From Pomacea canaliculata (lineage: Eukaryota > Mollusca > Gastropoda > Architaenioglossa > Ampullariidae): a stretch of 64,000 nt of DNA. Each line of letters opens with the position of its first letter. The first letter of the stretch is position 1. The notes beneath the pieces were generated by a model. It saw only the letters and a list, made by a program, of their open reading frames with translations. It was not told the DNA's origin and ran no database searches. Below, in pieces: positions 1-64,000 of the stretch. The DNA is taken from assembly GCF_003073045.1 (NCBI RefSeq), contig NC_037590.1:43688296-43752295 (forward strand), written 5' to 3'. Made by a program: the position numbers and the translations under genes.

Positions 1-428
1 TCGATAATAATGATAATGATAATGATAATTTGAGAGTTTTGATTTCTGAAGTAAAAAAATAAATGCACGTAGACATAAACAGTTTAACTCAACAGCTGAA
101 CATTATGTTTGTATACATAATACAAATGCAACACACACATACACTACGTATACAACAAAAAAAAAGCAGCCACACACACACTCACAGAAAGGAAGTTATG
201 AAAGAGAGAAAACTACCAGCTACTAAAAGTAGTTCCGGAAAAGATGGGCTTAAAGGCCAGACTTAAAAGCATCATAGCATTATGAGCGTCTTGCCCTGCT
301 ATAGCAATATATATATATTATAATTTATTGCCATGTATTTTACATTGTTATAAATCTATTCTTTTTAATTTTTCATAATTTTTCCATAAATTAAATAAAA
401 TAGGTATGTTTCCTTTATTTTTGCGAAG

Positions 429-3400
429 CAGTTTATGATCCTGAAACCATTGCAACGTACGTGGACGGTAGGTTTCTCGTGCCCCAGTCCACTCACCAAC
501 GTTTGTACTTTGCGGAGAATGTCGGCCTCACCATCAGCAACCTAACGCACGAAGACTTTGGAACATACTCAGTTCGTGTTGACATCAGGAGCGGTTCATC
601 TTTTGTATCTGAGGTGATATACGCAACTCTGCATCAGCCAGGTAATAAAGCTCTTAAGCACTGTATAAGTGAACATAATCGTTACTTGTGAACATATAAG
701 CGTTGTTTGCTGTGTGTGGCGAGAACTTGATTCTTCGTAACTCTCTTTTCTTATTCCTAGATGATTATGCTGTTTTATACGCACTTTTTTCATTTTCTAA
801 ACATAGTATCAAAGAGACGTTCAATGAAGTTATCAAAAATAAAAATACTGCATTAAAACAGTGATTTAATATTAAAAATAATAATAATAATGTGACCATC
901 ACCACCAAGATAGATGGCACTCTGTGCACAGGCCAATAATGATGATAAAAGATAAAAGCCAGTAGACAGTGAGGTACGTATAGACATACTAAACAACATC
1001 AAGATGAGGTACATGATAACAGTCAGTGAGAAGTGAGGTACACACACAGACACAGTAAACAACATAAAGATGAGGTACAAGAGTACAAGGTAAAGTAATG
1101 GATGAAGGGATGTAGATACTATATACAGTGTAAGATGGAGTCGTTACATGGTGATTAACATGACAGACAGTATTGCCAGGGAGTTAATATAGTAACTCAG
1201 GGATAGCGCTTTGTGGACAGATGTGTTTTCACAGAGCCTGTGAATGTAACCTTGTAGTTTGAGTGGCGAATGTAATGTGGACGAGAGTTTACATCCAATT
1301 CTCTAAATATGACTTTGATTTTCTCCGTGATTCTAGTTCCTCCTACAACTGAAGACGAGCTGCTGCACGCGCGGATGTTGCCGAATGCCGCGTTCAGCTC
1401 AGGGGAGTGGCACGTGCAGCTCGCGTGCGGTAGATTTATCTCTGTGTTTTCTACGTTTTTCTCTGTGAATTGGAAGGTTAGTTACTATATACATGAAGTA
1501 ATTAGATACTAGTGTAATATGTTTTTATTCCTTTAGAAGTCATGAATTTAAGTCAGAAATTCTTTAATTAAACAATCTTAGAAAACGAAATAAATAAGTA
1601 ATTGTGCAGGCTTGTCAAACTCAAGAAACATTTCAGTCAAAAGAACTAATTTCAGACTAAGATGTCAAATTATCGAAGTCAAAATTTCCGGATACTGAAT
1701 AATCACAAAAATAGCAAACATGTGATTTATGTAGCTATTTCCAATGTTACTATATTCCCAATGCGCTTTACAAAACTAATAAAATATCAATACAAATTGC
1801 ACATAGTGCACATAGAAAGAAATACCTTATCAACCATAGTGAAAAGACAGAAAGGATGATCAATATAATGCCACAAGACAGTTGAAGTAACTCGGACACT
1901 CAAGAGAAGATATGAATGTCGTTATAAACTGTGAGGCAAATGACACGAGGCAGCTGTCCTGTGTAGACACTAAAGACAACAGCTGCAAATCTTTCAGGTG
2001 TGACACAGTTGATAACACAGCACGTTGATATTCATTATAGAAAGCACAAAGATGAACAGGGAACACAACAGCAGTCAACAACATTGATGGGTAGCTAAAA
2101 CACGTGTCGTCGGGTATTCACGTGCATAGATAAGAAATATAAGCAGCAGAAAATTGAGTAGGAAACTCATTCATAAATCGGAATTTTGAAAACGGCATTA
2201 GTAGCACTAATCCTAAAGAGCCGAACATTTGAATCATTGTGGAGTAGACGAAGAGATATCTCAGTTTCACGTCAGTATGATCCTTTGTTAGACTGTGAGG
2301 TTGTACACTTTGTGCTGACTGAAAAACAATCTTTAGTGTAAGTCAGAAGAGGAATTAAAGGATGTTTTTATTCCAGATCCCTAACCAGTATCTACTCTTA
2401 AATCCTAACCATTAGGTCTCTTGGCAGACTTTAATTGTTTTGTAATGATGCAACTATTTCACAGACACCTTCAGGTCGCTTACTGCCCACTGACCAAATC
2501 ACAGGCTCCGACTACATTTTGAAGTTGACCAACCCTATAGAAGAGGGAAACTACTCCTGCTTCATAGACATCCATGAGCCTGCTGCCAGGTGTGCGCATG
2601 TGCCGTCCACCATGCTGGTCAGTAACGAGATTCACGTAGACGACTGTTCTGTACAGACGGTGAAGAATAATGCAGCCAAGCATCAAATGGAGGACATTGC
2701 ATCAGCCTTCAAACAGTTGGTAATGACAGGATCAGAATCTGGTAGGTTACCTTCAAGTACTTGCTTTTGTTTACACAGTGTCACTGTATTCATGTAGTTT
2801 ACCAACTTACACAACTGGGGTTTTGATGTTTAAAGTGATTTCTTCTACCAGGCAGGTCAGTACTTGGTAAATATGTGTTTGTGTTCGCGTACATTCGTGT
2901 AAAGTTGAATGTGTGTGCGCTAATGCAACTTTGAGTGCGTGCGTGTGAGTGAGAGAAGAGACCAATATTACAATGTTACAATGCTCTAGTGTTTTGTCCA
3001 CTTTAAATTTTCTCTGTAGGAGATCGACACGTTTAATCTCATCCTTTCTCCTTGTATACACAGGTATACTAATGGATACAGCAGTGGGAAAAAGAAAGAA
3101 TTTGTTTTAGAAGTGCAACACAATTTTTTTAAATAACTATGTAATGAACAAGTTCTTATGAAGGTATATCTTATTTTTACTACTCCTGATCACCTGTTGG
3201 CTGTGAGTTCTCACTTGTGGTCTGGCTACAGAAGCTACATACCTTAGTGCAGAACGAATTGTCACCGCAACTCATTCATTTCACGGGCGATACACGTGAT
3301 CAGTGGTACTGGACATGGTGTTGTGACCTCATGCACTGCACCAGCTTATGGATTGTTGTTGTTATGAAGAACTATATTCACTGGATGTCAATATGTGTGT

Positions 3401-4600
3401 GTGTATGTACTCAGTTGCATATAGCTAGATACCTGAATAACTGTACATGTAACTCTTACCTCAAGTTACCTGTAACCGTCACTGGGCTTTGACAAAGTTG
3501 TGTTGTACAGGAAATGTCCGTCTTGTCAACGGCAACCGACCGTGGAATGGCAGAATTGAGTTGAAGTCCCCCAACGGCACCTGGGGAGCAATGTGCAGCA
3601 CTTTTGTCGGTTTGAATACTGCCCCAGTTGTCTGCAGGATGCTCGGGCTCACTCCGTGAGTGCTACTTTTTATTTTAGGATCTTACAACCTACTTGAACC
3701 TGCTACGATCCCGTTGTTCTAGTAAATCTTTCTGGGAAAATATGCAATTATTACAAGAAAATAAACAAGACGCGTTTGACCCACAGGTTACTCTAACAAA
3801 TATTTCTTTGAATGTCGAGCGTTGACTTCTACATTCCTATCATAGGACCATTACTTCTTTTTGACACTTGGAAAAGGTGTTATGATATAAGTGATAATAG
3901 TTTTTCTTAGCAGATAATATTGAATGCATTGTATTAATAAATTTAATAATCTCGTTTCCATTTTAGTACAAAATAAACAGTTTCTGGGTTAAGTGTCATA
4001 TCTTTGTTAACATTTGTGTCAATATTTTAAAAAGTAAAGCAGAGTAGCAAAGCAAAGAAGATTAATGTAGTGAAAAATATTGTGAAGTGCTTCGTAAGAA
4101 TGAACATTTGAAACATTTAAAATCTGCATACAACACCCTGACAGCTAAGGTGTGTGTCTTCAAGCGTATAATCTTCTCTCTTTATATCTTTTTCTAAGTT
4201 CGTTGGGGAAGTAAACTAGTGATCATGTATGTATCTAGAGAGGCAAGTGTTTGTACGAGCATACTGCTTCAGTTATTTTACTTGCGCGGATATGTTTGTG
4301 TGTGTGTGAGAGAGATAGAGATTAAAGAAGAGAGAGAACACGATTCTTGTGTGATAATGCGAGGGCTTTACTTCATTCTTTACGGTATCTTTGTTTACTG
4401 ACAGGGATCCAAGGTATTCACCGTACATATCTTACGCTAATCAGTATGGCATTAGCAAGTTACCGGCTCTCACTGGGTATGTCTCCTGTACCGGCAATGA
4501 AGACAGCATCTTTAACTGCTCCATCAGCTACAATGGTCAATCCTGTGATCGCTACTACGATTTGGGAGTCGACTGTTGGCCAACATTTACAACGGATTAA
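429..4600 (+). CDS. Gene 1: Ig-Ig-SRCR secreted protein, 5' part outside window
   Basis: Five of the expected seven exons are visible: 429-641 (or from 432; two AGs stand 3 nt apart), 1337-1476, 2465-2741, 3511-3655 and 4405-4600. Junction phases 1-0-1-2 all join in frame. The first visible exon is the second half of a V-type Ig-like domain ([28 protein letters not shown]). Exons at 1337 and 2465 make a second Ig-like domain (HVQLACG to EEGNYSC) followed by a helical linker. The last two exons form an SRCR domain ([43 protein letters not shown]) and stop almost at once, so there is no membrane anchor. Its SRCR second half is the most diverged of the family: it lacks the usual PILLD block. Its SRCR intron uses a normal GT donor where genes 2-4 use GC. 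The signal-peptide exon and first Ig exon should lie left of the window. Confidence 0.82.
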
Positions 4601-4627
4601 AAAAAGTAGATCTTACAAAGTTACAGC

Positions 4628-4633
4628 AATAAA
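4628..4633 (+). promoter_or_regulatory. Poly(A) signal of gene 1
   Basis: AATAAA, 28 nt after the stop codon of gene 1. It gives a very short 3' UTR. Confidence 0.6.
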
Positions 4634-4696
4634 GTAACAATGTCTCAGTATCTGACTTATTCTCACTCTCTTAGCATAAACTTACAGGACAGGTCA

Positions 4697-5340
4697 GGTC
4701 TGAAGCATCTCCCCACCGCAATCACATCAGCAAGTCCAACACACGACAGTTTAAGATGTTTATACACTAAGATATCTCTGTCAGAGATTCAAATAAGAAA
4801 AAAGGGCAATTTCATGTGCTTTTATTTCTTCGTCCTCTTTCCATAACATAATTCGTAAGTCACGGGATTCGTAGAATGTATAGTCATCTGAGGTGGCGTG
4901 TGTGTGTGTGTGTGTGCGTGTGTGTGTTGGTTGTAGTTCTATTAAAAGTATACCCAAGATAGCATTGAAACATTTTACAACCGTTTCCAAAACGCTAGCA
5001 TGACTCTAATAACGTGAAGGTTGTAGACGAAATATTTTCGAGTCATTTTTACTTTTAACTGAAACATTTTAGAATTATTTTGAAATGGATTGTAGGATGG
5101 AGCTGTGTGGGATGGGTTGGAGGGAAAGGCAGGGAGAGCTTGCTTGCATCAAACACCATTCAAGTGTCTATCAGCATTTTTCGTTTGTTTATTTTATTGT
5201 TTGAAAGCAACCGCGGGAACATCGGGTTGTTTCCTTTGCTGACGCTCGGACAACATCAGAACCGTTTCAAAACCGAAATGTATATAGATCCATGCTTTCT
5301 TAGTGAAAATATAGATGTAGAAATACGGTAAAATGTTGAA
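4697..5340 (+). repeat. Segmental duplication, copy 1 (3' flank of gene 1)
   Basis: About 640 bp matching the 3' flank of gene 3 (18560-18896 plus 22519-22805), where a Kolobok element interrupts the match. Shared landmarks include the CAGCAAGTCCAACACACGAC block, a (GT)n tract and the end at AAATGTTGAA. It shows that a unit including the gene end was copied inside the cluster. Minus-strand open frames here are not supported as genes. Confidence 0.85.
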
Positions 5341-5929
5341 GACAACAGCTGTAGTAAGAATACCAAGTAAGCCCCTACATGTCTGACGATCTTTATTGAA
5401 AGCTGGTAGAAACTGTCGTCCATTGCCCGCGTCGTCTCGCTGCTTCGCTTTTTGGATGAGGTCAAAGTGCAGTAGTGATAATTAGCTTAATGCAGCGGTT
5501 CTCAAACTGTGGGGCGCGCCCCCTGGGGGGGGGTGACGTGCCTACAAGGGGGGCTTGAAGGTGGTCATTTTTTTTAAAGTTTCTTGCACCGGTATTAGTG
5601 AAATTAGTTTACATTGTGTAACCGAGTGGCGAGGGCGATCAAACTCCAAATCTCTTCTCCCTATTCAAGTACACTGTCTCGGCAATGCAGTGACTTCTCA
5701 CTTCCAAAACTCAAAACACAATCCCCCTCTCAACAATTAAGCCTCCAATCTCCCTCCTCTCGCCTTTTACCCTCTCTCTCCCCCTATCTCTCATCGCTGA
5801 CTCCCCTCTCCCTCTCCAGTCACACCTCTTGTTGCTGTGAATAACATTGCTGATTCCTGCGATGAGGTTAAGCAGACCAGTATGCATGGTGTGTGTGTTT
5901 GCAGTACTGTACTGTTATTATGGTACAGT

Positions 5930-6019
5930 ACTGTATGAGCGTATGATTCGACTTACGTCGAAATTCGGTTTACGACGCCGCGTAAGAACGGATCAACGTC
6001 TTAAGTCGAGGACTACCTG
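5930..6019 (+). mobile_element. Solo end of a Tc1/mariner-superfamily (pogo/Tigger-like) MITE
   Basis: The segment runs through CGACTTACGTCG to TCGAGGACTACCTG followed by TA, a typical mariner/pogo-type terminus beside its TA target. The matching left terminus is not visible, so this is one end only, inserted within the hAT relic upstream of its transposase. Confidence 0.45.
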
Positions 6020-6076
6020 TAGTTTTAATAAAATTTTGGAGGCGAAGTACACGTGTTTGTTCTGAAGAAGATAACC

Positions 6077-7841
6077 ATGGATAGATTTGTGATACGAAAA
6101 GGAACTGATTGCGGTGGTTTTTTGAAAAGAAAAAGGGAAGAAACGAGCGATGTGCAAGTTTTGGGTGCTGGAGCCGATGAAAAACCAGAAAGGCCTGCTA
6201 CGAAAGTAAGAAAGTATGACAATGAATACTTGAAAATTGGTTTTACAAACATTATTGTTGATGGTAAAGAACGGCCACAGTGTGTTCGCCTCGCAATATT
6301 AGCTCCAGATAGTATGAAGATAAACAAACTACGGCGCAATTTGCATTTGGAAACTCGACATGCGGAGTTAGCTTGCAAACCTCTCGAATTTTTTGAACGA
6401 AAATTTGCAAGAATACAAAAGAGACAAAAAAAACCAAAACATTTGTCTCACATACATCAATTCCTAAGAAAGCTTTGATGGCTTCGTATCAAGTTTCCTA
6501 TCGCATTGCTCAAAACAAAAAAGCACATACGATCGGAGAGTCATTAATACTGCCTGCAGCAATGGACATTGTAGGGACCATGACAGGAGAAGATGCTGCT
6601 ACGCAACTGCAAGCCATTCCTTTGTCAAATGACATGGTTCGCGGAGAATAACTGAGATATCTGAAGACGTGTCTGATCAGTTGATCAGTCGTATAAAAAG
6701 CCAAAATTTTGCTTTGCAGTTAGATGAAGCTACTGACACTGCAGGTGACTCACATTTGATTGCTGACATTTGTTACCTGTGGGAAAATAATCTTCTGGAA
6801 GACTTTTTATTTTGCAAGAAAATTGAACGCAGAGCAACAGCCCAAGGTTGCTCCAGACGTAGTTTGGACTCACTGCCTGATCCACCGTGAAGTTCTAGCT
6901 TCCAAAGATTTGAGTGTTGAGTTGAACACAGTGCTAACAGATGTCATCAAAAGGGTGAACTTTATAAAGAACAGTTCTGCCAGATCTCGCCTGTTTTCTC
7001 TGATATGTCAAGACATGGGAGCCGACTATGACGCCTTGCTCTAGTACTGCGAATCAAGGTGGTTGTCGCGTGGAAAAGCTTTGAAGTCTTTGAATTGCGG
7101 GAAGAATTGTGGGTGTTTCTGAAGGAGAACTCTTTCAACAAGGCTGACCTGCTTAAGAACGACCGATGGCTGCTGCTAATGGCATATTTATCGGACATAT
7201 TTGAGAAGCTGAACGTTGTGAATACTTCTATGCAAGGGAAGGACACCACCATATTACAAACAACTGACAAGATGAATGCTTTCGTCCGAAAAATTTCGTT
7301 GTGGACGCAAACGATACGCCAGGAAAATATTTTTGATATGTTTCCGTGCTTGTGTAAGTTCAAGGCTGACGTTAACTTGAATCTTGATCAGGTGAAGAAT
7401 GTAATTATTGCCCATCTAAACGGACTGCAAGAAAGGTTTCAGCATTACTTCGCTGAAATTGATGTGACTAAATAAGATTGGATTCATAATACATTTCTGG
7501 CTGATCCTAGCACAAGCGGGTTGTCCACGCAAGAAGAGCAACTCATCGACCTTTCGAGTGACCAATCCCTGAAAATGGTCTTCCAAACAACACAAGTGCC
7601 AACATTCTGGATTAGCGTCTACAGTGAATATCCTCTCCTTTCTGAGAAAGCAATAAAAGTTCTTCTGCCATTTTCAACTTCGTATATGTGTGAGCAAGGA
7701 TTTTCAGCATTGGCAGCACTGAAGTCGAAATACAGAAATCGTGTGGACGCAGAGGCTGAGTTGCGAATAGCAGTGGGTACGAACATCGCACACAGGTTCG
7801 CTTCTCTATGCAACAGCAAGCAGGCTCAACCTTCTCGTTAA
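6077..7841 (+). pseudogene. Broken hAT transposase (ZBED5/SCAND3-like)
   Basis: Pieces of one transposase run in order but not in one frame. 6077-6478 has the N-terminal part (KVRKYDNEYLKIGFT, then a His/Cys region resembling the BED-type end). 6478-6660 reads like the family segment IAQNKKAHTIGESLILPAA. 6669-7475 carries the LDEATDTAGDSHL catalytic-core motif and the FLFCKKIE block. 7521-7841 has the C-terminal hAT dimerisation region (FWISVYSEYPLLSEKA, CEQGFSALAALKSKYRNR). At least three frame breaks or stops separate the pieces, so it cannot make the enzyme. The family is known from domesticated vertebrate genes, but nothing here suggests domestication. Confidence 0.78.
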
Positions 7842-7926
7842 TCAAAGTGAGTGTCTAATAAAATAATATTTATTAGCACCGCAGAATTTGCTTTAGTAAA
7901 ATTTCATTAACAGAATCAGCTTAATG

Positions 7927-8345
7927 TCTGAAGGGTTACATCGCGTGAGTTAATAGTTAACTTAGATAAGTCTAACACTGTAGTATTTAGACATGGTTCT
8001 ATTTCTTCCCATTAGAAATGATAATTTGGAGTCCAAAATATATATGTTGTAAATATGTATAAATATTTGGGTATCTACATGTCCTCTCGTCTGTCCTTCT
8101 CTCGTGCTTTAAATGACACTGCTAGTCGTGCCAAAAATAATGTAGATGGAATCTTAGGGCACTGTGGTCATGAACATGATCCTGATGCTTTCTTAATATT
8201 GTTTGACTCAGATTCTGCCTGTGATTACTATGCAGCACAACTATGGGTAGTTGTTGCCTATTTAAACCAATAGAAACAGTCGACACTTTTGCTTTAAAAA
8301 GATTTCTAAGAGCCCCAGTACAAAGCATTGGAATGTTATAGACAT
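7927..8345 (+). mobile_element. LINE reverse-transcriptase fragment
   Basis: Conceptual translation shows the end of a non-LTR reverse transcriptase: NLDKSNTVVFRHGS, then MYKYLGIYMSSRLSF, then ALNDTASRAKNNVDGIL and LFDSDSACDYYAAQLW. Stops and small frame changes break it. It abuts the target duplication of the hAT element, so the hAT may sit inside this LINE. Confidence 0.6.
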
Positions 8346-8398
8346 CCTTCTATGTCTGAGCTAACGGTGGTAATCAGCAACAGCAGCAGGACGATAGT

Positions 8399-8589
8399 CT
8401 GAGACACTAAAATAATCTGTGACACTAAAATAGTCTGTCACACTAAAATAGTCTGTCACACTAAATAATCTGTCACACTAAATAATCTGTCACACTAAAA
8501 TAATCTGTGACACTAAAATAATCTGTGACACTAAAATAATCTGTGACACTAAAATAATCTGTCACACTAAAATAATCTGTCAAACTAAA
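8399..8589. repeat. 18-bp minisatellite, about 10.5 copies
   Basis: Unit CTGTGACACTAAAATAAT repeats head to tail with point variants (GTGAC/GTCAC, AAT/AGT) and two units one base short. Confidence 0.9.
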
Positions 8590-8599
8590 CTCTACATTT

Positions 8600-9079
8600 T
8601 AAGACATTTGAGATCGGAAACTGTGCTCTGTAACTACATGTAAGTTTATAAATAACTTTACCTATTATGTATGTTTTGTAAAATGTACAAGTGACTACCA
8701 CCCACCCAACCCTGTAACACGGGTCAATGGCATAACCAACCATTTGTTTGTTGTTGTTTATTGTCCTTCTCTCTCTCAAGCTCTCTATCTGATCTTTAGT
8801 ATAAAGTATGTTGGTACTCATATAGATATGCTGTAAAAGACAAAAATATAATTCACCCAGGTTCTAAATTCTTACACTTGCATGATTTATATATTACACA
8901 TGTTGCAACATATCTTTATGTAGCAAATTAGAAATGTACAAAGTCGCTGTGATGTCCCCCTCCTGTTAGGGGCAGATGGTCTAAACAATAAAATATTCGA
9001 TTCTCTCTTTCTTTATTTCTCTCTCACACGCACACACAAGCGCAACCCCAAAATGCAGTTTGTAAGTTTTGTGTGTATG
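8600..9079. other. Intergenic, nothing supported
   Basis: AT-rich sequence between the minisatellite and the upstream region of gene 2. I see only short chance open frames and CT/CA-rich stretches. Confidence 0.6.
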
Positions 9080-9177
9080 AGCACAGGTAGATATGTATAC
9101 ACACCTGTGTACAAGCTCACTAAAGATAAGCACAGGTAGATATATATACACACCTGTGTACAAGCTCACTAAAGATA
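9080..9177. repeat. Tandem duplication of a 49-bp unit upstream of gene 2
   Basis: Two adjacent copies (9080-9128 and 9129-9177) start AGCACAGGTAGATAT and end CACTAAAGATA and are almost identical. They lie about 170 bp upstream of the start codon of gene 2, so they could duplicate a promoter-proximal element, but no function is shown. Confidence 0.85.
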
Positions 9178-9344
9178 AGCTGGAGACTTTCTGATCAAGT
9201 GACTGTGTCTGGGGCATAAAGGGGAGTAGACACGGGGTCACTATGTAGGACACCTTACACAAGTATAGTCTACCTGTAACCTTTGACAACACAGGTGGAC
9301 CACTCCTGACTCGCTGGTCTCACCATTCAACACAATAGTTTCTC

Positions 9345-12300
9345 ATGGAATTAGCTTTTGGAATCTTCATTTGTGTAATATCCATAACAGGTATTCCTCC
9401 ACCTGTCAATTTGTCAATATTATTGTTTGATGTTACGTTTTTGATAATTTGTGGTTTTTTTCTGAAAATCCTGTTTCTCTGCTAATGTCTCATGTTGTGA
9501 CTATTCTAACTTATATTACGAGCTGCCAAAACTACTCTATGGGACAGCTATGTCTTATAATTTAACACAGTTTAATACAAAAACCTGGACATATATATAT
9601 TGCTGTAATGTATGACGAAGCGGTCCAGACCTACAACTGGACAAGCACTTCGCCAGAGCTCGGCGCCACGTACTACGCATGTCCGGGGGACACGGTCACC
9701 CTTCCCTGGTCTCTGGTCACCACAAGTTCTGAGACTGTCAATGATGTAGAATGGTACTTTGCAGAAGGGGGTAAGTCACTTCAGGGTAGGAGTCTTCAAA
9801 CATATCCTGCAACTTGTATAGAAACCATTTCTATAGATTAACGTATACTTAGAGTGTCAAGCTGACAAGGATGAGAAGAAGTGTTCTTTGCGGATGTCTC
9901 TTGTGTCACTGTGTATGTATATTACATGATGCAACCATGATGTACATGTGTCTATGTGTGTATGTGTACATGATGGATGTTTACCTTATGTTTGTTGCTT
10001 ACCCAGGTGGAAATAACACGCTCATTGCCAGCTACATCCAGGGTGAGCTCCTATTGTCCCACTCAGAACGACAACACTTGGCGTTCGTCCCTAATGCGGG
10101 GTTAAAGGTCAGCGACATAGCACCAGAGGACTTTGGACAATACTCAGTTCGCCTTGTCATCAACAGCAATTCATCTTTTGCCACCAAAGGAGGATACGTG
10201 TTTGTGCGTTTGCCAGGTAAGATGGCGATTTTACATGGGACCCAACCTGCTCTGTTATTACCCGAAAATTGTAATTTACCTCAGTGTTTAGTTTCTGTTC
10301 GTACTGAAACAGTTTTGTGTCTTTTCCTCTTCAGTTTTCAAGGATGTAGATGTCTATATGTATATAGACCTGGCCTGAGACACACCTGGTGTATAAATAC
10401 ATTCCTGCTGGTAAATAGTTCAGCGGCCTATGTTTTTGGTGTCTTTTTAAAATTTGAAGCCCACAACCTGAGCTTTTGTCATTTTACCATTGCTCTGACC
10501 TTGTATACAAAAGTTTAATTTTTTTTCTTAGAACCTCCTGCAGTCTCAGACCGCTTGCTACGCGCACGAATATTACCGAGCGCCGTACAAGAGTCCGGAC
10601 AGTGGCACGTGCAGCTCTCGTGCGGGCGCTTTAACTCTCGTGGTTCTCTGAAATTCTCTGTACGGTGGAAAGTAAGTTTCCTTTTTTAAATAGCATTTCA
10701 TATTTTAAAATAGTTTTTAAGTTAAATTAATTAAAGATCAGTTACTTTCTATTTCCACCACCAATTGGTGCAACTCACCTTGTGCGGTGTGGTGGCTTGT
10801 GCGCCTTGTGGATCCACAGAACTATGTCGGCGGGAGCCTTGTGCTCCTGGCAGGTGTAAACAAGCCAACAGGTCTGTCAGGGGAGAGGCCAGACTAAAGT
10901 GTTGCACCCTGGCTCTCCAGACCTCCAACAGAAGCCTGTGAAAAAGAACCAACCGATATGCCACTTGTCAAGACATGACAAAAGGAAAATGGTGCTGAAT
11001 AGAACACACCCTGCACTAACCAGCAGACAGGCAGCACTTGACTGGAACAATCAGGGAAAGAGGAGAGTTGGGAGACCAAAACAGACTTGGAAATGAACAG
11101 TAGAGAGCTAACCTTGTTTTTCACAATGATGTTCTTTATCATAATTAGCAGTTACAAAACACCAGACTAGTGCTGATAGCGTCTGTCAGACATTCTGCTA
11201 TATCGCGACTTTTAAGTGTTTCATGTTGGGTATGCTGCAAGAAAAGGGTGCATTCAGGTGCATGCATGAAATAGGATATAAAAAAATTTCGCAGTACCCT
11301 GTGTCACAATCCTGAGCTTTTATATATTTTATATACAAACCCTGTCTCATTGATCTAACAATAAGAAATGTTATTTACAGACCCCATCAGGGCAGGTCTT
11401 GAACAGTACCTATTCAGAAACTCGCGAGGACATTTTGACTTTGCCCAACCCTGTAGAAGAGGGGAACTACTCCTGCTTCCTGGATGTCCAGGACCCGACA
11501 GCCAAGTGCGCTTTCGTCAGTCCCACGATGATGACCAGCAGCAACCTTCACATCAACAGCTGCTCAGTCCAGCAGGCCTTGTTTAATCCAGTCCAGCAAG
11601 AAAAGGAGGAAATGGAGTCCGCCTTTAAGTTCCTCATCAGAGTGCGTGGTGAGTCACGAGAAAGACTGAGATTTGAACCACTTCCTGCCACGTGATGTAC
11701 TCCCACGTAGACGTAAAGCTGACGTAAGCCGCCATTGTGACAAAGACTGAAGAACCAGAGATGACTAATTGTCAAAACATTACTTAACAAGCAAATAATA
11801 GTCAAACAACAAATTTTACATGTCTCTTATTTTGCTTATCATTCTCTCGCGAGGGCTAGAGAAAACAACAATGATAGACTCTGATTACATGCACGCGCAC
11901 ACTCACTCACTTTCCCACACAATGTGCATACACTAATTCTCGTACTTATAGACAAACCTTATTTATTAATGTAAATAATCACATTTTGTAGGAAACTGCA
12001 TTAAAGAAGGAATTTTCTGTAACTATAGACACAGTCCGTCTTGTCAATGGCAACCGACCGTGGAAAGGACGAGTGGAAGTCAAGTACAACAGGACCTGGG
12101 GAGCAGTTTGTGACACAGATTTCTCTGCCTTGTCTGCTGCTGTCGTCTGCGGGATGTTAGGGCTCAGCGGGCAAGTGCTGCCATTGGCCATTGGTCAAAG
12201 GGTTTTCTGAAACTTCATTCGCAGCGTAGAGTAGTGTGGCAATGCAGATTGTAGTGACTTGCTACTTGATACTGATATTATTTAAACAGTTAAACTGTCC

Positions 12301-13085
12301 ATGGATAGAATGGGTTTCAAAGTGTGGACACTAATTTGTCTGCTTTTTCACAGGTTAATAGATGGGTTGAATTTTATGCTTCTAAGCTTGAATAAGATGA
12401 TCTGGGAAACTCGTGCGCACCAAACTGCGCACCATGCTTGACCTGGACATTGCGTGATGTTTCCAACATGAACATTGACATCTGAAGGGCCATGAACTTT
12501 GTGGTTGCATCATGGACTGCAATTAGGATGTCAATTTTCGAAACTATTTTGCCAAGGGTTGTTTGAATGTTCACCCAGGTGTGTCGGACGTCGTGCATGA
12601 CGGGGATGATACTGATGATGTGAGTCTGAATGATGAAGTTCTGCGAGATGATTGGGACAATAACCTCTGATGCAGCTGAATTCGACTTCGACGATCTCGT
12701 TACTTGGGACGAGAAACTTGCGGTGTACTTTCTATTGACGAAACATGCAAGGAAGCTGAGGATGTGTAAAAGGAGTTGTATATATATATGTTTATATTCG
12801 AGGTGAACATACGTGCATACATGCATGCGAGCGAGCGATTGTATGATTGACACCAAACACCTATCATAATAAAACGTTTTTGTTGTTGTTGACAGAGACA
12901 CACCTGCAGTGCACAACCAATCATTGTACGGTGGGGGCCCGCTGCCAGTTCTGCTGGACACTGTTGTATGTACCGGCAATGAGACCAACATCTTGGACTG
13001 CTCCCACAGTCCCGTGGGTGTCAGCCACTGTGATGGCGGGGGACAAGTCGGAGTTGACTGTTTGCCAAACATTTCGTCGAATTAA
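9345..13085 (+). CDS. Gene 2: complete Ig-Ig-SRCR secreted protein, 381 aa
   Basis: Seven exons join in frame: 9345-9390, 9621-9770, 10007-10216, 10532-10671, 11381-11648, 12029-12170, 12896-13085 (1146 nt). Exon 1 is a signal peptide ([15 protein letters not shown]). Exons 2-3 form a V-type Ig-like domain ([30 protein letters not shown]); the usual F-strand Cys is replaced by Val. Exons 4-5 form a second Ig-like domain (WHVQLSCG to EEGNYSC) and a Glu/Lys/Gln-rich helix ([14 protein letters not shown]). Exons 6-7 form a six-cysteine, two-exon SRCR domain, group A ([43 protein letters not shown]). Potential N-glycosylation sites include NWT and NRT. The SRCR intron has a GC donor (AGCGG, GCAAGT). 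No membrane segment follows, so it is secreted. No clear TATA box was found. The role in recognition of foreign or self ligands is inference. Confidence 0.88.
10750..11100 (+). mobile_element. Non-LTR retrotransposon remnant in intron 4 of gene 2
   Basis: The right part translates as [16 protein letters not shown] then [13 protein letters not shown], a common sequence near the 3' end of LINE open reading frames. The left part (GTCGGCGGGAGCCTTGTGC) looks like untranslated repeat sequence common in invertebrate LINEs. It is short, degenerate and non-coding. Confidence 0.5.
12374..12780 (-). other. Unassigned open stretch antisense within intron 6 of gene 2
   Basis: A minus-strand frame is open for 232 codons (13072 to 12374). 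The part inside the intron reads like ordinary protein ([32 protein letters not shown]), with a heptad-like hydrophobic spacing. The upstream third is merely the antisense of the SRCR exon. I see no family match, no promoter and no secure splice sites. It may be an exon of an unknown gene, a transposon piece or chance. Confidence 0.25.
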
Positions 13086-13260
13086 ACACAAGCTTTCAAA
13101 GAAATGCACATCTTTCTGTGTTAAATGTTTCCCCGAGTTAACCATATAATTAAGCACACACATACACACACACTCTTTCTGTGTATGAAAGAGAGGTAAA
13201 GCATTATTTGTCATGTTGATAGTCAAGGGAGACAATGTCTTGTACCTGAACAATCTAGAG

Positions 13261-13340
13261 CAGGGGAGGGCAATTAATTTTCCCAAGGGGCCGCATGAGA
13301 AATTAGATGGTTTTAGAGGGCCGGACTAATATAGTTAACT
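13261..13340 (+). mobile_element. Solo hAT-type terminus
   Basis: CAGGGGAGGGCAATTAATTT followed by a GGGGCCGCATGAGAAAT block is a typical hAT transposon end. I find no matching inverted end nearby. It lies in the 804-bp gap between genes 2 and 3, which otherwise holds (GT)n stretches and no gene. Confidence 0.45.
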
Positions 13341-13889
13341 CAGTTTTACTCAATACTGTACATCGGTCACAGCAAACTTCAGTCCTATGTCCTACAACCC
13401 CTCATTACCCTACATAACCCAGACACCCAAGTGTATAGTGCATTGTGGGTAATATTATATTATATTCGTGAATGACAAACAGTTCTGAATCTGACTGAAG
13501 TACAGTGACTTTTTTGTTTTATCACTGTTGTCATAGAGTAGGGTTAGCTCACGATGTACTCTGTGTAAATAGTAGGAAGTATTAGACCACATGAAACACG
13601 AACACAGTTAAAGGTCTGTGTGTGTGTGTGTGTGGGGGGGGCCTCTATCTGTGTGTGTTTCTGTGTGTGAGCTTCTGCGTGTGTGTGTGTCCTCTGTGTG
13701 TGTGTGGACACACATGTTGCCTGGGATGCGCTGTTCTGAACAAGATGTCGGGTCAATTGTCTTAGAGTAAGTTTCTGTTTTTTCTTATTTAGGGCGCTTA
13801 GCAGATTATGTTTTATCAGTAAATTTTTCAATAAAGAAGCAGCTGGAAGATTTCTAGAACGTACTGTCCGTCAACACAACAATTTTCTC

Positions 13890-15391
13890 ATGGAATGCGC
13901 CTTTGCGATCTTCATTGTTTTCGTATCTGTGGCAGGTATTTTATTCTTTTACATGTTAATCTACGTGTATGAGCGAGTTTGCATATTGCTTGCTTACTTT
14001 TGCATTTTTTATGGCGTTTACCTTTCTCTTCTTATTATCTCATTCCACCAAGATGGCAACGACTCTTCAGTTGTTAGAAGTGCCAAAGACAAGAACCCAA
14101 ATGAGTAGCTGTCCTACAAAGCGATTCTCGTGAAAATCTGATGATCATGACTGATTATGTCAATGAAAGACATTCTTTTTTGTCAAACGGGATAAAAACT
14201 TGGAAATCTCTGAGTGTCAAAGTCTGGAACAGGAAGAGACTTGTAGGAGTAAACACAGGTCAAGGTTCCAGTAAGTTTCATATCTAATTGTATGATTGTA
14301 TGTACAGTGATGGACAGCCGATGCGCAAACAGCTTCACCAGAAGCATCCACCCCTATATTAGACTAGGGTCTATGTATACCCACCTTAAACACGTCAACA
14401 CACATCCCTGATAATATAAAAATCTCATTACAAGCGTTTTGCAGAAGCCCTGACATATCCATCATCTCTATAAAGTAGAATTTTTTGGTCATCCCTTCTG
14501 AAACAAGTAAAACTCGTTCCCATAAGCGACTTCCTCTCCCCATACACAACTAACAGCTACATGTATAGTGAAGGAATGGTCAAGCCATATTAACGATAAC
14601 AATTGTTCTACTGTACTATTTGTGGATTTCGCTAAATCTTTCGTGAGCGATCATGATCTGATTATCAGAAAATTACAACAATACACACCAGTGACCAGAT
14701 TCCCCAGCTTCTCAAATCTCTTTTCTGTAATAATAGATAATAGAAAGTCGGTCTTTGCCGAAGGAAGACCTCTAAATGTGCTTTGTTGTAACAGGTCTAG
14801 GTGATGTAAATTTAGTTACCTTGTTTGTGTTCAGACTGTGTTCATAGAATGGGTCAAGACATTGCACCACCATGACCCTGACCCTGACCCTGACTCTGAC
14901 CGTCATCCGTCTTGATTCTCAATTACAGACATTTAAACTATCTACTGACTACTACTACCTTCATGTCAAAGTTAGAAAATTCACTGAATCCACAAGAAAC
15001 TGGCACATTGTTTTAATTACTTCAGACAAATAATCATGTAGTTTGAGTTTACAATGGTAATCTAGTTATTTTCTGTGGTAAAGAGGCCTACACCTGGACA
15101 AGCAGGTCTCCCACCAACAATACTGTTTACTACTCATGTGTGGGCGACGCGGTGACACTGTCCTGGTCATTCACACTGACAAGTGTAGAGAGTGTCAGTG
15201 ACATAGAATGGTACTTTACAGGGACAGGTAAGTAGATGTCATGTCAGCCTGTGTGTCAGGTAGAACTGAGAAACCTAGCTTTGTACTCGGTCAGCATCGC
15301 CACTGCGCCTCACACCTCAATCTCGCTTTTGCTGTTTCAAATGTTTTCATCCATTGCTTGCGTGTGTAGTGGAGAAAAGCAAGTGCTGCTA

Positions 15392-15427
<36 letters not shown>

Positions 15428-17946
15428 ACAAATTGAAATGCAGCGCTTTCATCAAAAGATCAACAACAACAACAACAGAAACAAATGAAAGACTTTTACA
15501 ATGTTTAATGAGTGTAATTCATTCTCCAATATGTATGGTATATAAACTAGAGAGGACTTATAAAGAACACATTATTTGTTAGAAAGTTTCTTTACAAACT
15601 GAGACACACAGGATTCGTTTCGCGGCTTTCGCGCTATTTTTCTGATGTGCATATACATTAATTACACATTAATTTTCTGTTTTGTTCAAATACTGACACA
15701 AGAGTTTAAATGTATGTATTCGCAGGAGGAAACACTACACTCATTGCAAGTTATATACAAGGTGAGCTGCTACTGTCTCACTCAGCGCCACAACCTTTGA
15801 CCTTCGTGTCCAATGCCGGGTTAAGGGTCAGCAACATCAGACCAGACGACTTCGGCCAGTACTCGGTTCGTGTTGTCATCAACAGAAATTCATCTTTTGC
15901 CACCGAAACAGGATATGTTTATGTGCGTGCGCCAGGTAAAGACAAACAATCACACACCGTGGCTTGTTTATTATGAAAGCTTTACATATTCATGTTTAGT
16001 GGTTAGATACTCGACCCCTTGACCTCCTTCATCTCACTACTTCTCTCGATCAAGCCGCATCTCAAAGAGTGATTGACTCTGCCTTATCTTTAGTGATAAC
16101 CTTTCAACTTTGACGAATTTTACTTTTGGATATGTTTTAAGTGAAATTATTTATTGTCCTTTGATTCAGTTTGCTATGATTGTAGATCCCCCGACTGTAG
16201 CAGATCGGATGTTGCACGTGAGGATGCTGCCCAGCGCTGTGCGACGAGAGTCTGGAGACTGGCACGTGCAGCTCGCGTGTGGCAATGTGACCTCACGGGG
16301 GTCCCTCAACGTTTCTGTGAAGTGGAGGGTGAGCTAGGTTATTAGTTTTTATTTAAAATAATGATGGCCTTCTGTACTAAATCGTCGTTTTTAATACAAA
16401 GATAACAATTATGTAATCCGTAACATCACTCAAAAAAAGAGCGAGAAAACCAAAACCATAAACAAAGTATTTTTTACTCATTAAAACTTGTTGAGCGAAA
16501 GAAACTTTTTTACTCAAACTTATTTCTTTTCTACCACAAAGACAAGTACTATTATGTTCAGTTAAACATGTCAGGCACACTGCCTCTGACTCTAAGTCAT
16601 TGCAACAGAGAAATGTGTACTTGTCTTACTGTCTGAGCTTCAATAAATGGTTTGCTTTAATTATGATATCAAGCTGGATATTCAAAATAAGTGAACTTTA
16701 CACCATTTAATGGCCAAGCTTCCTGTCATAGGCAGTGTAACAGTGTAACAGTAACACAACTCATTGACAGACACCCTCAGGTCTCACCCTTGGCAGCAGC
16801 TTCACAGAAAATGGCGAAGAGATTTTAAATGTCAGCCCTGCAGAAGAGGGCAACTATTCCTGCTTCCTGGACATTGATGACTCCACAGCCAGGTGTGTGG
16901 ACATCAGTCCCGCCATGCTGGTCAGTAACGAAGTGCACGTTGACACCTGTTCTGTCAAACCACCTTTGAGCAACTTAGTCCAGCGAGAAAAGCGGGAAAT
17001 GGAATCCGTCTTCCAGTATCTTGCGAGACAGCATGGTGAGTTGAGATACAGATTCTCACCCATTCCTAACCACCTCGGACATATTTCTGGGTCATAAGCC
17101 TACAGGGTGGCTTACAAGACCCACTACAAGGCTACACTACAATAATAAATCAGAAATAACACCAATTTGACAAAACATCACTGAAACACACAAAGGGAGC
17201 TAAAACACTTTTTACAGGTTCGTAATTTGTTTGGATAAAGTACATTTAAGTCAAGAATTCTTTCTTGGTTATTTTCAAGAAAGGTAAAATGTGGAAGACC
17301 TTATGTCTGCTGCATGGTCATCTAGAAATGAGAAACTGACTTATTTTACTGCTGGCTAGATGAGCGATGCAAACCTCTATCATCGCCTTCCATTGTTAAT
17401 GTTATGTCGATACCACCTCAGGCCATTGCTCTCCTTCAAATGACAACTGGCTTCATTAACTATGTGTCAAGATACTTATATTCTTTATTAATTAAAGGAA
17501 CAGATAACAATATTTGGAAAGAAGAAACTAACAAACACAACGACACAGGCACAAATATGAACACGTACTGTCACATATTTATTATTATTTATTACATATT
17601 TATTATCATGTATGCAAAGCAAACAAACAAACTTTGTTGTAGAATACAATGACCAAACATTATATTTTCTTGTAGACACAATTCGCTTAGTCAACGGCAG
17701 CAGACCTTGGAACGGACGAGTTGAAGTGAAGTACAACGGCAGCTGGGCGGTGGTGTGTGACGACCTCTTCTCCGTCTGGTCAGCCACTGTCGTCTGCACG
17801 ATGCTAGGGGTCACAGGGCAAGTGATTGTCTCTTACACTATCATCGACCTCGCGACGACTTCCTCTGCCTGCGCGGTGTAATGTAGTGCGGACTGTAATA
17901 TGTGTATACAAGAAAGTGGTATGTGTGTGTGTGCGCGCGCGCATTC

Positions 17947-17985
<39 letters not shown>

Positions 17986-18275
17986 GTGTGTGTGTGTGTG
18001 TGTGTGTGTCCGCTTAAATGCGGGACTTCATGGTCACTTGATTTCATGAAAATCTTTAACATGTCGCCCTCCTTCTCGTTGCCAGAGGTACACCCGAGGT
18101 GCGCAGCGATTCCTTCTACGGTGAGGGCGAGTTGCCGATCCTGTTGGACGATGTGATGTGCCGGGGCAATGAAAGCAGCATCTTTGACTGCTCCCACAGG
18201 CCGCTGGGTGTACACAATTGTCATCGCAGTGAAATTGTTGGAGTCGACTGTTTGTCACAACTTACATCGAGTTAA
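13890..18275 (+). CDS. Gene 3: complete Ig-Ig-SRCR secreted protein, 379 aa
   Basis: Seven exons join in frame: 13890-13935, 15084-15227, 15726-15935, 16186-16328, 16771-17035, 17676-17817, 18086-18275 (1140 nt). Signal peptide MECAFAIFIVFVSVA. Ig1 has VYYSCVGDAVTLSW, IEWYF and DDFGQYSVR, again without the second Ig cysteine. Ig2 spans WHVQLACG to EEGNYSC, with two more Cys (ARC, DTC), then the linker VQREKREMESVFQYL. The SRCR domain reads IRLVNGSRPWNG, WAVVC, VVCTML, PILLDDVMC, IFDCSH, VGVDC and ends LTSS. The SRCR intron has a GC donor (ACAGG, GCAAGT) and contains a (GT)n tract. Exons 2 and 3 of genes 2 and 3 match best with each other. The start codon context and 5' leader (CAACACAA, TTTCTCATGG) resemble those of gene 2. 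Intron 1 holds a LINE fragment. Confidence 0.88.
14561..14810 (+). mobile_element. LINE reverse-transcriptase fragment in intron 1 of gene 3
   Basis: Translation gives TVLFVDFAKSF, then DHDLIIRKLQQY and DNRKSVFAEGRPLNVL, the palm region of a non-LTR reverse transcriptase around its first aspartate. It is short, stopped and surrounded by intron. Confidence 0.6.
15393..15427. repeat. (CAA)n microsatellite
   Basis: About eleven CAA/ACA units in intron 2 of gene 3; a second short run follows near 15460. Confidence 0.9.
17948..18010. repeat. (GT)n microsatellite in the SRCR intron of gene 3
   Basis: Near-perfect GT dinucleotides, about 75 bp upstream of the last exon's acceptor. Confidence 0.9.
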
Positions 18276-18378
18276 ACGAAAACAAGTTTTCAAACAAGTG
18301 TCATCGATACAACTTCCAACCGTGTATGCACTTTTTAAACCGCTTTATCATCTCTGACAATCCTCTGCAAACCAAAAG

Positions 18379-18384
18379 AATAAA
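18379..18384 (+). promoter_or_regulatory. Poly(A) signal of gene 3
   Basis: AATAAA about 104 nt after the stop codon. Confidence 0.5.
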
Positions 18385-18559
18385 ATTTTTTAAAGAGGTT
18401 TAAAAGTAATTAAGCATGGTAAAGAAAACAAAACAAACTGCGAATGTGTTGTCTATATGCCAGTGCATGCCCACTCCTCTCCCAACACACACACTAGACA
18501 TGATGACTGAGTGACATCAAGCAAGGAGGGTTGACAATGTGAACAAGTTTATGGCGAGC

Positions 18560-18896
18560 GGTCTGCAGCATCTCCCCACAACCATCACATCAGCAAGTCC
18601 AACACACGACAGTTTAAATCTTAAATTAAGGTGTTTATGCACCGACATTTCTCTGTCAGAGATTAAAATAAGCAAAAGGGCAATTTCATGTGCTTTTATT
18701 TCTTCGTCCTCTATCCATAACATATTCGTAAGTCACGTGATTTGTAGAACGTATAGTCATCTGAGGTGGCGTGTGTGTGTGTGTGTTGTAGTTCTATTAA
18801 AAGTATACCCAAGATAGTACTGAAACATTTTACAACCGTTTCCAAAACGCTAGCACGACTGTAATAACGTGAAGGTTGTAGACGAAATATTTTCGA
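18560..18896 (+). repeat. Segmental duplication, copy 2, left part
   Basis: Matches 4697-5034 in the 3' flank of gene 1, up to GAAATATTTTCGA, where a Kolobok element begins. The match resumes at 22519. Confidence 0.85.
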
Positions 18897-19133
18897 TTAA
18901 AGGGATACTAAAGGGAAAATTAAACTGCTTAGAAACTCGTAAATAGTAGGATCAATTTGAATCTCGTCTATTTTCATGTCTGTTCATGTGAAAAAAGTTG
19001 AAGGTTTGTAGTAGAATGTTGCGTTTAAGAAGAGAAATTACACGGACTCTTTCGTCTGCTTCGACGAACTCTCGTTCTCGGTCACGTGACCTTATGACGT
19101 TTCAGTAGGATTGTTTACATGTGAGACCGAACC

Positions 19134-20952
19134 ATGCCTGCAACCGATTGCCACGAAAAAATGGGAAAAGATTCGACATTGTCATCATTTTCCGAAAGAC
19201 AGATCGAGCCTTACAAAAAGAGTGTGTCATACAATAACAAGGCTCGATGCCACACGTTTGGTAGCCCAGAGAGTGGGAGGTGTTGTGCAAGCATTTTGTT
19301 GACGATCAGTGCTTTACTAGCCGACCCGAAATGTCCGAACAGTTAGATTTGGCCTTCAAGGCACAGCTTCTGCCAGATGCAATTCCGACCATTTTTCAAC
19401 ACAATGAAATTTCTCGAAAAAGAATGAAGGATCTATCTGACAGACGAGTTTCACTTGCCAAACGACTACAGCATAAACAGGTCAGTGTCAGTGCTATGTA
19501 CTGTTACTGTGTTTACAAAATGCACTTTTCATTATTGGTAGATAACATTACATATACATATATCAAAGACTGTATATATCTATAAAACAATAAACGTGTT
19601 ATGTGGTACTTATAATAAGCGTGTTTCAATAGGTAAAAATTCATAGTACATGCATAATAAATGAAAAATGTCAGCATCAAACTGAAAGTGTAAAAGAAAT
19701 GATTGTTGAAATCCTGTCACTTGTTACATTATTTTTTTAAAAATCATTGTTTGCTTTTATAAAATGAAATATTTTTAAATTCATATTTTTGAAAAGACAG
19801 CCTATTTGTTTATGAAATCTAAAACAATGAAATTCATGTGAAAGGTATATCCTACATAATGAGCTTATCAACAATAGTAGTGAAATCTATGTGCAGTACA
19901 CTGCGGAAGTTAGAATTGATATTTCAACATTTGAAATTAGAGTAATATTAATGATTGTGTTTTATGTTGGATACTGTAAAGAATTAAAAATAATAAATAG
20001 CTTGATCACATGGTATAATCATACATGTTTTATTATTGTTTTAATGTTTTGTGGAATGATTACTTTATAAAACTTTAATGTTCAGACTAAAACAAGTCAG
20101 TCACAACAAACAGTTCAACTGTGCTTAAATAAAGAGGTCCAGACCCAGATCTCAGCTCCAATCCTGAAAGGTAATGGCCACTTTTTAGTTCTTTTCTCTA
20201 TTACACATCTCTTTTATCTAAAATTGGCATGAATTCCACAAACTGTGTCAGATATTTTCTTCTTATAAGGATATTCAAGGCCAAAAATATGTGCAGTTTT
20301 AAACACTTAGATAAAAAAATAATTTTATATGGCTTTGTAAAATTTTTATGTGGATAAATTTTTGTCATAATGAAATGAAAAAGAAGGAAATTGTGTCTAT
20401 AAATGTCTGCTAGGTGTGATCCTGATATTGATATGGGGAGTCAGAAAATGAAAATGACACCTCAGAGTGGAATAATTCAGCAGTCGAGGAGCACCAGTAA
20501 ACAAAATTTATATTGCAGTTACTAACAAACAGTCAGTACTTGATAGTTTATATCAGAAACATGCTAGCACAAGAATTTAAGGTGATATTTAGCTATAAAA
20601 ATGATTTATGGTTTTAACTATGATTTTAGTCTCGATATTTGTCTCTAGGAATTCTCAGAAATATGAACTGGGCACAAATCCCTTCCTGGAAAGAAAATTT
20701 ATCATTCACGAAAAGAAGTCGGAGGAGCTGCTGAGTGTCTGCAGGCAGTGTAGCAACCCCTCTATCACAACTATAGATGAGTGTCACATAGAAGTCAAAT
20801 TTATAACCATATGCCAAGACAGCTCCTGTGGCCATCATTACTCCTGGACATCACAGCCACACTCTTTTAGGCTTCCTAAATGTTCAATGTTTGACAAGTA
20901 CACAAACACACATGTGTCTCAAATTGTCCACTTGGTTTATTGGAATCCATAA
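19134..20952 (+). pseudogene. Kolobok-type transposase remnant with THAP domain
   Basis: Pieces appear in order. 19134-19481 holds a broken THAP domain: HHFPKD, then LCKHFVDDQCF, then LLPDAIPTIF, which resembles the THAP AVPTIF box, and it ends at a donor-like CAGGTCAGT. 20085-20171 is an exon-like block with acceptor and donor (TKTSQSQQTVQLCLNKE). 20629-20870 reads VCRQCSNPSITTIDECHIEV and CGHHYSWTSQPH, a Cys/His/Trp region known in these transposases. Frame changes occur within the THAP part, and no DDE core was seen before the right end. Confidence 0.6.
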
Positions 20953-22006
20953 CTGTGCAAGAATTAAGAAAATTATGACAAAATACATTGCTGAAACTGT
21001 TTTAAATGCTTACAGAGCAATCAAATGAAAAATTCACATGCAGTGGAACTTGAGGAAATAAAAAGATTAAGCCACATGTCTGTATATTATGTGAAAGAAA
21101 GAAATCAGTTCTCACACAGTTTTCCTTGCATTGTTATTAGTTTGTAAGAAAATAAAGAATGAAAGGTAAATTCAGCACCAAGTATTTCAGAAATGATGTT
21201 TGTAAAATAAAAATGCCAGATGCATGCAAGATTTGTTTTGGACATAAAGATAAAGTGTGTCCCATACCTGAGTTTGAACAAATAAAAGAAATTAATGTTA
21301 ACAAAGGGAAGATTTTATTTTACAATTCATGTCAGATACATGATGCATCTGATATGAAGTGTGTCCAATAACTGGATTTGGATAAATGTAACAATTTTCA
21401 TGATGTATAGGGAACATTTTCTTGACAATTCACTTTTAAGCTTTTACTCTACATTTTTTTATGCTTCAACATTTGTTGTGGCCATTCCTCACAATGCTCA
21501 CAAATGCACCAGTCTGAAACTGTGATAAATGAATCTATGTAAATACACATTTAAACAACAAACATATAAGTTAAAAGCACAGCATAATAACATATAAAGC
21601 AAACGTCTCTGCTTGAATTCTATCCATCGTTGTTATAAAGTAAGTCATTAGTGTAATTATTCAAACTATATCCCCCAAAAAAGGCTGCAAATAGTATTAT
21701 ATTAAAGTCTGTTTAAAATATTTAAATACAGATATTTCAAACTATTAATTTTTTAAACTATCCTTAGGAAAGTTCACTTAAAACCCCAATTATCATATAC
21801 AATGTGAATATTCCGGTGTGTGTGAGGAAATAATTAGCATACCAAATGTAATTTTATTTTTAAATACACTACGAAGTGAATTCGTCAACAACAATGCCAG
21901 TGTAAAGAGTTTGAGTGGCATTATGTTTATTTAAAGTGCTTGAAGGTAAAAGCATGCGTTCACTTTCTGTTCCCGTGCACACAGTATGACTTACTTCTAT
22001 AGTCCT

Positions 22007-22036
22007 ACCAGAGATCTGTCCCTACAGATCTCTGGT
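22007..22036. repeat. Perfect 13-bp hairpin within the Kolobok element
   Basis: ACCAGAGATCTGT, loop CCCT, then the exact complement. It lies about 480 bp from the right end of the transposon and could be a subterminal structure. Confidence 0.8.
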
Positions 22037-22518
22037 CCTACGTACCTGCTTTGTGCTTCGACTGCTTGCAACATTTTCCTCGTCCTCCGAGGATGTGCAG
22101 TCGATTGTGAGCTGATGCAAGTGGTTCAAATTGGTAAAATTGAACATTATTCATGGCCATCTCGATAGTTAATGACTTTGGAGATCACAAATCCAACTAA
22201 GAGACACCACCGATCACTATCCTGACACTATCCACAGACACTTCCTGTCGTTTGTGACGTCACAAAAGACTCGTCTGCTTGACTCATCTCGGGAAGCTAT
22301 CGTAGATACTCGGCGGAAGGACACAAGGGTCGATTTCACTGGATTTTTTCGATTTTTATAAACATCGGCAACCGAAATAGTGCTAATAAGTGGTAATTAA
22401 GTGAGAAACGAATCCTTTATTTCTCCTGTATCGCTCTCGTGCTCTGTAATTCTAACTAAATCTATTTTTGAAACGTTTGACTGTCGCCACAGCCTTATCA
22501 CTACCCTTTAGTATCCCT

Positions 22519-22805
22519 TTAATTTTGATTTTTAACTGAAACAGTTTACAATTATTTTGAAATGGATTGTAGGATGGAGCTGTGTGGGATTGGTTGGAGG
22601 GAAAGGCAGGTAGAGCCTGCTTCCATCAAACATCATTCAGCATTTTTCGTTTGTGTCGAGTTTATTGTTTGAAAGAAGCCGAGGGACCATCGGGTTGTTT
22701 CCCTTGCTGACGCTTGGACATCAGAACCGTTTCAAAACCGAGATGTTTAAAGGTCCATGCTTTCTCAGTGAAAATATAGATGTAGAAATACGGTAAAATG
22801 TTGAA
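22519..22805 (+). repeat. Segmental duplication, copy 2, right part
   Basis: Resumes the match to 5035-5340 after the Kolobok insertion and ends at AAATGTTGAA, the same point as copy 1. Confidence 0.85.
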
Positions 22806-22948
22806 AACAATGTTTTAAGTTACCTAGCAACAGCTGGGTTTTTAAAACAAAAACATAAAAATCAAGATCCTTTTACCCAGAGAACACACACAAACACACC
22901 TTTAGAGAGTCTAGTACAACACAAAGAGTGTAAATAGTTGTAGCCATG

Positions 22949-25061
22949 TTTATTATTCTCTGACACAATCCCCTCCATGTAGCTGATGGAGTAGTTGGAA
23001 TGCCTCATGGTATGTCTCTGTCGTCCCATCGAGTCAGGAACTGGACTGTAATAAAGAGAGGATACAGATAACATGCATCGCACACATTATCTACTCAGGA
23101 ATTCTCTATCATTTCATTTTATGAGCAACGGAATGAACAATCGTACAAACCAGTCATAAACTGAGTACTTATGTGTCAGTTTGTCATCATTCGTAGAACT
23201 ACCATCGTGGTGTAAACTTCATTATATGTAACCCTGGTACTTGACACTCAGGTATAGTGTCTTTTGTCTGTTCTTGTTCCTTTGACCAGTAATTCTCTCT
23301 TTCGTTCTCTTTATCTATTTCTTAATGTCTTGATGGAAGATGCTGGTGTGTGGTTGTGCTTGACCGTGTGGACTTATTTCTATAATTATGTTTGAAATTA
23401 TTATTAACGATGGCATGTTTGTCTTTTTACTTTCTTGTGTTTATAAATATTGCAGGTGTCGTCAGGTAGTAAAGTGGGTTTTTCCGTTAGCTGACATTTG
23501 AGTTCGTCTCACCACAGACCACACTAGAAACAAGCAACAAAAGCACACAGGAAACGACTTACAAAATGACCAACACCCCGTACAAGGAGTCATATGAAAC
23601 AAAAATACAGAACTCACTTACCCCAAGAAGAGGAGAGTTGTCCATCGTAGTTACTAGAGGCAGGCCTCTGCACACACAGCGAAATCAGCGATTATTAACG
23701 AGGTTGGCAAAGTTTGGACTCAAAGCTAAATGGTGAGGACTGAGAAGCAAGTCAGTAAAACTCTCTGAGAAGGATAGAGATAGTGAAATGGATTAGTTAA
23801 GACTCCGTTAAAATATAATTACATTTGACGGTCCATAGACACTCGCTAGCACACACACACACAGACACACTGCTGTATTTGTAAGACAAGCTGGCTTTGT
23901 AGTCAGGGTGCAGTAGGTACCTGTCAGATTTGATATTACAGGAGAGACGGCGCTGGTGACTGCACCCAGGACGGATTCCACAATGTTGCCGACGGGTATG
24001 TTGATGGCGGCCGTCACACAGCTGACCAGTTTGGACACGATGCCAAGAACAAGAGCCAGAAGGCCCTGGACGACAGCAAGAGCGGTACCCAGCAGACTGC
24101 CCAGCAAGCTGCCGACTAAGGACGTGACAACGTTCAGGAGAGCAGCAGCAATGGGGCCGAGGACAGACATGAGGGTTGTCAGTAGTGGGGGGACCAGCGT
24201 CAAGGAATTGGTGGCAAGCAAGGCTCGTTCTTCTGGAACATGAGCCGACATGCTTGCTGCGGCCAACACCAGAATCAGCACCAGCGACTTCATGGCTGTG
24301 AGGATCTGAAATCACATCACTCAGTGTTGTTGTCACACAAGTCACATTGTGCTGTAACTGTCACCACATTTCTTGTGACAGCATTAGTGTTTTCTCGTCA
24401 GTAAAACTTCTTGTCATGTACAGTCTTTTCATTGTCACAGAATCACATTTAACTGTCGACACTGAGATAGCTTCAAACACATTTGTTATGCGAATTTTAT
24501 AACAAGAGGAAAACCCAAACTACTGTCAATAAACTTGTAGAAGTATACAATAGAAAGAACAGAAGAAAAACGGAGTGTGGAAGCAAAGTATAACAAGGAT
24601 GTCACTTCTAATACACATCACTATGTTAAGGTTGTACGTTTGAATAAGTTTGTGTTTGTGTGTGTGTTCGCTCTTGAGCAGGTCTGTAAAATATTTCCCT
24701 AGAAAACCTCAGCAGCCATTGTCTCCTGTGATTGAAAACACGTTTTACCGCAGTGTATGAGGCTAGTGTGGGATACTTTACATATGGACAGCTTACTTTT
24801 TTGAGGGTATTAGCCTAAGATATCCAAGAACTGCTACAAGTGTTGAAAGATTTAAAACTCGTGAAAAACTACAAATCTGAAAACAAGGCGAAACAGAAGC
24901 ACCACAAAAATAAAAGAGTTCAAGACTAATGCGTTGAAGTCTGAATACACCTACATGTACGGAGGCCAACAAAAGTCTAGGATCCCTCCCTTAGTAGACT
25001 GCTTACCGTTGACGAGTGATGAAAGTGGAAGCTGTGGTGGAAGCTGTCGATGGCTGGAACC
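22949..25061 (-). CDS. Small hydrophobic secreted protein, Leu/Val/Ser-rich, 128 aa
   Basis: Minus-strand gene in four exons: 5' UTR about 25061-25007, coding exon 24305-23921 (ATG 24293), exon 23667-23622 and a 3' UTR exon from 23045 with AATAAA at 22954-22949. Spliced in phase 1, the third exon adds only EACL and a stop at 23656-23654, which lies 32 nt from the last junction and so would not provoke decay. If the 23921 donor is not used, the frame runs on to 23808. The protein has a signal peptide (MKSLVLILVLAAASMSA), then a long run of Leu, Val, Ser, Ala and Gly such as SLLGSLLGTALAVVQGLLAL, and two Cys. It could form amphipathic helices, as in surfactant, pore-forming or mucus proteins; I do not recognise the family. 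A TATA box lies just upstream. Confidence 0.7.
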
Positions 25062-25084
25062 TGTCTGGACAAAGAAGTGGCGGC

Positions 25085-25092
25085 CTTTTATA
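25085..25092 (-). promoter_or_regulatory. TATA box of the hydrophobic secreted protein gene
   Basis: Minus-strand TATAAAAG about 25-30 nt before the inferred start of the untranslated first exon, whose end CGTCAACG is followed by a strong donor GTAAGC at 25006. Confidence 0.65.
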
Positions 25093-25109
25093 GTCAAAGG
25101 TGTCACGTG

Positions 25110-28090
25110 ATGTGTGACACAAAACACGAGGCGCAGGAGGCGGTCAGTTGTGAGAACTAATAACGAAGTTGTTTTTCCACTGACCGTGTGTTCGTGATCT
25201 TAAAGTATAATTAGTTTACCTTTCTAGCTACAGCCACAATCGCAAAATCTCTTTACTTCCATACCTCGCAGGACTTTGCTAAACAAACACCGAAATCTGT
25301 TAAAATAACCCAAGGGGGGAAATGTTAAAGACTTTTATCAGAAGGAAAACGGATTTTGCTTTGTGTGAATAACTAATTAGTATGCTTATCAGCATGTGAT
25401 CATAATGAGTATGCTTTACTTATCAGACCAATCACTTGAAACTTGTCAGGTGTAGAAGAAGAGAGGAATTTTTTAACATTTTTTTATCTGCCCACCAACA
25501 AACATGTGTAAATTAGGAAAGAAGCAGCAGCTTGTAGGTGTGTCTGCGTGTTGTAGAATATTCCATAAAAGACTACAATGCACCAGTCAAAGATGTTGTT
25601 GCACCGATGGTGGAGATGTCCCCTGGCGGCATTGTACTCTTGTGTTGGAGGCGGTGGAGTTGTCTCTTGGCAGACGAGCATCTTCTTGGCCTACTTACAC
25701 AATGGTCACTCGTCTGATGGCCATCATTGTTTGTCCTGAAAGTGGTGAACAGGTTTGAGTTAAACACAGTGTCTGTAGTTGTTTTGTTGTCACATCGGTA
25801 AGGATAATTCAGAAGATTCCACTGGCTCCTTAGCGAGATGCTCCTTCTATGACACATTCGACACATAGCGACACCACACCATTGGCTGTTTGTCTCGGTT
25901 ACCTTCTTTTCACCCGTGAATAGTTTGAAAGAAATATTTGTTAAAGTCAGTGGCTTGTCTGCTATAAGAACAGACACTCCCTTCATCTTTTACACCGGAA
26001 GTAGACACTAAGTTGAGGATTCTGCAGAAGCCGTTATGGACATTCATGCAAAAACAAACAACATACTTTGATAAACACATAACGGTTGGCAAAATGTGTG
26101 GGTACAAATAGTGAGAAGAATTATGAAAATATAACACGACGAAATAAAATACAGAAATAGATTGCCAACACACAAAGCTACAAGTCGTACATATTCCCTT
26201 GTGAGTTTCTAGTCTCTTCCACAGAACTAAAAACAAAACAAAAAAAACTATAGGGAATCCGATTGGAGTGTGTGTTGTGCATCCGGTCATAATAAGTTGT
26301 TTACACTTGCTGTACACAAAGAGGAAAATTAGTCCGTTTCTGAAAGTTTGTTATCTTGACTTCATAACATGATCGCTACAACTGTGGTTAGAACACTAAA
26401 GTCCAGACTCAACTGCTATCATTTCTGCTAAATGTTAGATACTAGTGAAGGCATCTAACCTTACAGAAGAACTTTAGAAGTTTATTTGTTCTCTAAGAGT
26501 TGTAACTGACAAATATCAACACTTTCATCATGACAGGTTTTAAACAAAATGTTTTCCGGAAACATCCTCGTTGTTGCACCCCACCGTGAGAAGAGGAAGG
26601 CGGAGATGACATTAGCTTATGACCTACTTGTTCAGTCAACCCGGATGTTGAAAATTCATGGAATTTATTTTGTACCGTTTGGTAATCAGGATAGAGGTAG
26701 TGACCTGTGTATTCTGTGCTCGTAGAACATTCACTGATAACCGGAGGTACAGCCGGGTACTGGGGTGAAAGAAATATATTTCACAAAAAAGTGAGATTGT
26801 TCACATGGCTTCTTGCAGCTATAACATCATTCTATTGCAACAAACAAACAAACAAGCAAGCAAACATGAACACATCCCGTGTGTTTAAGTTTTGTTCGTC
26901 GACTTAAGGCGAGCGACACCTGTCCGCACGACTGACTTTTGTTGGTTTCGCTCCGGGTACTCATGGTGCAAAAACATCTCTGGGTGAAGCACTTTCCCCT
27001 CACCCACCCGACCAACCAGTAACTGGTTGAGATCACTCGGTCAGGCGTATTCGCCTTCTAAAAATAAGTGAGGTTTGCTAATGGGGGAAAGACCCAGGGA
27101 ACCGAAAGTGAGATGTAAACAAACTAAGAGTGGGCCTGTCCACAGTAAAATGTCAGACCACTTGAGCTACAATACCCTGGGTATCACAGACAATGCACTG
27201 GGGGTGACCGGACCTCTGACCGGCTCCACAGACTGAAGGTTTTCCACTTCATTTCCTCCCTCTCTCAAGGGGTTTATCAAATTTTTCTCCCTTTCTCTTC
27301 TTAAACCTACAATAATTTGTTTCGAGTAATGTAGTGCTTAATTAGTTTACTTTTTTAGATCATGGCTACATCTAAAATATTTATAGCATCGCTTATTCTA
27401 CTTCCGCAGTAAAAACAAAATGTCATTTCTCTCTCATTACTGTTTGTTACTTTTCTAAGCTTTCATCAGAATATTAATAAAGTTGTGGAGTAGCCCACTG
27501 AAGTACTTTGAGATAAGTTTTTCAAAAGAATTGTGGATTTATTGTAACCTTTAGTGTATTTGTATAAAAGTATCCCACTACCAGGTTTGGATCCAGAGAG
27601 TAGTGACGAGAGACTACGTGTGCTGTGTTACCCCCTGTTTGTTTGTGGAGTGAAAGGTCGGAGGGTCGCTTGCATCATAACTCAACCCTTTGCCCAACAA
27701 CTATCTCACTTCCGTTCAAAAGAAAAGGGAAAGGAAAAATAATAAACGCACAAAACATTTATTATTATTTATTATTCATGGATAAACAGCGCACTCTTTC
27801 ATTACAATTTTTTCTAAAATGATGGATAACATGAAATGATAACGACATTTTATGAGCAGTAAATTCAAGAATATTAAAGTTGAAAATATCGCCAGCTGCT
27901 TTCGTTGGTAAACATGGAGAAGATAGATTGCTGCTTGTTGTTAGTGAGTTTAAAGTAAATCTTTTCAACATTCACATGTAAATAGAAGCTGAATACATAT
28001 CACAATCCATGATCTGCTACGGTTGGTGAAACACAACAAGATACGAGATAAAATTTCTGTTTTCTTTGTACTTACAGCCTCTAACATAGT
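25110..28090. other. Intergenic region, no supported gene
   Basis: About 3 kb between two minus-strand genes. It holds open frames up to 137 codons on the minus strand (25986-25573) without family motifs, convincing splice sites or a signal peptide. No transposon end could be confirmed. Confidence 0.5.
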
Positions 28091-28166
28091 TCTCCATTAT
28101 TCTTGTTTGCAACCCTAACAAAAGGACCCAGGGATATTTTCTTCGCAGGGTGGACACACCCCGCCA

Positions 28167-28448
28167 TCATGGCATGCACGCTCGGTTGAGATTGACCGAG
28201 GGTCGAAACTTGACCCACACTGCCATGACGTCAGCAAAGCCCCGCATGTCCCCTGTCAAGAAAAGGTTTGTCAGCTACAAAAATAATCATGTTTAATGAA
28301 CTAAAATTCATATATTTTAATTTGAATATACAGTGTCATCAGCTACCTGACTGTGTCAGCTGTCGACACAGTTTGCGTGACACATTCTGCCTTTCCTGTC
28401 TTTGAATGGGTAGTGTGTCCGTTAGTGCATAATGTGTGTGCGTATGTT

Positions 28449-28479
<31 letters not shown>

Positions 28480-30925
28480 GGGGGGGAACATACCGGCGCT
28501 TTGCCAGTTAATCACTGTCTTGGCTTTTGAATAAACAAACGCAGGGTTCTGATTCGAAGTCTCCCATGGACAAGAGTTTCCGGCGTCCTTGATGTTCAAC
28601 CACCCGTTGTCACCAGGACATCCACCATGATTCTTGCTAACATAGAACCGGCGAAAAGTCCCACGTGCAGAAAACCTGGCAGACAATAAAAATTAACAAA
28701 AAATTATTTTTCGTCTATTGTGTCTCAAAGCTAGTTTAAAGGCTGCTGATAAATTACTAAATAAAATAATTTTATCGAAATAAACTTTATCAGCACTGGT
28801 GAACTTTTTACCCTGTAATATCGAAGTAGCTGTGAGCAGACGACTTCAGGTCCTTCCATGAAGACTGTACGAGTCTGTCCGCCGAGAACCAGTTGATGTA
28901 GTTGCTGCCGAGGCCGGTGAAGATCATGTAGGCCTTCTCCACCCCACCTTCATACACAGCCAGCTTCACCTGAATGAATGGCGGGTACATTGTTCAGCTC
29001 CTCACCCAAACTCTCGTACAAAAGAGGCTCGGGGGGAGGAGGTGGGAGGTCGCATTAACATTGCTTGAACTTTAATCATTTGTGACATATAGACCTAACA
29101 GTTACATTTTAAGACCCTAGAATTAATTTTTATTTTATTATTTATATTTTAACATCTAATGGATTACTTGTAATCAGGAGAGACACACTTTATCCAGGGC
29201 CGAGGAGGGCCAGGAGTCCAGCAGACGACTGCGGTAGTGACGGTCACATGACCCGTTGGTTCTCGTGCACCCGCATGGCATGGAGGCGCGGGTGAATGTG
29301 TAGTCGTCATGGTAACCAGTGCGCGTCCATGCGTCATACACGGGGGATCCCAGACCTTGTGTGCCGCGAAACACCAAGACCCAACCGTCCATCTCGATGA
29401 AGTCTGCAGCAAGAATATACATATATACACATACATATACACACACAGATGTTAGTGCAGCGTTCAGTTTTGTTTTGTTTGTTTTGTTTTTTTTAAGAGG
29501 GGGCGAGATGTAGAAATAATATCTCTTTGTTGTTCTATTATCTTCGTAAATAAACATTTGTCCTTTGTCATTTCTCACTCTGTCTCTCTCGCTGTCTCTC
29601 GTGTCTTCCTCGTGCTCACCGAAAGTACTAGAGAGAGAGACCCACTCATGCAGGTAGATAGATAAATATATGCGAGTATCTAACTGCTCTTGTATGTTGA
29701 TCTTGGACTTGGATGACTGTAATAGAGTCTGTAGCTTTATAAATATGCTTTTTGTTTTCACGATGGAGGAGGAGGAGGATGTAAAGGGTTAACTTTTTTT
29801 CTTACCTCCATAATCACTTGTATCCCTCTGCTCACGTTTCTCTTCCACTGTGTTCAAAACAGAAAAGTCTTGGATAATTTGAACAGTTAATAATACAACA
29901 CACACAGGACTGTTTTCTTACACCAAGTAATGTCACTCAAAGTGAGTGGCTTATCTTTGATTTGCATACATATGCGTATAAGGTCTTGCTCACACAGACA
30001 CACACATGCTGACGCTCACACACACACTCACGCTCACACACACGCTCACGCTCACACACACGCACACACACACTCACACACACACTCACGCTCACACACA
30101 CGCACGCACGCACACACACACTCATACACACACTCACGCTCACGCACACACACACACAGAAGGCCAGACACTCGCCTCGAGCAAGTCTTGCCTCCAACTC
30201 GCCAAGTTTCTGTGTCCACCCAGCCTCGCTCTGTGTGGGCGAAGTGGCTGAGCAGCTGGCAAAAAGGAGCAGTGCTCCCATCCAGGTTAGACACAGAAAT
30301 GGCCTCATGTCAGAGAAAGATCTCCTGTAGAGACAAACAAAAATATTCACACAGAGAGAGCATGTATGATTATGCAGCTTGTTACAACTTGTTCATAACA
30401 TAGTTAACTAAAAAAAAATTGACAAAGTCTGGCACAAAATATTGTGACACTTTATCTGAAAGCATCGCTCCAAGTGACCAGTCCTTCTCTCGAGAAAACT
30501 AAAAGATAGTTTAAGGTTTACATGAGTGCGACAAAACATTGTTCTAGTCCCTGGGCAGTGCTCGGTAAAACATACTTCCCCCAGAGAGAGTGAACAGTCA
30601 GCTCCACACCACACACCCTGCTTCTTTGTCCTCAAGATGGTTACAGGCCTTATTTTCCATCTATTGTCTCTATATATTTTTCACAAAGAGTGAACTTCTA
30701 AATAATATAACAAAGTCGGAAAATATGAAATTCAAACGGAAAATATTATTTAATCTTCCCAATTAGTTCATCAGAGTATACTCAACAAGAGTAACAGCCC
30801 TTGCTGTCAACGCATAAAGCATAATGTTTGCAACCCTGCCCAAGAATGATGAATTTCATAAAAAGTGGCTTACCTGGTCATGATTAGAATTAGTGGGACA
30901 GGTGAGTAAACTCTCTTTGACATTC
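28167..30925 (-). CDS. Gene A: secreted Cys/Trp-rich protein, 271 aa
   Basis: Untranslated exon 1 ends at 30874. Coding exons are 30308-30176, 29847-29806, 29403-29189, 28969-28812, 28675-28494 and 28252-28167 (816 nt, all phases join; exon 2 itself begins at 30324). Signal peptide [20 protein letters not shown], then a short charged helix ([14 protein letters not shown]). The body has [91 protein letters not shown] and AVWVKF. There is no membrane anchor, so it is secreted. Gene B is its paralogue. The layout of short helix plus globular domain recalls lectin-like or shell-matrix proteins, but I cannot name the domain. The exon 2 donor is probably GC (CGAG, GCGAGT), judged by alignment with gene B's GT donor. 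Confidence 0.8.
29995..30162. repeat. (CA)n/(CACT)n simple repeat in intron 2 of gene A
   Basis: CA-rich imperfect microsatellite beginning about 14 bp beyond the exon 2 donor. A simple repeat lies at the same point in gene B. Confidence 0.85.
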
Positions 30926-30947
30926 TTGGTGTTTCGTGCATTGCGGC

Positions 30948-30953
30948 TTTATA
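30948..30953 (-). promoter_or_regulatory. TATA box of gene A
   Basis: Minus-strand TATAAA 25-30 nt before the inferred first exon (about 30925-30874), which ends ATGACCAG, GTAAGC. Confidence 0.6.
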
Positions 30954-31611
30954 AGCAAAATTCCAACCAGGACCTGCGCCTCATTACAGTAGAAGGCGAT
31001 AGAAGCCAATCAACAAATACTAGGTCTGCCTACTAAACAAACATTTCCCTGCATTACAAGATGAAAATCGACACAAAAATCCCGTTTCTAGTAAACAGGA
31101 TACGACAGTCATAGGTAAAAAAAAACCAGTAAACAGGTTTCAGCACTGAAACATTAGTCGCTTCTTCAAGTTCGTTCTCGATAAAATATCAGCAGCAGGA
31201 AGTGCATTAGCAGCAGGTCAGATCTTGCTTGCAAGGATATTTACCTGGCGACTTTACACTGACTGTGGACGGTGCGGAGATCCTACTCTGATTTGTACCT
31301 ACAAATATTTGTTTCGTTTCCGAATGATATGAAGGAGTCAACAAAATGGGCGCTACTCTGACCCCAGCTCACCTTCGTCCCTCAGGTTTGTGACTTGTTC
31401 CACTTCTACGGGAATTTCGCTTCTACCAGCTTGTGCACAGATGGACACAAGTGGTACTGCAATGCGTCTGACTGTATATATAGATAGATATACTCATATT
31501 ATGTTTGTATATGTGGTCGTGATTGTGATTTCTGCCTTTGACTTCTTCGGACAGACAATAAAGTCTGATTTAAGATTCCCATAGAGATGGAAAAGGGACC
31601 AGTTATCTGCA

Positions 31612-34600
31612 TCACTCACTCACTCACTCACTCACTCACTCACTCACTCACTCACTCACTCACTCACTCACTCACTCACTCACTCACTCACTCACTCACT
31701 CACTCACTCACTCACTCACTCACTCACTCACTCACTCACTCACTCACTCACTCACTCACTCACTCACTCACTCACTCACTCACTCACTCACTCACTCACT
31801 CACTCACTCACTCACTCACTCACTCACTCACTCACCACTCACTCACTCACTCACTCACTCACTCACTCACTCACTCACTCACTCACTCACTCACTCACTC
31901 ACTCACTCACTCACTCACTCACTCACTCACTCACTCACTCACTCACTCACTCACTCACTCACTCACTCACTCACTCATCACTCACTCACTCACTCACTCA
32001 CTCACTCACTCACTCACTCACTCACTCACTCCCACTCACTCACTCACTCACTCACTCACTCACTCACTCACTCACTCACTCACTCACTCATCTCACTCAC
32101 TCATCACTCACTCACTCACTCACTCACTCACTCACTCACTCCACTCACTCACTCACTCACTCACTCACTCACTACTCCTCACTCACTCACTCACTCACTC
32201 ACTCACTCACTCACTCATCACTCACTCACTACTCACTCACTCACTCACTCACTCACTCACTCACTCACTCACTCACTCACTCACTCACTCACTCACTCAC
32301 TCACTCACTCACTCACTCACTCACTCACTCACTCACTCACTCACTCACTCACTCTCACTCACTCACTCACTCACTCACTCACTCACTCACTCACTCACTC
32401 ACATCACTCACTCACTCCACTCACTCACTCACCACACTCACTCCCACGTCACTCACTCTTATTCACTCACTCACTCACTCATCTCTCACTCACTCACTCA
32501 CTCTCACTCAACATCCACTCACTCACCCTGTCACTCACACCACTGTCACTCACTCCTCACTCACTATCACTGCACTCACTCACACTCTCACTCACTCACT
32601 CACTTCATCCTCATCACTCACTCACTCACTCACTCACTCACTGCACTCACTCAACTCACTCCTCACTCACTCACTCACGACTCACTCACTGTCACTCACT
32701 CATCACTCACTCATCACTCACTCATCACTCACTCACTCACTCACTCATCACTCACTCACTCACTCACTCACTCAACTATACCACTCACTTTACTTCACTC
32801 ACTACTCACACTCACTCAGCTCACTCACTCACTCACTCACTCACTCACTCACTCATCACTCACTCACTCACTTCACTAACACTCACTCACTCACTCATCA
32901 CTCACTCACTACTCACTCACTCACTCACTCATCTAACTCCTCACTCACATTCACTCACTCACTCACTCTTCTCAACTCACACTCACCACTCACTCACTCA
33001 CTCACTCACTCATCATACTTCACTCACTCATCACTTGCTACTCATACTCACTCACTTCACTCATCACTCATACTCACTCACACTCACTCTACTCATCTCA
33101 CTCACTCACCACTCACGTCACTCACTCCTCACTCACTCTACTCACTCACTCACTCACTCACTCATCACTCATCTCACTCACTCACTCACTCACTTCACTC
33201 GATCACTCACTCATCACTCACTCACTCACTCACTCACTCACTCTCACTCACTCACTCACTCACTCACTCATCACTCATCATCACTCACTCACTCACTCAC
33301 TCACTCCTCATCACTCACACTCACTCACTCACTCATCATCCACTCACTCACTCACTCACTCACTCACCACTCACTCACTCACTCACCTCACTCACTCACT
33401 CAACCTCACTCACTCACTCACTCAACTCACTCACTCACTCCTCACTCACTCACTCACCACACTCACTCACGTCACTCAACTCACTCACTCACTCACTCAC
33501 TCACTCACTCACTCACTCAGCTCTACTCATCACTCACTCACTCAGTCACTCACCTCTCACTACTCAGTATCACTCACTCACATATTTTTTCTCCACTCAC
33601 TCACTCACTCACGATCAATCATTAACACTCACTCACTGCCATCACTCACTTCACCACTCACACTCACTCACTCACTCACTATCACTCACTCACTCACATC
33701 ACCACTTCACTCACTCACTCACTCACTCACTCACTCACTCACTCACTCACTCACTCACATCACTCATCACTACATCATACCACATCACATAACTCATCAG
33801 CTCACTCATGCACTCACTCATCTCACTCACTCACTCACATCACTCTCATCACTCCTCACTCATCATCACTCACTCACCACTCATCGCCCCACACTACTCA
33901 TCCTCACACTCATACTCACTCATGCACTCATCACTCACGTCTCCGTACACGTCCAGCACCACTCACTTACTCACGTCACCGCTCACTCACCCATACTCAC
34001 TCACATCACTCACGTCACTCACTCTCGATTCACTCCACTCACTCATCCACTCACCCACTCACTCCCACCGTCAACTCACTCAGTCACCTCATCTGCACTC
34101 ACTCATCATCACTCACTCACTACTCACCACTCACTCACTCCTCACCACATCACTCAATCACTCCTCACTCACTCACATCACTCACTCACCTCACTCACTC
34201 ACATTCTTCACTCAATCACTCATCCTCATGCACTCACTCACTGACTCACTCACTGCACATCACATAACTCATCACTCACTCACTCACCACATCATCACTG
34301 CACTGTCACCACTCACTCACTCACGTCACTCATCACTACACTCACTCATCACTCATCACTCACTCACTCACTCACTCACTCAGATCACAGCATCACGTCA
34401 CTCACCTCACTACTCATCACTTCACTATCACTCACTACCACTACCACACTCACCTCACTCATCACTCCTGCACTAATCACTCAACTCATCACTCACTTCA
34501 CACTCACTGCACTCACGTCACTCACTCAACTCACTCACATCACTCATGCACCACCTACGTATCACTCACTCTCACTCACTCACGTCACTCACCTCACTCA

Positions 34601-34622
34601 CTCACGTCACTCACTACTCAGA
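31612..34622. repeat. (CTCA)n tetranucleotide array, about 3 kb
   Basis: Nearly pure ACTC/CTCA units from 31612 to about 32400, then steadily more insertions, deletions and odd bases to 34622. Long open frames of repeating SLTH in it are artefacts of the 4-bp unit. The decline is abrupt enough to suggest consensus error in a collapsed long array rather than pure mutation. Confidence 0.95.
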
Positions 34623-35472
34623 TTTTATTTGTCACTGTAGATTTGAACACACCACATTTCAGTCTTCAGACCTCGTCGGTAGCCACGGAGGCTATCGCAG
34701 TTACCAACTCACGTGTCTAAAGTTTCGTGAAAAAAGTCAGTTCGCCGTTTACAATGAACAATGTCCGCTGAACGAGCGCACACGCCTCCAGAACCGGTGA
34801 CGTTCATGACAACGAGGCTGCTGTTTAACGCAAGATGACTAGGCACGACGGACCACAAACACCCTCTACTGTCCCCTTGGTAACTCAAACTGCCAGGAAC
34901 ACACACGTCATCTCAATGGAGTGAACAAGATGGAGTGTACAGACGGCACAACCTAGCCGCGAATCCTGCCCTGCAGACTCATTGTAAGCGCGTGGTCAGA
35001 GTTGTCCTGCCAGTCATGGAGGAATCGAAATACGGACAAATGTACCTACAAAGAAGCATCCAACAATAAAAGTGACAAAATGGCCGGTCCTCCACAGTTC
35101 ATTGATCAATTGATATCTCATTAATGTGAGGACGTTTGTGTGGAGCTAAGACACAGAGCAAGACAATGTGGGAGAGAATACAGTTCAGACTTGACGCCTG
35201 ATCTACGCGACACGAGTGTACACGTGCTAACGGTCACGTCAGACAAGCAGTGGACTCACCTGTGAAATATTTCCATCTTCAACTGTGACATATCGACAGG
35301 TTTGCTCGTGAAAACCACGGATTCTGGCTTTGTCCAAGAATGAACGGTTTGTTATTGTGTCTTACAGACAATTGCTTGACGCAGCAGTACACTGCAAGGT
35401 TTTTTCTGACTTCAACGATACTTCAGTTCCTGCTTCTACATTACATCGCAAGGAAGAGCTGCCGGGTTGATA
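34623..35472. other. Unique sequence between array and gap, no supported gene
   Basis: About 850 bp with short chance frames only. An acceptor-like CTTACAG at about 35370 precedes weak similarity to the SRCR exon 6 of the Ig-SRCR family, too weak to call. Confidence 0.4.
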
Positions 35473-35572
35473 NNNNNNNNNNNNNNNNNNNNNNNNNNNN
35501 NNNNNNNNNNNNNNNNNNNNNNNNNNNNNNNNNNNNNNNNNNNNNNNNNNNNNNNNNNNNNNNNNNNNNNNN
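35473..35572. other. Assembly gap of 100 N
   Basis: Exactly 100 N, the usual placeholder for a gap of unknown size, 850 bp from the (CTCA)n array. Confidence 1.
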
Positions 35573-35778
35573 GCTGACCCCCCACTCAGTCTACTAACCA
35601 CTACGCTTAACAGGCAGGTTTAGACATTCGATAGTATGTGTAAGATAAGTATTATTCTCCTCAATTAATGAATCAAAAGACTATTGTGTGTATGTGTTAT
35701 TTACATGTGTAATAGTTCAAGTTCAGTGCATTTATTAAGTGTGTGTTGATGTTGAAAGAGAAATCCTGTTTCGTGCAA

Positions 35779-35890
35779 CACATCTGTATTGGCCACGGGA
35801 TACGTTGCCGATTCTCCTGGACGACGTGAGTTTTATGGCAAGAACGAATGATTTTGGACTGTCCACGGCGATAGTGAAACAACTGTAGTC
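35779..35890 (+). pseudogene. Relic of the last SRCR exon of an Ig-SRCR gene
   Basis: ACGTTGCCGATTCTCCTGGA encodes TLPILLD and continues DV, like genes 3 and 4 (LPILLDDVMC). Downstream GATTTTGGACTG and AGTGAAACAACTGTAGTC follow IFDCSH and SEIVGVD in order, but with a frame change, lost cysteines and about 20 bp missing. It is a host gene fossil; other exons may lie in the gap or be gone. Confidence 0.65.
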
Positions 35891-36160
35891 AAATGAAGAG
35901 TTGTGAGTTCGACTGGCCTGCCGAGCCATTAATAACTGAATTGAAAACATAAGAATACCATGATATGTTTAGTTGGCCTGACTAATCCACACGCCACTTG
36001 TCACATACAACAAAGCGTATACAAGGAAATTGTTATACAATATCTCCCATCATTGGAATTTATTCTTTTATGTAACTGGGTAATAGGATGCAATACTTTA
36101 TCTGATATAAATGGGTGGGTTCTGGTGGATGGATTTGCGTCACAGAATATCTATTGACAT

Positions 36161-36222
36161 AGATGAGTGGAGTGAGTGAGGTGAGTAAGGTGAGTGAATT
36201 TGAGTGAGATGAGTGAGTGAGT
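36161..36222. repeat. Short (TGAG)n tract, inverse orientation to the (CTCA)n array
   Basis: Imperfect GTGA/TGAG units, the complement of the CTCA unit, about 1.5 kb beyond the end of the large array. Confidence 0.8.
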
Positions 36223-36939
36223 GCTATATTTTTCCTTTCCAATCTCAGCTCACGCCCCCTCCCCCACTCGTCTGCAGCTAATTGTTTTAGAGATTGAGTT
36301 TGTGAAAGGTGTCCTGAATGTTGAAAAGGTATCTTTTGCTAACGATTGTGCATAACACTTGCTGCCCTGCAGTCAGGGAGGACAGTGTTTGTCAGCGAGA
36401 AAGACGATGAAACTGAATTGAGGCACATCGTCTCTCGTCAGATCACTCACTAAGAGATTGAATTAGAAAGTTCAATGATGTCCTGAGGTTTAGCCAATGG
36501 ATCGAGCTTGTACACAAATTATATATTCTACATTTATTTTTTGTGTCAGTAGCCGTGATAAAATAAAAGCACATCATGAAGCAGATATCGTGAAATGTTA
36601 GAGGAAATATCACGTGTTGAAGGTTTTGAGTGTCTTCCATGTATGCATTGTCAGAGGTTCCTGTCTCCTCTCCACCCGCATGTTGATACATGTTTTCACA
36701 GGTTGTCAAATGATGATGATCGCAATGAGATGTAGTTTATAGCGCGCCCAGTATCGCATCACAAGATTGCGCTCATGCGCGGTGAAGTCGTCCAGCAAAT
36801 ATGAACACAAGCGTGAAAAACATGTTGGGGGTAATTTCTCGGAGGTTAAAATGGGCGAAGCGAATTGTGAGAAAGTTAAGGTTACAAGTATACATCTTTC
36901 ACCGAGAGATACCTTTGTAACAGTTCTGTTGTTGACATA

Positions 36940-37640
36940 GAAACACACTCCGCGGCCCGCCCTTGCTAGTTAACTGCGCAGATGATTATCAGAGTCTAAA
37001 CGGGCCAGGAAGAAGCCATGATGTAACTAGATCAGCATCACCGTCTGTGTGCCAATGTTTCCGTAAACGCCACAAACAATGTATCCTGTTCACTGGAAAG
37101 TTGTGTTCCTAACACCTCTAAGTCATAGATCTTTGCAGAATCGACTGGACATTGGAGAGCAGATAGAAGAGAGGTGGAGAATCTGCGTCCATGTCAGGAC
37201 AAAACTTCTTGAGTCCCGCTTGCACCGCCTCTGAGCTCTTCCTTCTTGATCTGCGAAGGTGGAGGGCATGCGATGTCGACTTGCAGCGCCCGAAAACTCG
37301 GGTAACAAGAGGGAGATGAACGAAGACGGAGCAAAGCTCGGGGAGTAAGAGAGCCGGGACAAGCATGAAATAGCCCTGACCGCCATCTTAATAATTGTCG
37401 GCTAGTAGGTCGGCCACAGCATCCAATTGTTAAAGCGCAGTGCCTAACAACAATGAACGTAAAATCATCATATAAAAACACAGACGCACACCCTAAGTCT
37501 ATAACTTTGACAATAACTACACCCCAGGGTGAAGCGAAAGCGATGAAAAATTGAAATAAATTTGAATCAGAAGTGAGAGCTGCAGACGTCGCACAGCTAG
37601 GAGCGGCCATCTTAGTTCACAATGACGAGTAGACTTAGTG
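36940..37640. other. CpG-richer block with AAGATGGC motifs, function unknown
   Basis: Less AT-rich than its surroundings, with minus-strand frames of up to 138 codons that resemble no family I know. The minus strand has AAGATGGCCGC (37613-37603) and AAGATGGCGGT (37389-37379), both YY1-like. It could be a promoter-like island or a transposon part. Confidence 0.3.
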
Positions 37641-40180
37641 TGTGACGGTGTTTATTGAGGTGAGAAGGGGGAGGGTAAGGGGAAAGTACACTAACCACAC
37701 GGGTATATAACCCACATGTGTGGGCGTCTGTTGGTTCCGATCACTTCTTTAATCACTAGACCATCAACTTCCCGTTACTCAACAGTGATTGTCAGAAGGT
37801 TACAGTGCACACAGAAAAGTAATTACTCACTGATTCACTGAATCATTCACTCACTCACTCACTCAAAAAGTCTGTTGTTTCTGTGTGAACATCGCCAGGA
37901 GAGAAGGAGCGAAATGGTTCTAAAGTCACAGAACAAGGAGGAACAAAGAAAGATGGCAGTAGATCGTCTTTTCCCAGTGTGTGTGTGTGACCATAACAGA
38001 CATTTTATTGGAGATGTTGCTGGCTGTTGCATCCAAAACAATGACAGGTAACACGGCAATTACGGATAATGAAAGGGATGGATGTACATGTAAACTTTTA
38101 TGTCTGTATATACATGTGTATGTGCTTGATCAAATATGTTTGGTGGAAAGGACGGAAGAAAGAAAACAAAGATGTCTCTACGTCTAAACAGACACAGCAT
38201 ATATTTTACATTATCAAATCAATAGTAAATGAAAACAATCATGTACTACGAATATAAAGAAATAAAATTAATTTAATTACTTTATTAAAGATCAAGTACT
38301 AGAGGCATATTTCAAGAAATGTCGATATATTGATAAATTGATTGTTCAAATCACTTGTTGTGCCCGGTTTTTCTGAAATCATTCATTGTAAGGTCCCATC
38401 TCTCAACATCTACAACAGATATAAGCACCTGTCAACCCACTCACGAGTATGTACCACAGTGTCGGTGCTGTCCATGTTCGGTTCTCACCACAAACCCTCC
38501 TTCTTGTGCTTTAGTTCTGGCTCAGTGTGTCTGTTAGAATTTGTCCTCTTCGACTTTTTAATGAAGAACTGAGGTTGACCTCTTGTTGTGTAGGCTTTGG
38601 GGCTTCCTTAAAAAGTTCTATCAAAAATATTGTGTTGAGCCACTTTGTCAAACAAAGTAAGTCTGTCTCGCTTTACTTTGGTAATAAACGTGTGTAGTGG
38701 AAGGTGGGTGGTGACCTTAAAAATGAGTTGTTCTTTCTCCGTACACATACGTAACAAAAAGAATTTTCTTTGAGTACTTGACCCATTGTATTATCTCGTG
38801 TCTGCCAGCACAGCCCATGTCTTGTACCCATAAAACAAAAAGTAATCTGCTATTCGGTTTTCCCAGTCAGCCATAGTACGACCACAGCACTCCATGCCAC
38901 AGTCTTATCTCATTACCTAGAGTCGATCATTTTTTGGTAGACATCAGCAGATCTTTCAGTACTTTTCTATGAGACAAAAACAAAGATAATGTTGGTCCCT
39001 GGGAGTCTTTTTCTTCAGACTATGTTTCCCAGAAAAGATTAATCTTTACTTTCGATACTGGCTGAGTAATAAACTATCTTCAAACTGTTTTCTTCCATAA
39101 GGATATAAAAAAATCACCAGGATGTTGTTGATATTTGACAGCCAGACATCCGAGTCCTGTCTGTGTTTACAGGTGTGTGTAGGTGAGCCAGTATGTAGAG
39201 ACTGGGCTGAAAAGATTTTCTCGGTTTCGAGAAGATGTTGAAGATATAAGGTGTTAAGTGTATGACATTGGTTTGTACTAAGGTAACATTAGCCAATAAT
39301 ACAGAATGTTTTCAGTATAAGAAATAAAGTTTTAGGAGTTCTGACAGTACGTGTTCAGTCTAAAAAGAGCTCAAGATTGGATTTATCTTTGATATTCTCA
39401 CACTTATATCTCTATATCTGGTATTAGTCATTGCATAAACTTATGCTTGTTGGTGTGTGTGTGAGAGAGATAACTTACCATTTTATTCATAAATAATCTG
39501 TTTAAGAAATCTTGCATCTTCTATTTTATTTTTTTACCTTGTTTATTTTTTCCTTCTTGTTTTCAAAGGTTCTGGTTTGAATCGTTCGTGTGATTATAGA
39601 TTTTCTGTCGTTTTTCATTTTTTTGTTTTGTAAATAGTTTTCTTTACAAAATCTTAATCTTCTAAATGATACTATTCAATTTCGTGTCTGAATCGCTCTT
39701 AAATTTCTCTTTAACTTTAATAATTTTAATGATCCTCTGTAGTACTTTTCTCTCTCAAAACGGTTACAACTATTCGCGAATGTTAATTACTAAATAGGAA
39801 GACATTGCACTAGGTCTTACACTGTGGTCATTACGGTGTACTGCGCATGTCTGGCAAATTCCATACCTAGTCTGAGAGAGTGAGTGAGATGAAATGATAC
39901 TGTACAGATAAAGTGAAAGATTAAGACATCAATTTCTTGTGGTAGTTTTGTGAATGGAGAAACTGAGGGACACCTGTACATTTAATGTGTAGAAATATCT
40001 TATAATATATTTGTGTAAATTTGTGGTATACAGGATGCATCTGTACACAGCTGATATTCTTACAATTTACATAATTTCTATAAAAATATAAAACTAAAGA
40101 ACTAAATGAATGCAGACGTGTGATAAAATAGTAAACTGTGTGGATTGTCCCTATATTGTGAGATTGTCGTTAATTTCCGT
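37641..40180. other. Intergenic, nothing supported
   Basis: About 2.5 kb of AT-rich sequence with a short CTCA run at 37846-37864. No gene or transposon end was recognised. Confidence 0.5.
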
Positions 40181-40189
40181 TTGTATTCC

Positions 40190-40290
40190 CATCCTTCCTA
40201 TACATCTGTCATACGTGACAAGGTGGACACTGTCGACACATTTAAATGTGTAGCCACCATCTTTGACAGAGACTTGATCCTGATACCAAC
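40190..40290 (+). mobile_element. Short LINE reverse-transcriptase relic
   Basis: KVDTVDTFKCVATIFDRDL resembles the thumb-region motif VDTFKYLGTIFD of non-LTR reverse transcriptases. Only about 100 bp is recognisable. Confidence 0.4.
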
Positions 40291-40379
40291 TTCAAGCTGC
40301 CATGAAGAGTTCAACAGCGCCTCTTCCTTCTCTGGAAGCTGTAGTTTTTCTGGGTCTTCCTGAGATTTCATTAGCCATG

Positions 40380-41484
40380 ACTACTCTCATATAAACTGTG
40401 TGTTGTCCTTCTCATTTATTTGTTTTTACAACGATTTACTAGAGATGGAGAAGAGAAGCTCGAATCTTATTGTATCAAACCTGCTTCACATTTATTGTAA
40501 GGGCCGAGAGTGACTTCAGACTGGAGTACAATTATCATCCTATTGTTATGTTTTCTTCTGTAGAAGTTTGTTGTAACCACAGTAGAGTCTGAGCTTGTAA
40601 TTCTGTGCATAAATGAAGGAATACATAAGGGAAAAAACACTGGAACCTTTATGAATTGTTCTACTATGGATTACCTCCCTTTAGATCCTGAAAACGTCAA
40701 CCAATCAGGTATGTCGTTATGTTTGAAAGTAGGCGAAGTGTAGTTGATCAAGCGCCGTATCTAAGTCGGTTGCCGGTTACTCAATTCAACATAGATTTGT
40801 ACTTAAACAACTGAGAATGAAAAGAAAACAGTAATATTAAAATTTTAATGTATATGCTAATAAAATATATCCCTGTTTCATACTTTTTATGTGTATATAT
40901 TGTTCAAATATTTTTTTATTAATGTCGTACTTTTTACCTACTTTCCGATTTGTGAATTCTCTGTCCGACACAGTTACAGTCTTTCAGTTGATTTTACTAA
41001 AAGATAACAAAACGTATATGTGTTAACATTTACACCAAATAAATGTATCGAAAATGTTCTTTAAAACGAAGCATCATAGATAGTGGTCTTTGATAAAGGT
41101 TAATAAAAATAAAGTTTTTTGTCTTCGTGCTAAATATGAACTGACGGACAGGGCATTAAAACGACATTGCGGACAATAATTGTTTTTGTCATCGTGATGA
41201 CATTGAATTAGCACCTGTTCCTTGTGAAGACTTTATTTATTCGACTGATCTTTCACATGACACTGTGCTTAAAGACACAATAACTGTGCAAAAATATCAG
41301 CGTATGCTTGTGATTTTAAGTGGTTCACTCATAAAAGTTTAACTTTTGTATGATTAATACGCCCGGAAAAGTAATTCTTCGCGCTAAAAGAAGACAGAAA
41401 TTTCTTTCTTATTGGTCAATAGGACAGATCTTCACGTGTAAAAAGTTGTGATATTAAAAGGCTTTATATTACAAAATTAAAAAC
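40380..41484. other. Intergenic, nothing supported
   Basis: AT-rich sequence downstream of gene B with no open frame worth noting and no recognised repeat. Confidence 0.5.

Positions 41485-41550
<66 letters not shown>
41485..41550. repeat. (CA)n microsatellite
   Basis: Perfect CA dinucleotides about 190 bp beyond the 3' end of gene B's coding region. Confidence 0.95.
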
Positions 41551-41551
<1 letters not shown>

Positions 41552-41742
41552 TTTTTTTCACTTTTTGAGAGCTGAAAAACAGATTTATTAATAAATTGTC
41601 ACTGTTGTGATACATGACGTGTCAGATATAAAAAAAAACAGACGGCGTATTCATATTAACATCTTTCCATTGTGAACACATTTGTATGTTAATTATCTGG
41701 ACAGCAGCTCAATTAGCCAGAGCAAGGATAGTGCAGACTCCA

Positions 41743-45115
<3,373 letters not shown>

Positions 45116-45139
45116 CTGAGTGATGAGGACTGTGTAGAC

Positions 45140-45147
45140 TTTATATA
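45140..45147 (-). promoter_or_regulatory. TATA box of gene B
   Basis: Minus-strand TATATAAA about 25-30 nt before the inferred first exon (about 45115-45079, ending AACAG, GTACAA). Confidence 0.6.
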
Positions 45148-45384
45148 CACATACTCCATGCTCCTCCCCTAACAGTCGGCTCTAGACAGGCTTTGTATTG
45201 AGCTCAGGGGCTTACTCATGGTGACAATATCTGATTACCAGATACACAGGACATGCGAACAGCAGGATGCAGCTGCACAGTGTTTAGAATAAATCTGCAA
45301 AATGTGCCCTTGACACAGACGGCCCTAAAAACATCAATAAAAACATTACAAAAACTACGTACTGGACAACAAAATAGAAAGTTA

Positions 45385-46224
45385 CAGTGGAACCTCGGTT
45401 AACGAACTTAATCCGTTCTGGAAAGCTGTTCGTTACCGAAACGTTCGTTATCCGAAACAATTTTTTCCATAAGAAATAAAGGAAATAGATTTAATTGGTT
45501 CCCAGCCCCTGTTGACTCGCTAATATTTGAAAGTTACAGGCTATATAGGTATTTGTTTTAATGAGAACAGTTATAATGCAATATAAATGGAGTTAAATAA
45601 ACATAAAAACATTAACGAAAGCATTTAAACATCAGAAAACTTGCCGTTTTGACGGCGTGGGTGGAAGCAGGTGTGGGGAGGAAGGGGGGAATTACTGCTT
45701 TGATTCCCCCTCCATGAGCACACGTGACATTATAAAATCGTGGGAGACTTCAATTTTCTGTAGCCTTGAGGTTAAAGGACAACACTTGTCCTATATGTCT
45801 AGCTGTTCCTTCTGCCTTTTTTTGTAAAACTCTTCGGTAATACGACATCACATATCCGACAGACGCATGCCACCTTCATACTTTGAAATCATTTCCATTT
45901 TCAATTCATTTGTTGGCCGCTTCCTTGTCATTACCTCACTACTATTAATTGCTCTTAATCTTCTTTGGAGCCATTATGGAGGATTATCTTATTAAAATAA
46001 AGCACAAAAATAACTAAATAAGAAGGATGCTCACAGGTAAGGAACGACTGATCGTAACTGTGTCTCGAGCGCGAATGATGACATGCTGGTCGGTCACGTG
46101 TGGTTCACGTGGCTGTTCGTTATCCGAAATTTTGTTCGCTATCCGAGACAAACTTTTAGCGAAATTTTTGTTCGTTAACCGAAATATTCGCTATCCGAGG
46201 CGTTCGCTAACCGAGGTTCCACTG
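45385..46224. mobile_element. pogo/Tigger-like (Tc1/mariner superfamily) non-autonomous element, 840 bp
   Basis: Starts CAGTGGAACCTCGGTTA and ends with its exact complement, flanked by TA at 45383-45384 and 46225-46226. Further inner ends repeat a motif of the GTTCGTTATCCGAAA type in both orientations. No transposase frame remains. Confidence 0.88.
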
Positions 46225-46226
46225 TA

Positions 46227-47900
46227 TTTGCCTTTTCATTTTTTTTTTATTTGGCAGAATCTAAATAAAATATAACAAGCAATTATAAAGACGCAAACAA
46301 CTCACAAAAATACCTCTCTCTCACACACACACACACATACACACAGAATGAGAAAGAGATACAAATACAGACTTCTATTATTTACATTTTGCACAAAATA
46401 AAACTACGCACACGGACTTTTAATGTTTAAAAAATACAAAGTATGTTTGCCAAGTATGTTTTTACACGGACACACACAATGTTTCTAAATGTAAAAGCTC
46501 TCCATGTCCATGTAACAGTTGGTGGAGTGGTAAACACCATTTATCTTTCGTTTATTCTGTTTTCTTAGTGATTTCATCAGACGTACACAGATCTCCAGGT
46601 ATTAAATAACTGCCCTCTAGTTAATCTTTGGTTTTTGAGATAATCTCATAATGTTTTTCCTTACTTAGTCCTGTGTCGTGATAATATTTAAAATATGATA
46701 TATGACAAACAGCGCCAATAATAACCAGTCAGATTATTATGGGATTATTTCACGAGTTGCGTTTCCGAGTTAAAAAGCTCTTTGATGACAATGAAAACAA
46801 AGTTTCACCCAGTGATGCACGCAGGGTACAGCTAGTACTGGACATTTACTATACTTCTGTTATTACAAGCCGCTGGTGAGATGAAAGATGTTCTGAGGAC
46901 AAGAAGATTTTGAACAACAACAGTTATGGCTGATGTCAATAACAGACAGAAAAAAGTAACTTTACATTCACGATGAAACTAAATCTTGTCGCCCTCATTG
47001 TTTGCAGGACTGTGGAAACTACATCCTAAAAACTAAGAAGAAAAAATATTAAATCCTTTGAGATGAATTGAGTACAAGACTAATGTCTACATCCACAGGG
47101 GGCTAAAGACTCTAGCAAGTCCCACTGCGACATTGCTTGTTAAATCACACAATCAAAATACGAAAGCTGTCATAGCCTTGCCATGACAAACATCATATGA
47201 TTCTTGCCAGGCTTACACGAGAATAGGAAGTAAGGTGGACAAAGCAGTGCAAAGACCTGTATGAAAATGTCAGAGTAGACCCACCTAGTTCTCTGACCTC
47301 GTTCGTCTGCCAGATATTTCCAGCGATTACGAAGTCCAAAATACTAAACAATAAAACTGAAATACTACAAAAAGACTGAAAAACTGAACCGACACTAAAC
47401 TAAAGTAAAGCAGAAGTGATATGCAATCCCATCTAGTCGACTTTCTATATCCTATAAATACTAATAATAAAATATTTAATAAACACACTAATCAACAAAC
47501 AGCTGATCTTGGCCTATTTGCTAAGATCAAAGTGTTTGCTTTCCACGATTTCAAAACTTATGTTTCGCATATTTATGTATGTTCTGTAATAAATTAGACC
47601 AACCAATTAGGGAAAATAAAAAAATAAGACTTCACTGAGAAGACAAAGGTTAAGGGAAATGACTCAGAAAAACGGGATGTCAACAAGGCATCTGAACGAA
47701 ATCTTTTCGCGATGAAAGCTCTGACCACGACAATGCATCTCCGATGGAAGTACTGGCCAGAAACCAGTGTCACGTGATCATAACCTGGCATACATGGTCC
47801 CGCTGCCTTTTGGGCGATCTTGGGAAAGATAACGGCTAAGAGACTAGACCTTACTCATGTGCCCACATAAATAGCAGCCATAACCTTGTCCCCCCGGAAC
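46227..47900. other. Intergenic, nothing supported
   Basis: About 1.7 kb of AT-rich sequence; short CA and A/T runs only. Confidence 0.5.
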
Positions 47901-47924
47901 TTCTACCTGCCGCCGTCTAGTCGT

Positions 47925-48160
47925 GGCATGGTCCAGTCATGTCACTTGACATGACACTTTACCGAAGCCAGTCCTCCAGGAATATGTGAAAGGAGAACGA
48001 CGCGTGGTCATCAAAAGGAAGAAGAAGCGCAACCATCAGGACCGGCTTTCGACTAGGAGGCCTACTGACAGATGCCACGAACGATTCTCGTCACATCTGC
48101 CATCTTCCATCTTCCACCTGCTAACAAGCAACAATAAAGGTTGTGATGATGATGAGATTG
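47925..48160 (+). mobile_element. LINE 3'-end fragment
   Basis: Translation with one frame change gives SHVT, then HDTLPKPVLQEYVKGERR and KKKRNHQDRLS, like the C-terminal tail of non-LTR reverse transcriptases (HVTRHDTL, VLQG, EGRR). It ends in a TGATGATGATGA tail, fitting RTE-like 3' ends. Confidence 0.5.
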
Positions 48161-48443
48161 ATATTTTCACCTGGTTAGTGTAATTTAACGATATAGTACA
48201 CACGCAAGATTTGTAGGCGAGTCTTTATCGCATTCTTTGTCCCTCATATCATGCTAGATAAATTACTGTTTTGAGATTTTGAACTACCGGTCTCAATATC
48301 TCGCTACAAGAAGGGTGGGTCGACTGTTTGACATAAAGAAGAGACCCACGCCTTAAGCAGAACATTGGCTATTCCAATCGCAGTTTAATGAAAGGGAGTG
48401 AAATGAATGGCGTTGACAGACTGTACAGCAGGGACTACCCTAC

Positions 48444-50152
48444 CTGGTGGTCGCAGAGACCCATCGTGTCTCCGTGTGAAGAGTTCCATTGTGGACTGTG
48501 TCCAGTCCATAGTCATCCTGCGACACGAGGTCAAGTCCAAGTCCTGCGCTGGAGACAAACTTGAGATATTGTCTGGTCGGTGAAGACACGATGAACTGGC
48601 GGTCGATGTAGGTTCCGATAATTTCGCTGTTTCTCCCTGAAATATTCACATTCAGACATAGGCACTAACCCTCGATACACAAACATATGTACATATGTAA
48701 GCTAGAAATAATGCATATAAACGAAGACACATGCACACACAAATAAGAGTTACAGTGAATTGGAGTTTAAATACACATTTTGTCTCATTCAGTGTGGTGT
48801 GTGAATGACAAAGGACATGTCCTGTAATATTCTGAATTGTGGGGGAGATTCTTGACTGCCCGGGTCTTGAAACAAATCGGCTTAAAAATACTTTTAAAAC
48901 ATTACTGTCAATAATAAAATTTCACAAACTTGAACAGCAAGACTAGCTTTTTGTGAGTTATTGCATATTTTCAATTGTCTTACAGTGTATCTTAATTCTA
49001 GTAGCCACATTCATCACAGACAAAAATATGGGCGAAAGAAACTCATTTTAGATGAGAACTCATTGTATAAAGGCTATGCACATTTTTTGTCTGTCTGCAT
49101 TTAATTCCAGAAAGTTCTCCCCACTCCAAAGAAAAAGTTTTAGATAATTCATTGCCATGATCTTTCTTATTTGAAAGCAAATTGCAGTAAGTCTGATATA
49201 ATCTTTACTGATTTTATTATAAGATTTTTTACAATCTTCAGAGTTTTTATAAGGGAAAGTTACCACTATTGGCCGAAAACCATCAAGTTCGAGTAGGAGC
49301 AGACTTTTTTGAGAGGTAGAAAAATGTTAGAAAACTTCTAGAGAGTTGGATTATGACCAGAATCAAGACAAAGCTGAACAGGATGTTTCTAAACACACCC
49401 ACCCACCCAAACACCACAGCCGTGCACAACATGACCACCTCCCATCTCGACCCCATGTCTTACTAACCCTGACCTGTCAGACAGACCCCGGAGATGACTT
49501 GTTGTTATCACAAACAGTCGTCTGTCTATATTTCCTGACCTTGACAAAAATATGTTTCTCAAACTGACGTATTCCAACATTAGGCAAGTCACCGGTTAAT
49601 AAGATACAGTCTCTGGTCTTTGTACTCGCTTTTCGTCTTCTTATCTCTTTTATTACATCCGCATCGACATCGTCTGCATACAAACAATAATGTGGTGTCA
49701 CCGGCACCGGGTGGGCGTAGTTCACGATACAAATAGTCCCTGATGCCTGATGGATGTAAACATCCTACAGTAAGTACGCTTCGACTCTCAAGCCGGACGT
49801 TTTCTCTGAATTCAATGTAAGTCACTGTTTTCAAAACAAAATTAAACAGTCCCTCCAATGCTTGTACTAATTGCAATCAGCATTGTGCTTAAAATTCCTC
49901 GTCAAAAAATTTCAAATGGTTCTAATCAAAATTAAAGCTGGGGAAACTGTAAGACATTTCAGAAAAGCATCGGACAAGTGTGAGGATATGTCATAATGTA
50001 CCTGATTTTTTTCAAAGTACTATTGCAGACTATAGATCCCTTCATCATTTTCTAATGAATAGTCCCAAGAAAAGGTCGCCGTGTCGCCCACGCATGCGTA
50101 GAACGTCGCCCCGTCGGGTAACTGGAGGTTGACCAACGGTACGCGGTGCACG
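48444..50152 (-). pseudogene. Ig-SRCR family pseudogene, two Ig exons left
   Basis: Exon 50152-50002 matches the first Ig exon (GATFYACVGDTATFSW), but its start is in another frame from the body, and a TAG stands where the conserved WYF tryptophan codon should be (SLQ, stop, YF). Exon 48636-48444 matches the second half of the Ig domain (EIIGTYIDRQFIVSS, LKFVSSAGLGLDL, DDYG) and loses frame near its end, where the out-of-frame reading LRPPG resembles the family's LRQPG. Splice sites are still recognisable. No signal-peptide exon, second Ig or SRCR exons were found nearby. It is transcribed opposite to the intact genes. Confidence 0.75.
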
Positions 50153-50914
50153 CTGGGATGGAAATAAAAGGAAGAAGTGAAAGTAGCAGCCGAGGCCATA
50201 ATTGTTAGCTGGATCAAACTCTATCCACAGACGAAATATCACTGTAGAGAAATTCAAGCATAAAAATTCAATTTTTGTTTCAGTAGTCTGATACTGAGGC
50301 AAAAGAGAAGAAAAAGAAGACACAGAGAAAGATAAAGAAACATCTATAAAAAATACCGTAAACAAAAATGGTGGGAAAGAGAGATTCAGATAAACAGTTG
50401 CAAGCAGAAAATAATGTCATAAAATTATCTGATGAAGAGATGAGGAAGAGAAGAGTATAAAGCTACACTTCCATCGTGAGTTTGTGTTATTTAATGTGAG
50501 ACAACCAAGGTAGATATTTCTGATATCAATGTGATTAACACCGATAGCGAAACCTAATATTACTCTTTACTAATCTGTGTCCATTTATCGAGATATGTCA
50601 ACGTGTAGCAGTCTCGATAATGTACTGCTAGCACGCTTAGATAAATGTAACAATCAATTAATTAGAATATAGGTAATTATGATGTAGTGACAAAATAAAA
50701 CTATCTTTGCAAGTTCAGCTTCAGTTTACCTATATTCTTCGACCTTCCTTCTTTCCATATGGAAGATAACTGGCTCTGTGTGTTCCTCACTGTAGGTGCA
50801 CTTGTATCGCATCTCTTGATTCAACAACAGCGGTGTATGACTCGCAGAATTTATGTTTGTTAAGAAGAATCGTTTCTGAGCCAGTTTAAGCACCCCTGTA
50901 GATTCTTGTCACTC

Positions 50915-51175
50915 CCTGTATGCTACATCATTATGTTCTTTTATAAATGCCCGAGAAGGTTTTAAACAGGTTTAAGAAAATGATTTATATTTGAGCATTA
51001 TATCTACTTATTAAAATATGAAACATTTTAGTACCTAATGCATGTACATATCACACTAAATCAGTTAAATTTGTTTGATATCTTCACTTTCAAAAAAAAA
51101 AAATAATAAAGCCATGATGACAATCTTACTTTTGAACCGTTTGCTCCTAATCTTATGAATGTATCTATGTCAAGT
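50915..51175. repeat. Distal 5' flank repeat, copy upstream of gene 4
   Basis: Matches 59455-59712 upstream of gene 5 (shared AATTATATCTACTTRTTAAA-type blocks and CTAATCTTATGAATGTATCT). It shows that genes 4 and 5 arose with about 1.5-2 kb of upstream sequence. Confidence 0.75.
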
Positions 51176-51229
51176 GGTAATTTAAATGAGAAAGTATCAA
51201 TCGCCCCAATTAGTGTCTTGTGCATTGTT

Positions 51230-51460
51230 GACAAGCCTGAGTGCCCTTAGGCAAGCAAACGGGCCGTAGGTGCCAGTGAAGAGGTGTTATAAGATGGAGA
51301 CAGGTTACAGGAGACAGGTTATAGCAGCCAAGCGCGACCGGCCGGCTTAAAGAGGTGTCAATGACCTCTGTGAAGAGAGTGACCCCTTAGGGGCTCCCAC
51401 ACCTGTCCTCCAGGTTGACGGGGAGTGGGTTAGTCACCTGTCCACCACGTCACTACTGGT
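51230..51460. mobile_element. Possible non-LTR retrotransposon 5'-UTR remnant
   Basis: GC-richer block (GACCGGCCGGCTTAAAGAGG, CACCTGTCCTCCAGGTTGAC) that recalls invertebrate LINE leader sequence and the left part of the remnant at 10750. No coding part follows. Confidence 0.3.
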
Positions 51461-52189
51461 GGGTCGGAGCGTCAGTAGGACGGTCGTTCTCTTGTCGTTG
51501 TTGGCTACTTGATTGGTTGGTGAGTGACCAATGGCATCCTTTGATGTATGTGTCGTTACCAATGTGCAAAGTAAAATAGGTTTTATAGTAGAGGATCATA
51601 AATACGGACTTGAATGAAAAGCAGTGATGTGTGAAGGTGAGCTGATCGTATCGCAGTATACAGCTGAAAGTGGGCTTAGACAAGAGTGAAGACAACTCTT
51701 GGATTTATACAATTCTTAAGCTATTAAACTATTTTTCTTCCCCATATGAAATATATTTTAGAACTGAATACAGTTTTGGGAATACTGCAGCTTCAATGAT
51801 GATATTAATCCTTTGTATGAGAAGTTACTAAATGAAGTATAGCATGCTACAATATTTGCTACTTAAGATTTTCAAATAATATTTACATTCGAGATGACTT
51901 CGATGAATTTTTGTAAAGAACCCTTACCAGAGAGGCTATTTTTCTGTTTTTATGGGAGTGGGCTAAACTTTTCATCTGTCATATTTATTCCAGAAATTAT
52001 GAATACATATGTTTATGTCAGACCTGCATACTCAAAGAATTATGGTCAATGAAGGAAGGATTGTATTCAGTTTGTTCAGCTAACATATGATTGTATTGAC
52101 TGCAATTTACTTCTGTGGCATGCGATGTTCTGATCACGGAAATAAAATGTTATATTAAAAAAAATATCTGTAATAAAACAGACATAATA

Positions 52190-52553
52190 ATGTCAACCAA
52201 AAGATCTTGTTTACTGCATGAGATTAAATGCCAAATTTTAAATTTAGCTGAGTAACAAGCCATCTGCCAGTGATCTTCTTCCCTCGAAACAAAAATATCA
52301 TCACGATATCGACCTTCTTTGACACCCAGACCACTTTGCCTTATTTTTTATTTGAAGATGTTAGTATGTGTGCATCTTTTTATGAGCGAACTGAAGATAA
52401 AGTCCGGGCGGTTTGGGCAAGATGATAGCGATTTAAGTAGTGAAAAGTATGGCACGATGTCTCGTGTTCTGGTCACCTGTATCTATCAGTATATATATAT
52501 ATAAGGCCAATATATGCATTTCTGATAGTACTCATTGCAAGAAAGTGCTCACG
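52190..52553 (+). promoter_or_regulatory. Promoter region of gene 4 with TATA box
   Basis: TATATATATATAAGG at 52490-52505 stands about 55 nt before the start codon. The whole block is conserved upstream of gene 5 (61340-61709), including TTTAGCTGAGTAACAAGCC and GCCAGTGATCTTC, a sign of shared promoter ancestry and perhaps shared control. Confidence 0.6.
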
Positions 52554-55500
52554 ATGACATTTGCCTTTAAGATTCTCATAATCGTCGGCTTTTTGTCAGG
52601 TATTGATTTATTAAAGGGGAGTGTGTGTGTGCTGAGTAAATTGTTTTATGCTCAACTATCTGATGTGTCTTCTGACACTTTTTTTTATCCTTCCTTATCT
52701 CCTCCTCTATTTTTTAATCTTTTGTTCATTTTTTGACTTCTTCCAAAATATTAAAAACGATTTTATTAGTTGAATGTATAAAATAGCAGAATTGTACATC
52801 AATGGTCACATTCATATTGACATTAGTAAGATCTTGATAATTATTTTCTGAATCTTAAGCTTGATATCATGCTGCAAATAATTAAACGCTAATTCACGAA
52901 GATGATGAATATAGGAATAGAAATGTCCTCTGAAATGTTGTAATGTACAGTTGGTAAGCTTGTTGTTCATTGTGACAGCGTGTTCCGGGTACACCTGGTT
53001 GAGTGGAGCATACAATGGCTCTGTTTACTATGCTTGTGTGGGCGACTCAATCACCTTTCCCTGGGCTGTCATCCCCTCTGGTACTGAGAGGGTGACCGAT
53101 ATGGAATGGTACTTTAGAGACAATGGTAAGACCGAACTTTGTGGATTAAAGTTCTGTAGATGGAGTGCTATTGTTTCAATGTTATATATCTATGTTTTTG
53201 TCTACTTTGCTTAAATAGTTTCATACATTACATAAAATTTATGTACAAATACATGTCTCTATATACGTTCTACTTACTTGGCTGCATTTGGTTGGTATGT
53301 TTTTACGAAGACGGCAATTCTGAAACCATTGCAACGTACGTGGACGGTGAGTTTTCTGTGCCCCACTCTTCACACCAACGGTTGTTCTTCGCGGAAGATG
53401 TCGGCCTGACCATCAGCAACTTAACTCAGGAAGATTTCGGGGAATACTTTGTTCGTGCAGACATCAGGAGTGGTTCATCGTTTGAAACTCAGGCTCTATA
53501 CACATTTCTGCGTCAACCAGGTAATAATGCAATTCTGTTTAATAATATACAGTTAAATAATCTACAGCTTTTTTCCTGTAAAACAGAAGTCTATATTTTA
53601 TTATGCTTGAGTATTTCATCATAAACTTTGGTCTTTCATTTAACAATTTTAGGGGTTAAGCGACATACATCATGGAGATTTTTAGTAATTAAAAAAGTCG
53701 CTTAATATAGCAATCGGACTGCATACACTAGACAGAAGTTGATGAGTTAAAATGTGTTGATATCCGTTTACATCCAGTTCTGTAAGCTGGCCTTGATTGT
53801 TCCCATGATTGTAGATCCTCCCAGAACCGACGACAACCTGCTGCACGCGCGGATGTTGCCGGGCGCCGTGTACAGGTCTGGAGACTGGCACGTGCAACTC
53901 GCATGCGGTAGATTTTCATCTTGGGGTTCTTCGTCTTTTTCTGTCAAATGGAAGGTTAGTTACCGTATGCATATGACTCGTGTAATTTTGTGTTTAGTAT
54001 TCCTACAGAAGTTATAAATTTATGCATTAGAATTCATTTAAAAAAATGAATACTTAAACGGAAATAAAAAACACACTTCTTTTATAAACTTCTTAAACTC
54101 AAGACATGCTTCATTCATTAAAAAGGAAACTAATTATATAATTAAAGTTATTAATCAAGGTGACAGAACCCGGATAGTGAATGATTACATCAACATCATT
54201 TATGTAGCTATTTTTCCATTTTCCATGAGAGAGCTTTAAAAAACAGGCAGAAAAATAGCGATACAAATGGCTCATAGTAAACATACAGACAGAAATAGTA
54301 TCAACCCTAGTTACAAGACAATAAAATAAAAACACAATGTTAGAAAGGCGTGCCATGATCGGTATCAATGTGGTCTGTTGATAACTCTCACCACACGTGC
54401 TGCAGCCGTCGGTGTTTGTTTATGTTTACACTGCAATTGCCACGTGGTTTTCTGCTTTACCCTGAAATGCTTCCTCCATGAAGTCTCTCAAAAATCAGGT
54501 TTGAACTCACTTTACTGTCTCGTCTTCCATTGTCAGACCTTACTACAAAAGCAGCGGAAATAGTAAATAATCAAAGATATGACAAAGAGAGAACTGCAAT
54601 AGAAAGCAGGTAACTCCGAAAAGCAAAATATTTGATATTTGAGGAAGAGTCAGATGGATATCACAGTGAAGTTACCGACTAAAAGTAGCAATATCATACT
54701 TTTGTTAGAGGTTGTCAACGTTATATGTTGTCACAAAAATACAAATAGAAACATTCATGTAAGTAAAGAGAGGATTTCAGGATGTCTTCTCCTGCACACC
54801 CTTAACCAGTTTAATCTTAGGTTCCGTTATAGACTCTAAGTAGTCTTGTAATATGTAACTATTTTACAGACCCCTTCAGGTCGCTTATTGAACAGCGACA
54901 CTTCATTAAACAGCAATTCCATTTTGATGTTGACCAACCCGATCGAAGAAGGAAGCTACTCCTGCTTCATAGACATCCATGAGCCTGCTGCCAGGTGTGC
55001 GTATGTCCCACCCAACATGCTGGTCAGTAATGAGGTCCACGTGGATACTTGTTCTATAAATCAGGTGCTGTACACCATAGTCAAACAAGCCAATAAGGAC
55101 ATCATATCATCGTTACAACAGGTTTTTGTCCTCGGAAATGGTGAGATTATTTCAAACATCGGTTTGTCGAACATAATTTCGTAATTTTAATGTCTCAAAT
55201 GAACTATCAAGTTTTATATAAAGTAGGTCTCAGTATTAAGAACTCAAACCAATTCTGGCGAATGTGTACGTACCTGTGTGCATGTCCCACGCATGCTCTA
55301 AGTTTTGTTCCAAATATAAAAACTGTTTTCCCTCAGCCTCAGAAAGATCGGGTGCACCAGTATGAGAACAAAAACAATACACTGTATATAAAAATGTCCC
55401 ATATCTAAGCATTCACTCAGCTACAAGTGTGTTGTATTACCCATAATGCCATAAAAATCGTATTTGCAAACTCATAAAAAAAATAAAGCAAAAACAAAAT

Positions 55501-56637
55501 ACACAATCAAACACTGTCTCATAGTGACACACTTACAAACTTAATCAGGAACTATCCAACCTGTACAGCGGTCCGGTGGCGCAACGGTTAGCGCTGTTAG
55601 CGCCTGTCACCAATACAGTGAAGGTTAGCTGCCCTGAGTTCATTTCTCGTCTCGGGCACGCTGATCTTTCTCTGCACGTGGCATCTGTTTACAGGGCTGG
55701 CTGCTTGCCGTAATATAGCCTTAGTTGCTGACACGGCGTAAAACACCAATCCCCCCCCCATCCCACCTGTAATCTTTTACTGTTACCTGTTTTTCCATTC
55801 AAATGTCACAATGCGGGTCTCAGGGACACACACAGAGGACAAATTACAATTGAGATATCTTTTACAGAGGGTTAACATGGATCAAATCTGTTGTTATCAC
55901 ACACAAACGCTCGCTCTAGCAGTATACTAAAATATTGAAGAACGGAAAGAAAGTCTGCCTTAGAAATGCTATAGAAAAGTTTTGTATAAAATAGATACAG
56001 TGCGCCTAGTCAACGGAAACAAACCATGGAATGGAAGACTTGAAGTGAAGTACAACGACACCTGGGGAACAGTTTGCGATGATAGCTTTGGCGTGTCGTC
56101 TGCTATTGTCCTCTGCAAAATGTTTGGACTGAGAGGGCAAGTAGTGGTATCTTGTAATTAATGTTACTTATTCCTTGACAACAGAGTTTGCTTAAAAAAG
56201 GTTAATGACATGATTAGACTGCATGTATGTGTTAACTGTTTTGACATGGCCACCACCTGCCATCCAAAGGTTTAACTCCCTCTCTGTCTTTAGATCATGT
56301 CCAAAAGTATTGCTTGCAATGAGGAATCACGGAGATAATATCTGGGTTATTGTAGCATTAGCATATTAATATAAATCCTAGTTTCCATGTGACTCTATTT
56401 GTGAAGATGGCTAACATTGGTTACAGAACTCTCGCTTTCTTTGTCAATAGAAACACCCCAGAGGTGCATGGTAACGCATTCTACGGCCAAGGCACGTTGC
56501 CGATCCTTCTGGACGAAGTTGCATGTTCTGGCAGTGAGACCAACATCTTTGACTGTCGCCACAACGTCGTTGGTCAACACGACTGCAGCCACAGCGAAGA
56601 TGTCGGGGTCGACTGTTTGCCAGCCCTATCCGTGTAG
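52554..56637 (+). CDS. Gene 4: complete Ig-Ig-SRCR secreted protein, 380 aa
   Basis: Seven exons join in frame: 52554-52599, 52979-53125, 53311-53520, 53815-53954, 54870-55140, 55995-56136, 56451-56637 (1143 nt). Signal peptide [16 protein letters not shown]. Ig1: [29 protein letters not shown] (no second Cys). Ig2: WHVQLACG to EEGSYSC, then ARC, DTC and a helical stretch ([20 protein letters not shown]). The SRCR domain is the most canonical in the window: [59 protein letters not shown]. Six Cys split over two exons fit group A. The SRCR intron has a GC donor (AGAGG, GCAAGT). It is secreted, since it ends LPALSV after the last Cys. Closest relatives are genes 5 and 1. A SINE sits in intron 5. 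No canonical poly(A) signal was found just downstream. Confidence 0.9.
55568..55752 (+). mobile_element. tRNA-derived SINE with LINE-like 3' tail
   Basis: Starts GCGGTCCGGTGGCGCAACGG with an A-box-like TGGCGCAACGG (55577-55587) and a degenerate B-box (GAGTTCATTTC, 55636-55646). Its last 45 bp (TTGCCGTAATATAGCC to GGCGTAAAACACCAA) closely match the 3' end of the LINE at 58744-58788. It lies in intron 5 of gene 4. Confidence 0.75.
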
Positions 56638-56639
56638 TA

Positions 56640-57300
56640 AACAAGAAAACTAATGTTCCTCTTCCTGTCTCGTGATTAATTGTTTGTTGTTAATTTGCAG
56701 TCATAAGACTTGCAGTCAACATCTTACATCAGTGACTCATGTAGCTGTTCAATGATTATCATAAAATATTGATCGACAAGATAATTATTGATTCTCAATA
56801 AGTTTTGGTGTTCAAGATTTGTCTGTTTGATATAAGGTCTGTCGGACAAGTAGTTATTTCCGTCAGCTATAACCGTATACGTAGACGTTATATACATCAA
56901 CAGCTTATCACTGCGGCACGACATCGAATAACTACTCGCACACGTATACACACTCATGTATTATCGCACCTACTTAAAAATACGAGCACAGCATACGTGG
57001 CAGCTTCACACATATTTAGGACTAATCTTCTAAATAATATTTTACCTAATGTTTCCATATTGTACAACAATTTTCTCTAGCCGTGACAGAGAGTGACAAA
57101 ACTCAGTCGGTTGGTGCTGTAACCCGTGAGCCAACGAAATGAAAGCAGAGACTGAATATTTGATTCCTATTTATCTTTCGTTATCCTACTTACAAACTTA
57201 CAAACTTTCAAACAGCTTGTGTGTAATGGCTTAAATGAGTGCATAAGAAGGACGTACGACAGACAGGTGTAACTGAATGTTGTGCTTCGGAATCGTATTC
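56640..57300. other. Downstream of gene 4, nothing supported
   Basis: AT-rich sequence between gene 4 and a LINE; only chance frames. Confidence 0.5.
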
Positions 57301-57312
57301 TAATCTGAAGTC

Positions 57313-58812
57313 GCTGGGGTTGACGGGTTCAACCTTTCAGGCTGACGATACACTTCTCTTTGTCTTTGCTTCTCTTAGGTAATTCTGGTGAGCCTCCACT
57401 TTCTCTCCGTCGTCTGAAACTCATGCTCTCCTATGTCTGTCGTTTAAAATTTCATCCTGGAAACCCTGCGTATCGTGCTGTCTTCAGACCTCAGCGTGCT
57501 GCCCTGTATGCCATTCGTACCAAGGAGCAAAAGCCTCTATCACTTCGAGTAGCACCTCACCTACATGCTGCTGGAGTAGATATTAATCAGGTAGAACCTT
57601 TATCTCTGCAAAAAAAAACTCCTCCTTGGACCCTTCCTATTCCAGAGATCCGTTTTGATCTTACAGCCTTTAAAAAAGGGAAACACTAGTGACCTCATCT
57701 ACCTCCAACACTTTTATGAACTTATTTCCGATTATCCTGAATTCTGCTCAGTTTTTACAGATGGCTCCAAATTCCCAAGCGGGGGTCCAGTCGCTGTGGC
57801 AGCAGTTCCGTCCTGCCAACCACAACGGGCTGCTTCAGTCCGACTCGCAGACGAATTTTCTATTTTCACAGCGGAACTTCATGCCATCTTGCTTGCCTTG
57901 CAGCATGTTCACTGCTCTTTGGAACACAACTTTTTGATTATTTCAGACTCTCTTTCTGCACTTCCAGCCCTCATTTCTAATGATTCTGACCACCCCCTTG
58001 TGGTCCAGATTCATAAAATTCATGCAGCACTCTTTCAGCAAAATAAGGACATTGTTTTTATTTGGGCTCCTGGCCATGCTGGTATCCCAGGCAATGTTCG
58101 GGCAGACCAGGCTGCCAAGGCTGCATGTCAGTCCCCTGGTAAACTTCCATCACTTATTTGATCAGACTGCAAATGTTGATTTTCGGCCTACACTGAGTCC
58201 TTATGGCAGCGCCACTGGGCCACTCTGGGCCAAAACAAGTTATATACCACCCTTCCCTGCCTTTCCGACCGCCTACCTTCTTGCCGCTCTACGAGACGGG
58301 AGGAGGTAGTTCTTACAAGATTAAGGACAGGACACACCTATACCACGCAAGGACACCTCTTACGAGGTGAACCGCCACCTGTTTGTCCCTGGTGTAGGGA
58401 AAATTTTACTGTTATACACTTCTTGATTATCTCTCCGAAGCTTCAGACTATTCGTTGTCATTTTTTTACAGAAAAATCTTTATTTTCCTTATTTAGGTCC
58501 GTCCCATCGGCGGCAATCTTTTCCTTTTTAAAGAGGATAGGGCTCTGCCATCAAATTAAAAAAATTTATATCCTGTTTTGTTTTTGGTGTGATAGTAACC
58601 TTTTTGGGCTTCAACGCCCCTTTGAATGGTTTCCCACCCTTTTTTACATTCTGGTTACTTATTATGTTGGCCTTTAAAAATATATCATGTTTAAAAGAAT
58701 TAGGAAGTTTTTATTCCAAAACCTTTAAAGTTACAACTACTTTTTGCCGTGATATAGCCATAGTTGGTAGCACGGCATAAAACACAAACAAACAAACAAA
58801 CAAACAAACAAA
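57313..58812 (+). mobile_element. 5'-truncated LINE with RNase H domain (I/Nimb-like)
   Basis: A short FQADDTLLFV piece (the reverse-transcriptase ADD motif, about 57333) is followed, after an apparent internal loss, by LSLRRLKLMLSYVCRLKFHP. An RNase H domain then runs 57700-58160 with its acidic residues in place (VFTDGSK, TAELHA, ISDSLSAL, WAPGHAGIPGNVRAD). The Cys motif region CPWCRENFTV follows. Stops and at least two frame changes break it. The 3' end is TTGCCGTGATATAGCC to GGCATAAAACAC with a (CAAA)n tail to about 58812. RNase H in a LINE fits the I group of clades; the exact clade is not certain. Confidence 0.8.
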
Positions 58813-58829
58813 TCTCAGGTAATTCCTGA

Positions 58830-59454
58830 AGTCCTGACCTGGCTATGAATACTCATACTGAATTGTAACTACTACTGTTACAACAAAAAAGAATAATAAT
58901 ATCTGTTTCATTATCATATTAAGTTTTCAGACCATTCCCTGACTGGACAAGGAATTATTCTGATTCTCTGGTCTCTTTCGCTCAGAAATTTGCAACAGTC
59001 TCTCTTCTTCCCCGACTTGCGTCTAAATAATGCAACTCAGTTTTTTGCCCAACAACAGGCGTTCAGATAAGCTTTCGCGGACTCATGCAATCTTTCATAA
59101 AACTTACTCATTCTCATGCACTCAACTAGTACACACTTAAGGGGGACAATCCCTGCCTCCAAACAGTTAAGGGTGACAACCTCAATTCCTAACATTCTGG
59201 CTTTATTTATGTGCTGCAAATGTCTAATATTTGGCCGCCTTCTTCAAGAACATACCTTAAACTTTGTTTATTTTGTCGTCAGAAAGTTCTGACAGTGTTC
59301 TGCTGACTCACGTGATCAAATCAAGTCCTCTGCACCACTTTATTGTTGCTAAGTAAAGGTTCTCGGTGGTTAGAGAGCTAGCAAACATTTATCCATGAAT
59401 TGTACAGATAGAGAAACCTAATATCACTCTTGACTAATCTCTTATAAGTGTCAC
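58830..59454. other. Intergenic, nothing supported
   Basis: AT-rich sequence with short chance frames. Confidence 0.5.
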
Positions 59455-59712
59455 TCACTCTATGATAAATCCTTATTTTCTGTTATAAATGCTTGAGAAG
59501 ATTTTAATAAGCTTTAAAAATATTCTCAAATGAAAAAGAATTATATTTGCGCATTATATCTACTTGTTAAAATGTAAAAATACTCTAGTACCTGACGCTT
59601 GTACATTTCAATTAAATCAGTTAAATCTGGTTTGACCTTTACTTTCAAAAAACATAAAAGACAGTTTTACTTCTTGAACACTTGTCCTAATCTTATGAAT
59701 GTATCTACATCC
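59455..59712. repeat. Distal 5' flank repeat, copy upstream of gene 5
   Basis: Partner of 50915-51175 in the same orientation. Confidence 0.75.
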
Positions 59713-59763
59713 TGGTCTTGAGAGTGCACATATGTTGTTGATATGAAGCAGTGATTGACTTAC

Positions 59764-59844
59764 AGATGAGACAGAGATAAAGCAAGCCAGACACATGGCA
59801 AGAAGTATCTTCAGTGATCCTAGTCCTTCCTGAGAGAAGCTCAT
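59764..59844 (-). other. Orphan signal-peptide-like exon
   Basis: Minus-strand ATG with a hydrophobic stretch (SLKILLAMCLACFISVSS) and a good donor (TCATCT, GTAAGT) in phase 0. The Ig-SRCR genes have phase-1 signal exons of 46 nt, so this is not a family member. I see no following exon. It may be the start of an unknown gene or chance. Confidence 0.3.
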
Positions 59845-60159
59845 CGTGGTTCACGATGTTGATTGGATAAGTAATACAACCACTAGCCTTGTCTACTGTT
59901 GTCTCAGGCGCTGCTGCTACAGTGACACATTGACAGGACAGGACATTGAACCTAGTCTCATGGAAAGAACTAAAATTGGAAAAAATTGTATCTAAATTAA
60001 ATTAGGAAAAAGGATTTGTGTGTCCAAAGTTCTGTCTTCACAAATGACAAGGACACAGCTACTTGTACTCAGTACAAATGTCAGACATAGTCACTAAGGG
60101 GACAATAATGAGACTTGTTGTTGTCCTTTGTTTCGGCAAACACACTTGTACACACGCTG

Positions 60160-60365
60160 AAGCGGATGACAAAAGTGAACAGATCACTTGATTCCCGGCA
60201 AGGTTCTGGTTCGATACCCGTGGTGTGCTTCTCCCACATCGACCCAACTGATGAATGGGTACCTGACGAGTACATGTCGAGAGCACGAGAAGGTCCTTTG
60301 TGTGTCAGGATGACAAGTCTCATTAGGGTACATCCTGGTACAACAACGAATGGGGGACCCAATCA
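60160..60365 (+). mobile_element. Possible tRNA-related SINE
   Basis: A B-box-like GGTTCGATACC (60210-60220) is followed by CACATCGACCCAACTGATGA and ATGGGTACCTGACGAG, a layout common to invertebrate SINEs. No A-box or tail was confirmed. Confidence 0.35.
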
Positions 60366-60582
60366 GTCGTCTTCGTATTCAAGCTTTGATAGCGGACAGA
60401 AAGACAGAAAAGTGTTGTTCACTAATTGGCTCTACCTGATCACTAGTTAAGATGGCCGCTGGTACCGATTGTCAGGTGCACCGAAAAAGATGCTGCGTGT
60501 GACAAAGTTCACCACAGAAGTCGGTCTTCGGCGATGGGAAGAAGGTCCTGCGAGAAACGACCAACCGAGGTCTTCCACACAT

Positions 60583-60712
60583 TTCTCTCTCCCTCTCTCG
60601 CTCTCTCCCTCTCTCCCTCTCTCGCTCTCTCCCTCTCTCCCTCTCTCGCTCTCTCCCTCTCTCTCTATCGCTCCCTCCCTCTCTCCCTCTCTCCCTCTCT
60701 CTCTCTGTGTGT
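60583..60712. repeat. CT-rich simple repeat
   Basis: CTCTCTCCCTCTCTCG-like units in tandem, ending in a short GT run. Open frames across it are artefacts. Confidence 0.9.
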
Positions 60713-60789
60713 GTAAGCGATCGGCATATACAGTACAGCCAAGTCTTGGACTTTCAGTGGAACGAAGAGAATTTAAACAGTTAAAAAAG

Positions 60790-61339
60790 AATTGAGGAGG
60801 ACACAACGAGCTTTAAACAGGAACAAGTGTGATTAAGTTAAAGCAAGTAAACGAGGAAGAAATGTCTGAACATTGATAAATATTTATCAATTTTTATAAT
60901 GTTTAATTTTTAATTGTAAAAACTTTCTTATCAGCAGTAGGTTGTAACTATAAAAAAATTCAATGCTGAAAATTAATCTATCAACTAAAACTCTTACAGG
61001 ACTTATCTTAGAAAAATATACGTTTGAAATGTCCTTGTATTTTATTAACAATAATACACATCGACACAGTAACTCTCCTTACAAAGAATCCATAATATTA
61101 TAACGTATATTGAAATGGCCGTGAATATTTCCCTTTGAATTTTTAGCTGGAGAAGATTTACTTACTAGTTTACAGATTGAATCCGGTTTGGATTTTTTAA
61201 GTTGTTAACTTTAGTTTAAGCTTCAAAATAAACTTCTAATATGTAGGGGTGCAATCAGCAATTTGTTTTCTAAGGAATTGTTATCTTAAAAGTAACTTAA
61301 CCAGACCATAACAAAATAGCTGCACTCCCATTGTCCTTT
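60790..61339. other. Intergenic upstream of gene 5, nothing supported
   Basis: Very AT-rich sequence with no recognisable feature. Confidence 0.5.
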
Positions 61340-61709
61340 AAGAAGAGCATCCTGTTTACTGAGATTATTTGCCAAAGTTTGAGTTTAGCTGAGTAACAAG
61401 CCATCTGCCAGTGATCTTCATCTCTGACAAAAAATCCTCACGACATCGACCTTAGTTGATACTTAGACTTACATTACATTTTGATATGGAGATGTTTGTG
61501 TGTGTGTTTATGTGTGTGTTTATGCACGAGCTCAAGATAAAGTAGAGGATGGGAAAGGTTGTTAGGGTTAGTAGCTAGGAGCATGATTCGTTGTCTCGTA
61601 TTTTGGTCGCCTGTGTCTATCAGTATTAGTATGCATATATATATATACAGTATAAACAGAAGGCAGTGTATACATTTCTGACAGAACTCAGTACAAGAAA
61701 GTACTCAAG
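61340..61709 (+). promoter_or_regulatory. Promoter region of gene 5 with TATA box
   Basis: TATAAA at 61651-61656, 54 nt before the start codon, after a TATATA run. The block aligns with the promoter region of gene 4 (52190-52553). Confidence 0.6.
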
Positions 61710-63518
61710 ATGATGGTATCCGCTTTTATGATTCTCGTTGTTGGCTTTTTACCAGGTATTGTTTATTAATGGGACTGTCTGTGTGTGTGTGGGTTTTCTG
61801 AGTAAATATTTTCATGCTAAGCCATCTGAAGTGTCTCCTACCACTTCTGCTTGGATCCTTTTTATCTCTTCCTCTTTTTTTAATCTTTTTTTCCTTTTTC
61901 GACTTCTTGGCTTGAAAGTAATTATTCCATTATTATTTTCTTTCCATTCACTCACTAATATTTACATATTCTTCAGTCTCAGGTTAATTTAAATTTCTCC
62001 TTCACAATGTTCTTCGTGAAAAATTGTAGAATTTTCTCGAAACATCGAAAAATTATTTCATAAGTTGAAGATATGAAATAGCAGACTTTTGTACTAGTGG
62101 TCACATGTCTATGGACATTAATAAGATCTTGATAATTATTTTTGAAATGTTACATTTGATGCTGTACTGTAAATAATTAATGCTAATTAAGAAAGATGCT
62201 GAATATGGGATTAGAAATTCCTTTATAATGTAGTCATTAAAGTCGGTAAGGTGTGTTTTGTGACAGTTTGTTACGGGTACACGTGGCTGAGTGGAGCACC
62301 CTCCAACGGCTCTACCTACTATTCGTGTGTGGGCGACTCAGTCACCTTTCCCTGGGCCATCATCCCCTCTGCTTCTGAAAGAGCTGAGCTGGAGTGGTCT
62401 TTTAAAGACAATGGTAAGACCTGACTTTGTGAAGGTAAGTCTGTATATGGAGTGAAAATGTTAAGTCGACGTTCATTGGGTCACAACTGGCTGACCATGC
62501 ACGTGCGCTATGCTACGTCTGACTGTCCGCGTGCGCTCGTGTATGTGAGTGTAGGATAAAGTGTGTGTGGTTTACTGTGTAAATGGGACATAATGTGGAA
62601 GACGATGTTTAACCCACATCCTTCGTATTGACCATCGTTAATACAAGAGATAATCTACGTAAGATACATCTACATCCTAGTTAGCAAAGCATATTTTACC
62701 TGTCCTACACAGTCTTCTGCTTCTCTGGTAGATAAAACAAGAAATTGTTTCTGGGTTATATGTCAATTTTGGTTTTTTTTTTTTTTTTTTTTTTGTAATT
62801 TTCTGAAGTAGTTTTATACAGTACACGAAGGTTGTGTACACATGCATGTCTATATATATATATGTTGTACATGTTTTGATTTGCTTTGTATGTTTACGAA
62901 GATGGCAGTTCAGAAGTTATTGCAACATACCTCAACAATGAGTTTCTCGTGCCCCACTCTTCACGGAGAACTTTGAAATTCGTTGGAAATGTTGGCCTTA
63001 TGATCAGCAACTTAAAGCACGAAGATTTCGGCGAATACTCAGTTCGCCTTATCATTAACGGCGTTATTATTGAGACGAGATACGCTTACCTGAGACAACC
63101 AGGTAATAAAATAACCATGTAGATAATACATGTAAAATATAAAGTACCTTTTATATGCTGAAGTATTTCTTGTAAATGTTCTTTCTTACACTTTATTGAT
63201 CAAGCGGCATGCACGATGCATATTTTTAATATTTGTTTTATTTAACAAAGCTTCACAACATCCTTTTAGGATAGCAAGCAGACTGCAAACACTACACAGA
63301 AGTCGGTGAGTTCAAATGTGTTTCAATCAGTTTACATCCAATTCTGTAAGTTTGTGTTGATTGTTCCCATGGTTCTAGATCCTCCGAGGACGGACGACGA
63401 CCGGCTGCTGGCGCGGGTGTTGCCCAACGCCATCTTCAGCGCCGGCGAGTGGCAGGTGCAGCTCGCGTGCGGTTCGTTTTCCTCCTGGGGCTCCTCATCT
63501 TTTTCTGTGAAATGGAAG
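61710..63518 (+). CDS. Gene 5: Ig-Ig-SRCR family member, 3' part outside window
   Basis: Four exons visible: 61710-61755, 62267-62413, 62902-63102, 63379-63518, with the same phases as gene 4. Two ATGs stand in tandem at the start (MMVSAFMILVVGFLP signal peptide). Ig1: TYYSCVGDSVTFPW, LEWSF in place of WYF, KHEDFGEYSVR; the second Cys is missing as in all members. The start of Ig2 reads WQVQLACG and FSVKWK. Exon 3 is 9 nt shorter than the 210 nt of genes 2-4 (three codons missing near the end). The second Ig half, linker and SRCR exons must lie to the right of the window. All visible splice sites are intact. Confidence 0.82.
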
Positions 63519-63539
63519 GTGGGCTACTTTGTACATTAG

Positions 63540-64000
63540 TTCATGTTGGTGTAATCAAATATTTTGTATTCCTATAAATGTCACCACTATCAGTTGGCAA
63601 ATTCGTGTAAACCCTCTAACGTCCGTGAACTTTTTAGAGCGTTGACCACAAGTGGTTCATACAGACCACAAAACTATTCTGCCTTTCGCTTCATGATGAA
63701 AATGCACGCACTGTGGATAATACAATACCTTTTTTAATTAAAACACAAAAATCAGGGTAATTAACAGGTACAACAAATTACAATCACAAACATAGTAATG
63801 TTACAAAAAAGATACGAAGAGTTTGTATCGCAAGAATTGGTCATAATTTTCTTCTAAAGTCTGAGGCTGCAACATATGAGAACATATTATTTTTGTTTAG
63901 GCCTACATTCTGCTATAGCCACAAAATTAAAGATTATCTAGGCTGAAAATGTGATTACTGCCGAGCACAGAAGTCACATACAAACTTTGCATGAACTCCA
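63540..64000. other. Intron 4 of gene 5
   Basis: AT-rich intron running off the window; no feature seen. Confidence 0.6.

Follow-up and report, generated by a model that had tools for sequence, protein, structure and literature searches.

On balance, we favor reading this region of the Pomacea canaliculata genome as a set of tandemly arrayed genes whose products would be secreted recognition proteins, each combining two immunoglobulin (Ig) domains, the first of them V-set-like, with a linker of predicted helical structure and a single SRCR domain of group A. Secretion is suggested because each complete gene opens with a signal-peptide-like exon and codes for no sequence after the SRCR domain. 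The window (the whole stretch analyzed, 64,000 nucleotides) holds five such genes, g1 to g5, all on the plus strand. Splice models, made by hand from the window DNA, recover all seven exons in g2, g3, and g4; g1 is cut by the left edge, with exons 1 and 2 outside, and g5 by the right edge, with exons 1–4 visible and the last three presumably outside. In the common plan, exon 1 encodes the signal peptide, exons 2–3 the first Ig domain (Ig1), exons 4–5 the second (Ig2) together with the linker, and exons 6–7 the SRCR domain and stop codon. The features are listed below, each placed by splice model unless other evidence is given; P numbers denote database proteins.

429..641, +, g1 exon 3, Ig1 second half (splice model; contained in P0009)
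1337..1476, +, g1 exon 4, Ig2 first half
2465..2741, +, g1 exon 5, Ig2 second half and linker
3511..3655, +, g1 exon 6, SRCR first half, GT donor
4405..4600, +, g1 exon 7, SRCR second half and stop, divergent SRCR subtype (splice model, trees, windowed identity)
9345..9390, +, g2 exon 1, signal peptide (scan; g2 identical to P0006)
9621..9770, +, g2 exon 2, Ig1 first half
10007..10216, +, g2 exon 3, Ig1 second half
10532..10671, +, g2 exon 4, Ig2 first half
11381..11648, +, g2 exon 5, Ig2 second half and linker
12029..12170, +, g2 exon 6, SRCR first half, GC donor
12896..13085, +, g2 exon 7, SRCR second half and stop
13890..13935, +, g3 exon 1, predicted signal peptide (scan only)
15084..15227, +, g3 exon 2, Ig1 first half
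15726..15935, +, g3 exon 3, Ig1 second half
16186..16328, +, g3 exon 4, Ig2 first half (splice model; P0003 agrees)
16771..17035, +, g3 exon 5, Ig2 second half and linker
17676..17817, +, g3 exon 6, SRCR first half, GC donor
18086..18275, +, g3 exon 7, SRCR second half and stop
48455..48640, -, inverted pseudogene, Ig1 second half (tblastn, hmmsearch)
50008..50115, -, inverted pseudogene, Ig1 first half, internal stop (tblastn, hmmsearch)
52554..52599, +, g4 exon 1, signal peptide (splice model; P0001 agrees)
52979..53125, +, g4 exon 2, Ig1 first half
53311..53520, +, g4 exon 3, Ig1 second half
53815..53954, +, g4 exon 4, Ig2 first half
54870..55140, +, g4 exon 5, Ig2 second half and linker
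55995..56136, +, g4 exon 6, SRCR first half, GC donor
56451..56637, +, g4 exon 7, SRCR second half and stop
61710..61755, +, g5 exon 1, signal peptide (splice model; contained in P0121)
62267..62413, +, g5 exon 2, Ig1 first half
62902..63102, +, g5 exon 3, Ig1 second half
63379..63518, +, g5 exon 4, Ig2 first half

The three complete genes share a 46-nt, signal-peptide-like first exon and the same phases for introns 1 to 6 (1,1,1,0,1,2), and their translations (381, 379, and 380 aa for g2, g3, and g4, respectively) are free of internal stops. Exon 1 is backed by database proteins in g2 (P0006) and g4 (P0001), and in g3 (13890–13935) it is predicted from a sequence scan. The intron that splits the SRCR domain begins with a GC donor in g2 (12170), g3 (17817), and g4 (56136), and with a GT donor in g1. 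The array members are under coding constraint, with NG86 dN/dS of 0.23–0.55 in all 10 gene pairs (partial coverage for pairs with g1 or g5). A single inverted pseudogene lies between array genes on the minus strand, retaining Ig1 only, with an internal stop. The tandem family proposed in the initial annotation is therefore real, its limits of 429 and 63518 falling on exon edges; the seven-exon layout it gave to five genes was recovered in full for g2, g3, and g4, g1 and g5 being cut by the window edges, and of its plural “relics” tblastn and hmmsearch found this one.

Public annotation agrees with these models in part. P. canaliculata database proteins on one contig match the window genes: P0006 (LOC112569623) equals g2 letter for letter, P0009 contains g1, and P0121 contains g5, ending six residues into the intron after g5 exon 4. 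P0001 and g4 are identical over their first 300 residues. It is conceivable, if very improbable, that the architecture is an artefact, the reader or the annotation having joined unrelated adjoining genes; P0003 (C0Q70_02145) does fuse g2 with g3, and P0001 and P0002 each lack one segment of g4. However, one exon plan and set of phases recurs in five genes, P0006 reproduces the g2 model, and P0011, from a separate source (label “lgn”), is uninterrupted. This last protein is a relative (43% identity across 97%) whose 378 residues read without a break on a contig of 1,576 nt, and it would represent a spliced transcript from another snail; because its Ig and SRCR parts share a single reading frame, the exons of the two halves are joined, as the initial annotation had supposed. 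Fusion of neighboring genes is thus contradicted both by P0011 and by the repeated layout. P0122 and P0124 match P0011 in places and then diverge into other sequence, as would be expected of intron-containing genomic pieces. The source names of the matches (neurotrypsin-like, DMBT1-like, antigen WC1.1-like, among the matches listed, the best 120 of 180) mirror the SRCR domain alone. The comparison also brings to light fused and truncated public annotations of array genes.

The domain assignments rest on profiles and on one predicted structure. Pfam SRCR (PF00530) matches all four genes in which that part is visible, g1–g4, at E 1.6e-16 to 4.7e-26. Group A SRCR domains are defined by six cysteines and two coding exons; each SRCR domain here has six cysteines and is coded by two exons, and by its sequence the array belongs to that group. 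The splice models and Pfam thus uphold what was first read from the DNA about the domain architecture, the layout of the exons, the signal-peptide exons, and the SRCR group. The V-set profile, suggested earlier for checking the spliced proteins, matches Ig1 in all four genes with the whole domain, g2–g5, at E 1.2e-4 to 1.4e-6, with g3 and g4 alone passing the curated cut-off, and it matches 8/8 Ig rows at E up to 0.1. Profile support for Ig2 is weak (Ig_3 in g2, E 0.006). The predicted structure of P0006 shows strands for both Ig domains and matches two-Ig proteins over residues 30–241; built from ten sequences, the model has a mean pLDDT of 60.9, a middling confidence, and is weaker in the helix and the SRCR domain. 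Together with the profile matches, it indicates that the array proteins carry two Ig-fold domains. The linker is modeled as a helix at residues 242–269, with pLDDT dropping from 66 to 38 along it.

This architecture is already known. In the passages available from a 2022 review (PMC9178244), a P. canaliculata lectin with two immunoglobulin domains and SRCR is reported, citing Gorbushin 2019, and the combination is described as possibly exclusive to Caenogastropoda; species and domains are those of the array genes, and the initial suggestion that an SRCR version was undescribed does not stand. The tandem array, the g1/g4 mosaic, and the loss of cation-site residues discussed below are not described in the literature searched, of which some sources were available in part, and Gorbushin 2019 may cover them; nor are six public identifiers of array proteins mentioned in the literature searched. 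Exact gene models are now given for a gastropod protein class otherwise represented, in the text available from the literature searched, by one sentence of that review.

The array proteins resemble the snail VIgL families (FREP, CREP, GREP, QREP) in having N-terminal Ig domain(s), an interceding region, and one C-terminal recognition domain, but that last domain is SRCR rather than fibrinogen, C-type lectin, galectin, or C1q. In VIgL proteins the interceding region is helical (coiled-coil), and the proteins serve immune defense in the hemolymph. At close to an even chance, the array may be a true SRCR branch of the VIgL proteins, its Ig front sharing an ancestor with the Ig domains of FREPs, CREPs, and QREPs and its SRCR domain joined in the caenogastropod line. 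Such an origin is consistent with the shared order of signal peptide, Ig domains, interceding region, and C-terminal recognition domain, and swaps behind the Ig front do occur, since the available passages describe QREPs of Ig-C1q type from Littorina (PMC8878817) and place CREPs in Caenogastropoda as well as in Heterobranchia (PMC9178244). However, an Ig-Ig-linker profile built from eight rows, run to E 10 against ~5.8 billion proteins, reached no FREP, CREP, or QREP; candidates in that search had to share exact 5-residue words, and distant kinship of the Ig half may therefore be missed. Its 14 matches up to E 10 comprised ten P. canaliculata proteins and four labeled “lgn,” and a narrow single-query search, started from the P0006 Ig half, returned only P0006 itself and the fused P0003. 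Further, PMC8878817, as excerpted, confines bona fide FREPs, GREPs, and CREPs to Heterobranchia, which would count against a caenogastropod branch but is contradicted by PMC9178244 and PMC12074976; for FREPs and CREPs the dispute also involves PMC11423352, on the side of occurrence outside Heterobranchia. It is also possible, somewhat short of evenly so, that Ig and SRCR were combined independently, in convergence with the VIgL proteins. The word-limited profile search left VIgL Ig domains unlinked by sequence, and the structure matches shown (Foldseek, VIA) are Ig proteins of vertebrates and amphioxus, nectin, JAML, and antibodies among them, indicating no particular family; the VIA comparison covers residues 24–243, and the absence of a FREP-like entry from it carries no meaning. 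Against convergence stand the close match of domain order to the VIgL plan and the chance that distant kin escaped the sequence search.

Within the array, the Ig and SRCR halves have different histories in g1 and g4. The Ig-half tree places g1 with g4 (95/92), inside a clade that also includes P0004 and g5 (99/100), whereas the SRCR tree joins g1 to P0004 (99/99) and leaves g4 among the remaining members. In topology tests, framed after the pattern had been seen in the data, a forced g1+P0004 grouping was rejected for Ig (p 3e-6), as was a forced g1+g4 grouping for SRCR (p 0.004). Synonymous divergence between g1 and g4 (NG86 dS) is 0.52 for Ig1, 0.44 for Ig2, and 1.36 for SRCR; their DNA similarity takes in part of intron 4 and stops within exon 5, and over the final two windows of 40 columns g1 shows 72–74% identity to P0004 and 40–41% to g4. 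These comparisons let g2 and g1 stand for P0006 and P0009; they omit P0001, P0002, and P0003, which model g4 and g2+g3 faultily, both trees omit P0047 (a partial near-copy of g3), and the SRCR work omits P0022, whose SRCR first half is unalignable, and g5, whose SRCR would lie beyond the window. We conclude from the sequences that the SRCR module of either g1 or g4 was replaced. The likelier recipient would be g4, because the divergent SRCR type is common to g1 and P0004, a choice that leans also on the public gene model P0004. Separately, the sequences just 3′ of g1 and g3 (4697–5041 and 18560–18896) are 85% identical over ~350 nt, more than the exon stretches matched between these genes, reflecting either recent conversion or a common repeat.

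The SRCR domains of SALSA/DMBT1, MARCO, and CD163 are sequence relatives of the array SRCR (DMBT1 at E 2e-26 to 1e-25), although the array proteins, unlike these, carry one SRCR behind two Ig domains. In the available text on SALSA SRCR8 (PMC7043408), cations are bound by D1019, D1020, and E1086 at site 2 and by D1020, D1058, D1059, and N1081 at site 3, and D1019A or D1020A abolishes binding. Snail positions were assigned by motif and spacing (C-D-D, L-D-D-V, N-C-x3-E), independently of any alignment to SALSA, with P0047 counted with g3 and P0022 left out. So mapped, positions 1019, 1020, 1058, 1059, 1081, and 1086 are all D/E/N/Q in three of eight members (g3, g4, and P0007), conserving SALSA/DMBT1-type residues in g3 and g4. 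The other five depart from the site, three at several positions (g1 and P0004 have lost 6/6, g2 4/6) and two at one (1086 in P0011, 1019 in P0083), which weakens the case for a single SRCR-binding mechanism. Among other proteins, the full six are kept in 232 of 257 pattern-matched domains and 101 of 109 proteins (best 120 of 180 matches), a rate biased upward because the set was retrieved by similarity to the site-bearing g4. A module swap is shown for one gene pair, and ligand-site residues are gone in some copies.

A putative defense role for the Ig-Ig-SRCR proteins is plausible. The proteins would be released into hemolymph or mucus, where the linker and spare cysteines may assemble subunits; SRCR domains of the g3, g4, and P0007 type could bind polyanionic microbial or self surfaces via calcium at the conserved acidic site, and members short of several site residues (g1, g2, P0004) might bind differently or serve as partners. 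New pairings would arise by tandem duplication and SRCR module exchange. We tentatively suggest, as a possibility well short of an even chance, a combinatorial array in which two SRCR classes, site-intact and divergent site-less, are exchanged behind Ig fronts by tandem-gene recombination, one locus thereby supplying calcium-dependent binders alongside others with a different binding mode or a partner role. A non-immune secreted function, for example in reproduction, mucus, or egg capsules, seems unlikely; an SRCR-domain protein does occur in the Littorina oviduct (PMC8614816, as excerpted), but snail Ig-lectin proteins are treated as immune molecules in the literature passages available, and PMC9178244 there places the apple-snail Ig-Ig-SRCR protein among immune factors. 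Separate roles of the Ig and SRCR halves are now testable with paired recombinant proteins.

Other elements lie among the Ig-SRCR genes. A second secreted-looking family has two copies, at 42400–44680 and 28450–30420 (minus strand), each with a signal-peptide-like exon followed by a cysteine-containing region over three exons; the two hand-spliced proteins gave no Pfam match up to E 1, and one of them gave no solved-structure match. Broken ORFs at 6032–7841 resemble a DNA transposase, with no Pfam match at 6032–6475. An RNase H domain at 57595–58158 (Pfam E 1.5e-13) probably derives from a retrotransposon, and a degenerate TCAC tandem repeat of ~3 kb spans 31612–34620.
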